From Siphonodentalium dalli (Eukaryota; Mollusca; Scaphopoda; Gadilida; Siphonodentaliidae), in NCBI GenBank assembly GCA_032622095.1, contig CP136061.1, positions 26,166,991-26,230,990 on the forward strand: DNA of 64,000 nucleotides. The letters run 5' to 3'. Shown here in pieces: positions 1 through 64,000 of the stretch (its first letter is position 1; the number at the start of each line of letters is the position of its first letter). The notes beneath the pieces are model-generated. The model was not told where the DNA came from. It was given only the letters and a program-made list of their open reading frames with translations, and did no database searches. Made by a program: the position numbers and the translations under genes.

Positions 1-447
1 TTGAAACACTCTATTGAAACACTCTATTGAAACATTTCAACATATCTGGGTTTGCTCCGGTCAGTCAGTAATTAGACATTATTAATAGCATATGTATTTA
101 CTTGTACAATTGATGTAAATCGCCTTACTATGGACGACTGTTGGTGGTATTTTTCCCGCAATGCTTTGCTAAACAAACTTTGATCTGACATCTCTTTTCA
201 CCATTGCTTAATTACAACCTTGTTTTCGATTATATTATGTATGCACAAGCATCTTGTTATTATTAGATTTGTATTACACCCCTATGCGCGATTTCAATTG
301 AAAACTCTGTTAATTAAAAGTGGTAATATCACTAGTGAATTATGTCATTTCCCGTGACGCCAATGACGTTACGTCGCTTACTGATCTAGAATGAATTTTC
401 GATGGTTGGTCTTTCTCCACATCGGGATATCATGCATTAATTAAATA

Positions 448-594
448 GAGTAATCAATTAGTTCCGAGAATTACATTCAATAATTCACTCGAGGCGAGAG
501 ACGTTTGGGTAAGAAACGCGCACCCGTTTCTTACCGACGTCTCTCGCCTCTCGTGGATTATTCAACGTAATTATCAGAACCAATTGATTACTCT
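448..594. repeat. Foldback (MITE-like) palindrome
   Basis: The outer ends GAGTAATCAATT and AATTGATTACTC are reverse complements. The arms continue inward through GGCGAGAGACGT and GGTAAGAAACG to a short loop near 521. There is no ORF. The structure fits a non-autonomous foldback element about 147 bp long; no target duplication was established. The flanking stretches 1-447 and 595-734 show nothing recognisable. Confidence 0.75.
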
Positions 595-734
595 CTATAT
601 ATTCCTTAACTTTTTTTCTAATTTACGTATGTGCCAGCTTACGTCATGCATGTACTAACGAAATGGATTTTCTCATCCCAAATATGTGACCAGTATGTTT
701 CATGTGTGACCCATTCCCTGATTTACACTGCTGG

Positions 735-894
735 CATTGGTGTGACTAGTATATATACTCGACTTTCAGTGATGGTATTTGTGCGTTTAGTATATATATC
801 ATTACTTTCAGTGATGGTATTTGTACGACTAGTATGTATTCTTTACTTTCCGTGACGGTATTTGTACGACTAGTATATATGTTTTTACTTTCAG
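735..894 (+). repeat. Four 42-bp tandem copies of a splice acceptor
   Basis: The segment ACTTTCAGTGATGGTATT recurs with a 42-bp period, with AG or AG-like positions near 768, 810, 852 (mutated to TCC) and 894. The last copy is the one that joins to a meaningful phosphatase exon. The earlier copies duplicate the pyrimidine tract, the AG and the first bases of the exon, so they are potential decoy acceptors. Confidence 0.7.
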
Positions 895-1030
895 TGACGG
901 TATTGGTGCCACAGGTATTTTCCTAGCGGCTGATTATCTTATAGATCAGAGCAGAATGGAAAGCAGCATTGATGTCCTTACTTGTGTTCAGAACCTCAGG
1001 GAGCAGAGAGCGGATATTATCCCTGAGCTT
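895..1030 (+). CDS. Receptor-type protein tyrosine phosphatase, penultimate visible exon
   Basis: This 136-bp exon lies between TTACTTTCAG and the donor GTAAGT (1031-1036). Its translation contains DGIGATG followed by IFLAADYLIDQSR and VQNLREQRADIIPEL. This is the conserved end of a PTP domain, from the second half of the HCSxGxGRTG phosphate-binding loop to the MREQR helix. The catalytic Cys would be in the exon to the left, outside what I can identify. The loop position normally held by Arg reads Ala (DGIGATG instead of DGIGRTG), as expected for an inactive membrane-distal D2 domain. Codon phase matches the next exon exactly. What is seen is the exon and motifs; the receptor class is inferred from the D2-like loop and the long tail. 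Confidence 0.85.
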
Positions 1031-1621
1031 GTAAGTACCATGATGTGTTAACTAAAGTCCAATTTGCTTATTAGTCCTGGGCTGGTAGTACCCCTCGTGC
1101 ACCCCACTACTTAACTTCTTTCGTTATGTCCATATACCCTAATGTGTACTGGTCAGGAAAAATGATGTTAACAGCAAATATGTTGGGTCCTAGTGTACCT
1201 ACTTGGTCAATGTTTAGCCTTACTCAGTAACCATATTTTTCGATTATGATAGGGTGGGGAAACAGTTAATGACAAGGCAGTGACAAACTGTTATGTGTTC
1301 AATCGAAACACTATATATACTTTGTATTATCAATTTTCAAAGAAATTACCCATTTACGATGATAAAGTTTTGACACAATCGTATTCAATCAATGTATCAA
1401 AGACAACAACCGATCGCTGCCTGCTCAATTCACCATCCGATGAATAGAGAAATATAGTTCCCATATAATTCCGTTTATTTCGCAAATAGCTGACGAATTT
1501 CATCATAAAATTTCATCATATAATATATTCCCTTCTGGGAGATAAAAACAAATGTTCAACCACGAGTGTTTTGAGAACTTGAGAGTATAAATTATAGTCA
1601 ATAATGATTCCTTTGTTCTAG
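1031..1621 (+). other. Phase-0 intron of the phosphatase gene
   Basis: The donor is GTAAGT and the acceptor is CTTTGTTCTAG. The 591-bp sequence between them is AT-rich with no feature I recognise. Confidence 0.8.
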
Positions 1622-1945
1622 GAGCAGTATAAATTTCTATATGAAGCAGTGAACAGAATATTCATAGACAACACTTATGATAGTCTGCCATACCAGAGAC
1701 CGACAAACTACGATCGACTGGAGAGGAATCAACCATCTGCTGCGAATGTGGCCATCGATAGAGACAGCACTTATGATACTGTGCCAAACCAAACACCGGC
1801 GAATTACGACCAATTCGAGACGAATCAGCCATCTTACAACCAATTAGAGAGAAACCAGCCGTCTGCTGCGAATGTAGGCGGTGATCGAGAATCAGCCTAC
1901 TTAGTTCCTATTGCACATTCCACAAAATCTGGGACTGTGGTGTAA
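1622..1945 (+). CDS. Receptor-type protein tyrosine phosphatase, terminal exon with Tyr-rich tail
   Basis: The exon opens with EQYKFLYEAV, the classic last helix of a PTP domain, in phase with the upstream exon, and runs to a TAA at 1943-1945. The remaining ~85 residues form a low-complexity cytoplasmic tail with repeated NYDRLERNQPSAANV-like units and several Tyr-containing motifs (NTYDSL, STYDTV, NYDQF, SYNQL, SAYLV). These could be phosphorylation-dependent docking sites, but that is inference. No canonical AATAAA follows within the next few hundred bases. The encoded protein would be membrane-anchored, with this tail in the cytosol. Upstream exons are not in the window. Confidence 0.85.
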   Translation, partial: EQYKFLYEAVNRIFIDNTYDSLPYQRPTNYDRLERNQPSAANVAIDRDSTYDTVPNQTPANYDQFETNQPSYNQLERNQPSAANVGGDRESAYLVPIAHSTKSGTVV

Positions 1946-2335
1946 ATGACCCCAAATAATATGGTTTGAATTTCGAATTTAGAACAGCGTGGAAAATTTA
2001 TGGTGATATTGTTACCATATTCATATTATAAAACATCTCATCATTTTAAACACCTCGCTGTCACTTCCGTATTAAGTGACATCCGACGGTGATGTTGAAT
2101 GAGAATTTGCAGAATTTCTGCACAACGAGACAAATTTTATTTGTGGGTAGCACGCAATCAGAAGTAATTCAAAGGAAATTGCTGTTCGAGCAAGACCTCA
2201 TGTTCAAAAGCAGATGGACTGGTTATTACTATACAGACAGCACAGATAGATATTTAAGAAAACACGATTTGACCGGCATACACCCCAGTTCAGCAGTTCA
2301 AAATCCCGTTCCGGGCTTTATTAGGGAAGTTCAGC
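1946..2335. other. 3' flank of phosphatase gene
   Basis: I see no further coding sequence. At 2270-2320 there is an inverted fragment of the 172-bp satellite unit found to the right (CCCCAGTTCAGCAGTTCAAA). Confidence 0.5.
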
Positions 2336-3950
2336 AGATTATCACCTAAAATGCTGATCAGCAGATTTCCCGATTTTAGTTTAACTGAAATATAACGACG
2401 ATTTTGAACTGCTGAACTGGGGTGTATGTCGGCCAAATAGTGTTTTCTTTCTGGATTTCATTATGAACCATCAATAAAAAGTCATTTGCGCAACATATAC
2501 CCGACTATCCTCGTTAAAATCGTTTAAACTGCGTTCGGGGTATGTGCTGAACTGCTCGATATGAACTGCTGAACGGGATTTTGAACTGCTGAACTGGGGT
2601 GCAGGTCGGCCTATTTATTTTCTATCTCTGTACTTGGTTATGGCCCATCAATTACAAGTCATTTGCATAACCTAAACTCTGCTTACTTCTTTACAATTGA
2701 GTTAAACTGCGTTCGCGATAATCTACTGAACTGCAGTCGCCCTACTGCTGTACGGGATTTTGAACTGCTGAGCGGGCATGGCGGGCGGTCGAAATGTGTC
2801 CCCTTCCTGTATTTCCCTATGTTCCATCGATAAAAAATCATTTGCACATTATATACCCGACTATCCTCGTTAAAAATCGGTTGAACTGCGTTCGATGGAT
2901 TCTGCTGAACTGTTCCCGATAAAGTGCTGAACGGGATTTTGAACTGCTAAACCGGGGTGGACGTCTGCCAAATGGTCTTCTATCAACGTAGCTGGTTATA
3001 GACCATTGATAAAAAGCAATTTGCATCACCTGTACCCGATTATCTTCGTTAAAAATCAGTTAAACTCAGTTTTGGAGAACTGCTCCAGATAAAGTGCTGA
3101 ACGGGATTTTGAACTGCTGAACTGGGGTGTATGTCGGCCAAATCGAATTTTCTTCCTGTATTTCATTATGCTCCATCGATAAAAAGTCATTTGGACATTA
3201 TATACCCGACTATCCTGGTTAAAAATCGGTTAAACTGCGTTCGTGGAATCTGCTCGATGTGAACTGCTGAACGGAATTATGAACTGATGAACAGGGGTCG
3301 TCCAAAGGTTTTCTATCAACGTACCTGGTTATGGCCCATCGATCTCAGGTTATTTGCCTCACCTACACCCGAATATCTGCTTTAAAAATCGGTTAAACTG
3401 AGTTTTGGAGAATCTGCTGAACTGTTCCAGATAAAGTGCTGAGCGGGATTTTGAACTGCTGAGCTGGGGTGTATGTCGGCCAAATCGTGTTTTCTTCCTG
3501 TATTTTATTATGGACATCAATAAAAGAGTCATTTGCACAACACATACCCGACTGCGTTCGGGTAATCTGCTGAACTGCTCGATATGAACTGCTGAACGGG
3601 ATTTTGAACTGCTGAACTGGCCAAATGATTTTCTATCCATGTACCTGGTTATGGCCCATCAACTACAAGTCATTTTCACCACCTAAACTCTGCTTACTTC
3701 GTTACAATTGAGTTAAACTGCATTCGCGATAATCTGCTGAACTGCAGCCGCCGTATTGCTGAACGGGATTTTGAACTGCTGAACGGGCATGGCGGGCGGT
3801 CAAAATGTGTGCCCTTCCTGTATTGTCATATATCACTTATATTACGTGTCATTTACACAACCTACAACCCGCCATCTTCGTTATATTTGAGTTAAACTAA
3901 AATCGGGAAATCTGCTGATCAGCATTTTAGGTGATAACCTGCTGATCAGC
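2336..3950. repeat. ~172-bp satellite array framed by inverted repeats
   Basis: About nine diverged units carry TTTTGAACTGCTGAACTGGG at roughly 172-bp spacing (near 2402, 2580, 2757, 2936, 3108, 3275, 3450, 3600, 3770). The array is bounded by terminal inverted repeats of about 60 bp. The left one (2336-2395) reads ATCACCTAAAATGCTGATCA and continues TTTCCCGATTTTAGTTTAAC; its reverse complement is at about 3887-3950. The architecture, TIRs enclosing tandem repeats, is that of a non-autonomous transposon with a satellite core. Short ORFs inside are frame accidents. Confidence 0.8.
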
Positions 3951-6900
3951 TGTTGACTCGCACAAGTTTTGTAAGTTGCTATATGATGATAATTTGCCAA
4001 TTAGATCAGATGGTGTTGCATCACAAAGATCATGTCATTTTATTAAGTTTCCTCCACCTTCTTGCCGGTGGATCTGATAGTATGTAATTGAGCAATAAAG
4101 CTATACATCTATTTGGTTTAGGTGATTATGCCATTCGTCATATGTAGACCAAATATACTGGTAGTAACTATGTGATATTGGCCACATACATGGCCTAGAC
4201 ATTGGCCACACACAGAGAGCATGTACCTAATACCAAAGGGAAGTGCATGGCGGAATATAGGTACAGGGTGGAAACTTCCGTCAAAATTGATACTAGTGCA
4301 GTGCGGAGTAGAAGCACAGGTGGAAGCATTCTTACAAAAGGCAATAATTATTCAAATGCCATGAAGTGCAAGAACGTAATAACATAACGTAATAATTCTT
4401 GTAAGAAGATATCTGTTTTGCGACCACCACTTTGAGAACCAATTTGCGGGTATTTTATTATTTGTGGAGACCTGAATAAGCATCGTGTAGGGTGGAATGT
4501 TTTTAATGAATAAAAACGTATATTTTTATTTGGTACACAAGAGTAGCGTTTGATTAAAATAATATTGGCAAAACTTTCAATGCTAGATTTATTTCAGGAA
4601 GCACAATATATTAACTTTTGTACATGTAAAAATTTACCAGTACTTGTATCTGTTCCTTAATTATGTATTTCACTGTAGGTTGAGGTCCCAACTCGAAATA
4701 AGTGACTGCGAGTGATTATGCTTTGCGGTGCATTAAATTATGGAATTTCTCCTGGGAAATTAATTCAACGATTATTGCGATATCGGCTCACAAAAGTGAC
4801 AGAAAAGCATGCAATTTCGAGTTGGAACCTTCACTTACATTGATGTACATTATTAAGGAACAGATAATAACTAAGAAATATATAAGGTTTCCTGCCAAAC
4901 CTTCAAAATGTTCCCAGGTTTTGTACTGGTGGAATATGATATCTACGGGCATTAGCCAGAGTAGAGAATCATGGTACGATCTAGTGTGTGTATAGGCAAT
5001 ATTGCTTGAGTGATACTCACTTTGAATACATTGATTATATCGTATGAAATTTGTTGTTAACAATTTCCTGCGAGTTGAGTAAATATAATTATAAATTTGT
5101 CAGAAATCTATCAGCTAACCGCCAAAATGGAAGATTCTGGTGGTGGTATCACTCGCCCAATTTTTATGCAATCATTTGACGAGAAAATTCTCCATGGACA
5201 TTTTCACATCCGTGTATAATTCGCAGACTCCTGGGGAAAAATAGCAATGAAACCAAAATATACTATATCAGTGACAAGGTCCATAAGTCCGATTATGGGA
5301 ATAACACACCATCTATCATATTCATCATAGATTATCAAAATCTTTTCACTCAGTCATAATATATTTCAGTGTGCCTTATTGACCATGACATTTCCTTTCT
5401 TTTGATGTATAACTACTACTGTAATTTTGGGATTAAAATGTGTCGCCAGTCTCACTGTGCACCTAATATTATCAATAATTCTAGAACATTGTCAACTCAG
5501 TCAAAATATGCCCCAGTATCTTATTTGGGCATACAATTTTCTTTCATTTGATATATAACTTGACGAACGCAATATAAGCGAAATTGACATAACGTACGAG
5601 GAATTCTCAAGTTCGGCAATTACGATCGTAATAATTGAATTGGTATCCGTGTATAATCACAACTGACTGGACAGGGAAACTGACGACCGTTTTTCGTCGG
5701 TAGGTTTTGCTCGTTTCCAATACGATATCTCGACTTCCCTTCATTTCATACTGTCATAATATACGTCAAAAGAAAGAAGATTTCATGGCCAAAAATACAC
5801 AATGAAACATAGTGTGACTGAGAAGAAACATTTTGAGAATCTATGAGGAATATGATAAATGGTTTGTTTTACCCAAAACATTACTTGTAAACCTTGTCAC
5901 TGTTATATAGTTATACCTGGCAGTTTCCCCAGGGGCCTGTGTTATAAATAAAATGAAATAACAATCATGAGTACTTGTCTGTATATGTGTATATAAATGT
6001 ATTGTATGACACGCATGCACACTGCAATTGTATCATGTATGTCTATCTCTAAAGACTTCATATTAACATGCGCGTTTCTCGGATTGCAAGGCTGTGATGT
6101 AGTCATATCGATTTCCACAATCCGTGTTAATTTCACTCAAACCTTATTAACCATGCGTGCAGGGGTAACACGCTTTTTTTTACAGTGTAACCACCATGGA
6201 ATCCAGCCATTTATAGGGCCATCTCCAAAAATACTCAACAGAATATATCCCACAAAAGAAGTAACGTGAGTCAAAAATGAGAGATAAGTGCACTCAGGTA
6301 TACAAAGAACCAAATATAACAACCTGATAATTATAACGAAAATGAGTAAAGGCTTAACCATTTCAAGAGCTGCACAAATATCCTGTACCTGCCAGTGCAT
6401 TCTCCTATATATATATACGAGTCTCGTATATACATGTATAACAGAATGTGCTGGCTTTAAAAATTAAGGTAAATATTGTTAGATCAATGTATTTTCATAT
6501 ATGCGAGGATTCCTATGTGAGACACGCATATATAAGAGAACGCAAAATTACAGAAAGCTCCAGTCATGAAAGTGTTAGGCCATTTACTCATTTTCATTAT
6601 AATTACCATTTTGGTTTACATTAATGAATTTTGCATTTTTAATTCCTGAATCAAATTAATTCATTTGCATACGTTCTGTTGAATAGAGTAGAACACATGT
6701 TCACGCTGGCGGTAGCTATTTTAGCCATTTAGCCATTAAATTGTAAATGGCGAAGAAAGAAAATGTCCAAATGGCGAAAAAAATGGCTAAAATAAATTCC
6801 TCCCGAATGTGTCAATCTGGACACGGTGGCGACTTACTTACTTTAAAAAATGATTTATAAGAAATTAACCATTGAAATTGGACATCCGGACAACAAAGGC

Positions 6901-8587
6901 GTCAATTCGGTTCAATTCAAGTCCGCACCTCGTGTATGTTACACGATTCGATGGGCTTGGAGCAATTATCAATATGTGTACAATGGTGTTGATTTCATGC
7001 AGTGTCCATGGCGGACGCTTTAAGTGACGGGGGTTTTTGTTGTGAGTCAAATTTCCAAAACCGATCGATCTTTCCAAGTAGCCGCGATTAAAATTCACCT
7101 AATTGCGTAGTCACCAGGGTATACTTACTATTTCCCCGCGGTTTGAACAAATATACAAATATGCACCAAATATGCATATGCTTAGATAAAACTATGCACA
7201 CGCTGGCAAATAAATAAAACCATTTCAGGTTGCGTTCAAATATCGTATTGCATATTTTCGCTATATGTTAATACACCGAATATTTGTGATGGTCAATAAA
7301 AACTTTCGTTCTGTATGGAATCGTTTTGCAGGATGTTATTGTTATTTACAAGTACTCATGTTGCTTATATTACATTGTTATTGTTTTCTTTTGTCAATAA
7401 AATGTAATATACGTTCAATTTATCTCAAAATATGTTCCCAAATAAGTGGCTAAAGTAGATTCAAAGTGGATACAAATATTGGTATTTGGCTGACACAATG
7501 GCTAAAGGAATGTCTAGACCAGCGGGAACACTGGACTAGAACATGGTCCAATAAATGGATGGATTAACGTAAGTCTCACTTTAAAGACAGCCAAGGCGTT
7601 CATAGTGGGTCAATGTGCAAAAATATAAAATTCTGTAAAAATATCACCAGTTAGGGTGGATACACACATGCATGTAATTTCTGTATGTAAAACCCATGTA
7701 TTTTACATGGTCACACCGATCATTAGTCGCCTGCGCGCGATCGGACAATTTCAACAGGGGAGACAAGTGAGCAGTTATAAGCCATTATCAAACTAACTGC
7801 TATCAAGAAATTCCAGGCCAGTCATAAATTCTTTCATGGATGCCGAAATGAATAAATCATCTCTGATATCTGTTGCTGTTTTTCAGGAGTTTTAATTCTT
7901 TTCAAAAAGTGTTTTGAGTCCATCGATTTTATACTTCATTTGTTTATCGTCATTTCAGGGTAATCCAAAATAAAAAATAAAATGTGCAGAAATTGAAGCT
8001 CTTTTATTGCGATTGCATGCGATACACGAGTGTTTAATGTTCAGTAACAATCCGATATCGTCCTATAATACCTTGAATAACAGGCATTGGAAAATTATGA
8101 CACACAATACCGATTCGTTGAGATTCCTTGGATAGTTTAAGAGCGAGCTCATATGATATCCCCCCACTTTTCACCCAGACTTTACATAACAGTATATGTT
8201 TTTCAAACCAAAGGTTGACCAAGTTCCTAAATATCACAATTTTAATGTGTACACGCTTGAATTATAACATTTTGGACCATAATCCATGATTGGGCAGGGG
8301 GCTGGTTTTTGAAAGCTTCGAATGACTAAGGGATTTAGTTAAATGTATCAGTCGGGATTATATGGGCATGAATGTACAATATTTTTAACTTAAATATTCC
8401 AAAGTTGCAAAATTTGAATATACATATATAAGACAAGAGAGGAAAGTTGACTTAGTTATGAACTCCTAGAGCTAGACAACCTTTTCCCCAGAATGAAGAC
8501 ACACAGCAAACCACTTTCCGCACTCAAATTTAAAGCTGTAATATTATGTTCATAATTATATGAAAGCATAAATTGCTGAATATTATA
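3951..8587. other. AT-rich host non-coding DNA
   Basis: I find no supported gene. Two degenerate relatives of the GCATTCTCTTATATATGCGAG palindrome family (see 13118-13374) lie at about 6391-6460 and 6508-6545. The ORFs here are short and lack family signatures or plausible splice structure. Confidence 0.5.
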
Positions 8588-8591
8588 TTAA

Positions 8592-11471
8592 AGGTACTCA
8601 TTCCGATCAGACGCTTCTAAATTACTATTTATTTGGCTTCGGGGGTAAACAATATTCGATTTGAGTCGAGGAACCCACCCATCAAATCTCATGGTGATTA
8701 GATATCGATGTTTGAAGTTTGCTGTTTCTATTGTTTGTGGACCAGATCTTATCCAGGGGCCTGTTTCATGAAGCATGGTCATAAGATGATCTTAAGATGG
8801 ACTTAATCTAAGATCTAAGGTGGATCTTATGATGTAACTTTTCCGTTTCAAGAACGCGTTTCACAAAACAAGATTAAGTCCTACTTAAGTAGTAAGTTAA
8901 GTTCCCGCTCATTTAGACTGGTTATCGACAATTTTCTACAGACCGGAACGAAAAAATGTGGGCTTTTGCAATCTTTATGTACGGCATTGAGAGGTTATCG
9001 AGAAAGAGCCGAGTCCGAGTTGACATTATTGTGTGACAGGGATGCTGGATAGCGGCTGGGATGGGTTGGGCGAATCAGCGCATGTATCTTAGTGTCTATA
9101 GTCAATGCATGGCCTTATATTAGCATATGTATCTTAGACTTGTATGAGTTCCACGATGTAAATTCGAACATGAATACATCGCAGGCTCTTAAAATGACGA
9201 GCTTTGCGTTTACTGACGAGTGGCGGTGTCAGAAATAAGACAATATAATTATATGGATCGATGCATGACTGCGACCATGCATTCACTCCGAGTTAATCAA
9301 CTAGGAGCAATGATCAGGCGGCGATTTTTTTTATGAGAGCCGACATAACTCGTATATTATCGACCACCGCTTTCTACGTGTAGCAATAATCAAAATAAAT
9401 CGGCGATGTCATCAGGACACACATAGGTCATTTTTCGATTCAAAGGGAAATGAAAAATATTTGTTAGAGTAACTTTTTTTTATTATTTGTATGCAGATGT
9501 TTTATGCGGTTGTCATACCGTGATATATATATAAAACTACGTTTTCGTTAGCACATTCGTATTAAGGGGTGTCATACCATACGGGTGTGTATACCATATA
9601 TACAATATGCTGTACAACGGTCATCCAACCAGCCTTGAAAATCACGACATATGGGCGTGGGAATAAACTCAATAAAAATAATATTCTCTATAGAAAATTG
9701 TCACTATTTCTAAAATATATTTTAATAAAGAGCGTTTGTGTTACCTTTCCTATATGACATATCTGCTTTGTAAACAGCCGACGGAAATTTGGAAAGAGGA
9801 AAGAATCAATACGTTAATTGATCTCATTTTATCCCATCTCCCACCCACACATGGAATAACATAGAGGAGATTGTGAGCTTTGAGCTAGGCAATAATTCTT
9901 ATCAAAAGTTTAATTCGTGGGTAATACAATTTTATAATATATATTATCTATAGGTCACACGCACAGCTGATAATTTACTATATCCTACATTCGACGAGGC
10001 TCGGGGTGGCTAGTTGGTCTCTGTGGGGGCCGAGGGGGGGGGGGGTACATCGTGCAATTTCCAACTGCACCCGCCCCTTCATTGAACCGGGCCAAACTTC
10101 CATGTTCGCGAAATGCCATGTCCACCCCACCCGTTGGATTTAAACTTTCCAATTGGTATCTCAAATATTCCAAAAGTTCGAAATTTCAAATCTGACGCCC
10201 CTAAAGTTGGTGATTTTCGGTTGCTGCTGTTTGTCTAAAACAACACATTCCTTTACTAGTTAGAAATTCAAACAATTGAAACCTATATATAGTGTACGAT
10301 TAATGTTCTTGTCAGGCATGAAATTTTCAATTGCTAAACATTTTGACCAAAGTGTGTGTGTGTGTGTGGGGGGGGGGGTGGGGGGGGGGGGGGGGTAGAC
10401 AACACCCAAACCCCATTCGCCACGTCCCTGATGATAAGTCTGTACTCTGAATTGTTTTTACCAAATTAACCCTATGGTTATACGGTGGGGGTGGGGTTGC
10501 CCTCTCCAAACATTGGTTTTGGAATGTTTGAAGTACCAGTTGGAATGTTTAAACCCAAAGAGAATTTGGTGTTGTTTAAGAGGATGTAGTTGGACATTTC
10601 GAGGCGAACACCCCCTCTCACTCTGTAGCCACGACCCTGTATACCAGACGACGAATTGCCCACCCAGAGAATGTACAGATATCTCCGTAATTGCAAAATA
10701 ACATAGGCCGCCATACTTGTGATCGATATGCCACTTATCACGTGGGTCTTAACTTTAAGATTATCTTATGACACCTCACAGCAGTCTTAAAGTTAAGACC
10801 AAAGTTAAGACCATCTTAAGTTAAGATCTTGTTCGTGAAACGCACTTATGACTGAAGTTTGAACTTATGATCATCTTAAGTCCCAACTATGTCATAAGTT
10901 GCTTTCATGAAACAGGGCCCAGGTTGATGGGGTCTGACGCGAAAACACAGTTAAAAAGCGCGCTCGTGCAGTTAAGTATGTACCAGTCATTATACTGATT
11001 ATCGCCCTTGCATTAAAATATCATAATTATTATTAGACACGCCCTAGTATCTGTCACAATACACTGTACCTAGGCATGTAACATACACAGAACCAACATT
11101 TTCTGTGCATAGCTGTAATAAATTGTCGAGAGCCAGTCTAAAAGCGCGCGAACTTAAATTAATACTTAAGTAGGACTTAATCTTGTTTTGTGAAATGCGT
11201 TCTTGAAACGGAAAAGTTAAATCATAGGATCCACCTTAGATCTTAGATTAAGTCCATCTTAAGATAATCTTATGACATTGCTTCATGAAACAGGCCCCTG
11301 GACTATGTACTCAAACGGACAAATTGCGGTTGTAAGATGGATAACTCGAAAATCAAGTGGTTATTATTGTTTGAGCTTTGATGGGTGGGTTCCTCGACTC
11401 GAATCAAATATTTTTTACCCCCGAAGCCAAAGAAATAGTAACTTAGGAGCATCTGATCGGATTGAGTACCT
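8592..11471. mobile_element. TTAA-flanked inverted-repeat transposon, non-autonomous
   Basis: The element starts AGGTACTCATTCCGATCAGA and ends with the reverse complement (TCTGATCGGATTGAGTACCT). It is flanked on both sides by TTAA (8588-8591 and 11472-11475). The terminal inverted repeats run about 340 bp each (8592-8930 and 11130-11471) and include GGGGCCTGTTTCATGAAGC. TTAA duplications are typical of piggyBac and Kolobok elements; which one applies is not decidable here. The 2.2-kb interior holds G-rich simple repeats (10030-10043, 10355-10396) and a further AAGTTAAGACC foldback around 10745-10920. There is no transposase ORF, so it must be mobilised in trans. Confidence 0.85.
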
Positions 11472-11475
11472 TTAA

Positions 11476-13117
11476 TCACTCGTAGCAAACAGACACGACA
11501 GAAATGACTGCCAACTACAATATTTATAAGTCAGGAGTGGCTTCGTGGGTAGGGGCAGGACTCAGGGTGCTGTATGACCCCACCCACCCGTCGAGGAAAT
11601 ATCAATGATCAGTCTGGTAGCTTCCGGGATAATATAGCCCCCCCCCCCCATGTTAGGTATCATATTCCATGCGTTGGAGAAATCCTGGAGCCATCATTGG
11701 TACAAAAATCAAGTGAAGACTGACAATGATTTAAAAGGAAAGTCCAACATTTGAGTTATCGTGATAACAATTATTTTAAGCGGCCTGACGACTTCGTTCA
11801 GTCAACGGCTCTCAGCACATTCAGAGCTTGGTTCAATGTGGCCAAACATAGTCGCAATCATTGGGTTCTCAGCGAACACAGATTACATTGTGTGTATGAT
11901 CCACGTAAAACGACAAATACACGACATTCACAGATATTACATGCATGTGTGTATCCACCCCAAGAAGAGGTATTCTTATTATTCATTATTGATAACTCTC
12001 CAAAAACAAACTATTGTGTGATGACACCGTTGTTATTTAACCCTATACCCAACAAAACGGCCACAAACGCCCAAATAAAGCTTCAACAGCCTAAAATTTC
12101 TTCGGTCTGTCTCAATAACACCCAGTCTGAGTAAACTCATACCTAAATATTCATTACAACATTGAATATAAGGTCTGACGGATAACATCGATATTTCATT
12201 TCCAAGTCCTCGGGATTCCGTAATCTGATTGATTGCGTAAATTATTTTCCGTCCAATGAAACCGTATGGGTTGATAAACAAGTGTTAATGGGCGGAGACT
12301 CCCATAATGTCACCTCTAAATATCATTCTGAACTCCTCGACCTGTGACCTCTGCGGCTGAACTCCTCGACCTGTGACCGCGACGAGGTTTGCCGAATGCT
12401 CTAAATATAGTAACACAGCGGAATTTCGAGGCTTGCAAATTCAACAGAGACAGAAAAAATTGCTTCGAAATTATATATTCGGTACGATTCCGATTAATTT
12501 GAAGGATGTGCTGGACCTGATAGATAGGCCTGCGTATGGTACCAACTTGGCCTCCCATAAATATAAATAGAACTTTACTCATGTCCGTGTATTTTTTATT
12601 TACTTTATTGTAACATATGTGGTTTGCAAATCGACAAATTATTTGCCGTAAAAAAAAAGTCATCTGAAAGTCAAACACCGAGGAAATGACTTAATTTTAT
12701 GCTTTTAAATAGTTCTAAAGCATCATTTTTGATGACGACCTAATTTTTTGCTCTCGGATGCAGCTTTCCCGTTTATGCAGCGAGTTCATCTCCCGAAAAA
12801 AGAATAGTCGCACACACGACAAATATTATCTTCTGTAAGTTTTAATGTCGCGACACAGGCCTTCTGTGGGTTGATGAGTCGGCGAAGCACAACAAATAAC
12901 ACGTGGGGACACCTGTCAATCATCGATGTATTTAAAAAAATCCGTGACGTCATTTTGGGGAAGCTCTTCGCTGAATAGAAATGGTTTTGGCTACATTAGC
13001 TCCAGACTCTATATTTCAAATATTGAGTCGACGTTCACTCAGACTGAATAACACCATACAATTATGGATATCATTGGAACCGGTTCATTGACCACATTGT
13101 GATGGTTACAGTTATTA
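11476..13117. other. Host non-coding DNA
   Basis: Nothing is recognisable. A poly-C run lies at 11638-11649, and a 26-bp direct duplication (GAACTCCTCGACCTGTGACC) at about 12331 and 12359. The 127-codon open frame at 11751-12134 has no identifiable domain. Confidence 0.4.
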
Positions 13118-13374
13118 CCCTGTGCCAATGCATTCTCTTATATATGCGAGTCGACCATAGGTCGCCTCGCATATATAAGAGCATGCATTGGCCTAAAAAA
13201 AAATCTTACATTCTTTAACAATTTTATAATGTTCTCTTACATTTTTTATAATATTTTTCTACATTCTTTGACAATTTTATCATTTTTAATATGTGTTAAG
13301 CCAATGCATTCTCTTATATATGCGAGGCGACCTATGGTCGACTCGCATATATAAGAGAATGCATTGGCACAGGG
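13118..13374. repeat. Double palindrome element (TATATATGCGAG family)
   Basis: Two ~74-bp palindromes (13124-13194 and 13302-13367) each read CCAATGCATTCTCTTATATA, then GCGAG, to a centre with GTCGACCATAGGTCGCC, and back. They are inverted with respect to each other around an AT-rich 100-bp core. The outer edges are CCCTGTGCC and GGCACAGGG. A longer relative is at 51124-51574, indicating a mobile foldback family. Confidence 0.8.
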
Positions 13375-14576
13375 CCGTTCTGTTGGGTAAAGGGTTAAAC
13401 AAAGTTGGTACACCGATGTATCAATGTCTATCCAGTGATGCATGTAGTTGTTGGTGATCATAATTTTAGACATTGGTGACTCGTAGATAAACTATCATGT
13501 GGGAATTTAAGATGGCTTTCATATTTCATATGGAAAGTATTTATGTGTATTAAAGTAAAAACCATCTCTAAACAATTCATGAGATTCTAGTATTTTGGCC
13601 CAGAATGGTAGTTGATCAAAACTTCACATGTATCGTTGGAGTGACCCCCAGGAGGGATCTGTCACATTTTTACTATGTTTATTGAAAAACATACATTTTT
13701 TATTTCACTGTTCAATTTATCAGCACACCCTGCATCTGTCAGAATTTGTGTTTGTTGAAAATTTACAGGCATTTATTAGAACGCCTGTAGAGACGAACTG
13801 TCAACTTGTAAGGATTATCTATGTCATTTATTGCCGCTGGCAGCCATTGCGTATTTGACTCTTTGCAGGACAAAATTCTTCGCCAAATCCTGCAGTTAGC
13901 ATTTTCAAACGATTGAAACCGAACTTCACGTGTATATTTGGGGTGACCTCTAAATGGGAGCTATTAAATTTAAACGATTTTAGTTTTAAAACACGGTTTC
14001 TGGCAGACATCTTGGATTTACGCATTGCATGACTAAATTCATCAGTGAACCATGCTGCCAGCAGGTCTTCAACTCATCGATCCCAAGCTTCATATGGCTC
14101 TTTGGGTTAACCTCATATAGTGCATTAATATTACATGTACTGTCCGTACTATTATTAAATATCTATCAACGTAAATCGCATGATCGCACGAGTTTCCAGG
14201 CGTGTGATAATTTTCAGAATCGCACTAGTCCAATCATTCTGTCGACGGAACTATTTCATTCAGTGTGGTTAGACTGGTTCTCGCCGTTACCATTTTTACC
14301 TTTTCAATCACGACAAGTAAGAAACAATAAGCGATCAATCGATGAGATGATTCATTCAAGTAGTTTCATTTCAAGAATATGTTTGTCGAGGCACAGAATT
14401 TAATTTCAAACCCAACATTAAAGATGGGTCAAGGTCACTCGCGGATAGACGGGCTCCCTGTCTGATTGTTGCGTTATCCCAAAAATGTCGTGAAAACTCA
14501 ATTAAATTCACATTATCTGTACCGGAGATGTATGATTGTGAGTCAACTTACTATGATACGGAGATATGTAATAAAA
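13375..14576. other. Host non-coding DNA
   Basis: I see no gene or clear repeat. Two loosely similar segments (around 13625 and 13920, ACATGTAT...GGAGTGACC against ACGTGTAT...GGGGTGACC) suggest an old duplication. Confidence 0.4.
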
Positions 14577-14733
14577 ATAGAACCGCATGAGTGTCTGGAT
14601 TTTGACGAATTATCGCACTCGATTTGTTGGCGGAACGCGATACCTCTCGTGCGGGACTGCGTCCCGCACTCGAGGTATCGCTCCGCCAACAAATCGAGTG
14701 CGATAATTTCGTCAAAATTCAGACACTCATGCG
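14577..14733. repeat. Palindromic host element interrupted by Polinton-1
   Basis: The arms of about 80 bp are near-perfect inverted copies around 14658-14660 (GCGGGAC tgc GTCCCGC). The left arm begins ATAGAACCGCATGAGTGTCT at 14577. The right arm runs to CATGCG at 14733, and its last bases, GTTCTAT, are found only on the other side of the Polinton (30553-30559). The palindrome therefore existed before the insertion and was cut near its outer end. Confidence 0.85.
14728..14733. other. Target-site duplication, left copy (CATGCG)
   Basis: The hexamer is identical to 30547-30552 on the far side of Polinton-1. A 6-bp duplication is the expected product of Polinton integrase. Confidence 0.9.
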
Positions 14734-15213
14734 AGTAGTATTGGCTGCCACTCTGGCCCACCCCGTCGCTCGATGCCACTCTGGCCCATGGGACAGAATG
14801 GCATCTCCAGGATTTTTTTTATTTTTCTGGCCCATTTTTTTCTCGATGCCACTCTGGCCCATGGGCCAGAGTGGCATCTCCAGGATTGTTTTTATGTTTC
14901 TGGCCCACCCCGTCGCTCGATGCCACTCTGGCCCATGGGCCAGAGTGGCCCATGGTCCAGAGTGGCATCGAGCAACGGGGTGGGCCAGAGTGACGGCCCA
15001 GGTTCGGTCTAGAGGTTGTGTTAGATTCCAAAGAGTAAGGTGAGCGCTTCAAAGGGTTTTTGTTTTACTGAAAAAAGCACAATTTACCAACACATCGATT
15101 TTTTTCTCGGATTCTAATGCCAGTGTGGTAAGCGAAGGGCGCTCCCCTTCGCTGGACTAACTGAACTTAGAATAATACCGAAAGTCTTCGAATGAATTCG
15201 AAGACGATAGCGT
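14734..15213. repeat. Polinton-1 left terminal inverted repeat
   Basis: The repeat matches 30022-30546 in reverse complement. The outer ~270 bp consist of GC-rich palindromic blocks built on GCCACTCTGGCCCA and its complement GGGCCAGAGTGGC, alternating with T-rich spacers. Inside lies a unique stretch (GGTCTAGAGGTTGTGTTAGA), then a subterminal inverted motif around TTTACCAACACATCGATT, then the 16-bp near-palindrome TTCGAATGAATTCGAA. Relative to the right copy, about 50 bp next to that near-palindrome are missing. The repeats probably include the replication origin and integrase binding sites (inference). Open frames here are by-products of the palindromes. Confidence 0.92.
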
Positions 15214-15329
15214 TGTAAAATGCACTTGCAGAAGTTACCTTTCAGTGAAATATGTTATAAGATAATGGTAAAATGGTACAGATAAAATTTTCCCGAGTCA
15301 AATCGGTGTTTTTATTCATAGAAATATGA

Positions 15330-15425
15330 TGTTTTTGACAAAAAAGAAACACACCTGATTTGACGTTCGGAGAAATTTGGTGAAATACGCATGACGTCGT
15401 CAACGAGGCCCGCGCGTCCCATATA
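15330..15425 (+). promoter_or_regulatory. Accessory-class promoter for the 15492 gene
   Basis: It contains AAAAAAGAAACACACCTGAT, then TGACGTTCGGAGAAATTTGG, TGACGTCG and CCCGCGCG. The same order occurs upstream of the genes at 16680 (minus strand) and 29505. In the other two copies the central block reads TTCGGGAAA, which resembles an E2F half-site (CGGGAAA). TGACGT(C/T) resembles a CREB/ATF site. Factor identity is inference. Confidence 0.7.
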
Positions 15426-15491
15426 CTTGGTCCTCGAAAAATGTTAACGTCATTAGATGCGTAAATTGTAACGTTAACGTTATTTTCAAAC

Positions 15492-15941
15492 ATGGATCCA
15501 GTAACGGAATTTCTCAAGACTATTGATGTACAGTACGACCATGTTCCTGCAACAACGCAAATGTCGACTCCACTGTATGCAGGACATGTGACGCCACGTG
15601 TGGAACAGCAACAGATACCAATGGTGTATCCGCGAACGGATCAACAACCAGTATATACACCGCCGGTGAAAACACAACAAATAACTCAACCTGTTATATA
15701 CCAAGTTATCAACAGTTCACAATGGGAAGAACAGACAAAATTGTTACTGAATATTTGGCAGGAAATGAAGGATTTACGAAAACAATTAACACAAAAACCG
15801 ACTGAATGTACAATCAACTTGAAACCTCACACGATTGACATACCAATTGAGGTACATAGTTTCCAGAAAGAACCTACGAAGCGAGCAACATTTGGATCAC
15901 TCGGGAAAGATTTAACAGTGATGAAGAAACAAAAGAAATGA
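15492..15941 (+). CDS. Accessory protein of MDP(V/L)TEF family (histone-stem-loop class)
   Basis: The 149-residue protein starts MDPVTEFL. It has a Gln/Thr/Pro-rich middle, a predicted helix around residues 76-105 (WEEQTKLLLNIWQEMKDLRK), and a segment TIDIPIEVHSFQKE followed by a basic tail KKQKK. It is homologous to the Polinton-2 protein at 53529-54017 in its N-terminus, in the position of the helix, and in the (I)DIPI.VH..QK motif near the end. I recognise no described family. It sits first inside the left TIR with its own promoter, and a histone-type stem-loop begins 19 nt past the stop. The frame is intact although many virion genes of this element are broken. The start is the first ATG after the promoter and matches the homologue's start. 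Confidence 0.85.
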   Translation: MDPVTEFLKTIDVQYDHVPATTQMSTPLYAGHVTPRVEQQQIPMVYPRTDQQPVYTPPVKTQQITQPVIYQVINSSQWEEQTKLLLNIWQEMKDLRKQLTQKPTECTINLKPHTIDIPIEVHSFQKEPTKRATFGSLGKDLTVMKKQKK

Positions 15942-15960
15942 TTTTTATATTATTTTAAAC

Positions 15961-15976
15961 GGCCCTTTTCAGGGCC
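15961..15976 (+). terminator. Histone-type 3' stem-loop
   Basis: GGCCCTTTTCAGGGCC with the 5' flank AAAC and 3' flank ACTT. It is a 6-bp stem with a TTTC loop, as in invertebrate replication-dependent histone mRNAs. Eleven bases further is CACGAAAGATACG, similar to the histone downstream element that pairs with U7 snRNA. Confidence 0.88.
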
Positions 15977-16222
15977 ACTTAAAATTCACGAAAGATACGC
16001 TCTGTATTATGCTATATAATGAGCGTATTATAGATATGAATGGTGGTAGTGGGTTTTATTTTATTGTTAGGGAAGTATTCTTTGATAAATTATGTGAACA
16101 TTCTCTCCAAGTTCATGATGAATGAATTTGGTTTTGAAGAAATTATGTGAACATTATCTCCAGGAAGAATGAACAAATTGTTCAGTAGCAATTTCAGAGC
16201 GTATCTTTTTAAAAATTTGTGA
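15977..16222. other. Intergenic spacer between convergent accessory genes
   Basis: AT-rich. A direct duplication of TTATGTGAACATT(C/A)TCTCCA occurs at about 16089 and 16143. GAAAGATACGCTCTG near 15990 recurs as its complement near 16198, in each case downstream of a stem-loop. Confidence 0.5.
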
Positions 16223-16238
16223 GGCCCTGAAAAGGGCC
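16223..16238 (-). terminator. Histone-type 3' stem-loop
   Basis: On the minus strand it reads GGCCCTTTTCAGGGCC with the 5' flank AAAAC, beginning 13 nt after the stop of the gene at 16252-16680. Downstream on the same strand is AAAAAGATACGCTCTG, shared with the stem-loop at 15961. Confidence 0.88.
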
Positions 16239-16251
16239 GTTTTGGATGGTT

Positions 16252-16680
16252 TCAAAAGAAACCGCATAATGTGTTTGGGTTTGAATACAGCTGAAAGTTG
16301 TCTTGGGAACGTCGCAACCAAATGGCACAATTGCATGGCCGGCCTGTCTGTATCCCCCAGAGCGGTGCGAATTCGTACACCCGTTGCCCTGAGAAGATTA
16401 TGATAGACCGCTGTAGTGATGTAGCCGCAAGTCGTACCATCAATCTTGATGTCCCCAGCAATCTGGTATGTCGGAACCACCGTGGTGGCAGTCCAAACAC
16501 CCGATCTATGTTGTCCGTCATCAACATAACGGTGTACCTATAGATATCAAAACAGTTATCTATAGTCCCCGTTTCTGCTAAACCCAAAGCCTTCCATAGC
16601 ATCTGCGGTTCATCCCCAAACACACCTCGCACCAGCATCCCATCCTCCAAATAGCTCCGATATAGATCTCGGTAATCCAT
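16252..16680 (-). CDS. OTU-like pseudoenzyme, accessory (histone-stem-loop class)
   Basis: The 142-residue protein follows the OTU cysteine-protease pattern: a helix with LWKALGLAETGT (OTU: CLFRALSxxLYGT), a middle with FRHTRLLGTSRLMVRLAATSLQRSIIIF (OTU: E...LAxxLxRPIxVF), and a final strand with CNCAIWLRR. The position of the catalytic Cys reads Met (QMLWKAL) and no catalytic His is evident. If the fold is right, it has no deubiquitinase activity and may bind ubiquitin or act as a decoy. It is homologous to 29505-29942 and to 52438-52905. Divergent from the polymerase ORF, it has the shared promoter and stem-loop. The OTU assignment rests on pattern only. Confidence 0.75.
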   Translation of the reverse strand: MDYRDLYRSYLEDGMLVRGVFGDEPQMLWKALGLAETGTIDNCFDIYRYTVMLMTDNIDRVFGLPPRWFRHTRLLGTSRLMVRLAATSLQRSIIIFSGQRVYEFAPLWGIQTGRPCNCAIWLRRSQDNFQLYSNPNTLCGFF

Positions 16681-16686
16681 TTCGGT

Positions 16687-19600
16687 ATGAATGAAGAATG
16701 GGAATATCTGTTTTTATTGAAAACGCGCGGGCGCCGCCGACGACGTCTTCGCATATTTCACCAAATTTTCCCGAACGTCAAAACAAGTGTGTTTCTTTTT
16801 GTTCACGACACCAGTTGCGGGGTTGAGGAATACAAAATTATTCAGGAACAACTATATCCTGAGTATGTTATAAAAATACATAGTCAATTTGCTGACGAAG
16901 GCTTTCTGTTTCAACCACCACCAGTTGGGAAAGAAAGTAAAGTTGTACATCTATATTTCAATGACAACCACTACGATGTGATCACAACTGTCACGGGATT
17001 CCTTGGATGTCATTATTACTGTGAACACTGTGATGTCGGTTCGAACAACAGAGGTGATCATATATGTCCATACAAGTGTAAGTGTTTCGATGGTCAGATA
17101 TGTCCCTTTGAACGATGGATACAATGCATCAAATGTAAGAGGACTTTTAGAAGTAAACGATGTCTCGACAATCATTTGAAAAAATCACTAAAACATGACA
17201 AAACTATTTGTGATATGATACACAAATGCCAGAAATGTGGGGTTGAAATCGTCACACGAAAGGAGAAAAGACATATATGTTCGGGAACAAAGAAGTGCAA
17301 ATACTGTAAGGAAATCGTCGCATCAGATCACAGATGTCATATCCAGCAGTACCAACAGAGAGAAACACAGAAAGCAGTAAAGGTACCATTCATATTTTTT
17401 TATTTTGAATGTCAACAAGATACTGGTGTTCATATACCCAATTTTTGTGTTGCACAAACTGCTTGTGAAAATTGTATATGTAAACCCATTGATGAAATAT
17501 GCATTTCATGTGATTCTGTATTGTCAAACAGAGAATATATTTTTAAAGGAGAGAATGTATTGGAAAGATTTTGCAAATGGTTGTTTTACACCAACGATCA
17601 TAAAGGTAAAACATGTATTGCTCACAATGCAAGAGGTTACGATAGTCAGTTCCTCTTACATTACTTGGTGAACAATGGAAATTCAAAACCTAATGTTATT
17701 ATGAATGGCAACAAAATACTTAGTTTACAATGCAATGGTGTTAAAGTAATCGATTCATTGAGTTTCATCCCTATGGCATTATCTAAATTTCCAAAAACAT
17801 TCCAACTTGAAGAAATGGCTAAAGGTTATTTTCCACATTGGGCAAATACACAGGACTTTCAGAATTATGTAGGACCATATCTAGACAAAAAATACTATAA
17901 ACCTGAAATCATGTCTGAGGAAAATAGAGATTCATTTCTGAAATGGTACGAAGCTAGGGGTGAAGATATTTTTGATTTTCAAAAAGAAATTCAAAAGTAT
18001 TGTAAATCAGATGTAGACATTTTAAGACGTGGATGTGGGAAATTCAGACTATGTGTAATGGAAACTGATCAAATAGATCCATTTCGGGAAGCAATAACAT
18101 TAGCTCAAACCTGTAACCTTGCCTGGAGAAAAAATTCATTACCAGAGAATTCTCTAGGTATAATTTCAGACGCTGGATATCCACAAGCGCGTAAATTTTC
18201 AATGAAAGCAATTCGATGGCTACAGTACATTGCTACAAAACAAAATATAAACATAAAGCATGCTTTAAATGGTGGTGAAGTTAAAATAGGCACACATTTT
18301 GTTGATGGTTATCATGCAGAATCATACACAGTGTATAAAATGTATGGGTGTTTTTTTCATGGCTGTCCTACTTGCTATCCAGATAGAAATCGCCGAAACC
18401 CATACAGTAATATAACAATGCATGAATTGTATGAAAAAACAATAAAAACGGAAATTGAAATCAAAAGCTCGGGATGCAAATTAATATGCATCTGGGAACA
18501 TGACCTGGACAATAAATGTAAAGCAGACAAATATTTAAAACAAACTATGGATCAATTATATTTGCATCAAGACCCAGTTAAACCAAGGGAAGCATTATTT
18601 GGTGGCAGGACTAATGCTCTAAAATTATATCATGAAATAGAACCAACATCTAAACAGGAAATAAAATATATTGATATATGCAGTTTGTATCCTAGTGTAA
18701 ATAAATATAAGGAGTACCCACTTGGTCATCCTGAAATTCTAAGTCAGGAACAAATAGGAGACATCAAATCCTACAAAGGACTCATTAAATGCAAAGTATT
18801 ACCTCCAAATAAATTGTACATTCCAGTGCTACCGATCCACTGTAATAACAAAATGATATATACATTGTGTAAAACTTGTGCAGAAAATGAAAGTGGACAG
18901 TGTAATCATAAAACCGAACAGCGTGTTTTAGTTGGAGTTTGGACACATGTAGAATTATTCAAAGCAATAGAATTGGGTTACCAAATTCTGGAAGTGTATC
19001 AAGTTTGGCATTGGACTGAGTGGTCGGACAAAGTATACAGGGATTACATTGATAAATACCTCAAAATTAAACAAGAAGCAAGTGGATATCCAAATTCTGT
19101 TAAAAGTGAAGAAGATAAAGATAAATACATTAAAGATTATTATGAGGTTGAAGGTATAAAACTTGAAAAAGAAAAAATCAAAAACAAACCAGGACTCCGC
19201 CAGTGCGCAAAATTAATGATAAATTGCATATGGGGGAAAAATGCACAAAATAATATTCTTACTAAAACTGAATATATCTCAGAACAAACCAGATATTTTG
19301 AACTATTAACTGATAAAAATATCACCGTCAAAGCAGTTGAAAATTTTGAACAGGATAAATTCATATTATTCAGCTATGAAAATAAAACCGATATTATAGA
19401 ACCACAACCATCTGCCAATGTAGTTGTTGCATCATTTGTCACAGCATATGCACGCTTGGAGTTGTATCAAGTTTTAGAAAAACTCCAAGATAGGGTGTTG
19501 TATTTCGACACTGATAGCTGCATGTATATTTTCGATCCAGAAAAAGAAAATATTAAAACCGAAGACAGCTACCTTGGTAAATGGACTGATGAGCATCCAG

Positions 19601-19923
19601 ATGCTAAAATCATGAAATTTGTAGGGTTAGGACCGAAAAATTATGGATATCAGTACATGAAAGATGATGTCATAAAATCTGTATGCAAGGTCAAGGGCAT
19701 CACTCTGGATTATAAAACTAAACAGCAAATAAATTTTCATTCAATGGTTGAATGTGTTAACGACCGGTTAAATTTTCAACGTGTCATAAACTATCCATGC
19801 AGAATTAAACGCACAAAGAACCGAGAAGTAATTAGTGAAGAGCAAACAAAATCTTTCCGATCTGTGTACACCAAACGACTTGTTGTGGGTGAATACAACA
19901 CAATTCCTTATGGATGGAATTGA
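16687..19923 (+). CDS. polB: Protein-primed DNA polymerase B, N-terminally truncated
   Basis: The 1078-codon frame replicates the element by protein priming. Visible in order: Cys/His zinc-binding clusters (~residues 115-225); 3'-5' exonuclease motifs, Exo I as FFYFEC (Y239-E241), Exo II AHNARGYDSQF, Exo III YCKSDVD; then polymerase motif A DICSLYP (D663), motif B KLMINCIWG (K842) and motif C FDTDS (D941, D943). Polymerase motifs are intact. Exo I has Tyr where the homologue at 56410 has the metal-binding Asp, so proofreading is probably lost. The first ~38 codons are antisense promoter sequence; homology to the complete polymerase starts only at HDT (residue 40), so about 335 N-terminal residues are missing and the ATG is probably fortuitous. 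The stop overlaps the next ATG (TGATG). Confidence 0.95.
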   Translation: MNEEWEYLFLLKTRGRRRRRLRIFHQIFPNVKTSVFLFVHDTSCGVEEYKIIQEQLYPEYVIKIHSQFADEGFLFQPPPVGKESKVVHLYFNDNHYDVITTVTGFLGCHYYCEHCDVGSNNRGDHICPYKCKCFDGQICPFERWIQCIKCKRTFRSKRCLDNHLKKSLKHDKTICDMIHKCQKCGVEIVTRKEKRHICSGTKKCKYCKEIVASDHRCHIQQYQQRETQKAVKVPFIFFYFECQQDTGVHIPNFCVAQTACENCICKPIDEICISCDSVLSNREYIFKGENVLERFCKWLFYTNDHKGKTCIAHNARGYDSQFLLHYLVNNGNSKPNVIMNGNKILSLQCNGVKVIDSLSFIPMALSKFPKTFQLEEMAKGYFPHWANTQDFQNYVGPYLDKKYYKPEIMSEENRDSFLKWYEARGEDIFDFQKEIQKYCKSDVDILRRGCGKFRLCVMETDQIDPFREAITLAQTCNLAWRKNSLPENSLGIISDAGYPQARKFSMKAIRWLQYIATKQNINIKHALNGGEVKIGTHFVDGYHAESYTVYKMYGCFFHGCPTCYPDRNRRNPYSNITMHELYEKTIKTEIEIKSSGCKLICIWEHDLDNKCKADKYLKQTMDQLYLHQDPVKPREALFGGRTNALKLYHEIEPTSKQEIKYIDICSLYPSVNKYKEYPLGHPEILSQEQIGDIKSYKGLIKCKVLPPNKLYIPVLPIHCNNKMIYTLCKTCAENESGQCNHKTEQRVLVGVWTHVELFKAIELGYQILEVYQVWHWTEWSDKVYRDYIDKYLKIKQEASGYPNSVKSEEDKDKYIKDYYEVEGIKLEKEKIKNKPGLRQCAKLMINCIWGKNAQNNILTKTEYISEQTRYFELLTDKNITVKAVENFEQDKFILFSYENKTDIIEPQPSANVVVASFVTAYARLELYQVLEKLQDRVLYFDTDSCMYIFDPEKENIKTEDSYLGKWTDEHPDAKIMKFVGLGPKNYGYQYMKDDVIKSVCKVKGITLDYKTKQQINFHSMVECVNDRLNFQRVINYPCRIKRTKNREVISEEQTKSFRSVYTKRLVVGEYNTIPYGWN
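16722..16805 (-). promoter_or_regulatory. Accessory-class promoter for the 16680 gene
   Basis: On the minus strand: AAAAAGAAACACACTTGTTT, then TGACGTTCGGGAAAATTTGG, GACGTC and GCCCGCGCG. The block order matches the promoters at 15330 and 29375. On the plus strand this same sequence is read as the first ~38 codons of the polymerase ORF. Confidence 0.75.
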
Positions 19924-19982
19924 TGTGTTACCAGCAGAGATGCTTTTGAAAATTTATAATAATTTGATCGAAATGTCAAAAA

Positions 19983-21191
19983 ATGGATCAAGAAATCAAA
20001 CAAGAACTTAAGCAAGCTTGGTTTTTGAGGGAAAGTAGAATTATAATGGAGACTTTGCTGAACGGACATTTCTCTGAGGGACAGAGTCGACTGAGATGTT
20101 TGATTGAGAGATCAGAATTTGAAACTGATTTCTTAATGGATATATTGGATCAAATGTTTTCAGAATATTGGATATTTCATGGTGTTCCTAAAACCGAAAT
20201 AAACGCAATTCGTGAATTAGTTGGAAATAATTTTACTCGCTTTGCTGAATATCAAGACAGGATTATCAATGAAAAAACTTTGAAATTCGAAGAGGTGACG
20301 AGAATATATGGATACATTATTCTCCGAGAACCATGTACAATGTTCACTGTTGAAAAGTTATTTGAAGAAAAAGTGTCTTTGGATTATATTGTAAAAAACA
20401 CTAGACCTATTTCAGATTTAGATTATGAACTCGTATGGACATTTGGAATAGTATGGAGTTATGGTGATTCTTCATTAAAATTAAAAAGATTGATTCCGAA
20501 CAATCCTAATCAGTCTTACATGATCTGTCTCAGGGTAAAGATGGACGAATCATTGTTGTTCAAACATCCCTGTAACATTTTCATATCGGGACTAAGTGGT
20601 TGTGGTAAAACAGATTTTGTTAAGAAATTAATCGAATATAAAGATGACTTGTTCAAACCTGTTCCATACAAAGTCGTTTGGTGTTACAAAGAATGGCAAA
20701 ATACCTATAGTCAGATGCAAGAATTTCACAATATTCAATTTATAAATGGAATACCGGATGATGACAATGAACTTGTCGATGACACAGACTTACCGCACCT
20801 CATCGTTTTTGATGACATGCTAGGTGATAAAGATGAAGAAAAAATTATGTTGTGGTTTACAAGAAAAGGACATCACAGAAATACGTCTGTTATTTACATA
20901 ACCCAAAACATGTTTCAGAAATCTAAAGCGAGTAGAACTTTGAGTTTGAATACACATAACATGGTATTATTTCAAAGTGTGCGTGATAAAGGCCAAATAC
21001 AAATTCTTGCCTCTCAAATGCAAATACCTCATTTAATGCAGGCATATGATGATGCAACTTCAACCAATCGTGGTTATTTACTACTCGATTTTCACCCTAA
21101 AACGGATAAATCGTTGAGACTTAGAACTGATATTTTCCATCGGTGGCTCACAAATGACGATCGAGGTGCGGTAATATATTCATCGGTATAA
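19983..21191 (+). CDS. F-box-like protein fused to A32-type packaging ATPase
   Basis: This 402-codon frame combines what are two genes in Polinton-2 (60500 and 61130). Residues ~187-402 are the FtsK/HerA-type DNA-packaging ATPase: Walker A GLSGCGKT (203-210), Walker B LIVFDDM, then FTRKGHHRNTSVIYITQN. It would pump the genome into capsids. Residues 1-186 match the Polinton-2 upstream protein. Its first ~20 residues are encoded in another frame from an ATG at 19923 that overlaps the polymerase stop; a one-base shift in the A-run at ~19977-19983 separates them. That leader (LPAEMLLKIYNNL) resembles an F-box helix. The fusion and the frameshift are both decay features relative to Polinton-2, though the ATPase part is intact. 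Confidence 0.93.
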   Translation: MDQEIKQELKQAWFLRESRIIMETLLNGHFSEGQSRLRCLIERSEFETDFLMDILDQMFSEYWIFHGVPKTEINAIRELVGNNFTRFAEYQDRIINEKTLKFEEVTRIYGYIILREPCTMFTVEKLFEEKVSLDYIVKNTRPISDLDYELVWTFGIVWSYGDSSLKLKRLIPNNPNQSYMICLRVKMDESLLFKHPCNIFISGLSGCGKTDFVKKLIEYKDDLFKPVPYKVVWCYKEWQNTYSQMQEFHNIQFINGIPDDDNELVDDTDLPHLIVFDDMLGDKDEEKIMLWFTRKGHHRNTSVIYITQNMFQKSKASRTLSLNTHNMVLFQSVRDKGQIQILASQMQIPHLMQAYDDATSTNRGYLLLDFHPKTDKSLRLRTDIFHRWLTNDDRGAVIYSSV

Positions 21192-21227
21192 AGATATGTG
21201 TATCAACATAATATTTCATTTCCAATC

Positions 21228-23207
21228 ATGGAGTCGCATGAAGCAGTCTTGAGTGTATTTTCGACTATCGCTAAATTAATACTTGATGATCACTTAAATT
21301 AAATCACTGCATGAAAAGCGAGATTTATAAAATATAAATGTCGCATAAATTTAGGACCCTAAATTTATGCATGCATTTATGCATATTAAATTCGTCTTTA
21401 TACAAAAATATAAATGTCGCATTTATATTTTTAAATATCGCATAAATGTCGCATTATTTTCGCTCATTACTGTAACCAACAGTGGTTTTAAGTCTTGGCC
21501 CATAATTTAATTACTACCATGTGGATATGTGAGACATATCGTATAACAGAAGCTAACTGCCGATACCGATTTCTTTGTCTGCCAACACAACTGCTGCGAA
21601 GACGTGCGTGAATTAGGTGGGTACTCTTAATTATAAGGCGAGTTTATATACAAATACGTTTGTTTTCTGGTTTCGCATTTTCTGTCTAAACTAGAAGGCA
21701 TATTTGCAATGGTAGATTAACGCTGTGGACTGTAATGTAGCCATGCACACAGTAGGGACCAAGGTGGTAGGATGGGGTGTTCGTGTGTGGGTGGGTGGGA
21801 GGGGTATTGGTGGTGGTATATTTGCTTGGGTTAGAACATGATCGCCACATCATTTCATTTTTAAATTCCCTTTCAATTCGCAGCGTGATCGACACATGTC
21901 AAAATTAATATTTGATTATACAGAGACGTCGGAATAAGGTTATTCTATCTCGTGAAAATGTGGTTTTGTGAGAGTGATTCCACCCTTAGCCAGATCACAA
22001 ATAAAAAATGCCGTACATTACAATTCTTATTTTAGTTTTAATATGTTATCGTTTATACTTATTTCCCATGCGATCATTTAATTATTTAATTTTTATTCTT
22101 TATTGCAGAGACTACGAAAATTGATGACGGCAAGTGCCATGTCGAAGTAGTTCATATTATATTTGTGACTGGTATAACCAACAATAGGGCAGCATTTTGT
22201 TGGCAAATTACTACATGCACATGGAGATACCAGAATCAGGGCGACACATGTGTATATGTATAGTTAGATATACACATCCGTGTCGCCTTATATGCTGGTT
22301 ACAAGCCAAATGTCACCATAAAGTAGATTTCACAAATATATATGGATATATATGTTCAAATCCAAATAATTTATACGGGGTATAAATGTGCATAAACTGG
22401 AGTTTATAACCAGAATAAATGTAGCTATATGTATATTTATGCAGCTTTATTCAGTGAATAAATTTGCATTTATGCATAAACAGGTCGATAATAAATGTGC
22501 ATAAACGTACGAATAAATGCCGAGTTTATTCTGTTGAATAAACGTGGGTTTATTCAGTGAATAAATTGTGTATAAATGTCGGCCTTTATTCATGAATAAA
22601 TTGTGAATAAATGTGCATAAATTTCCGGATTTATGCACATTTATTCAGTGAATAAATTTTTGATTTATCCAGATTTATGCACATTTATCCGGAATTTATG
22701 CAATGAATAAATTCCAGTTTTCATGCAGTGAAAGCTTCCAAAGCAGACACGAACATTCCTACAAAAACACAAAAAAGAGCTGAAGAAAATAGCTGACAGT
22801 AGAACTCATATCGATTCAAAAAAGAAAATACTTTCAAAAACTGGTGGAGGTGGTTTTCTCGGTGGAGTTTTGATCAGAAGTCTTCTCAGACAAAAATAAA
22901 ATAAATCAATTGCACGAGTTAGATCAAATAGAGTAAATGCTACTCGAGTAAATTCTACGATTGCACAGCGAGCTAGTCCAGTCAGAGTAAATTCTACAAG
23001 TGCACAGCGAACTACTCCAGCTAGAGTAAATTCTACTGGATTAAATTCTACATTTGCTAGAATTCAACCACTCAACGATAATGGTCTGCAACCAATTCCA
23101 TCAATTCAAGAAGCAGAACATTACCCGTTGGTTCAACGATACTCAAAAATGATGAATCTTTGATGGCATTTGATCGTAATTTTAATAAACGTAAAAGTAA
23201 AAAGTAA
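21228..23207 (+). pseudogene. Small basic virion protein (PX-like), broken by insertion
   Basis: This is the orthologue of the intact gene at 61815-62402. The first part (21228 to ~21300, starting MESHEAVLSVF) is interrupted by a 1.4-kb element (21305-22730). Reading resumes with KLPKQTRTF and contains the glycine-rich hydrophobic segment GGGGFLGGVLIRSLL, followed by a premature TAA at 22897-22899. The following ~300 bp still resemble the Ser/Thr/Arg-rich C-terminus (ARVNST-type repeats), with a further frame change near 23130 and a stop at 23205-23207. The 'QRGG-FL' hydrophobic tail is typical of Polinton small virion proteins likened to adenovirus pX/VI; the role is inferred. Confidence 0.85.
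21305..22730. mobile_element. Inverted-repeat insertion inside Polinton-1
   Basis: It is bounded by CACTGCATGAAAA and TTTTCATGCAGTG. It splits a gene that is continuous in Polinton-2, which proves that it is an insertion. Both ends are rich in GCATAAAT/ATTTATGC motifs; the right 300 bp is an array of palindromic AATAAATGTGCATAAA-type units. The interior has no transposase. CACTG ends recall CACTA-type elements, but I cannot define a matching target duplication. Confidence 0.8.
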
Positions 23208-23243
23208 TTCAGTCATTTGACATTCAACTATTGAAGAGTAAAT

Positions 23244-23585
23244 ATGGCGAAAAAAACTCCACTGATTAAAAAATATGGTAGTTTTGTAATGGCTATGAAT
23301 CAGGCACCAACTCATTTTCGGAAAAAAATGATAAAAGATGCCCCAAAGAGAGTGATTGATTGCATGTCAGAATGCTGTAAAAATATTTTAAAAGGCAATG
23401 TAAAACTAACAGAAGCTCAGAAGCGCAAACTTCGTCCGAGGTGTAGACATCTCAGAGAACTTGCAAGTAAATCAACATCTTTGAAACGAAAAAAACAAAT
23501 TTTAAACCAGAAAGGAGGTTTTTTACCACTTCTTATGCTAGCACCGTTGCTTGGTAAAGCACTCGCTGGAATAATTCGCGGTTAA
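23244..23585 (+). CDS. Small basic virion protein with hydrophobic Gly-rich tail
   Basis: The 113-residue protein is very basic, with a helical Lys-rich body containing APKRVIDCMSECCKNILKGN and LTEAQKRKLRPR. It ends KGGFLPLLMLAPLLGKALAG, a GGFL-type amphipathic or membrane-active tail. The orthologue at 62459-62821 aligns over the full length without gaps of note. Such proteins are found next to capsid genes in Polintons and adintoviruses and are compared with adenovirus minor core/lytic proteins (pX, VI); that comparison is by context and tail motif, not by alignment. Confidence 0.85.
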   Translation: MAKKTPLIKKYGSFVMAMNQAPTHFRKKMIKDAPKRVIDCMSECCKNILKGNVKLTEAQKRKLRPRCRHLRELASKSTSLKRKKQILNQKGGFLPLLMLAPLLGKALAGIIRG

Positions 23586-23596
23586 ACTTGAAGAAA

Positions 23597-24328
23597 ATGG
23601 TCGCTGTTCCCTTCAAAATGTTGGATGACATTAAAAAATGGAGAATGAGTCTAACTAATCCGAAATTACCACCTAATCCTGAAATTACGAATAAATCAAA
23701 ACTAAGCAGAGAATTGAATTCAGTTTCTGATCAAAATTTGTCAGAATATGAGAAGGTTCAATTATATGGTACAACTTTACACAAAGTGAAAACTTCTCAA
23801 AAATCAGTTAGAGCTATTTCAGCCCCGAAAACAGAACCACCATTTAATCATCATCATAGGGATGTGATAGAAAGTATTCCGTTAAAGATGAGAAAAAAAG
23901 CTGAACAACTTTTACAACTGATTTCAAAACATCCACAAATGAAGATTGATGAACATGGACAATTAAAATATGGTGACAAAGTTATTAGAGGATCAAATAT
24001 TGTTGATCTCCTCAATGATATTGTACGACAAAGAAAAGGTTCCGAACCAACAGGTTGGCAAACCTTTTCACAAGGATTGAGCGAGCTTAATGTACCTCAA
24101 GATTTTGTAGGGAATAGAAACCGCTGGCTATGGATTAAAAAACATTTGAAAGATGATTCAGATGATGATTTTGAAACTCCGGTACAACGCATAACACCAA
24201 AACGATTTGATTCTCAACGATTCACACCAATGAAAGGTATAAAAGCAATACATTCAAAAACTAAAATAGCAGATAGGTTGACACCAAAGGGTATTAAAAC
24301 AGAAAAAACACAATGGGATCCATACTAG
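23597..24328 (+). CDS. Conserved Polinton protein of unknown function (VPFKML family)
   Basis: About 243 residues, orthologous to 62842-63549. It starts MVAVPFKML; the Polinton-2 copy has an ATG three codons further up, which here reads TTG (23588), so the start has probably shifted. Features: helical N-terminus with YEKVQLYGTTLHK, the segment IPLKMRKKAEQLLQLI, then GQLKYGDKVIRGSNIVDLLN and the conserved NVPQDFVGNRNRWLWIKK, followed by a basic Pro/Thr-rich tail with TPKRF and TPKG motifs. The family recurs between the small virion proteins and integrase in animal Polintons. No function is known to me. It ends directly against the integrase ATG (TAGATGAG). Confidence 0.85.
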   Translation: MVAVPFKMLDDIKKWRMSLTNPKLPPNPEITNKSKLSRELNSVSDQNLSEYEKVQLYGTTLHKVKTSQKSVRAISAPKTEPPFNHHHRDVIESIPLKMRKKAEQLLQLISKHPQMKIDEHGQLKYGDKVIRGSNIVDLLNDIVRQRKGSEPTGWQTFSQGLSELNVPQDFVGNRNRWLWIKKHLKDDSDDDFETPVQRITPKRFDSQRFTPMKGIKAIHSKTKIADRLTPKGIKTEKTQWDPY

Positions 24329-25384
24329 ATGAGCAGTTATCTAAACAAATTATATAATCCGAAGAAAGTTGGAAGTTATGGCGGTGTAATGAAGCTTTTT
24401 GATGAAGCGAAAAAGCAAAATAAAAAAATTAAACTCATAGATGTGAAGAAATGGTTGCAAGGTCAGTCGACATATACTTTACACAAACCAATAATTCGAA
24501 AATTCCAACGTAGAAAGACTATTGTGGCTGGGATTGATATTCAATGGCAGGCAGATTTAGCTGATCTTCAGAATTTGAAAAAACATAATGATAATTACAG
24601 ATATCTGTGTGTGTGATAGACGTTTTTTCAAAATTTGCGTGGGTAGTGCCAATCCACGATAAATCTGGACAAACTTTGATCGAATCATTCAGGAAAATTT
24701 TGAAATCTTCAAAACGTAAACCAAAATCGTTTCAAGCTGATAAAGGTTCTGAATTCAAAAATGAAAAGTTTTTGAAATTTCTGCGATCAGAAAACATTCA
24801 TTTCTTCACAACTGAGAATCCAGAGACTAAAGCAAGTATTTTCGAACGATTTCAAAGAACTTTAAAAACTCGTATGTGGAAGTATTTCACACACAATAAA
24901 ACTTCAAGATATATTGATGTTTTACAGCCCCTAGTCGATTCTTACAACAATAGTTATCACCGCAGCATAAAATCGAAACCGTCGGCAGTTACTTTGAAAA
25001 CTGAAGCTGAAATTTCCAAAAATCTATATGGAACAGGGAATAAAAAAGGAAAATCTACACTGAAAGTGGCTGACTTGGTTCGTATCAACAAAACCAAAAG
25101 AACATTTGAAAAGGGTTATTTACCAAACTGGACTCGTGAAATTTTCAAAGTTGATAAATCCAGTAACATACAAAGTTTCTGATCTTGATGGTGAAGAGAT
25201 TGCTGGATCATTCTACAAACATGAAATCCAGCATATAAAAGACAGTAAGGTGTATGAAATAGAATCAGTTATTGATAAAAGAACGAGAAGAGTGGGTGGT
25301 AAAACAGTAAAAGAAATTAAAGTTCATTGGCTTGGATATCCAAAAAAGTTTGACAGTTGGATCCCAGCTTCAAATTTAGTATAA
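24329..25384 (+). pseudogene. int: Retrovirus-type integrase with C-terminal chromo-like domain, frameshifted
   Basis: It would catalyse insertion of the element. The N-terminal part (24329-24616) holds the first catalytic Asp in WQADLADL (residue ~76). The rve core continues in another frame (from ~24610), with the second Asp in FQADKGSEF and the Glu in IFERFQRTLK. A second frame change near 25155-25165 leads to a chromo-like domain (VYEIESVIDKR...IKVHWLGYPKKFDSWIP). The first lesion is in a TG run at 24608-24617, where the intact Polinton-2 gene is one base longer. All three acidic residues survive, but no single frame covers the protein, so it is dead as it stands. Confidence 0.95.
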
Positions 25385-25397
25385 AACAGAATTTACC

Positions 25398-26501
25398 ATG
25401 TTGGAAAATCATTCAGATTCAATTAATCTCGATGAACCGTCACAATTTAAGTTCTGTGGTGAAAAAGTTGCTAAGAACCAAGTCACCTACTTCACGCAGA
25501 TAATTATTATTTATATCATAATAATTACATCTATTGTACACATTAGTATCCAGAGCGCAAACAAAGAATTGTGGCTTATTCTTCTAAGTAGTTCTCTAGG
25601 TTATATTCTACCAACACCTGGACTGAAATTATTGAAAAATACTGAGCAAAAAATGAATTCATTCTACATAACTCTCATGAGTGATAGTTCAATGTCACTT
25701 TACCCAGCCAACTCACAATGTTGTTTCACAGTGAAATTACCAAAAACCATACATATTGATAAAGAGCTTTGGGAAGTTGCAATGGATGAACTAATTGTAC
25801 CATCAGAAACATACAACATTATTGGAGATGCCTGCAAAATAAAAATAAAAACTTCTGTTCCAAGAATTTTACAATATTTGAATAAGATACCAATGAGTGA
25901 TGTAGTAATTTCAAAACCAGAAAATGGTATAGAATTAAAAATACCAGAAGGAGCATATTCTGGTGGAGCACTTTTGACAGATACAATTCAAGGTGTAATT
26001 GATAGTACAGTAAGCAGAATGATTCCAGAACTGGAATTCGAAATCGGATATTCCAAAGCACAACAACGAGTTAAAATTTCAACCAATAGTTATACCAAAG
26101 TAGGTCTTGTACTCCCCAAAGCTCTTTTGGATAAACTTGGTTACATAACAGAATCGAACACTGTCACATTTGCTACTCCTTCGATAACATTTCAATATGG
26201 AGTTGATTTATGTGCGGAGCATAATCAATTGTTTGTTTATTCTGACATTGCTGATTATACAATTCTTAGTGATGTTGAAGCACCGATATTACGAGTGACA
26301 TCATTCGAGAGTAAAAGAATACATGATGGTAAACATATTAGGCATGAATTCAAAAACTTACATTATGTACCAATATCAACGTCTAGCTTTGATACCATAA
26401 ATGTATATATAACTGGTGATACTGGCAAACCAATTCAGTTTATTGGTGGAAAGTCTATGGTAAAGTTGCAATTCCGACGCCGAAGTAATTTGTATTTATG
26501 A
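25398..26501 (+). CDS. Small membrane protein joined in frame to penton-like minor capsid protein
   Basis: This 367-codon frame appears to contain two proteins. Residues 1-85 form a short protein with two hydrophobic segments (FTQIIIIYIIIITSIVHI, ~33-50, and LWLILLSSSLGYIL, ~58-71). From Met86 (25653) follows MNSFYITLMSDSSMSLYPAN, the typical start of the Polinton single-jelly-roll minor capsid (penton-like) protein, which occupies capsid vertices. In other Polintons these are separate genes as far as I know, so the missing stop may be a lesion, or the capsid protein may start at 25653. The frame overlaps the next gene by 4 bases (ATGA). The penton call is by family pattern and position. Confidence 0.8.
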   Translation: MLENHSDSINLDEPSQFKFCGEKVAKNQVTYFTQIIIIYIIIITSIVHISIQSANKELWLILLSSSLGYILPTPGLKLLKNTEQKMNSFYITLMSDSSMSLYPANSQCCFTVKLPKTIHIDKELWEVAMDELIVPSETYNIIGDACKIKIKTSVPRILQYLNKIPMSDVVISKPENGIELKIPEGAYSGGALLTDTIQGVIDSTVSRMIPELEFEIGYSKAQQRVKISTNSYTKVGLVLPKALLDKLGYITESNTVTFATPSITFQYGVDLCAEHNQLFVYSDIADYTILSDVEAPILRVTSFESKRIHDGKHIRHEFKNLHYVPISTSSFDTINVYITGDTGKPIQFIGGKSMVKLQFRRRSNLYL

Positions 26502-26878
26502 TGATTCCCGTGTATAGAGGCGTATCTAGACAGTATGGAAATGGAATTGGTTCACTATTCAAATCTGCAATGAGAACAGTAATACCGTTTCTAAAACCTA
26601 TTGGTCAGATTGCTAAACAACAAGTATTCAAGCATGGACTTGCTGCAGTCGAAGATATCATTCATCGTGGTAAAAGTCCAAAAGACGTATTTTTGAAACA
26701 AGGTAAAGAAGCATTGAAATCTTTTGGAAGGGAAACAATAAAGAAAATATCAACACCAAATGGCATCATTAGATCATCGCGACCTTTGAAAAATCATTCT
26801 TCTCGTAAACGAGTTAGAAGTAAGTCCATTAAAACGCCTGTAAAGAAATCAAAACGATCTCTCGATATATTTGATTAA
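26498..26878 (+). CDS. Basic core-like virion protein
   Basis: A 126-residue, strongly basic protein starting MMIPVYRGVSRQYGNGIGSL. The N-terminal Tyr-Arg-Gly and GxGIGxLF elements and the amphipathic segment AMRTVIPFLKPIGQIAK are typical of a small protein placed before the major capsid gene in Polintons. The C-terminus has clusters SRKRVRSKS and VKKSKRS that could bind DNA or act as nuclear signals. It lies between the penton-like gene (ATGA overlap) and the major capsid gene (2-bp gap). The role, core/condensing or membrane lysis, is inferred. Confidence 0.8.
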   Translation: MMIPVYRGVSRQYGNGIGSLFKSAMRTVIPFLKPIGQIAKQQVFKHGLAAVEDIIHRGKSPKDVFLKQGKEALKSFGRETIKKISTPNGIIRSSRPLKNHSSRKRVRSKSIKTPVKKSKRSLDIFD

Positions 26879-26880
26879 TC

Positions 26881-28148
26881 ATGATGATGCAAAATGGATC
26901 ATGCGAATGCAGCAAGTCCGAGTTAGATGCTTCTGATGTTCCACCAACAATGACAACGATGTTGGAATCACAATGGATAGAACATCACCCGATTAGCTCT
27001 TTGAATAATTCCGCACCGATAGAATTTGTAATTCCGCCTCAAACTGAAAAATGGATAGATGTAAATCAATCATATTTGTACCTGAAATTCAAAATCACAA
27101 AAGCAGATGGAACAAACTTGGTTGATGGTACTGATGAAATTGCGCCTATTAACAACTTTTTCCATAGCATGTTCAATAGTATCGATATTTACCTAAATAA
27201 CAAACTTGTAACGGCAAACGGAGATACCTATCCTTATCGAGCCTACATGGAAAATCTCTTGGCTTATTCTGGTGAATGTAAAGAAAATCAACTTGCCGCA
27301 CTAGAAATGTGGTACCCCGACACCGCTAAGCAGTTCACCGAAAACACTAAAGCTGGTGGTAATGATGGATTGAAATCTCGCCAGGCAATCATAGCAGGTA
27401 GTAAAACGGTAGAATTGTGTGGTCGTTTACACACAGATATATTTCTACAAGAGAAATACTTACCAAATGGAATTGAGATAAGAATTCGTCTCAATAGAGC
27501 GAATCCAAAATTCTCTTTAATTGGTCAGGCCAACGGAAAAATAGTATTTGAAACGGCAGTTTTCAATGTTCGTACAATTACGCTGATGTCAGTAGTAGCA
27601 AATAACTTGAACCAAACAATAATACAGAAAAATATGAAAATACCGATTAGAAGAGTTGAAGTAAAAACATTCACTATTGGTGCAGGGCTTAGATCAAAAA
27701 TTGAAGATCACCTTTTTCAAGGACAATTGCCAAAGAGACTTTTCATAGGCTTGGTATCAAACAAAGATATGAATGGCGATATTGAAACGAACCCATTTCA
27801 TTTCCAACACTTCAATCTGAGAAAACTTGAAGTTAGTCAGGACGGACATACCATCCATAACCGACCATTTGAACCAAACTTTGAATCAGAACAATGCCTA
27901 AGATCTTATTTATCACTGTATCAGTCTTCGGGTATGTTTGGACAAAACAAATCCTTTGGTTTGAATCTCGAAAAATACATGACCAAGGAGCAGAGGAAGG
28001 ACATTTGCATCCTATAAAAACCGGTAACATACGGTTAGAGCTTCAGTTTGCTGCAGCTCTAGCTTCAGTGATCAACGTGATAGTCTATGCTGAGTTCGAT
28101 AATCAAGTTGAAATCAACAGTTTGCGAGAAATAATAACAGATTATTAA
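26881..28148 (+). pseudogene. mcp: Major capsid protein (double jelly-roll), frameshifted near the end
   Basis: The main frame (26881-28017, 378 codons) has the order and motifs of Polinton/adintovirus major capsid proteins: PIEFVIPPQTEKWIDVNQSY near the start, then NNFFHSMFNSIDIYLNNKLV, PYRAYMENLL and GRLHTDIFLQEKYLPNG. These proteins form trimeric capsomers of icosahedral particles. The conserved C-terminus (IRLELQFAAAL...VIVYAEFDNQVEI...TDY) is in a second frame ending at 28148, so a frameshift lies at about 27990-28015. Without the terminal strand the second jelly roll would be incomplete. Recognition of the family is secure; loss of function is inferred from the lesion. Confidence 0.9.
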
Positions 28149-28152
28149 AAAC

Positions 28153-28608
28153 ATGGATGGATTGCACTTGGAGGAAAAATTGAGACTGGAAGTTGGAGGA
28201 CTCGATTTCATTCCATATGTTTCTATCCTTGACAAAGTTCGGAAAACTTTCGAGAAATGTTTCGTTCATGAAATACAAAATCAAATTTCAAAAGAAGTGA
28301 CACTCAATTGTGAAGGATGTAAAATAGATCATCCAAGCCAGAAACGACATTTACTTTGTCTTTGGACACCACCTATACAATGGGTAGATATGTTCATTGA
28401 TATAGCACTACTTAAATTGAACATCTACCGAGTTATGGAACAATGGTATCCAGAAATAGAATCATTTACACCACAAGAGAAATTTGAGGCATTCAAACTT
28501 TGGAAAGATATAAAGGAAGTTGTTCATGCAAACTGTATCCAATTTAATTCGGTTTTTGTTGACTTGTGGTGTGAAAAAGTAAAAAAAAACTACGAAGATG
28601 AACACTAG
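28153..28608 (+). CDS. Conserved Polinton protein of unknown function, zinc-site candidate
   Basis: A 151-residue protein with CEGCKIDHPSQKRHLLC (residues ~56-72). This is a CxxC...H...H...C arrangement able to bind a metal. It is followed by a helical, Trp-rich C-terminus (WVDMFIDIALLKLNIYRVME). It sits between major capsid and protease and overlaps the protease ATG by 11 bp. Similar 'C-GC..HPSQ..H.C' proteins occur at this position in other animal Polintons, to my recollection. I cannot assign a function. The frame is intact. Confidence 0.8.
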   Translation: MDGLHLEEKLRLEVGGLDFIPYVSILDKVRKTFEKCFVHEIQNQISKEVTLNCEGCKIDHPSQKRHLLCLWTPPIQWVDMFIDIALLKLNIYRVMEQWYPEIESFTPQEKFEAFKLWKDIKEVVHANCIQFNSVFVDLWCEKVKKNYEDEH

Positions 28609-29128
28609 CGAACTTCAGCATATACTAGACAAATCATCCTACCTCTGTTCATTGTATGGTGTGGTGTGTGCATAAGATCAGTTACCACACGAGAAACCTC
28701 ATCATGTAAAAGCATACATAGTAAATACACATACGTCAGAAAAGCCAGGAGAACACTGGGTTGCAATATTCTTCAATGGGAACATTGCAACATATTTCGA
28801 TTCGTTTGGGATACCAGTTATTGATAAATATATCAAATGATTTATTCAAAGAAATTCGATCGAATGTAAAATAAACGTTGGGCGGTTTCAACATCACGGT
28901 ACAAACGTGTGTGGTATCTACTGCATATTTGCTTTACATTTCTTGAAAAGCGGATACGGTATAAAAGTATTAGTTGAAATGAATTTTGATGGTGACTACT
29001 TCAAAAATGATAGAAAAGTATTTGATTGGTTTCATAGAAACTATGAGCCCTTACGAAAAGAATCAGAAACATTACCCAAAACATGTATTTCACAAACTTG
29101 TAAGACTTACTGTGAATTTCAGTGTTGA
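28598..29128 (+). pseudogene. pro: Adenovirus-type cysteine protease (maturation protease), two internal stops
   Basis: One reading frame runs the whole length but contains a TAA at 28673-28675 and a TGA at about 28838-28840. Catalytic elements are all visible in that frame: His in GEHWVAIFF, Asp in YFDSFG, and Cys in TNVCGIYC. The family processes capsid precursors during virion maturation. With two stops the product cannot be made. The second stop is a TGA where neighbours suggest an Arg codon, consistent with C-to-T decay. The C-terminal open part (from 28907) has no separate function. A polyadenylation signal AATAAA follows at 29308-29313. Confidence 0.92.
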
Positions 29129-29307
29129 TAAAATGTGTTCATTACCAATTGTTTAAACATGTTAAAATCATAATCATTTTGTAAATATGTTGATTGTTAA
29201 TGATGAAATTAGTTACCAAATGTAAATTATGTTCATTGCATTACCAATTATTGATTGTAAATATGATAATTTCATGATCAGTTGTAATATTTTATTCTTA
29301 ATTCAAA

Positions 29308-29313
29308 AATAAA
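29308..29313 (+). terminator. Polyadenylation signal AATAAA
   Basis: It lies 180 bp after the protease stop in an AT-rich spacer (29129-29374). It marks the end of the rightward virion gene block, which unlike the accessory genes has no histone-type stem-loop. Confidence 0.6.
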
Positions 29314-29374
29314 AGTTATGTTATTGAAAAACAGTGTCTGTTTTTAATGATCGTCTTCGGCAATGTCGATGAAG

Positions 29375-29468
29375 ATCTTAATTCACCAAAAAGAAACACA
29401 TTTGAAATGACGTTCGGGAAATTTGGTAGAAAAAACGTCGCCAATGACGTCCGCGCGTTTTACATATA
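29375..29468 (+). promoter_or_regulatory. Accessory-class promoter for the 29505 gene
   Basis: It contains CACCAAAAAGAAACACATTT, TGACGTTCGGGAAATTTGG, GTCGCCAATGACGTC and CGCGCG in the same order as the copies at 15330 and 16722 (minus). CGGGAAA is E2F-like and TGACGTC is CRE-like. Confidence 0.75.
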
Positions 29469-29504
29469 ACAAAACCCCATTTAGAGTATATCATTCTCTC
29501 CACG

Positions 29505-29942
29505 ATGGAATACCCTAAAACTGACCTCGGATCTTATGTCAGAGCCATCCGTGTATCGGCCCCAAGACATATTGCGGTGTGGGAAACCCTTTCCTGGGCA
29601 GTGTATGGTACAGGTGAACAGTACTTTGAACTATTCACTTTTGTCAATGCAACTTGGGCTCGCAATCCTGCACTGTTCAGTGGACAGAAGACAGAGTACA
29701 TCGAATGGCTTGGGACAACAGGTGTCTTGCTTACGGTGGCGGCAACCCTTCTGCAGAGAAAGCTCGTGTTTTGGAGACAGAAGAAGGATCCGGAGTACAG
29801 ATTAGACGTACCTCCATTGAAGGGTGTGAGTATACCGCAAGGTATATTTCCACCTCTCATCAAGGGTTCGCTTGTGTTTCGGGAGTTGTATCAAGAGGAT
29901 GGATTTGAGTTCCTAAAGACCCCTTATTCACTTTTCTTGTGA
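29505..29942 (+). CDS. OTU-like pseudoenzyme, accessory (histone-stem-loop class)
   Basis: The 145-residue protein gives the best OTU-like pattern of the three family members: VWETLSWAVYGTGEQYFELF, then VNATWARNPALF, then a helix-strand VLLTVAATLLQRKLVFW (compare OTU: FRALSxxLYGTxExHxELR, NPxLF, ExxALAxxLxRPIxVF). The catalytic Cys position reads Ala (IAVWETL) and no terminal HY pair is present, so protease activity is unlikely. It lies just inside the right TIR, with the class promoter upstream and a stem-loop starting 13 nt after the stop. Together with 15492 and 16252 it flanks the virion/replication block. The frame is intact. Confidence 0.78.
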   Translation: MEYPKTDLGSYVRAIRVSAPRHIAVWETLSWAVYGTGEQYFELFTFVNATWARNPALFSGQKTEYIEWLGTTGVLLTVAATLLQRKLVFWRQKKDPEYRLDVPPLKGVSIPQGIFPPLIKGSLVFRELYQEDGFEFLKTPYSLFL

Positions 29943-29955
29943 TCTAACGTAAAAC

Positions 29956-29971
29956 GGCCCTTTTCAGGGCC
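29956..29971 (+). terminator. Histone-type 3' stem-loop
   Basis: GGCCCTTTTCAGGGCC with the 5' flank AAAAC and 3' flank ACCCAAAA, the full metazoan histone consensus including the ACCCA tail. The downstream purine-rich element is less obvious here (AAAACCTGC). Confidence 0.9.
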
Positions 29972-30021
29972 ACCCAAAACCTGCTATCAGATGACTCTTA
30001 CATGCACATTTTCACAGCCCT

Positions 30022-30546
30022 AGCGTCTTCGAATTCATTCGAAGACTTTCGCTTTTGTTAAAATGCACTGGTAAAGTAGCATAATTTACCAACACATCTA
30101 TTTTTTCTCGGTATTATTCTAAGTTCAGTTAGTCCAGCGAAAGGGAGCGCCCTTCGCTTACCACACTGGCATTAGAATCCGAGAAAAAAATCGATGTGTT
30201 TGTAAATTGTGCTCTTTTCAGTCAAAAAACCCTTCGAAGCGCTCACCTCACTCTTTGGAATCTAACACAACCTCTAGACCGAACCTGTGCCGTCACTCTG
30301 GCCCACCCCGTCGCTCGATGCCACTCTGGCCCATGGGCCAGAGTGGCATCTCCAGGATTTGTTTGATTTTTCTGGCCCATTTTTTTCTCGATGCCACTCT
30401 GGCCCATGGGCCAGAGTGGCATCTCCAGGATTTTGTTTATTTTTCTGGGCCAGAAAAATCAAAAAAATCCTGGAGATGCCACTCTGGCCCATGGGCCAGT
30501 GTGGCATCGAGCGACGGGGTGGGCCAGAGTGGCAGCCAATACTACT
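30022..30546. repeat. Polinton-1 right terminal inverted repeat
   Basis: Reverse complement of 14734-15213, with the same GCCACTCTGGCCCA palindromic tip blocks and the near-palindrome TTCGAATTCATTCGAA (30029-30046). It holds an extra ~50 bp including ATTTACCAACACATCTATTT, which makes a subterminal inverted pair with the copy at about 30195; the left TIR lacks this segment. Confidence 0.92.
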
Positions 30547-30552
30547 CATGCG
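30547..30552. other. Target-site duplication, right copy (CATGCG)
   Basis: Identical to 14728-14733. The next bases, GTTCTAT, complete the interrupted palindrome. Confidence 0.9.
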
Positions 30553-30559
30553 GTTCTAT

Positions 30560-32680
30560 CTATGTACAACATCCCAATTCGATCATGAGTTACAGTGTCA
30601 TTGACACTTTCATTTGTATCACCTAGTGTTGCTTAACCAAATTATCTTATTTCCATAAAATGATAGTATATCTCCTCCTAGTAATATGACATAGCCCCAG
30701 TAGTATATAATATATATGAATCGAATAAGCTTCAATGATTCCTTTTTAGAAAATCTTCTGTCAAATAATATTGATTTTATTGAGAATGTTACCTGTATTC
30801 CAGTAGGACAGGAGAAGGGACTATTGTTAAAACAAAAGTCGGAGCTCATCAAGATTGATAAAACATTTGTTAGCACCCTCAATCAATGCAACTGCCATAA
30901 TTTGTCATTTCAACTCGAACAAATTCTACTGCATCAAAAATAAACTCTTTTGTTATGCCTTTATATAGCAAGGAATAATCTACACGACCTGTATGGTATT
31001 GGGAGTATTGACATTGGGTTTTATAAAATGATGTTGTCTATGGCCCAGAAGGAATGCACTTTTTTCAATAACAGATTATTATATTTTTTTCAATAATGTT
31101 AACTTTATGATTCCAAATCATTTCAGCACAATAAAGCAACATGTGTTGTATGATATTATGGTGTGAACTTTTTAGACGGTGAACCGCTTTACATCTATGT
31201 ATTGTTTCTTTCATTATGGAACCCACATTGATTGATTGAAATTGATTAAAATCATTTGTTTATAATTCCATTCTGATCTGGTATTAAAAATAAAAAGGCG
31301 TTCTATATTCTATTCAAAAAAAATTTGTTGGCTCAAAATTTAGAAAGTGATACGTTACCCCAATAAATACATGTTCAATTAAGATTTAAAAATTGTCATC
31401 GAAAAACAAAGACACAGATGATATATGTTCTCAAGCAGTTCAGATTAGAAAGATACTCATCAAAACACACAGCTGTTGAAATTGGCATTGATACAAAACA
31501 CAACATACACAACGGGAACAATCGATTGTATCAATCTGAAAGACTGATTGCATAAACAAAATGTTTCATATCACGTTTCAAATGCATTTGTGGTTTAACG
31601 TTGTTAACAAATGCCCAAATTCAATCAACCATGTTATAAACAGTTGAACCTATTTCAACTCAATTTGTTTTATGTTAATCTCAAATTGGATCTAATATAA
31701 GCTTGTACCATATAATGTAAATTTATCATTCGCAGCACCCAAAATGCATGCAACGTAAATGACAGGCTGGATATTGTTAAAGGTTAGAATTTAGAAATAA
31801 CGAACATTTCCTCAAGAATATATTAGTAGTATTGTATAGTGATAGTGTGAATGAGATATTCTCCCCAAAACACTATTAAAGTGGTCCACCATTTATTTGT
31901 GCACAGTGTGTAATGAATGAGCAATAAGCAAAGCCCCTAACACTGGAAATGTTTTAGTAGAGTGATTAATGGTGACCCATTCAACCCAACGTTCATTCGT
32001 GGGGTCTGCCCGATGTGAACATTGGTTTGCTTATTGCACACTCTTTGCTTGCTGTACTTTAACTAATTTGGCATTTGTTTACATAACAGCATATGAAATT
32101 TACAATAACATACTATTTGAGCAATATTTATCATGGGTAGAAGAACAAAATATGCCATATTTTAATATTCTTTCTGTTTTAACGGATACATCATTCAACA
32201 GCAATACGCACTGCCATTCGTATCGTTAATTGATGAGACTGGCTCTTTAAATACCATATAAGGCATGTACTCGGGTTAAGCGAGTGTACATGTAGACGAT
32301 GAGTTACCTGGTTTTACCCCGAGTAAACTTTAGTAGATCTGGATTAAATCAGGCATCTTCAACGTCCAAGTAGTAGTTGCACATTTTTATAGGATAGTAT
32401 ATGGATCGATGCGGGTTAGTCTGTTAAACTTGGGTGCATGAATCCGATAAATTCATTACGCTCCAAAACTTTTGAATGTTCTCGTTCGATATTGTCAAAT
32501 TGAGAAGATGAGCATGGAAACAGAATTGTAGTATAGTAGTATGAGGATTGAAACCTGATCCTATTCCCGCTGTTGTTACATAATAGTTAGATTCCGAGGT
32601 GCAAAATATGTCAATAAATACGGTCAAGACTTTTTTACATACTTTATATGCCACAAAACAACTAATACCCTATTCAACTA
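30560..32680. other. Host non-coding DNA
   Basis: AT-rich, no supported gene. Short open frames (for example 30716-30943 and 31969-32229) have no family signature or splice context. Confidence 0.4.
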
Positions 32681-32684
32681 TTAA

Positions 32685-33801
32685 AGGCACGGGCGGTATT
32701 TGTTGAGGAAAAATTCATATTTGTTCAAATCGCCATCCACAGAAGGAATATTAAAATAAATATAGTTTTGTTCATATGCCAAACATAATCAGCGCTTAAA
32801 TAGTATGTTGCCGTCAAGACGTAGGATGGTGTACGCACACAAAAGCCTGCTCGTGGTACAGAAGTGTTGCTTCTGTTTACATAACACTCCGCAATTATAT
32901 TGGTTAATCACACACAAATGATATAATAGCTCTTTGTTATTTCCATATCAGGAAAACAGTAACACATACCGCTCTTTATGTTTACCATATCCGGATATAA
33001 ACAAAAGCCAGGATCTGTAACGTGTTTTGCTTTTGTTTACATAACAAAGGATAAACAATTGACAATAAAATACTGTTTATGCAATATTTATGATTGGTAT
33101 AAGAACAAGGCATGCCTATATTTTGCTATTTTCTGTTTTTGGCATTTTTTGACGGAGGTGAACATTTTTATCTGCTTACCCACCGCCAACGCCGCCCGTA
33201 TCTTTAACTACATTACTATGAGTAATGAATTAAAATTGATACCGATCTAAAACAGTTTGACTAAAGTGCGATGAAGGTCAGAGGAGTCCAACCGAATCAT
33301 CGGTGCAACGCTGCGAATAACAGACTGGTTTATCGTCTTAAGAGATGGGCCGCGTTGGTAGTAGGTATGCTGTTAAAATATTCACCTCCGTCAAAAACGA
33401 CCGTAAACAGAAAGAATAGTAACATATATACAGACTTTGTTCTTAAACCATTCAGAAATATGGCATAAACCGTATGTTATTGTCAATTGTTTTCCCTTTG
33501 TTATGTAAACAAAAGCAAAAAACGTTACGTTTCCTGGATATAGAAATAATAAAGAGCGTTTATATCGGTTTTGTGTGATTAACCAATAGAATTGCACTTT
33601 GTTATGTAAACAGAAGCCCAACACCTGTAACACGAGCAAACTGTTGTTTACGTCCACCATCGTATGCCATGGCGACAATATACTATTGATGCGCTGATTA
33701 TGTTTGGCATATGAACAAAACTAAATATTTGTTAATATTCCTTCTGTTGGTGGCGATTTGAACAAATATGAATATTTCTTCAACGAACGCCGCCCGTGCC
33801 T
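32685..33801. mobile_element. TTAA-flanked foldback element, 1.1 kb
   Basis: The ends AGGCACGGGCGG and CCGCCCGTGCCT are flanked by TTAA (32681-32684 and 33802-33805). The two halves are long imperfect inverted repeats: GCTTTTGTTTACATAACAAA near 33029 is mirrored near 33500, and TCATATTTGTTCAAATCGCC near 32717 is mirrored near 33760. There is no ORF of note. It has the same TTAA/AGG termini as the element at 8592-11471, hence the same broad class (piggyBac/Kolobok-like), but unrelated interior. Confidence 0.82.
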
Positions 33802-33805
33802 TTAA

Positions 33806-33968
33806 CTTATGTTATACTAAATTAAACATCTCAATCAATTAACAAGTGTACATAGAATGGTCTATTATTTATTTCCAGGAATGTATAGGTAATATAAGCA
33901 GACGACAGATACATGTAACAGTACAGAACATAATGAGTCCTATTTATTGAGAGAAATGTTTAGATAAT
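33806..33968 (+). repeat. Dispersed repeat fragment (three copies in window)
   Basis: GTGTACATAGAATGGTCTAT, then TTATTTCCAGGAATGTA, then AAGCAGACGACAGAT also appears at about 48055-48180 and about 48400-48475. Its position directly before a reverse transcriptase remnant suggests a 5' region of that retroelement, but this is unproven. Confidence 0.6.
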
Positions 33969-35215
33969 ATGAGTTATTTTGACAACGAATTATTATTGAA
34001 TATATCTATAGCCTACTGCCTGCCCACCAATCACTGCGCACTGTACTATATGCTGTATATTGACAGTCTTATTTATGCACTTGAATCGTCAAACTCGCGG
34101 TTACGTATGAGTACAATTGTTTGCTCTGCACCAACACAGGCATATGCTATGCTTCTGACTCCTTTGTCGGAAGTAGGCATTAGAAATATGTGTGATATAT
34201 GTTATCAATATAGTAAAGTTTGGCGGTTCATTTACAACCAATCAAAGACTCATGTCATCGTATTCAGCGAATCGAAACATGAACACAACGAACTGTCTCG
34301 ACATTGGCAAATGGGCGATAAGTATATAGAGGAAATCTCATCAACAGTTCACCTCGGGATACCTGTTTCGGAATTCACATTCAACAGCGACCTTATCGAA
34401 CACATTGTGGATAAGACGAGAAATGCATATTTTCAGCTAACAAAATGCGGCTTGTATGCAGGTGGTATAACCCAAAAAAAGCTCATACAAACTATATCAA
34501 TGTATGGTATTACCAGCTGGAACATATGGCTCAGAACTCGTGTGGGGATTATCTCACACAAACCAATCGGTTCTGTGTCAAATTAATTCAAGGTCGTCCA
34601 TATCGAACACGAATGGATATAGCTCTGGGGTTAGTTGGCAGCACATCCCTCGAATCTTATATTGAAAAACACAAACTAAACTTCCTTGGATCTATATGTA
34701 GACTTAAAACAGGAAAAACTGCCAAAGAAGTGTTTCTCTTCCGACTTCACGAGTCTCTTCTGCGACGAGATACAAATATTAACACTTTCCTTTCAGATAT
34801 ATCAAAAATCATTGATAAGTACAATCTAACTGATAATCTATTTATATACTTATCAAATGGCGTATTTCCTTCAAACACCAGATGGAAATATGATGTAAAT
34901 TCGGCCATTTACGGCCGTGAATCGTCGCAGTGGTGCTCGGGACTGCTGGAAGATGAAAGCTTCAATATATTCAGAGAAGCGCAAAAACACTTTAAATTAT
35001 CAGTCTTGTGGTCCTCATGTCGACAATTTCCAACTGAAAAGCGCGCGTACATATCGTGTGCAAATATATTGGCACGAACAACATACGGTGGACCTGGGCT
35101 TTGTTACTTGTGTAATCGTCAGTTCAACAGTTTAGTGAATCATGTTATTTTACAATGCTCACCATTGTCGCACCCGCATACTAATTTTTGGTACCGTTTG
35201 ACAAAAAAGGATTAA
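33969..35215 (+). pseudogene. Non-LTR retrotransposon reverse transcriptase remnant
   Basis: The first frame (33969-34586) has the late RT region: YIDSLIYALESS, CSAPTQAYAMLLTPLS where YADD/ADD-type catalytic acids should be, then DICYQYSKVWRFIYNQSKTHVIVF and STVHLGIPV. The catalytic acidic pair is gone (AYAM). A frame change near 34540-34575 leads to 34445-35215, which holds the thumb-like and C-terminal region ending CYLCNRQFNSLVNHVILQCS, a Cys/His motif typical of CR1/L2-type ORF2 ends. There is no endonuclease domain. This is an old dead LINE fragment. Confidence 0.8.
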
Positions 35216-35321
35216 CTGTCATGTGGACTGTTTTTATGGAGATGTAACCGTGAGGTAAGTGGACATATCTTGTGTAAAACCCGAAACTATTACAAAATAG
35301 TCCACATGACAGTTAATCCTT
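35208..35321. repeat. Small foldback at the LINE end
   Basis: AAGGATTAACTGTCATGTGG at the left recurs inverted at 35301-35321. The loop between is about 70 bp. Confidence 0.65.
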
Positions 35322-36331
35322 ATATTTATATACATTTAGCGAAAAAGCCACTTTTGTAAATGTATTTAAATCGAAAAGTGTATCGTGACAAAAACAGCCC
35401 AAAATACCCAATAGCACCCTTGGCAAAAGTTAATAGGAATAATTTCTCTTCATATTGAAACCCGATGATGTATTAAGTCAATCCTGCGCGAGTCCAAATG
35501 CGCCCAAAACAATACGCGTTCGTCTTTCCAAACCCAATGACGTATCGACGGTGTTATGAGCTTGGTGTTATGAGCCGTTGCGCATTCACCGAGAAATAAC
35601 TGCAACTAGCCACGTGGGCGCCGACCAATCAGAAATTCTGGATTTAGTGATGACAACACTTAGTATGTAAATATATGTATATGGAGTGTCATGCTTTCTT
35701 CATATTGACGATATGAATGAGTCAGAGAAAGTCGCAACATTCCTTGGGTTCCCTTCGTCGGACACCCTTTTTTACCCCGAAGACCAAATGCAGTTCATTA
35801 ATATCTTTGTAATTACAACTGCATATTTGTGGTTATCATATGAACTGATGGTTGGGCCACCAAAGCAACACAACATACACACCACGTTCATAACCAGTAG
35901 TTAACTCGTCTATTGTTGTATTTGTACAACGCGTGTTTGCACCTGTAGTTGGCGTGGGCCTGTCGTCAACTTAACTGGGGTCTGATCGCGCACATTTTCT
36001 GTATATAAACGGGTGGTTATATTGAGAGAGCGGGTGATGGGATCGTTGACTCTTGACAAACAAACGCCGGTCTTGGGTTGATACTGTCCATCGTTTTCTT
36101 CCTTGGTGTGGGCATCCGGTTTGATATACCCATGCAGCATGTGCTTTGTGCTTTCAAACCAGTTTGTCGTGTATGCAATGCTGCAGCAATCATGCATGAA
36201 CTAATTTATGTGTTAATTTAAATGTTTAGATATCTTGGCCGCCTACATGTGCTAATCTATTTACTTATGTATGCAATTGCCTGTGACGTTGCATGTATTG
36301 TATTTGTGTCTGTGACGTGATGTCAGTATAT
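35322..36331. other. Host non-coding DNA
   Basis: No gene recognised. Open frames at 35686-35904 and 35910-36197 lack signatures. Confidence 0.4.
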
Positions 36332-37659
36332 AGTGCAGCGGCCAAACGCCAAAAGTGGTCGGGTACCCCTACCCACGGTAGAACAAGTTAAAACCAACTA
36401 TTTTTGAAGGAGAAATGTATACTGTTGACGAAAATGATAGAAAAAATAACGGAATTGGTGGTGGCTATTCTCAAATCGACGATGAACGATACCCACCAGT
36501 GACTTTTTCCAGACATTAACGATTTTGGTAAAGTGAGTCATGCGGCGATGTCCTAAGTTATTTGCCCACATTGTTGGTGTTAAAATTACTACAGCATACC
36601 ATATCTGTACCTGATATGCAAAAAGCGTTGGTTAATTTAGATTTTCCTGCCATTTTGAGCCGAAACATTTATTTTTTGTTGAAAAATCGCTCTTTTTCAC
36701 AAAAATAATATTTTTCAAACATTATCATTCAAACGGATATTGCAATAATACTGAAATATTTAGCCCATATGGTGTAGTAGTTATCTGACAATCATATGAA
36801 GAAAGAAATTAACTGAAATTTTAAACGGTTTACGAGATATTGGATTTTAGCTACCCCTCCCCCAAACACGTTTTTGGTCGAAAAAATACATATTTTTGGT
36901 AACGACATTACAAACATTTTCTAATTGATCTGAATGGGACCCAATATGAATCTTGTACTGAAAGTTTTGTCCAGAGATACCGTTTAATTGATCACAGATG
37001 TGTTCAGGCTCTCAGACCCCCAGTTACAACAACAACAATTATTGTACTGATAACAGGTAATTTTGCATACATTAACATCAATGTTAAGTACTAAAACCTT
37101 TGTTATAAACAACACGCGACTAACTATATAATTCATATGGCTCAGTAGTTATCTGAACATCACAAGTAGAAAGAATTTGACAGAAATTGTGAACGGTTTT
37201 CCAGATATTGGAATGAGGTACCGCTCCCCCGGACGAGAGTTGGTAGAAAAAATACATATTTATGATAACGACAACACAGACCTTTCTAAATTATTTGAAT
37301 GGGCATCTAATCATGATTCGTGTGATGAAAACCTGATCCGTAGACACCGCGAGCGTGGTTATAGATGTCCTCAGGTTTCCAAACCCCCAGTTACAACAAC
37401 AACAAAACATTTTATTTATAACATGTAATTTTATATTAACACATATCGACTTTGAGGAACTGAAGTATTTGTTCAAATTGTTCTAAACAACACATGATAT
37501 AGACTAACATAATCATAAAGAACAAAATCATTGTTGCTTCCATAGTGATTGATAGGGTCCCTCTAAATCGACCAAATTATAGAAACAATGAATATTGTAT
37601 TTTATATCTCATAAACTAGTTTGACCAAGGTGGAAGCGTTAGTTCAAATATGTTCTATG

Positions 37660-40300
37660 TTTTGAGGCCCCCTGCCGTATTAGAAGTCTTGAACACACCG
37701 CGAACTGAAAGAATATGATCTCAATATCAAGAATCATGTAACTACAAATGACAGTTACATAAGGAAATACACAATGTTTATGGATGGGTTTGTTCCCGAA
37801 ATAGTGTGGCACTTTACAAAACGAGGCTGCGTGGTAAATATGAAGGGCGAATTTTCTATTTTTTCGAGAACACTCTACCCGATTTAAAGGCTTGAACACA
37901 ATACGAAATGAAGCTATATGCTCTCTATAGCATGGAATATAGTAGGCTACTATCAGAGAATACATAATTTGTATGGGTGGGTTGTGCCTGTGTCGCTTTA
38001 CACAAAGTGGCTGATAAATAAGAAAGTCGAATTTGCTATGTTTTGAGGACCCCCCTACACAATTGAAGTGTTAAAGTTGAACAAACCACGAACTGAAATG
38101 ATTGCTGTAAATATTGACTGAGCATGTGGGCAAAGGATAGTAATATCGGGACGTACATAATGTTGATGGATGGGTTGGTTGGTTCCGGAAAGCCTTTAGC
38201 ACTTTACAAAAATTGGATGGCAAACGCCAAAGGCGAATATGTTTTGTTTTGTGGGACCCCTTTATAAGCCCATTTAAACTCTTGAACACACCATGCGCCA
38301 AATATATATGCTTTTATTGTTAACTCACAATGTGAACGAAAGGTATTGCTGTCAGGGAATATCCAATTTATATGGGTAGTTTGGTTCCCAAATCCTAGAG
38401 TACTTTACAAAAGGCGACTGGCAAATACCAAAGCTGAATATTTTCTTTGAGCACCCTACCCCATTTAAAGTCTTAAACACACCAATGGATGGATATGTTC
38501 TCAATATTAACTATGTGTGGACAAATGGTAGGTAATACAAGAAATATACATCTTCAGTGGGTGGGTGGGTTTCCGAATGGCTTGGACACTTTACAAAAAG
38601 TGGCTAGCAAAGAGAAGGCGAATTCTCAGTTGTGGGTACCCATAACCCTTCTAAACTCTTTAGCGCACACTGAACCGAATCTATATGCTCTCAATATTAA
38701 CTGAGTGTGTGAACGAAAGGTAGTGCTGTCATGTATTATGTACAATTTGTATGTGTGGTTTGGTTCCCGAAATCCTGGAGCACTTTACAAAAGGCAGCTG
38801 GCAAATACGAAATGTGATTTTTGTTTAGGCCATACTACATTTGAAGTCTTGAACACACAATGAACCGAAATGATATGCTCCCAATATTAACTGAGTGTGT
38901 AGAGAAATGGACGCTATATCAAGAGTATAGTATATCAGGGTCTTGAATGTCTGGGTCACTTTACAAACAGCTGTTGGCGAAAGAGAAAGGCGGATACTCA
39001 CTGTTTTGAGGGACCCCATTAACCCATTTAATATCTTGATCACAACATGAACTGAAGTTATATTATCTCATACGTAGCTGAGTGTGTGATCGAAAGGTAT
39101 TGCTATCAATCCTGGAACACTTAAACAAATTATATGATCTCAATGTTAACTGAAGTTGTGGACAAATGGGAGTATTATCTGGAAATACGAATCTGTTATG
39201 GATGAGATGGTTCCCGAAAGTCTATGGCACTTTACAACAAGCGGCCGGCAAACGAAAGGGCTAAATTTCACTGTCTCCTGGGACTCCAATCCCTATCTGA
39301 AGTCTTGAACACACCACTACCACAAGGCATATGCTATCAATATCACCCGAGATTGTGACCGAATGGCTGTTCTGTCAGAAAAGATGCAATGCTCTCGCGA
39401 GCCCACCGTTCGCGAGAATACCGTGCGACATTACACAAAGCAGATGACAAACGATGAAGGCGAATTTTAAGGGACCCTACCCCATGTAAACCATATAAAC
39501 CTACCACGAACTGAATGGATGTGCCCTCAAGGTCAAACGAAGATCTGGACAAATGGCTATGCTATCAAGAAATACACAATTGTTATAGATGGGTTGGTAC
39601 CCGACAGTCAGGGACACTTTACAAAAAGCGACTGGAAAATAAATAATGCGATTTTTCTATGTTTGTATTACCCCCTTCCCAATTTGAAGACTATAGAACA
39701 CACCGCGAACTGGAACGATATCATCCTTGACTGAGTATATGGACAATGGGGAGTTAGTTGTACAAGGACGTACACAATGTAAATATATGGATTGGGTTCA
39801 GAAAGCATGAGCACTTAACGAAAAGTGGCTGGAAAATAAGAACGGCAAAATTTTGAGGACCCCTACTTTATTTGAAGTCTTGGACGACACCACATGGTGA
39901 AATGATATGACCTCAATATTAACTGAGGGCTTGACCAAAGGTTAGTTTTTATCAGAATATATATATGTGTTGGTTCCCGATAGTCTGCACCATGTGGCAC
40001 TCCACAACAAGCGGCTGCCAAATGTTCACTGTTTTATGTACCCCTACCTTATTTGAAGTCTTGAACACATCATGTACTGAAGGGATTATGATTTTAATAT
40101 CAACATATATTGTGGCCGAAACTATTCGATATATAAGGCTGTATTGGTTTCCGACATCATATGACATTTCACAAAAAGCGGCTGGCAAATAACAAAAATT
40201 CAATTTTAACTGTTTATGTGACAATTACGCTATTTTAAGCCATGACAACTCGATGGACATGCTCCCAATTTTAACTGAGTCTGTGGACATAGGGTAGTTC
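37660..40300. repeat. ~190-bp satellite, about 14 units
   Basis: The block CTTGAACACACC, then AACTGAA, ATATGCTC and TCAATATTAACTGAG, followed by GGTTCCCGAAA and CACTTTACAAAA, recurs at about 37690, 37892, 38076, 38282, 38471, 38658, 38850, 39034, 39305, 39490, 39691, 39880, 40062 and 40240. Units are diverged. All lies within the inverted-repeat element. Confidence 0.8.
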
Positions 40301-40603
40301 TATCAGGAGGTAAACAATTTATCTGGGAGAGAGAGACTGTATGTGAAAAGTGAGGATGTAATCCAGTTGGAGCTGATTGGACACAATGATATACACATAG
40401 TTTCGTTGGAGCTGATTGGACACAACGATACACAGATAATGTTGTTTGTGTCATTGATACGTCCGTCGCCGTGAGATTACAGACGATCTGGTGGGGGTAA
40501 ATTTCCCGCTCAGCAGGGTTTCAATGCTTTTCACGAAGTTTTAACAAATGACAGCATTATGGAAATCGCTTTGTTTTCGAGATAAATGTTTGAACCCCGT
40601 CAA

Positions 40604-40828
40604 CTATTTTAATATTTTCGCGATGACTGAGTTGCTGTGTTCCACACAAAAGAGTATTTCTGATAAAATGACATTCAGTATGGCGAATAGAAGTTCAGTC
40701 CTAGGACCACTGTATTCAGGACATTCCAATAAGTAATGATATGTTGTTTCTATTTTGCCACAATGACAGATAGGGGACGTTTTAATGTGATTACTCAATA
40801 GGTCATAGTTCAAACTACTGCATTTCAA
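40604..40828 (-). pseudogene. LINE ORF2 C-terminal fragment
   Basis: The minus-strand frame contains CHCGKIETTYHYLLECPEYS, the Cys-His motif at the end of many CR1/Jockey-type ORF2 proteins. Nothing else of the protein is present; the fragment is embedded in the 5.3-kb inverted-repeat element. Confidence 0.65.
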
Positions 40829-41606
40829 TCTTAAGCGATAATGGAGTACTTGTGATATGCGACATTTACTCTATTAAATAGCAAATAAAATGGGTTGTTG
40901 TTGTAATTTGGGATCTGGAAGCCCGAACACATCTGTAATCACTTAAGCAATGTCGCCGTGCTCAATTTTCAACAAACGAATTATGTTGGGTCCCATTATG
41001 ATCAATTGGGAAATTTGGTAAAGTTCTGAACAAAAATATGTAATTTTTCGACCAAAACGTGTTTGGGGGAGGGGTAGCTAAAATCCATTATTTCGCAAAT
41101 CGTTCTAAATTTCTGTTAACTTCTTCCTGCATATGCTTGGCAGATATCTGCTTCACCATAAGTATTAAATATTTCGGCATTATAGAAATATCCATTTGAA
41201 TGATAATGTTTGAAAAATAATATTTTTGTGAAAAAGTGCGATTTTTCAGCAAAAAATAAATGTTTCGGCTCCAAATGGCAGGAAAGTCTAAATTAATCAA
41301 CACTTTTTTCATATCAGGTAGAGGTATGTTATGATATAGTAATTTTAACCCCAACAATATTGGCAAATAGGTTAGGACATAGCCACAGGGCTCGCTTTAC
41401 CAAAATCGTTAATTTCTGGAAAAAGTCACTGGTGGGTATCGCTCATCGTCGATTTGACAATAGCCACCACCAATTCAGTTATTTTTCACTATCATTTTCG
41501 TCAACAGTATATATTTCTCCTTCAAAAACAGTTGGTTTTAACTTGTTCTACCGTGGGTAGGGGTATCTCGAAAACTAGAGCTCTTTTTCGATTTGGCCGC
41601 TGCACT

Positions 41607-43317
41607 AATATCTGTTCTCTGCATGCATACTCGTGTCTCTGCGTTTGAAAGTTGTTTGCCTGTTTGTGCGTATGCATCACCATGCATGCTGAGTTTCTGC
41701 ATGCGAGGGAGTATGTGTGTGTCTACGTGTGTGAGGTGTGTGTGTCTATGTGAGGTTGTGTATGAGAGGGTGTGTGAGGGTGTGTGTGGATGAAAGTGAA
41801 TGTACACGTGAGTGCCACGTGGTCGTGGGTGGTGATTGGTAAATGTGTGCAATGGTGTGGCTGTGTATAAGCGTGAGATTGCGAGTGTACGTTGATCAAT
41901 GCTGTATATACTACTAATATATTAGTTATTATTATTTTCCCCAACATTTTGTAAACCTACAACTCACTCGTGTTACTTGCTTTTTTTCTTATTCTACTGT
42001 AAATATGTTCTTGTCCAATATTATATACTCTCACATGAGGAGGCCAATAAAGATATATATAGCTTACTGCCTGCCCACCCATCAGTGCGTATAGGGCCCC
42101 ATCGATCAGTTTAATGCGAGAAGAGTTACCACATATTGTTATTTAATATGATTTGTCTCTAAATTAGTCGTGAATCATTGTATTATAGTAGAATACATTT
42201 TTGTACTCTTGGGAAGATATCAATGTTATGATCTATTTGTATAATGAATATGATCCTTTAATATGACCATTCTAATTGGTTGTTGCGACGACCTTGGGGG
42301 CATAATGTTCGTTTGTAAACTTTCGACAATAACAGAAGTGTTCTGGATTCTCTGTCAGGCCAATCAGAATTATCCTGTAAGGGATTTTGATACCTCTTTC
42401 TGAGACATATAATGTTCGTAGAAAGGTAGTTCGAGTATCTATCGACCTATTTCAACAATTCAGAAGCGATTATTATTAGATGTATTTTGTGGCCCAAATC
42501 GCAGCCATGTGACTTTAAGTGTATTTTGTGGTGCAAGTCGCCGCCATGTGACTTTAACCCTCTGTGCGGTCTATCTGCGACCAACAAACACAGCCAACAC
42601 ATACATCGTCTGCTGTGCGTTTGATCAGCACCTAATACACCCACCAAGGCCTTTATCTATCCAGACGGCTCCTGTATGTCGGCATATTGTGCTAATGTCA
42701 TAATGTGTGGTTGAGGTAGATCAAAAGCAGGCCTTATTCTATATAATTAATTAGGGGCGAATTCATATAATACTTCCGTTCTGTTTAATTCGACAGCTGG
42801 GTGCACAGTATATTTGAACTGCAAGACACTTAACGTATAGAGACGTCACCCGATGCGGGGAAACCGGATATCTCTCACATCCAATAAAATATACAGTCGT
42901 ATACGATGTTGCAGCCCAGCATATTGTCTCCATGGGTCGCTACCATGTACCCATAATTTAATGCACTATGAGTAATATAAGCCCCAACAATAGAAGGCTG
43001 AACTAAAAATCATTTGTCGAATAATAATGATATGCATGAATTTTGAAAACATTTTTTTTTCTTTTTTAAAAACTGCTGAAGCGTCGAGTTTCGAATGGCA
43101 GTGGTGACAAAAGCTTTTGATTGCCGTCTAGGGTATATTTTCCAACAGCAACAAAATATTTGAAATAATTTATCAGTGTATTTATCTATATAAAATGCAC
43201 GATAACTGTTAGTTCGCATGCGCCGGCATACATATAATACCTGCATTGTATATAGACGTGAGTGTTCGGTAATCAGAGACGTTCCAACTGTGTGGAAATT
43301 TCATACCTGCCAAAACA
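41607..43317. other. Host non-coding DNA with TG-rich simple repeat
   Basis: 41690-41880 is a degenerate (TG)n/GTGAG tract. Near 42485-42560 a ~50-bp segment (GTGTATTTTGTGG...CGCCATGTGACTTTAA) is duplicated. No gene seen. Confidence 0.45.
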
Positions 43318-43690
43318 ATAATTTATAGGGGAATTAATTGTTTTTGGACCAATATTTGAATTTTTTCCTTCTTTGGTCAAAATTTTGGACTGAAATGGTC
43401 ATCAGTTGGAAATTTTCCAACCTTGGGAGGGGGTGACATGTTGGAAATTTCCAACACTTGAAAAGCTTGTGTCCTGGTCCCTCACCCGTGGCCAGTCAAA
43501 AACTGCTAGTGAAATTTAAGAAAACAATATTGTCATATATTTGGTCAACATTGTCATTGGAGTTATCATCAGGTTTGAAATTTCCAACTATATAGGAAGG
43601 TTTGGGGCTAGTCTAGATGCTAGGTTTTTGCGATTTTTTTGTCCAGATTTCAATTTTTTCGCATCGTTCATTGTCCCTCCCCCGTGGGAA
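43318..43690 (+). repeat. Direct repeat, copy 1
   Basis: About 95% identical over ~370 bp to 44790-45160 (start GGGGAATTAATTGTTTTTGG; both include TTGGAAATTTCCAACACTTG). The copies are ~1.47 kb apart and in the same orientation. Related shorter motifs lie between them (43780-43900). Confidence 0.8.
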
Positions 43691-44789
43691 TACAATGCTA
43701 ATTATTTTAACAAAACAATATTTTACCACATTTGATTAAACTTGTGGACTGAAATGGTCATTCTTCCGAAATGTTGGAGAATTTTCAAACCTGACGGGGA
43801 GTACATTGTATGAGGTTTAAAATTCAAATTCCCAACACTATAGGAAAGCTTCAGTTGAGGCCAGTCTAGATGCTAGGATTTGCGATTTTCTAGTATAGTT
43901 TTCAAAATTTTCTTACACTAGGACGAACATCAATCCATTGTCAGCCCGGTGTGTCGTGGTCCCTTGTCCATTTGTCCGGAGTTGGACCACTAGATGTTAG
44001 GTTTTATACAATTTTTCAGGTTAAAATATCTCAATGTTCTCATACCGGGAATATATAACCATGGTCTATGAATATATAGGATATTAGGCCCGATCAAGGA
44101 CTGAGGTACAAGGGGGTTTAAATGGGATTATGGAAAACTTGTGTTTGGTCTGATTATGATTTAAGGGGTGTGCAGTTGGAATTACCCAACCCCCAACAGA
44201 GACCCTCTAGCCACGTCACGGTGTCGGGTTTATTATAAATGCATTTTAATGGCTTTTCATACTCGAGTACCCCAACTGGAATGAATAATAGCATGCTAAT
44301 GAATTGTTCATCGGGTGGGGCGCCATCTGTCGATATCACCATTCTAGCCACCCGCCGAGTGCAGGAGGGACATACAGATGCGGACCGTCTTCACTTTTTG
44401 GACAATACAACACCTGTCTTACCTGGGATATACTATAAAGGCTGGATAGTTTATTCTAGTGGTGTAATGGGAAGTAAATCATCTGCATTTTCTGCCTGGA
44501 TGATTGGTGTTTTCGCAATGGGGCCTTTTACAAGGAAGTTCGTATTTCCTTTGACGATTTTTACACTTTTATTCACCATCACCGTGAATTCCCTGGTAAG
44601 TATTCTCGCGTTCAATTATAGTATAGTACTTCTACATTCATTATACTGCTGACTTCAGTTCTCATTTTATTATACACTAGCAGGTCAAATTTTTCAACAT
44701 TTGGAAATTTCATACCTGCCAAAACATTAGTTTGAAATTTCACACCAACAGTAGATTTAAAATGTTCTTGTAGTTTGATTTCCGAACAA

Positions 44790-45160
44790 TTTATAAGGGG
44801 AATTAATTGTTTTTGGACCAATATTTGAATTGTTTCCTTCTTTGGTCAAAATTTGGACTGAAATGGTCATCAGTTGGGAATGTTCCAACCTTGGGAAGGG
44901 GTGACATGTTGGAAATTTCCAACACTTGAAAAGCTTGTGTCCTGGTCCCTCACCCGTGGCCAGTCAAACACTGCTAGCAAATTTAAGAAGACAATATTGT
45001 CGTATACTTGGTCAACATTGTCATTGGAATTATCATCAGGTTTGAAATTTCCAACTATATAGGAAGGTTTGGGGCTAGTCTAGATGCTAGGTTTTTGTGA
45101 TTGTTTTGTTCAGATTTCAAACTTTTCGCATTGTTCATTGTCCCCCCAATGGGAATACAA
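44790..45160 (+). repeat. Direct repeat, copy 2
   Basis: Second copy of 43318-43690. The intervening ~1.1 kb carries no reverse transcriptase or integrase signature, so a tandem segmental duplication is more likely than an LTR pair. Confidence 0.8.
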
Positions 45161-45389
45161 TTGTATGATTTTTTTAAACCTGCCCGTGGCCATTGAGCAG
45201 CCCCTGACAGAGGTTGTCCACCCTTACGAGATGGTCAATAGTCCCCACAAAGAGCGGACAGTCAATTAACCCCGCCGTGAACCCCATCACCAACGCGACG
45301 TAATTTTGTTTGGTATCATGTGTTGCGTTCTAAAAATAGGTCGATTACAGTGGATTCGTTCATGACGAAATATGAGTGCGACAGAGAAT

Positions 45390-45590
45390 ATTGTTTGATC
45401 TAAAACAACTCGAACGAATGGCAGTCTAGCTATTCACAAAGAATTGTAAATCAACTGCGTCTGTTCCCGTATATCTCTGTTGCGTTGTATTGTAGATCTA
45501 AAACAACTCGAACGAATGGCAGTCTAGCTATTCACAAAGAATTGTAAATCAACTGCGTCTGTTCCCGTATATCTCTGTTGCGTTGAATTG
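45390..45590 (+). repeat. ~100-bp tandem duplication
   Basis: GATCTAAAACAACTCGAACG through CCGTATATCTCTGTTGCGTT occurs twice in immediate succession (start ~45397 and ~45495), almost without change. Confidence 0.85.
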
Positions 45591-47645
45591 TAAACAAACG
45601 CTCTTTTATAGAGATGCGTCAAAAACAAACGCTCATTAAATTATCACCTGATTAACCACCGCAGTGCCGTTTTTTGTGACTGAGAGTGGATAACGGGTGG
45701 TCTGAGCTTCTCCATCCAAAACGCCGCGACGACGATTCCCGTGGGTTTTTATCCTTAGATGGGAAGTTTGAACTCAATCGAGCCAGCCGTTTTAGAGTCT
45801 ATAGAGGACACATATATTTATATATTTATATATATACGGAGTTCTCAAAATATATAGTAGAGAGAAGACTAGCAGATTTGCCCGCCACTGGCGGCATTCG
45901 TCCCATGGCTTTCTTTGTCAGAAACATGGCTATATGAGGGTATACGAGTAAAGACACGGGCGCGTGCAAAATTGGACCAGATTTGACCTTGAATTGACTA
46001 TTTTGAAGGTCAAGGTCATGTCAAGATAACGATTTGACCCGCCCAAAACACTCTCCGGACAAAAGTACCCCTACGTATAAAATTTCGTATAAATCCGCCA
46101 GTTTTAGCACATTTGATCTTGAATTGACCATTTTGAAGGTCAAGGTTAGGCCGGGGTTACGATTTGACACTTCCCGGACAAAAGTAATCCTAGATAGCAA
46201 GTTTGCGCTCAATCGGTCGAGCCGTTTTCGGGTCTATAAACTCGTCCCGAGTTGACCATTTTGCTTCCATAGAATTTTTCGAAGATAATATTTAAATTTT
46301 AGCATAGGATTTCTCATTCAATGTTATAGCTAAGACTCCGTGTGTCTGCGTGTAATACTTATATATTCTTAAAATGACACAGTCCAACACGTAATTATGT
46401 TTTAGACGGAAGAAATTAAATTTGTTCGATGCTACATTTTAACATAGGATTTCCAATTCAAATCGATTTATGTCAATAAAACACTTTTTTTTTTTTTTTA
46501 AAGCTGAGACTTGATGTGTGTCGGCGTGTAACACTTATTCTTAAAATGGGTCCAACATGTAATTATGTTTTAGCTGAAAGAAATTATATTATATCAATGC
46601 TAAATTTCGAGCGATAACGTTGCCTTTATATTGTAAACAAACGCTTTCTTATAGTGACGCGTCATATACAAACGCTTATTAAATTATCACCAACTCCATT
46701 AAATTAACCACTCCATGCCAACGATGGTGACAGGGAAGGTGAGCACGAGTGCTCGGACCTCCTCAAAAGCGGTGCGACGACACTGACCGTACCGTTTTAC
46801 CATTAGATAGGAAGTTTGAGCTCAATCGGTCGAGCCGTTTTCGAGTCTATAAAGGACACACACAGACACACACACATATATATACGGAAGTCTCAAAATA
46901 TATAGTAGACTAGCATATTAGCGGCATTCTCCCATGGCTTTGTCATAAACATGACTATATGAACGTATATGAGCAAGTACACGGGCGCATGCAAAATTGG
47001 ACCCGATTTTACCTTGAATTCATCATTTTGAGGTTAAGGTCAGGTAGTGATCACGATTTGACCCGTCCAAAGCACTCCCCGACAAAAGTACCCCAAGGTA
47101 TAAAATTTTGTAGAAAACTGCCAGTTTTATCCGACTTGACCATGAATTCCAAATTTTGAGCTGAAACTTGGTGTGTCTGCGTGTAATCTAGAGTCCAACA
47201 GGTAATTATGTTTTAGATGGAAGAAAGATGATTGAAAAGCAGTCTGATTTTCAGAATGCGAGGAACAGAAAATTTCCGGATTATCTTGCAAACAGCCGTA
47301 GGCGAAAACACAAGGCAAAACAGAGGGTTATTTGGTTAACAAAACCTAATATGGAAAATTAGCTTACAAACAGCCGTAGGCGAAACCCCAAGGCAATAAA
47401 GAGCGTTATTCGGTTAAAAAAACAAATATGGAAACTAAAGGAGCATTATTGCGATTAACCTCATTAACTACTCCATGCAAACGACGGTGACAATGGGTAG
47501 GGAGAAGGAATGCACGGACCTTCTCAAAAGCGGTGCGGTGACACTTTGCGTGGATGTTTACCCTTAGATAGGAAGTTAGGGCTCGAGTCTATAGAGGATA
47601 TATATACACACACACAAACTCTCAAAATATATAGTAGCTTACTTA
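45591..47645 (+). repeat. Three dispersed copies of a ~0.3-kb repeat plus spacers
   Basis: Copies at about 45591-45870, 46620-46915 and 47430-47640 share AAACAAACGCT...ATTAAATTATCACC, CTCAAAAGCGGTGCG, CTCAATCGGTCGAGCCGTTT, then a CACACA/TATATA tract and CTCAAAATATATAGTAG. The 'AGCCGTTTT(C)GAGTCTATAAA(G)GACA' tail followed by a CA repeat is common at ends of invertebrate retroposons. Class not determined. Confidence 0.7.
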
Positions 47646-47649
47646 TAAG

Positions 47650-50600
47650 TGTCGACAGGCATATAAGCTTATACCAGCATGTGCTATTTTATTTCCGATT
47701 ATGTTAACACCACGTGAGATACTCCATCAGGATGTGCAATGCCCAATTAACATCTTCATATATAGATGTTAGATTTTCTTGTCATAAATTGAGTTGCTTG
47801 TTTTGATGATTTGACAATGTAGAACTACCTTTTTTATGTGTTAAAACGGAATGACTGGTGTATTATTAGATCATGGCACAAATCTCTACTCTGGCTACGC
47901 CAGTAGATATCATATTCCGTCAGATCAAAAACGGTTTGAAGTTCTGATTGGGAACTTTATAACTTTGAAAATAATAACACAGGTAATATATTTCTAAGTC
48001 TTTATACCTGAACCTTAACTCATTCTACTAAATTAATTATCCCAGTCAATTAACAGGTGTATATAGGAATGGTCGATTATTTATTTTCAGGGATGTACAG
48101 GTTATATAAGTAGACGACAGATAATTGTAACAAACAGAACAGAATGAGTCATATTTATCGAGGGAAATCTTATCTATAATCAGGAACAAAAAGTGTTATA
48201 TTTTAACCTATAAATGTTCTCTCGGTGTCTTAAATTTTTAATTGTCATTTATATTTCCCGTTATCATCGTGTCGTTTATGGATTGATGGTAATATATCAA
48301 ATGTAAAAATAACTACATTATGGTTCATTTATCGACTGTCCAACTTATGTTATTCATCTTTAACATTTATCTTTAAATGGATTCTCCAACTCAGTTATAA
48401 AGTGTACATAGGAATGGTCTATTGTTTATTTCCACGAATGTACATGTAATATAAGCAGACGACATATATAGATAGCGTGTGGCATAAGGAAAACACTCAA
48501 CACCGTGGGGATGTTTTTGTGAGAGTGATTTACGGTGGCCCACTCAAGACCGAAAGCTTGAGTGGAGAAGATTAGCAAGGCGCTATTGTGTGATCAGCAC
48601 GGTGATGGCAGTTTCTTCCAGGAATCCGCGAATATTCGAGATTCGATGTCGATATCGAGCAACTAATTCGATATCGACACCGAATCAGTCCGCTGATATT
48701 TTCGAATCTGTGTTACTTTGGTGTAGTCTCGTTTTTTGCGTCTAAATAACACATGCCAAATTAACTGAACTCACAAAAATGTAAGCACAAGGTTACCAAG
48801 TTAGCCAACGTAGGTAATTTTGAATGTATGCGTTCAGAATATACGCGCATTATGCAAATTATGTGCTTCGATCGCAACCCGTGACGATGTTCAATCGCCG
48901 CATATATTTGTAATCTGTATCGACACTATGTAAATTGTCTACATTGTCTAAAGTCTCAAATCTTTGTTATCTTCATTAAATAATGTAGATACCTTACTCG
49001 TATTTAAATTCGCGTACTATTTTTCGTCCAGTTTGGAATTCGTGCACTTTGAATTCGCACTCCTATCTGCGCGAAGTCAAAACTGACAAAAAGGTTTTCG
49101 TAATTGATTTGATGATGCAGTTTCAGATCTTAATCGTCCAAGAAGATATGTGTACATATTAAAGACCATCACGACGGCTTTACATCGTGTTTGGTCACGG
49201 TGTCACGCCAGTGTTATGAATAGGGCGACACGCGTCTTCAGTCTGCATTATGTGTATTTCTTACAAGTATTTCAACATCAATGACGTTACCATGATTTGT
49301 TGCTGTATAATTATGTCATACATCTACATATCATTAAAGGTTTACACGTGGTTGCCCGCATGTAAAATATAGTTATACAATCCTAATATTCGGTACAACC
49401 TTCCGCAATGTACACACATGTAACTCGTCGACATATAGCTTTCTGGCTTCCCTGTGGTTTAATCTAAACTGAGGAGTCGTACTATAGTACTCAGTTTTAG
49501 ATTCGGGCACTGACGACCGAGTTTGCGAAAAATAGTACTGCGCGAATTTAAATACGAGTAAGGTAGGTGACTTCAATTCCATGGAGTTTGTGATAGATTG
49601 AACTGCCTTTAAGTGTCTTATTGTCACATATTGTGTCATGTTCGCCATGACACAGCAATTCAATGCAACATATCCAAAAACCCGCATACTAAACTTATGA
49701 ACGAAAAGCAGTCTCTGAATAAGTTATTTTCGTTTGGAATGTTAGAGGGATCGAGTTCGCCCAACGATTGGCATCCGAATGCATACATTATAAATTCGTG
49801 GCAAGACAATGATCCATTGGTGCGAACATAGGGATGCCATGAACATCAATGATTCGATACCAGAAGCAGTTCTTCAGTTGAACGATATGTGGTGAGAAAC
49901 AACGAAGAAACATGTGTTCAATCTGATTATGGTATAAATGGCCACAGCGGTTGCATGTAGTAGTTCCAACAAACCTTCCATCCTCTCCATGTAGACATAC
50001 GACAAGGCTTTAATCTACGGAAAAACTCAAGGGAGACCACTTGTTCATGCTGATTTGGTCGTGACGTTGCGTGTGACATATTCTGTTTGCCAGTTGCCTT
50101 CCACTGTGACTGAATAGGGAAGAATCCTGTTTCCGCAAATGTTGTGACTTACTCAAATATGTTGTAGTTTACTAGGACAGGAATAACGTTTCATGTGATA
50201 CGAAAATGTGGAGAGCGTCACGGTGGTCGCATGGTAAGTTTATTAAAGTGTCCATGATAACAGTTTTTTTCTTTTCAATTTCAAGTCTGAGTGGAATGAC
50301 TCCGAGCATGGACAATGTAATTTATGTGCTCGTTCTTGTCGGTAACCCTTGAATTGGATTGATGCACATGCGATAAGATGTATATAATTGCGTGATAATA
50401 AATAGGTGCAGCTTCATTTCATATGAATACTAGTTCATTGCGAAATTTCAGATTATATGCTCGAGGGTATCATCGTAAATATAAAGCATACTGCTAGAAG
50501 ACGCCAATACAACAAAAGTTGAAATACGGGCGTTAGATTATTTGTGAGATACTGTGTTTATCGGGATTTCGTTTCAAATAATGATCAAAGTAAGGGTATC

Positions 50601-51120
50601 ATATATATCTGGGGTCACTTGATGTCACCTATTCTACGTGCATGGGTGTTTCATAATAGTGTCGGTTACATTTTGACCTAGCTGTATGCAACACTAACAG
50701 ACAACACACGTATGCACAGGTCGCTAGGAATGAACGTTAGAGCGGGTTCGTTCTGTGGTACATTTGTACTACAGCATCGTGCGCTCTTCTGATGTACGTC
50801 GGACGGCTTTTAGCTAGTGAGCTATAGCATCGCTGGTATTCGGTGACTGGCTTAAATGTCATATACATGGGGACTTAAATGCCAAAATGCCCAAATTATC
50901 ATCTTCATAGATTTTGGGACATTCCTAAGATCATAATAGTAATTTGTCGAAAACTACATCAGATATACTAATCTATGTCTATATTTTCCAATGTCAGTCT
51001 CTCCCTATAGACATTTACATTGAACATCATTTAATTAAGAGTCAAAGGAGAGCAATCAGTTCTATACAAATGGTTGACAAGGAGGACACTAAATAAAATG
51101 CGAGTCAAAAGACTAGGAAA
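47650..51120. other. Host non-coding DNA
   Basis: Contains two copies of the dispersed repeat described at 33806 (about 48055-48180 and 48400-48475). No supported gene. Confidence 0.4.
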
Positions 51121-51123
51121 ATT

Positions 51124-51574
51124 TGTGACCCGCCATATCAAATCCAGTCGTAAGTCGGTATTTTTTACCCTGTGCCAATGCATTCTCTTATATATGCGAG
51201 TCGACCATAGGTCGCCTCGCATATATAAGAGAATGCATTGGCCTAACAATTTTTTATCATTTTTTTTAAATAAATGTTTCTGACAATTTTTAGGACATAA
51301 AATAAAAAAAACATCCATTACCCTGCAGTGAGCCCCACACATATATAGAAGCATATAGAAGAGTGTCGTCTGCTCATGTTTGTCTGGGTCTCTGTATGGG
51401 TGAAATTAAAAAAAATTTAAAGAAAAAATATTAAAATTGTAAAAAATTGTTAGGCCAATGCATTCTCTTATATATGCGAGGCGACCTATGGTCGACTCGC
51501 ATATATAAGAGAATGCATTGGCGCAGGGTAAAAAAAATCCCGACTTCCGACTGGATTTGATATGGCGGGTCACA
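51124..51574. repeat. Nested foldback element (TATATATGCGAG family, long form)
   Basis: The outer arms TGTGACCCGCCATATCAAAT and its complement (ending 51574) enclose two ~74-bp palindromes (51175-51243 and 51453-51522) identical in design to those at 13118-13374. This copy retains ~50 bp more of outer arm on each side, so it represents the longer form of the family. Confidence 0.82.
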
Positions 51575-51855
51575 TATATGCAAAGAATAGGTACAGACTG
51601 AGAATCGTTGCTGAAATAATTGTGTATCACGAAGATGCTTGTTGTGTTGCCTCATTAATGGTCATTGGAACAAAATATTAGGTAATTCGTACGTGAATAT
51701 ATGATATCGTTGCCATGGACACAGGTTTTTTTCTGACACATGACCTATAGCCGGGACTCATCAATAGTTCGAATCTACACATGAGCAAAGTCATTGATTG
51801 GTGTTTCGTCTATGCAAATTTTATGTTTGAAATAAAAAATAAATATGCACACAAT

Positions 51856-52258
51856 AGTAGTAATGGGGGGCACTATGGCCCAGTACCCCCCAGTGGGGGG
51901 CACTATGGCCCAGTACCCCCCAGTGGGGGGCACTATGGCCCAGTACCCCCCAGTGGGGGGCACTATGGCCCAGTACCCCCCAGTGGGGGGCACTATGGCC
52001 CAGTATCGAATACTGGACCATAGATCGTCCAGTATTCGATACTGGGCCATAGTGCCCCCCAGTGGGGGGCACTATGGCCCAGTATCGAATACTGGACGAT
52101 CTACGGTCCAGTATTCGATACTGGGCCATAGTGCCCCCCACTGGGGGGTACTGGGCCATAGTGCCCCCCACTGGGGGGTACTGGGCCATAGTGCCCCCAC
52201 TGGGGGGTACTGGGCCATAGTGCCCCCACTGATGGGTACTGGGCCATAGTTCCCCCCT
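51856..52258. repeat. Polinton-2 left terminus: palindromic GC-rich tandem array
   Basis: Four full 30-bp units (CACTATGGCCCAGTACCCCC plus CAGTGGGGGG) and one partial unit at 51871-52010 are followed by a CGAATACTGGACCATAG-type palindromic centre and then by inverted copies of the unit to ~52250. The whole tip can fold back on itself. Polinton-1 tips are built the same way from GCCACTCTGGCCCA. The inner TIR boundary cannot be set without the right end. Confidence 0.85.
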
Positions 52259-52402
52259 GAGGATAGATATTCCTGTCATTGATGTGATATTTCTGATCGG
52301 AAAAAATGAAAATGGACTTAGAATTATTTTTTTTCAAAAGGAAAATCTCACTTTGGAAAATATCAATTAGCAATCAAGAGTTTTTCTTTTCGAATATTTG
52401 GT

Positions 52403-52418
52403 GGCCCTGAAAAGGGCC
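52403..52418 (-). terminator. Histone-type 3' stem-loop
   Basis: On the minus strand GGCCCTTTTCAGGGCC with the 5' flank AAAAC and 3' flank ACCAAA. The stem starts 19 nt after the stop of the gene at 52438. Downstream on the same strand is CGAAAAGAAAAACTC, a purine-rich candidate U7-binding element. Confidence 0.9.
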
Positions 52419-52437
52419 GTTTTATTTTTGTTATAGT

Positions 52438-52905
52438 TTAGAATCCGCCACATTGAACTTCTTTGTTCGCCAAAACTTCAATTGATTTGTCTCCTCGCCT
52501 CATCCATATTTCGCATTCACAATAATGCTCGTGGCAAACGTGTGGGATCCACACTAGAGTTATTGATGACTTGAATCTTGGTGTTGATTTGTAGCCGCCT
52601 TTGGTAGCATCAAACATGACGATAGGTCGCTGTATAACAGTCGCCGCTAATTCAACCATCAATCTTGATTCAGCCAAAAGTGGTGTGCGCCGTAAATCTT
52701 GTGCCGACGCACCAAGTTCGTCACTCTCTGCGTAGTACAGGTCAACTGCCGCATCTCTCAGAACCATCCATCCATCGGTCGTCCCGTAAACCGCAACGCT
52801 GAGTGCCCTCCAAAACAGAGATATTTCTTCGCCGCCGCACACTGCTTTACAGTATACCCCCTGTACCATTATCTCGTCAAGATCTGTTATGTTTACAGCA
52901 GTCAT
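52438..52905 (-). CDS. OTU-like pseudoenzyme, accessory (histone-stem-loop class)
   Basis: The 155-residue protein is homologous to 16252-16680 and 29505-29942. OTU-type pattern: SLFWRALSVAVYGTTDGWMV, LRDAAVDLYYAES, LLAESRLMVELAATVIQRPI followed by VMF, and a C-terminal strand HYCECEIWMRR. The catalytic Cys position (…SLFWRAL) has no Cys, although an HY pair exists near the end, which may be a relic of the catalytic His. Divergent from 53529 across a bidirectional promoter. The start is supported by the leader CATTCAAAGATG, also found at the other minus-strand accessory gene (54512). The fold is inferred from pattern. Confidence 0.8.
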   Translation of the reverse strand: MTAVNITDLDEIMVQGVYCKAVCGGEEISLFWRALSVAVYGTTDGWMVLRDAAVDLYYAESDELGASAQDLRRTPLLAESRLMVELAATVIQRPIVMFDATKGGYKSTPRFKSSITLVWIPHVCHEHYCECEIWMRRGDKSIEVLANKEVQCGGF

Positions 52906-52934
52906 CTTTGAATGTAGAATAAGTCAGAAGATCC

Positions 52935-53500
52935 GTCTTGAACATATATTACGATTGTGCGGGCGGTAGAGAAAGCACATAATACTTTGACGTTAAAAAT
53001 GACAAATGCTTCCTGACGTTGTGTTTCTTTACAGTGCATTATCTGTAGTTTTCACTATTTCGATATGTTATAGATTAAATTCATGATAGTATATGCAATT
53101 AATTAAGATGTTTTAACATATGAATTCATCTTCGTTCATAAACGATGACCAAGTAAAGTTATCGATTGTAATGATGAAGAAAAATGTTCAGTATGTTTTC
53201 TTGTGTTCAGTTTTATGTATAAAATATGTACATCTCCAAAAACAAAACTAGAAAAACATTCCATATTTTCCTAACGAGGTAACAAATATATCAATCATGT
53301 GTACCAAATAATAGATAATGATCTAACGAAATAAAAAACATTTGTTTGATCGCTATGCAATAATGATCAAGAAAAATATGAATGCTGATCCGTCTCTGAA
53401 AAAACACAATGCCAGGAAACATTTGTCAATTTTAACGTCAATGCGACATGTGATTTCATTGACGCCCGTGTCAAATGTATAAAAATATTTTCGAATTTGA
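52935..53500. promoter_or_regulatory. Bidirectional accessory promoter, copy 1
   Basis: Two ~70-bp core promoters face outward. Each contains CGGGCGGTAGAGAAA-type, TTTGACGTTAAAA and ACGTTGTGTTTCTTT blocks, or their complements. The right-hand core also has TGTATAAAAATATTTTC, a TATA box. About 380 bp of AT-rich sequence separates the cores. Nearly the same ~550-bp segment recurs at 54552-55105. It drives the minus gene at 52905 and the plus gene at 53529 (inference from position). Confidence 0.78.
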
Positions 53501-53528
53501 TCAACGTTACATTGCATTGCTATCAAAG

Positions 53529-54017
53529 ATGGATCCGTTAACAGAATTTCTTCAGAGTGAGATATACAGTAATCCTGTTGTACAGAATACATATGCGGCA
53601 CCACAGTCAACAGGCCAAGCTAATACGACAATGACTATAGGTGGAGATACACTCATTTTAAAAGCGATTTTAGATGAACTGAGATGTCTTCGCAGGGATA
53701 TTGACGTGAAAACACAAGTAACGCATCAAGAAGTAAAAGTGAATCTTCGTTTCGTTGCAGAAGAGATAGATATACCAATCAGGGTTCATGATGTTCAGAA
53801 ATCGAAAGAACAGAAACAGATCAAAAAAGAAAAAATATTGGCTGCGAAAGAAAAAGAACCTAAAAGTATCATGAAGCCTTCTACTGAGACAAAAGTCAGA
53901 TTTCGTCTTCCTTGTAAAGAATCTAAAGATACAGAGAAAAGTGATGAATTCGCAAAAGCTATTGGTTCTCATGGGAAAGATATGTCAAGATATAAGAAAA
54001 ACACAAAACGATGTTAA
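53529..54017 (+). CDS. Accessory protein of MDP(V/L)TEF family (histone-stem-loop class)
   Basis: The 162-residue protein starts MDPLTEFLQ. A leucine-rich helix (LILKAILDELRCLRRDI) is followed by a region with EEIDIPIRVHDVQKSK, then a highly charged Lys/Glu tail and IGSHGKDMSRYKK. The N-terminus, helix position, DIPI.VH..QK and G(S)xGKD near the end are shared with 15492-15941. I chose the ATG at 53529 rather than an in-frame one at 53475 because the latter overlaps the TATA box and because this start matches the homologue. Function unknown; the helix suggests oligomerisation. Confidence 0.85.
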   Translation: MDPLTEFLQSEIYSNPVVQNTYAAPQSTGQANTTMTIGGDTLILKAILDELRCLRRDIDVKTQVTHQEVKVNLRFVAEEIDIPIRVHDVQKSKEQKQIKKEKILAAKEKEPKSIMKPSTETKVRFRLPCKESKDTEKSDEFAKAIGSHGKDMSRYKKNTKRC

Positions 54018-54039
54018 AGTCAGATGATAATTTTAAAAC

Positions 54040-54055
54040 GGCCCTTTTCAGGGCC
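54040..54055 (+). terminator. Histone-type 3' stem-loop
   Basis: GGCCCTTTTCAGGGCC with the 5' flank AAAAC and 3' flank ACACA, 22 nt after the stop. CCCAAAAGGTTACTC follows and is shared with the stem-loop at 55497. Confidence 0.9.
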
Positions 54056-54266
54056 ACACACATTTCCCAAAAGGTTACTCTTTCATTGCTGAAAAAATCA
54101 AAAACACGATTGTTCAATTTATATTTTATTCAACAACAAATATTTGCAAGTATATTTTGTTTTAAATTATTCGTGGCGTGATTTTTTCAAAACAAAACAT
54201 AGGGTACAAAGAACATTATTAGTTATTAAGCAATGCTAAAAGTTTTTCTTTTTGAAAAAATTGGTT

Positions 54267-54282
54267 GGTCCTGAAAAGGACC
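54267..54282 (-). terminator. Second histone-type stem-loop with compensatory change
   Basis: On the minus strand GGTCCTTTTCAGGACC. One stem pair is changed on both sides (C-G to T-A), so the hairpin is preserved. It lies just after the consensus copy at 54295 and is followed by TCAAAAAGAAAAACT. Confidence 0.85.
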
Positions 54283-54294
54283 GTTTTTGTTTTT

Positions 54295-54310
54295 GGCCCT
54301 GAAAAGGGCC
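54295..54310 (-). terminator. Histone-type 3' stem-loop
   Basis: On the minus strand GGCCCTTTTCAGGGCC, starting 13 nt after the stop of the 54324-54512 gene. Confidence 0.9.
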
Positions 54311-54323
54311 GTTTTGTATGGCA

Positions 54324-54512
54324 TCAAAGTTCACGCCACGATTTTCTTTTGAGACTTTTGCTTTTGTTCCAACGCTGTTGTTTTTTGCATATTTGCATAA
54401 CCAGTTTTGCACTGGCGGTTACTTCTTTTGCGTGTTCGCCCCGCATTATCTGGGGTGTTAGCCCTATCGTTCCTCTTAGTATAGACATCAACGGTTCGGG
54501 GGTTTCGGACAT
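54324..54512 (-). CDS. 62-residue basic accessory protein (histone-stem-loop class)
   Basis: This short protein has a Pro/Glu N-terminus, a central segment RGEHAKEVTASAKLVMQI and a basic C-terminus (NKSKSLKRKSWREL). The central piece faintly resembles the C-terminal helix of histone H2B (GELAKHAVSEGTKAVTKY) in the GExAK start and Lys/Val spacing; with so few residues this may be chance. The gene is believable because it has the class promoter, the leader CATTCAAAGATG identical to that of the 52905 gene, and two histone-type stem-loops. It has no counterpart in Polinton-1. Overlapping longer frames start upstream of that leader and are less likely. Confidence 0.65.
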   Translation of the reverse strand: MSETPEPLMSILRGTIGLTPQIMRGEHAKEVTASAKLVMQICKKQQRWNKSKSLKRKSWREL

Positions 54513-54551
54513 CTTTGAATGCAGAATAAAAATTGTTCACGGCCGTGTTTG

Positions 54552-55105
54552 AACATATATTACGATTGCGCGGGCGGTAGAGAAAGCACATAATACTTTG
54601 ACGTTAAAATGACAAATGCTCCCTGACGTTGTGTTTCTTTTCAGTGCATTATCTGTTAGTTTCACCATTTCGATATGATATAGATTAAATTCATGATAGT
54701 ATATGCAATTAATTAAGATATTTTAACATATGAATTCATCTTCGTTCATAAACGATGACCAAGTAAAGTTATCGATTGTAATGATGAAGAAAAATGTTCA
54801 GTATGTTTTCTTGTGTTCAGTTTTATGTATAAAATATGTACATCTCCAAAAACAAAACTAGAAAAACATTCCATATTTTCCTAACGAGGTAACAAATATA
54901 TCAATCATGTGTACCAAATAATAGATAATGATCTAACGAAATAAAAAACATTTGTTTGATCGCTATGCAATAATGATCAAGAAAAATATGAATGCTGATC
55001 CGTCTCTGAAAAAACACAACGCCAGGAAACATTTGTCAATTTTAACGTCAAAGTATTATGTGATTTCTCTACCGCCCGTGTCAAATGTATAAAAATATTT
55101 TCACT
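54552..55105. promoter_or_regulatory. Bidirectional accessory promoter, copy 2
   Basis: Near-identical duplicate of 52935-53500, with the two outward cores matching each other better here: CGGGCGGTAGAGAAAGCACA on one side and the complement of CGGGCGGTAGAGAAATCACA on the other. TATAAAAATATTTTC lies before the plus gene at 55128. It serves the minus gene at 54512 and the plus gene at 55128. Confidence 0.78.
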
Positions 55106-55127
55106 TTTTCAGTGAACTTCATTCATT

Positions 55128-55478
55128 ATGCCGTCTCTAAAGAAATTTTTCAAGAAGCTATGGAGGAAGAGAGATTCGTCAGAGGAGACGAAAATCAGAA
55201 CCTATAGGAAATGGCAGGATTCTCCTGAACAAAAGGTGGTGCAGAAACAGATGTTAACAGATTTTCTGGCTCGGCGACGACCATCGGCTGAAGTATGTGA
55301 TCAAGAACCAAGCAATCTTGATCTCGTGGAGATCTTGTCACAGATCTCGAAGAAAGATCTGTGCAATGCAGCAATTGACAGCTTCGCTCAGGCTGCTGCG
55401 GCGCACAGATCAAACCCTACTTGGTCTGTGACAATTAATCCCAACGGGATATATCCTGATTTGGCAGAATTTTTATGA
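55128..55478 (+). CDS. 116-residue accessory protein (histone-stem-loop class), unknown function
   Basis: The N-terminus MPSLKKFFKKLWRKR is a basic amphipathic stretch, possibly a membrane or nucleic-acid contact. A middle with PEQKVVQKQMLTDFLARRRP and a helical C-terminal domain (LDLVEILSQISKKDLCNAAI, DSFAQAAAAHR) follow, ending WSVTINPNGIYPDLAEFL. I do not recognise a family and find no counterpart in Polinton-1. The class promoter lies directly upstream and a stem-loop begins 18 nt after the stop. The frame is intact and codon use looks like its neighbours. Confidence 0.8.
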   Translation: MPSLKKFFKKLWRKRDSSEETKIRTYRKWQDSPEQKVVQKQMLTDFLARRRPSAEVCDQEPSNLDLVEILSQISKKDLCNAAIDSFAQAAAAHRSNPTWSVTINPNGIYPDLAEFL

Positions 55479-55496
55479 ATTCTGGAAAAGAAAAAC

Positions 55497-55512
55497 GGCC
55501 CTTTTCAGGGCC
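55497..55512 (+). terminator. Histone-type 3' stem-loop
   Basis: GGCCCTTTTCAGGGCC with the 5' flank AAAAAC and 3' flank ACCCACA, the full consensus. Downstream CCCCAAAAAGGTTACTC matches the element after 54040. Confidence 0.9.
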
Positions 55513-55588
55513 ACCCACATTCCCCAAAAAGGTTACTCTTTCATAGCTGAAAAAAACAAAACAAAACACGATTGTTCAATTCATAATT

Positions 55589-55594
55589 TATTCA
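55589..55594 (-). terminator. Polyadenylation signal AATAAA (minus strand)
   Basis: TTTATT on the plus strand about 30 bp past the stop of the zinc-knuckle gene. That gene lacks a histone-type stem-loop, which contrasts with its neighbour at 55128. Confidence 0.6.
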
Positions 55595-55623
55595 CAATAT
55601 AATTTTCAAATGTTTGTATCGAT

Positions 55624-56199
55624 TCATTTATCTGTTTTTGGAATGTAGAATTGTCTCAGCTTCTTTTTCTTGGAAGTTTTCTTGGAATTTTCAAAATCTG
55701 GATGCTTATCTTCAGATTTGTTCTGTGAATCATTCGTAGGATCAACAGGTCGGGGTTGTTTGAAAACATCTGATGTTGTAGACATCTCTTCAGTTTTGAT
55801 AACTGCATTTTGTTCTTGTATTGTTACTGCTTGTAGACTTTTTTGTATAGTTTTCACATTTTTTTTGTCGTCGAAATCTGTTTTACATTGGAAGGACCAA
55901 TGGGAGTCTTGTCCGCATTTGTAACAGTAACCATATGGTGGTTTCCAATTTTTATCAGCTTTGTTTTTCTCTTTTTTCTCTTGCCATTGCATTTTGTTAC
56001 AAAATTTAAACAAATCAGTAGAGATCTGTCTCAATTCGACAAGATTATCTTGAATTTTTCTAGTCTGTAGTAGTGTAGATTCTTCTTTATGCAGCTCAAT
56101 ATAGCTCTCTTCAATAACTGCAGGCCTTGGTCTTTTTCTAACAATATCTTCTTCGCTGGCGGAGTCGTCTGAAACAGGTCTTTTGATTCTCTTAAACAT
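55624..56199 (-). CDS. CCHC zinc-knuckle protein sharing its N-terminus with the polymerase
   Basis: A 191-residue basic protein. Residues 1-32 are identical to the first 32 of the divergent polymerase (56410) and carry KRIKRP and RKRPRP, a bipartite nuclear-localisation-like pattern with an acidic spacer. Residues ~33-70 look helical (QTRKIQDNLVELRQISTDLF). A CX2CX4HX4C knuckle follows (CYKCGQDSHWSFQC, ~92-105), then a long polar tail ending in KKTSKKKKLRQFYIPK. A single-strand nucleic-acid-binding role is likely, by analogy with retroviral and host zinc knuckles. Its promoter is the palindrome at 56104-56505. There is no counterpart in Polinton-1. Confidence 0.85.
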   Translation of the reverse strand: MFKRIKRPVSDDSASEEDIVRKRPRPAVIEESYIELHKEESTLLQTRKIQDNLVELRQISTDLFKFCNKMQWQEKKEKNKADKNWKPPYGYCYKCGQDSHWSFQCKTDFDDKKNVKTIQKSLQAVTIQEQNAVIKTEEMSTTSDVFKQPRPVDPTNDSQNKSEDKHPDFENSKKTSKKKKLRQFYIPKTDK

Positions 56200-56505
56200 T
56201 TTTGTCTTGAGTTTTTGTCAGCAAAAAATATTGCGACTGGCTTCTTCGGAGTTGAAGTGTAAAGTGTATAATTACACAATTTTAACACCTGCTTTTATAG
56301 CAGTGACTGCTATAAAAGCAAGTGTAAAATTGTGTAATTATACACTTTACACTTCAACTCCGAAGAAGCCAGTCGCAATATTTTTTGCTGACAAAAACTC
56401 AAGACAAAAATGTTTAAGAGAATCAAAAGACCTGTTTCAGACGACTCCGCCAGCGAAGAAGATATTGTTAGAAAAAGACCAAGGCCTGCAGTTATTGAAG
56501 AGAGC
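56104..56505. repeat. Palindromic divergent promoter with shared first 32 codons
   Basis: An inverted duplication centred at ~56304. Each ~200-bp arm contains, from centre outward: GCTATAAAAGC (TATA box), the leader ending GACAAAAACTCAAGACAAAA, the ATG, and 96 bp of coding sequence. The arms differ by only about one substitution and one base indel near 56285. Identity stops exactly after codon 32 on both sides, where the tails diverge. The right arm starts the polymerase and the left arm starts the zinc-knuckle gene. Confidence 0.93.
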
Positions 56506-59500
56506 GAAATGGAAACTGATGAGGCAGAAAGTGAAGAGAGCGATATGGAAACTGATGAGGCAGAAAGTGAAGAGAGCGATATGGAAACTGATGAGGCAGA
56601 AAGTGAAGAGAGCGATATGGAAACTGATGGAGGCGAAAGTGAAGAAAGTTCTAGTGATGGTCAGATTGGACGCGGTCGAAGACAGAATAGAGAAATTGGT
56701 GGGAAGAGAAAGAGAAGTCTGGCTAGAGAGCGTGTTGTGTTCAATCCAACAAAATATTTCAAATTGGAGCTGAACTCGGAGAAATTTTCCAGAAAATTTA
56801 AATCAGCATCACGACAATTTGGTGTGAAATTCGAGAAATTTACAGATCCAATCGAAAACATTCCAGAGATATTTGAGAAGTTGACAGAAGAATTGAAACA
56901 GAAATGTTCAGCAAATGAGAAGACAAGAATCAGAGTTACGATAAATCATCCAGGACTTGATATGAACATTTTCATTCCATTCACAAAAGCCAGTGAATTG
57001 AATGGTGAGACACTCATGGATAATATTCAAAATGTGGTTCAATCAAATGCAGACTTTACAATTCATGACGGTGCACTCAATTTCGAAATCTTCGTTACAG
57101 ATATTCCGGAAGGTGGTACACGACACTCACTACATTATGGACCATTTGCAGACAAGAACAAGCTTACAAAAGTGAAAAGAAGTATTGTCCGGATTGAAAA
57201 TGCTGATGATGTTATGTGTATGGCAAGATCTATTGTCGTCGGAATGTGTAAGGCAGATAGTGATGGATCTGCGTGCTGGTCAAAGAAATGGAAAAGAATA
57301 AGACAATCAATATACACAGCACAAACAGATACAGCAAAAAATCTACTCAACCGTGCTGGTATTCCACACGATACAGTTTGCAGTATCAATGAGTTCCACA
57401 AGATTCAAGAAATATTGTATCCAGAATATGTTGTGAAAATTCACAATGAATTTGCTGGCGCTGGATTTCTATTTGAACCTGCAGAAATGTGTTCGAAGAG
57501 CAAATGTGTACACATCTACTACAACAACAATCACTTCGACACCATAACATCAATCAAAGGATTTCTAGGCACCAGCTACTACTGCGAATTCTGTGACATT
57601 GGATTCAAAAGTCGTGGCGATCATCGATGCAGATTTGTTTGTGCATGCTGGTCATTGACACAGTGTAATTTCACAAATTTGGTGAAGTGTAGAACGTGTC
57701 GACGATCATTCAGAAGTAAATCTTGTTTCGACAACCATTTGAAGACGGAAGGAAAACAGAAAAGAAAAATATGTGATTTGGTTCAACTATGCAACATTTG
57801 TGATGAAGAATTTCTCATCAATAAATCAAACAGACATATATGTGCGGGGTTGAAGAAATGCAAACATTGCAAAGAAATCGTTGAAGCAGATCACAGGTGC
57901 TACATTCCAAAATATGAATCACCGGAAAAGAAACCTGCAAAGATTCCATATGTATTCTTTGACTTTGAATGCAGACAAGACACAGGTGTTCATATTCCAA
58001 ACTTCTGTGTTGCACATACCGCTTGTGGAGATTGCATGTGCAAACCAATCGAAGAAAAATGTGAAACATGCGGACCGGATTCCAGAGAATTTGTATTCAA
58101 GGGTGACAACGTTTTAACAGACTTCACAAACTGGTTATTCCATCAAGATCACAAAGGATGTGTTGCAATAGCACATAATGCTCAGGGGTACGATGCACAG
58201 TTTCTACTTCAAGCACTCATACAAAGTGGAATTCATAAACCAGAACTGATCATGAATGGAAACAAAATTCTCAGTTTAAAATGCAACAGCGTGAAAGTTA
58301 TTGATTCTCTGAGTTTTCTGATGATGCCGCTTTCAAAATTTCCACAAACTTTTCAGCTGAATGAGATGGCAAAAGGACACTTTCCACATTGGGCGAATTC
58401 ACCAAAGTTTCAAAATTACATTGGACATTACTTGGCTTCTGATTACTACAAACCAGACATGATGAGCGTGGAAAATCGAGAGAAATTCTTTGAATGGTAC
58501 AATGAGAAAATAGAAAATTATGCGATATTCAACTTCCAAGAAGAGATAGAGAAGTACTGCAAATCAGACGTGGATATTCTTCGCCGTGGATGTGGAAAAT
58601 TCAGGAAATACATATTGGAAACAGAACAGATTGACCCGTTCATTGAGTCAATAACATTGGCACAAGTTTGCAATTTGGCATGGAGGAAGAATTCAATGCC
58701 AGAGAAAACAATTGGAATCATTCCAGATGGTGGATACCCATGTGCTAAAAACTATTCCATGAAAGCGATACGTTGGCTTCAACATATATCATTGTCACGT
58801 ATGATAACAATCAAGCATGCTTTGAATGGAGGAGAAATCAAGATTGGTGGACACTACGTCGATGGATATGAGGAAGCCACAAGAACAGTTTTTGAGATGA
58901 ATGGGTGTCTGTTTCATGGATGTCCAAAATGTTACAACAACAGACAATACAAGAATCCCTATACGATGCTCACCATGGAAGAATTATATACAAGAACCCA
59001 ACAGAAGAAAGATGAACTGGAAAGTCTTGGTTACAGAGTTGAATCAATTTGGGAGCATCAGATCGACGAAAGAATGAAATCGGATGTGAAATTCAAACAA
59101 CAAATGGAATCTTTCTACAAACATCGAGACCCTATTTTGCCAAGAGAAGCATTGTTTGGTGGACGTACAAATGCCATCAAATTGTACGAGGAAATTGATC
59201 AAGATTCCACAAAAGAAATCAAGTTCATCGATGTGTGTTCGTTGTATCCATTTTGCAACAAATATAAATTCTACCCTGTTGGACATCCAGAAATTTTGAG
59301 CCAAGAGCAGATCGATCAAGAACACATTAGAGACTATGCGGGGCTTGTTAAATGTACAATTTTACCATCATCGAAATTGTATATTCCAGTTCTACCGATT
59401 CATTGTAACAAGAAAATGGTTTTTACTCTGTGCAACACTTGTGCCATCAATGAGAACGAGGCATGTAACCATTCAGAAGAAGATCGAGCTATAACCGGAG

Positions 59501-60483
59501 TGTGGACCACGCCAGAATTATTCAAAGCAATGGATGTTGGCTACAAAATACTTGATGTGTACCAAATTTGGCATTGGACAGATTGGACAGATGAAATATA
59601 CAAATCCTATATCGATAAACATCTAAAGATCAAACAGGAATGTAGTGGTTATCCATTTGGTGTTGAGACAGAAGAACAGAAACAAAAGTTTGTACAGGAT
59701 TATTATGCAGCTGAGGGTATAAATTTGGAGAACATCGAGAAGAATCCAGGAAAACGTCAAATATCTAAAATTATGATTAATTGTATATGGGGTAAGAATG
59801 CACAAAGAAATCTTATGTCAAAAACAGAGTATGTGGATAAACCATCACGTTATTTTGAATTGCTTACTAGTAACAATATAATTGTTCAAAATGTTACACT
59901 TCTTGATGGTGACAAATTCATTCTGGTAAATTATGTTGACATCTTAGATAATATTGAACCTCATCATTCAGCAAATGTTGTTGTTGCTTCTTTTGTTACA
60001 GCGTATGCAAGATTACAATTGTATAAAGTTTTAGAAAAACTTGGAGATAGAGTGCTGTATTTTGATACAGACAGCTGTATGTATGTCAGTGATCCATCAA
60101 AGAAGAACATCAAAACTATCGAAGGAAGATTGGGGAAATGGAGCGACGAACATCCAGATGCAAAGATTGTCAAATTTGTTGGACTTGGGCCAAAGAACTA
60201 CGGATATGAATACATCAAAGATGGGGTAAGATACACCAAATGTAAGGTAAAAGGTATCACTCTTGATTACAGCACAAGTCAAAAAGTTAATTTTGAAACA
60301 ATGGTACAATGTGTTAATGATCGTGAAAATTTCAAAACTGTTGTTGAGTATCCTTCCAGAATTAAAAGACAAAAGAACCATCAATTGATTAGTGAGTGTC
60401 AAACCAAAACTTTCAGATCGGTGTACACAAAACGAAAACTCGTCAATGGTATTCATACATACCCATACGGATGGAGATGTTGA
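56410..60483 (+). CDS. polB: Protein-primed DNA polymerase B, complete
   Basis: 1357 residues. Order: shared nuclear-localisation-like leader (1-32); four 12-residue acidic repeats of type METDEAESEES (33-80); N-terminal domain found in Polinton polymerases (to ~370); Cys/His zinc-binding clusters (~395-505); exonuclease motifs FFDFEC (D518), AHNAQGYDAQF and YCKSDVD; polymerase motifs DVCSLYP (D941), KIMINCIWG and FDTDS (D1219). All catalytic residues are present, so the enzyme should be functional in protein-primed replication in the nucleus. Similarity to the truncated Polinton-1 polymerase starts at residue ~333. It is followed 16 bp after its stop by the next start codon. Confidence 0.97.
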   Translation: MFKRIKRPVSDDSASEEDIVRKRPRPAVIEESEMETDEAESEESDMETDEAESEESDMETDEAESEESDMETDGGESEESSSDGQIGRGRRQNREIGGKRKRSLARERVVFNPTKYFKLELNSEKFSRKFKSASRQFGVKFEKFTDPIENIPEIFEKLTEELKQKCSANEKTRIRVTINHPGLDMNIFIPFTKASELNGETLMDNIQNVVQSNADFTIHDGALNFEIFVTDIPEGGTRHSLHYGPFADKNKLTKVKRSIVRIENADDVMCMARSIVVGMCKADSDGSACWSKKWKRIRQSIYTAQTDTAKNLLNRAGIPHDTVCSINEFHKIQEILYPEYVVKIHNEFAGAGFLFEPAEMCSKSKCVHIYYNNNHFDTITSIKGFLGTSYYCEFCDIGFKSRGDHRCRFVCACWSLTQCNFTNLVKCRTCRRSFRSKSCFDNHLKTEGKQKRKICDLVQLCNICDEEFLINKSNRHICAGLKKCKHCKEIVEADHRCYIPKYESPEKKPAKIPYVFFDFECRQDTGVHIPNFCVAHTACGDCMCKPIEEKCETCGPDSREFVFKGDNVLTDFTNWLFHQDHKGCVAIAHNAQGYDAQFLLQALIQSGIHKPELIMNGNKILSLKCNSVKVIDSLSFLMMPLSKFPQTFQLNEMAKGHFPHWANSPKFQNYIGHYLASDYYKPDMMSVENREKFFEWYNEKIENYAIFNFQEEIEKYCKSDVDILRRGCGKFRKYILETEQIDPFIESITLAQVCNLAWRKNSMPEKTIGIIPDGGYPCAKNYSMKAIRWLQHISLSRMITIKHALNGGEIKIGGHYVDGYEEATRTVFEMNGCLFHGCPKCYNNRQYKNPYTMLTMEELYTRTQQKKDELESLGYRVESIWEHQIDERMKSDVKFKQQMESFYKHRDPILPREALFGGRTNAIKLYEEIDQDSTKEIKFIDVCSLYPFCNKYKFYPVGHPEILSQEQIDQEHIRDYAGLVKCTILPSSKLYIPVLPIHCNKKMVFTLCNTCAINENEACNHSEEDRAITGVWTTPELFKAMDVGYKILDVYQIWHWTDWTDEIYKSYIDKHLKIKQECSGYPFGVETEEQKQKFVQDYYAAEGINLENIEKNPGKRQISKIMINCIWGKNAQRNLMSKTEYVDKPSRYFELLTSNNIIVQNVTLLDGDKFILVNYVDILDNIEPHHSANVVVASFVTAYARLQLYKVLEKLGDRVLYFDTDSCMYVSDPSKKNIKTIEGRLGKWSDEHPDAKIVKFVGLGPKNYGYEYIKDGVRYTKCKVKGITLDYSTSQKVNFETMVQCVNDRENFKTVVEYPSRIKRQKNHQLISECQTKTFRSVYTKRKLVNGIHTYPYGWRC
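56506..56649 (+). repeat. Four 36-bp tandem repeats in the polymerase gene
   Basis: Unit GAAATGGAAACTGATGAGGC plus GAAAGTGAAGAGAGC-type continuation encodes the 12-residue acidic repeat. Copies 1-3 are near identical and copy 4 is diverged. The array begins exactly where the palindrome ends. Confidence 0.9.
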
Positions 60484-60499
60484 GTCATTTCATGTCAAG

Positions 60500-61096
60500 A
60501 TGTTGGCAGGAGTAGTACCTCCAGAAATTGCTGAGAAGATTTATGGATATTTGGTGGCACAGTCAACGCTTATTCCAGAGATAAAGAAGGAATTACAAGA
60601 AGTCTGGTTTGAAAGAGAAAAGAAAGCAATACTACGATGCTGTGATGTCGGCGAATGTTTACAGAGATTGGCCTATCTTGAGTCAAGTATATCTTCTCAT
60701 TTCTCTCAAAAATATATTGAATCATTTATTAAATTCAAAACATTTTTTCTCATTGAAAAAATATCTGATTTTTGGACATTTGGTGCTGATCAACACCATT
60801 TAGATATAGATTTAGGAACTTTTGATGAACATGACTATATTCATTATACAAAGTATGATGATCATTTACCTCTTGATGGGGGAACTTTTGAATCAGTTCC
60901 TAGGATCTATGGGTATTTGTTAACAAAAAAAATGTCAACATATGCAAAAATTAAAAACATTTTGGGGGATGATTTTTTTATTTACAGAACAAAGCACAGA
61001 AGAATAGAAGACTATGATGATTGGATTATTGAAATGTATGGAAATATTTACAGCTTTGGAGATTTCGGTTTAAAAACTAAATTCACACGTCGTTAA
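60500..61096 (+). CDS. F-box-like protein preceding the packaging ATPase
   Basis: 198 residues from the ATG at 60500. The N-terminus GVVPPEIAEKIYGYLVAQ follows the F-box pattern LPxEixxKIxxyL. The rest is helical and acidic, with a repeated (R)IYGYL element (residues ~139-143). It is homologous to residues 1-186 of the Polinton-1 fused ORF. F-box proteins normally recruit substrates to SCF ubiquitin ligases through SKP1, so this could be a host-manipulation protein; only the first ~20 residues support it. A longer in-frame extension to 60392 overlaps the polymerase and is unlikely. Confidence 0.75.
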   Translation: MLAGVVPPEIAEKIYGYLVAQSTLIPEIKKELQEVWFEREKKAILRCCDVGECLQRLAYLESSISSHFSQKYIESFIKFKTFFLIEKISDFWTFGADQHHLDIDLGTFDEHDYIHYTKYDDHLPLDGGTFESVPRIYGYLLTKKMSTYAKIKNILGDDFFIYRTKHRRIEDYDDWIIEMYGNIYSFGDFGLKTKFTRR

Positions 61097-61129
61097 GTTC
61101 ACTCTCTGATTAGACATCAAAGTGACAAC

Positions 61130-61780
61130 ATGGAAGAATCTTTACTTTTCCAACATCCGTGTAATTTCTTTATCAGCGGACCTAGTGGATCAGGTAAAAC
61201 AGAATTTGTTAAAAAAGTTATTGAATTTAAACACGATTTATTCCAAACACCACCAAAGAAAATAGTTTGGTGTTACAAAGAATGGCAAGACACATACAAT
61301 CGTATAAAAGAAATTGATAACGTTAAGTTTATCGATGGTATTCCAGACGATGATGAGGAAATTGTATCAGATAAATCATTTCCTCATCTTGTTGTTTTCG
61401 ATGACATGATGGGGGAACAAGATGAAGACAAAATAATGCTTTGGTTTACTAGAAAAGGTCATCATCGAAATGCTTCAATAATTTACATTACTCAAAACAT
61501 GTTCCAAAAATCAAAAAGTAGCAGAACTATAAGTTTGAATGCACACTACATGGTTTTATTTCAAAGCGTTCGAGATAAAAATCAAATAAAAGTTTTGGCT
61601 CATCAAATGCAAACCAATCATTTGAAACAAGCATACGAAGATGCAACTTCAATAAATCATGGATATATTTTAGTAGATTTTCATCCTAGAACAGAAAATT
61701 ATTTGCGAATTAGAACTGATATTTTCCATAAATGGTTGACAGCTAATGACCGAGGTCCTGTCATATATTCAAAAGTATAA
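61130..61780 (+). CDS. A32-type DNA-packaging ATPase
   Basis: 216 residues. Walker A GPSGSGKT (residues ~18-25), Walker B LVVFDDMMG (~91-99), then FTRKGHHRNASIIYITQN with the conserved post-Walker Gln/Asn, and YILVDFHPRTENYLRIRTDI at the end. This is the FtsK/HerA-superfamily ATPase of Polintons and related viruses that packages DNA into capsids. It starts 33 bp after the upstream stop and, unlike in Polinton-1, is a separate protein. All motifs are intact. Confidence 0.96.
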   Translation: MEESLLFQHPCNFFISGPSGSGKTEFVKKVIEFKHDLFQTPPKKIVWCYKEWQDTYNRIKEIDNVKFIDGIPDDDEEIVSDKSFPHLVVFDDMMGEQDEDKIMLWFTRKGHHRNASIIYITQNMFQKSKSSRTISLNAHYMVLFQSVRDKNQIKVLAHQMQTNHLKQAYEDATSINHGYILVDFHPRTENYLRIRTDIFHKWLTANDRGPVIYSKV

Positions 61781-61814
61781 ATTCAGTTGTTGTTATTTTT
61801 TTCATTTTAGAACC

Positions 61815-62402
61815 ATGTCGTCCACCGAGATGTTTAGTCGTGATGAACTGTCACAAATTATAAATTTCTTCACTTTTGCAGCTGAATTATTTCTTGAAAA
61901 TGATTGGAAATTACCATCACAGACAAAAAAGTTTTTTCAGAGAAATAAAAATGTTCTTAAAAAAATCTCTGATCGATCAACTGATATGGAAACAAAACGC
62001 AAATTAATTTTACAACGAGGTGGTAGTGGGTTTCTTGGAGGAGTTTTAATTAGAAGTCTTTTGAAAAATTCATTTGAACAAACTGGTAGACAATCTAAAA
62101 GTAAATCAAAGGTTTCTCCAAAACGTTCAAAGATTACTCGGAAGCAAACACAACAAAGAGGTAATCAAAAAGAATCTAAACGTAAAACAAAGCTTTCTCT
62201 AAATCATTCAAAGTTTACACCGATGCAAACTCAACAAAATCAACATTCTAAATTTACACCTATACCTTCTCAGCAGAACCCTCAACATCAACCGTTACAA
62301 AAAAAACCAGTTATTGATCTTGAATTTTCAAAATTTATGCCGTTGTCTGATGCATCGAAATCTGCATTCGAAGCTTTAGAATGGTTCAATCCGAAAAGAT
62401 AA
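61815..62402 (+). CDS. Basic virion protein with GGSGFLGG hydrophobic segment (PX-like)
   Basis: 195 residues from the ATG at 61815. A helical N-terminus (MFSRDELSQIINFFTFAAEL) is followed by a Lys-rich stretch and LQRGGSGFLGGVLIRSLLK (~75-93). A long basic Ser/Thr/Gln tail has repeats of the type HSKFTPMQTQQ. It ends FEALEWFNPKR. It is orthologous to the pseudogene at 21228-23207. The Arg-Gly-Gly/hydrophobic element is the hallmark of small Polinton virion proteins likened to adenovirus pX. The upstream in-frame ATG at 61746 overlaps the ATPase gene and was not chosen. Confidence 0.82.
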   Translation: MSSTEMFSRDELSQIINFFTFAAELFLENDWKLPSQTKKFFQRNKNVLKKISDRSTDMETKRKLILQRGGSGFLGGVLIRSLLKNSFEQTGRQSKSKSKVSPKRSKITRKQTQQRGNQKESKRKTKLSLNHSKFTPMQTQQNQHSKFTPIPSQQNPQHQPLQKKPVIDLEFSKFMPLSDASKSAFEALEWFNPKR

Positions 62403-62458
62403 AAGATGAAACATATAATTTTTCTGCTCATTTTGAGACAACTACTTAGACTGTGAAG

Positions 62459-62821
62459 ATGCCTTCAAAAACTAAGAGCCGGAAAGCACCGCTGATAAAA
62501 AAATATTGTGAGTTGATTGTTGCAATGAGTAAAGTTCCATCTGCATATAAAAAGAAAATGATCAACGATGCTCCGAAACAAGTGATGGATTGCATTTCAG
62601 AATGTTGTCAAAATCTTTTAAAAGGTAATGTAAAACTGAATGAAGCTCAGAACCGCAAGTTACATTCGAAGCGTAAACATATCAGATATCTTGCAGACAA
62701 GAACAAACCTTTGCAACAAAAGAAGAAAATTTTGAATCAAAAAGGTGGCTTTTTACCATTATTATTTCTTGCTCCATTGATTAGCAAAACATTAGGTGCA
62801 GTTGTTAAAAATATTTTGTAA
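62459..62821 (+). CDS. Small basic virion protein with hydrophobic Gly-rich tail
   Basis: 120 residues, orthologous to 23244-23585: the Lys-rich helical body with APKQVMDCISECCQNLLKGN and the tail KGGFLPLLFLAPLISKTLGA. It could be processed by the element's protease and act in membrane disruption or DNA condensation, as for adenovirus VI and pX; that is by analogy of size, charge and tail. It lies between two other conserved small genes in the same order as Polinton-1. Confidence 0.85.
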   Translation: MPSKTKSRKAPLIKKYCELIVAMSKVPSAYKKKMINDAPKQVMDCISECCQNLLKGNVKLNEAQNRKLHSKRKHIRYLADKNKPLQQKKKILNQKGGFLPLLFLAPLISKTLGAVVKNIL

Positions 62822-62841
62822 AAACTAAATCTCAAATAAAT

Positions 62842-63549
62842 ATGAAGAAAATGGTTATTGTACCATTCAGAATGTTGGAAGATTTCAAACAATGGGAAAT
62901 GTCAGAAATGAATAAACCTCAATTACCTCCTGATCCTGCAATTTCAAATGTTTCAGATTCTTACAAAGAATTGAAATCAGTTTATGATAAAAATATTTCT
63001 GAATCAGAAAAGTCACAGTTATTTGGAGAAAATTTGTACAAATTGAAAACTTCACAAAAATCTTTAAATTCAAAATTCAGATTACCTGAACAAAAGTTAT
63101 CTGAAAACTTTGGGAAAATGAGTGACCATATATTGGAAAGTGTGCCATCTAAATTTCGTGGTAAAGCACAACAAATTTTATCATTGTTGTCAACTAATCC
63201 TAAACTTAGATGGGATGATCGTGGACAATTAATTTATGGAACAGAAACAGTTACTGGATCAAATATAATTGATTTGATAAACGATGTTGTTCGTCACCGA
63301 AAAGGTTTTAACCCAGTTGGTTATGAAACATTCCTACGTGGATTGGGGGAACTTAATATACCACAAGATTATGTAGGTAACAGGGATCGATGGCTGTGGA
63401 TGCAAAGACATTTAAAAGGTCACACTGGTGATGAGTTTCATACACCTCATGCAACTCCTATCAGTGGCAAGTCAAGAAAACGTTCAGTTGATATTTTAAC
63501 ACCAGAAACCAGAAAAACTATTTTGAAAGGATGGTCCTCACTTACATAA
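62842..63549 (+). CDS. Conserved Polinton protein of unknown function (VPFRML family)
   Basis: 235 residues starting MKKMVIVPFRML. Orthologous to 23597-24328, with the conserved SVPSKFRGKAQQILSLLSTN, GSNIIDLINDVVRHRKGFNP and NIPQDYVGNRDRWLWMQR segments. It ends 19 bp inside the integrase start. The two copies align throughout, with the middle and the VGNR(N/D)RWLW motif most conserved, which suggests a structured C-terminal domain. Function unknown to me. Confidence 0.85.
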   Translation: MKKMVIVPFRMLEDFKQWEMSEMNKPQLPPDPAISNVSDSYKELKSVYDKNISESEKSQLFGENLYKLKTSQKSLNSKFRLPEQKLSENFGKMSDHILESVPSKFRGKAQQILSLLSTNPKLRWDDRGQLIYGTETVTGSNIIDLINDVVRHRKGFNPVGYETFLRGLGELNIPQDYVGNRDRWLWMQRHLKGHTGDEFHTPHATPISGKSRKRSVDILTPETRKTILKGWSSLT

Positions 63550-64000
63550 AATTTGACAAACTTCTAACTGAAATTTACTACAATCCAAAAGAAGTTGGTG
63601 GTTTCAGTGGAGCAAATCAACTTTTTAAAAATGCAAAAGAAACAAATAACAAAATTAAGCTTTCAGATGTTAAAAAATGGTTACAATGGCAAAAAACATA
63701 TACTTTGCACAAACCAATTGTTCGGAAATTTCGCAGACGTAAAACTATTGTTGCAGGAATTGATATTCAGTGGCAAGCTGATCTGGCAGATTTGCAAACT
63801 TTGCAAAAGCACAATGACAATTACAGATATTTACTTTGTGTTATTGATGTGTTCTCAAAATTTGCATGGGTTGAAAAAATTAAAGATAAAACTGGTAAAA
63901 CTTTAGTTAAAACATTTCAGAAAATTCTAAAATCATCAAAACGAAAACCAGCTTCATTTCAATCTGACAAAGGTTCAGAATTCAAAAATAAATTATTTTT
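63531..64000 (+). CDS. int: Integrase, 5' part (open to window end)
   Basis: The frame from ATG 63531 stays open to the last base (156 codons). It contains an N-terminal region with KKWLQWQKTYTLHKP, then the first catalytic Asp in WQADLADL, the core start LLCVIDVFSKFAWV, and the second Asp in FQSDKGSEF. The site of the first Polinton-1 frameshift is intact here. The catalytic Glu and the chromo-like domain would follow beyond 64000. Confidence 0.95.
   Translation, partial: MVLTYIKFDKLLTEIYYNPKEVGGFSGANQLFKNAKETNNKIKLSDVKKWLQWQKTYTLHKPIVRKFRRRKTIVAGIDIQWQADLADLQTLQKHNDNYRYLLCVIDVFSKFAWVEKIKDKTGKTLVKTFQKILKSSKRKPASFQSDKGSEFKNKLF

Follow-up and report, generated by a model that had tools for sequence, protein, structure and literature searches.

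To our knowledge, the SLBP/U7 pathway serves replication-dependent histone genes almost exclusively. A 64-kb stretch of Siphonodentalium dalli DNA (the window) holds two Polinton-type mobile elements, A and B, in which hairpins of the histone mRNA 3' stem-loop design stand behind certain genes. This raises the question of whether a mobile element ends some of its mRNAs as histone genes do. The initial annotation reported eight such hairpins, on the sense strand and 13–22 nt past seven stop codons, with one gene carrying two. All of these were found (Table 1).

Table 1. Coordinates of the two elements, the hairpin genes and their signals in the window
Feature	Position	Strand	Details
Left target-site duplication	14728..14733	+	6 bp, CATGCG
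Element A	14734..30546		Polinton; terminal inverted repeats starting 5'-AG, PolB, A32-type ATPase, chromodomain
A1 promoter word	15344..15353	+	148 nt ahead of ATG
Hairpin gene A1	15492..15941	+	149 aa, B2 homologue
A1 hairpin	15961..15976	+	RF00032 score 33.8 bits (under the gathering score); purine stretch at +14 to +19
A2 hairpin	16223..16238	-	RF00032 score 30.9 bits (under the gathering score); purine stretch at +13 to +19
Hairpin gene A2	16252..16680	-	142 aa, with relatives B1 and A3
A2 promoter word	16788..16797	-	117 nt ahead of ATG
A3 promoter word	29391..29400	+	114 nt ahead of ATG
Hairpin gene A3	29505..29942	+	145 aa; end ~600 bp from right end of element A
A3 hairpin	29956..29971	+	RF00032 score 34.6 bits; purine stretch of at least 6 absent
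Right target-site duplication	30547..30552	+	6 bp, CATGCG
B1 hairpin	52403..52418	-	RF00032 score 41.8 bits; purine stretch at +12 to +22
Hairpin gene B1	52438..52905	-	155 aa
B1 promoter word	53020..53029	-	124 nt ahead of ATG
B2 promoter word	53399..53408	+	130 nt ahead of ATG at 53529
Hairpin gene B2	53529..54017	+	162 aa from the ATG matching the A1 start; 180 aa from ATG 53475
B2 hairpin	54040..54055	+	RF00032 score 40.1 bits; purine stretch at +14 to +19
B3 distal hairpin	54267..54282	-	One stem pair altered on both sides; RF00032 score 37.1 bits; purine stretch at +14 to +24
B3 proximal hairpin	54295..54310	-	RF00032 score 22.2 bits (under the gathering score)
Hairpin gene B3	54324..54512	-	62 aa; alternative is overlapping 86-aa ORF 54331-54591
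B3 promoter word	54630..54639	-	127 nt ahead of ATG
B4 promoter word	55009..55018	+	119 nt ahead of ATG
Hairpin gene B4	55128..55478	+	116 aa
B4 hairpin	55497..55512	+	RF00032 score 42.6 bits; purine stretch at +14 to +20
Element B PolB	56410..60483	+	62% identical to the shorter element A PolB

Both elements encode a protein-primed type B DNA polymerase (DNA_pol_B_2, 162.8 bits in A and 134.4 bits in B) and an A32-type packaging ATPase (Pox_A32, 27.4 and 35.1 bits, respectively; cut-off 22.8). The terminal inverted repeats of element A have 403 identical, 59 mismatched and 56 gap columns over 490 nt. Element B extends past the right edge of the window, and inverted repeats and target duplication were observed for element A only. 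A chromodomain was identified in element A (Chromo, 33.8 bits; cut-off 25.1), and no integrase match was obtained in the two pieces upstream of it; the corresponding integrase/chromodomain part of element B falls outside the window. Adintovirus integrase has been described with a C-terminal chromodomain. Repeats starting with AG, a 6-bp target duplication, PolB, the ATPase and the chromodomain are all features shared with Polintons and adintoviruses.

The window was scanned with GGCCCTTTTCAGGGCC, allowing up to 3 mismatches. This gave 8 matches, precisely the reported sites, whereas shuffled sequence gave a mean of 0.15 matches and a maximum of 2. The more general pattern GGYYYTTHTHARRRCC matched 8/8 hairpins and nothing else in the 64 kb. 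The consensus of the RF00032 stem-loop is GGYYYT-THTH-ARRRCC; 8/8 hairpins conform to it, and the window contains no further sites. The covariance check that had been proposed gave a divided result, with 5/8 hairpins at or above the RF00032 (Histone3) gathering score of 34 bits (34.6 to 42.6 bits; E-values 3e-06 to 3e-09) and 3/8 below it (22.2 to 33.8 bits). No other Rfam family exceeded its gathering threshold in the window. Seven of the eight copies are identical in the hairpin itself. The eighth, the distal B3 copy, has both sides of one stem pair altered from C-G to T-A and so keeps its stem, confirming the compensatory change claimed previously. The reported flanks held in part: AAAAC precedes 7/8 hairpins, with TAAAC at A1, and strict ACCCA follows just two, those of A3 and B4.

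All 8 hairpins are in the sense orientation relative to their 7 ORFs. The gap from stop codon to hairpin is 19 nt in A1 and B1, 13 nt in A2, A3 and B3, 22 nt in B2 and 18 nt in B4, and B3 bears its second copy 41 nt past the stop. Of all window positions, 0.8% lie 13–22 nt beyond an ATG-initiated ORF of at least 60 aa. For Hydractinia histone genes, a figure legend gives 6–17 nt as omitted between stop and stem-loop. The hairpin 16-mer is itself listed among the stem-loops of human histone genes (PMC7807067). By covariance model, identity with the listed human 16-mer and position, the hairpins are true 3' stem-loops of the histone type.

A purine-rich element had also been claimed at the distance bound by U7 snRNA. 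A run of at least 6 purines lies at +12 to +24, the expected U7 distance, behind 6/7 final hairpins; none was found behind the A3 hairpin or directly behind the proximal B3 hairpin. The background for such a run is 8.5% of window positions and 10.1% of element positions. A candidate shared element, with a consensus near AAAAGATACTCTTT, lies downstream of the hairpins. In a shared-word test, the seven downstream elements were matched by 1/300 shuffles, which is significant; with near-duplicates removed the result was weak (15/300 for five sequences, 17/300 for four).

In mimivirus, poly(A) sites are linked to hairpins, and some large DNA viruses use 3' hairpins for termination or polyadenylation. 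A palindromic signal of this viral kind, independent of SLBP and U7, might be proposed here also. Stem, loop and spacing fit the histone model simultaneously, however, the purine run is at the U7 distance in 6/7 cases, and a generic palindrome needs neither the T-rich loop nor the flanks. We regard this explanation as highly improbable.

The hairpin copies are in part duplicates of one another. The flanks of B1 and B3 and of B2 and B4 are 85–98% alike, and the 3' regions of A1 and A2 and of A2 and A3 are 76–78% alike; the 8 copies are therefore not 8 independent events. This raises the possibility that an ancestral cassette of promoter and hairpin was duplicated inside the elements and that the hairpin is now functionless. 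Element A is old or damaged, as roughly the first 320 residues of the element B polymerase are missing from its PolB and stops occur in all three forward frames beyond 28608. Passive spread is nevertheless very unlikely, since the hairpin is conserved in 7/8 copies, with a stem-keeping change in the eighth, even though nearby sequence and coding regions have diverged widely around it. The hairpin has been retained although the encoded proteins are now 26–36% identical and the polymerases 62%.

What distinguishes the genes that carry the hairpin? The window holds 8 copies of the word AARAAACACA, 7 of them 114–148 nt upstream of hairpin-gene ATGs. It was present within 200 nt upstream of 7/7 hairpin genes vs 1/17 others, the word having been picked after the sequences were inspected. 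In comparisons of promoters between the elements, just 5/12 A-B pairs beat 95% of shuffles. This common promoter word is new beyond the earlier hairpin observation. Together with the hairpin it marks the terminal gene set at both its 5' and 3' ends. None of the 17 other gene ends examined has a hairpin. That the hairpin is limited to one gene class, as the initial annotation had proposed, is thus supported and is strengthened by the shared promoter. The capsid genes named there are presumed from resemblance, and none of the library searches identified a capsid protein. For the candidate double jelly-roll capsid protein at 26881-28017, Pfam gave nothing above cut-off, PHROGs had no match and PDB offered none that was convincing.

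The hairpin genes themselves resemble no known family in the libraries searched. None of the seven ORFs had a Pfam match above cut-off, to histones or otherwise, PHROGs gave no match for the 6 ORFs searched, and a PDB sequence search with an alignment of A2, A3 and B1 gave none. The predicted structure of this A2/A3/B1 family had a mean pLDDT of 45.5, and an inactive OTU-like fold was considered for it and dropped. A scan for cell-cycle motifs returned a single LxCxE-like match, LPCKE in B2; such motifs are short.

Use of AATAAA by other gene blocks had been proposed as well. It is found at several internal gene ends, and it also occurs on the sense strand within 450 nt of 3/7 hairpin genes: at +187 and +192 in A2, +12 in B1 and +194 in B3. 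The B1 signal, starting 12 nt past the stop, is immediately ahead of the hairpin. Hairpin and poly(A) signal are consequently not cleanly exclusive. Transcripts of these genes could have two kinds of 3' end, using the hairpin in dividing cells and the nearby poly(A) signal otherwise, in which case the genes would not be strictly replication-linked. Human H2A.X and H2AC18 provide precedents for dual 3' processing (PMC7807067, PMC9756948). These combine a histone stem-loop with a poly(A) signal, as do B1, A2 and B3; they differ in being cellular histone genes. On the other hand, neither AATAAA nor ATTAAA lies within 450 nt of 4/7 hairpin genes, and AATAAA is frequent in AT-rich DNA, including several internal gene ends. 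We consider dual ends unlikely.

The reading we prefer, and consider likely, is that in each element the host SLBP/U7 machinery ends the mRNAs of a set of small genes, leaving them unpolyadenylated and replication-linked. SLBP would bind the hairpin and U7 snRNP would pair with the purine-rich element downstream. The transcript would be cut between the two, yielding a short mRNA without poly(A), and such mRNAs would be made and translated mainly during DNA replication, in S phase. The 16-nt stem-loop, the spacing from the stop, the purine run in 6/7 cases and the uninterrupted ORFs are all as in replication-dependent histone mRNAs. In contrast to those, 7/7 hairpin genes are non-histone by Pfam, they reside in mobile elements and 3/7 have AATAAA nearby.

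A common promoter module may start the hairpin genes, which, with the hairpin, would delimit the gene set on both sides. The hairpin genes of element A sit close to both element ends. Adenoviruses carry early E1 and E4 genes near the two ends of a related linear genome, and these genes too are small and fast-evolving. The comparison has limits, as searching Pfam with the hairpin genes revealed no E1/E4 homology and adenovirus early mRNAs are polyadenylated. By this analogy the set would consist of early-type genes with expression tied to host replication. Whether terminal early-type genes are replication-gated in this way, using a common promoter and the host histone 3'-end machinery to make their proteins only during host DNA replication, we judge to be evenly balanced.

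Relatives were sought in collections of viral and prokaryote genome contigs, and no close relative of the elements was found in either. The exact hairpin had 0 matches in the viral contigs, where the element B PolB, a PolB segment and the capsid candidate likewise gave no confirmed relative; scans of the prokaryote contigs gave none. The general hairpin pattern had 1 match in the viral contigs, in what we take to be a bacterial virus. This hairpin lies between two ORFs that both run on the opposite strand to it, scores 24.8 bits and reads as chance; a second general pattern had 0 matches. The PolB alignment gave 1 distant match (L002, 28%), and the single match to the ATPase alignment was short (L003). 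RF00032 was absent from L002 at E-values up to 0.1, and L003 matched none of the Rfam families; both are too distant to weigh either way. Literature searches joining Polinton with histone stem-loop, and stem-loop binding protein with Maverick, found no paper. No title among the matches listed reports histone-type ends in Polintons, nor do those matches mention them for adintoviruses, in agreement with the earlier statement that no report was known. In this the present elements differ from Polintons and adintoviruses as described there.

These results suggest that both elements borrow the cell's replication-linked message machinery for their hairpin genes. If so, a virus-like mobile element would have co-opted the SLBP/U7 pathway for genes that encode no histone, and SLBP and U7 would have non-histone substrates. 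The mRNAs of the hairpin genes would be missed by poly(A)-selected RNA-seq. The timing of Polinton expression would become testable, and there would be a direct molecular link between a Polinton-type mobile element and the host cell cycle.

The eight hairpins listed in the initial annotation, which had assigned histone-type mRNA 3' ends to one class of Polinton genes, were recovered, with no others, by searching the window for GGCCCTTTTCAGGGCC and allowing at most three mismatches; shuffles expect 0.15. A looser animal histone stem-loop pattern found the same eight sites and nothing more in the 64 kb. The sequence is identical in 7/8 copies; in copy 54267 both bases of one pair are altered in a way that keeps the stem. 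All eight are predicted to fold into a 6-bp stem and 4-nt loop (-9.3 to -13.7 kcal/mol; z -2.5 to -4.6). Each sits in sense orientation, 13-22 nt past the stop of an ORF, with the extra B3 copy at 41 nt. An Rfam scan of the whole window at gathering thresholds gave five matches, all to RF00032 and all on these hairpins. Under relaxed thresholds, which also give many chance matches, chiefly microRNA families at terminal palindromes, the remaining three scored 33.8, 30.9 and 22.2 bits with RF00032, all below the gathering score of 34. A passage in one study includes the hairpin 16-mer among the stem-loop sequences used for finding stem-loops in human histone transcripts (PMC7807067).

Features of the two Polinton-like elements (A and B) and their surroundings
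Feature	Position	Strand	Remarks
Palindromic units GCCAATGCATTCTCTTATATATGCGAG	13118-13374, 51161-51535		repeated outside the elements, both sides of window
Element A	14734-30546		15,813 bp; inverted terminal repeats; 6-bp direct duplication CATGCG on each side
Element A terminal repeats	14734-15000, 30289-30546		nested palindromes GATGCCACTCTGGCCCATGGGCCAGAGTGGCATC
Gene A1	15492-15941	+	hairpin 15961
Gene A2	16252-16680	-	hairpin 16223
Gene A3	29505-29942	+	hairpin 29956
Array of 30-nt unit GGGGGGCACTATGGCCCAGTACCCCCCAGT	51864-52262		tandem and inverted; to the left of element B, whose terminal repeat it may be
Gene B1	52438-52905	-	hairpin 52403
300-nt duplication	52996-53295, 54606-54905		97% identity; among element B hairpin genes
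Gene B2	53529-54017	+	hairpin 54040
Gene B3	54324-54512	-	hairpins 54295 (proximal), 54267 (distal)
Gene B4	55128-55478	+	hairpin 55497
Zinc-knuckle gene	55624-56199	-
Inverted repeat, 189 nt	56096-56513		zinc-knuckle gene (-) and element B PolB (+)

The simplest reading of these sequences is that the elements have captured the host histone 3'-end pathway. SLBP would bind the hairpin and U7 snRNP the purine element, and a cut between the two would yield mRNA without poly(A). The proposed flanks held in part. AAAAC precedes 7/8 hairpins and TAAAC the eighth, while strict ACCCA follows only 2/8. Purine runs of at least 6, starting +12 to +14 from the stem, follow 6/7 hairpins (29956 lacks one; the 3' flank of the proximal B3 copy runs directly into the distal hairpin and was omitted), against a background of 8.5% of window positions and 10.1% inside the elements. 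In a shared-word test on all seven downstream flanks the observed score was reached by 1/300 shuffles, and after removal of near-duplicates by 15/300 (five sequences) and 17/300 (four sequences). On these counts the downstream element is probable, though not firmly established.

The hairpin appears limited to one gene class: none of 17 other gene ends examined in the two elements has it within 450 nt. The zinc-knuckle gene is followed 32 nt later by an AATAAA, as is the last open stretch before 29129, at 179 nt. The proposed split is not clean, however: A2, B1 and B3 also have AATAAA no more than 450 nt away, in B1 immediately before the hairpin. The main rival explanation is that both the hairpin and a poly(A) signal are used. 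Searches of the element genes named only PolB, an A32-type ATPase, a chromodomain and weak zinc-knuckle matches; capsid, pX and protease are names we presume from family resemblance. The 189-nt inverted repeat gives the zinc-knuckle gene and element B PolB, which run in opposite directions, identical promoters and identical first ~32 codons.

Upstream regions of the seven hairpin genes can be aligned: going towards the ATG they share AARAAACACA, then an ACGTC-like word, then a CG-rich word and finally an AT-rich stretch. AARAAACACA has 8 sites in the window against 1.41 expected (maximum in 100 shuffles, 6); this word and the others were picked after looking at the sequences. Seven of these sites lie 114-148 nt upstream of hairpin-gene ATGs, taking 53529 as the B2 start (76 nt if the earlier ATG 53475 is used), compared with 1/17 other genes having one within 200 nt. 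ACGTTCGG occurs three times, each upstream of element A hairpin genes, and TTAACGTCAA four times, each upstream of those of element B. Two further points limit the shared-promoter evidence: B1/B3 and B2/B4 are recent duplicates, and just 5/12 A-B promoter pairs exceed 95% of shuffles.

The elements are 62% identical in PolB and 71% in ATPase. Hairpin-gene products are only 26-36% identical (A1-B2 31%, B1-A2 36%, B1-A3 26%); thus the hairpin has outlasted much coding sequence. A short motif is possibly shared, A1 and B2 starting MDPxTEFL and B4 ending PDLAEFL. Element A PolB lacks approximately the first 320 residues of its element B counterpart, the integrase region is in pieces, and stops occupy every forward frame behind 28608. 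Searches of virus and prokaryote collections found no close relatives of either element, as expected for animal elements and uninformative on hairpin spread.

Element A hairpin genes are situated near both element ends; those of element B are grouped left of PolB, the right element end falling outside the window. Read most simply, the sequences suggest one gene set marked at both ends, by a shared promoter and a histone-type 3' end. Its terminal location resembles that of adenovirus early regions, and a replication-linked early role would be compatible with it.
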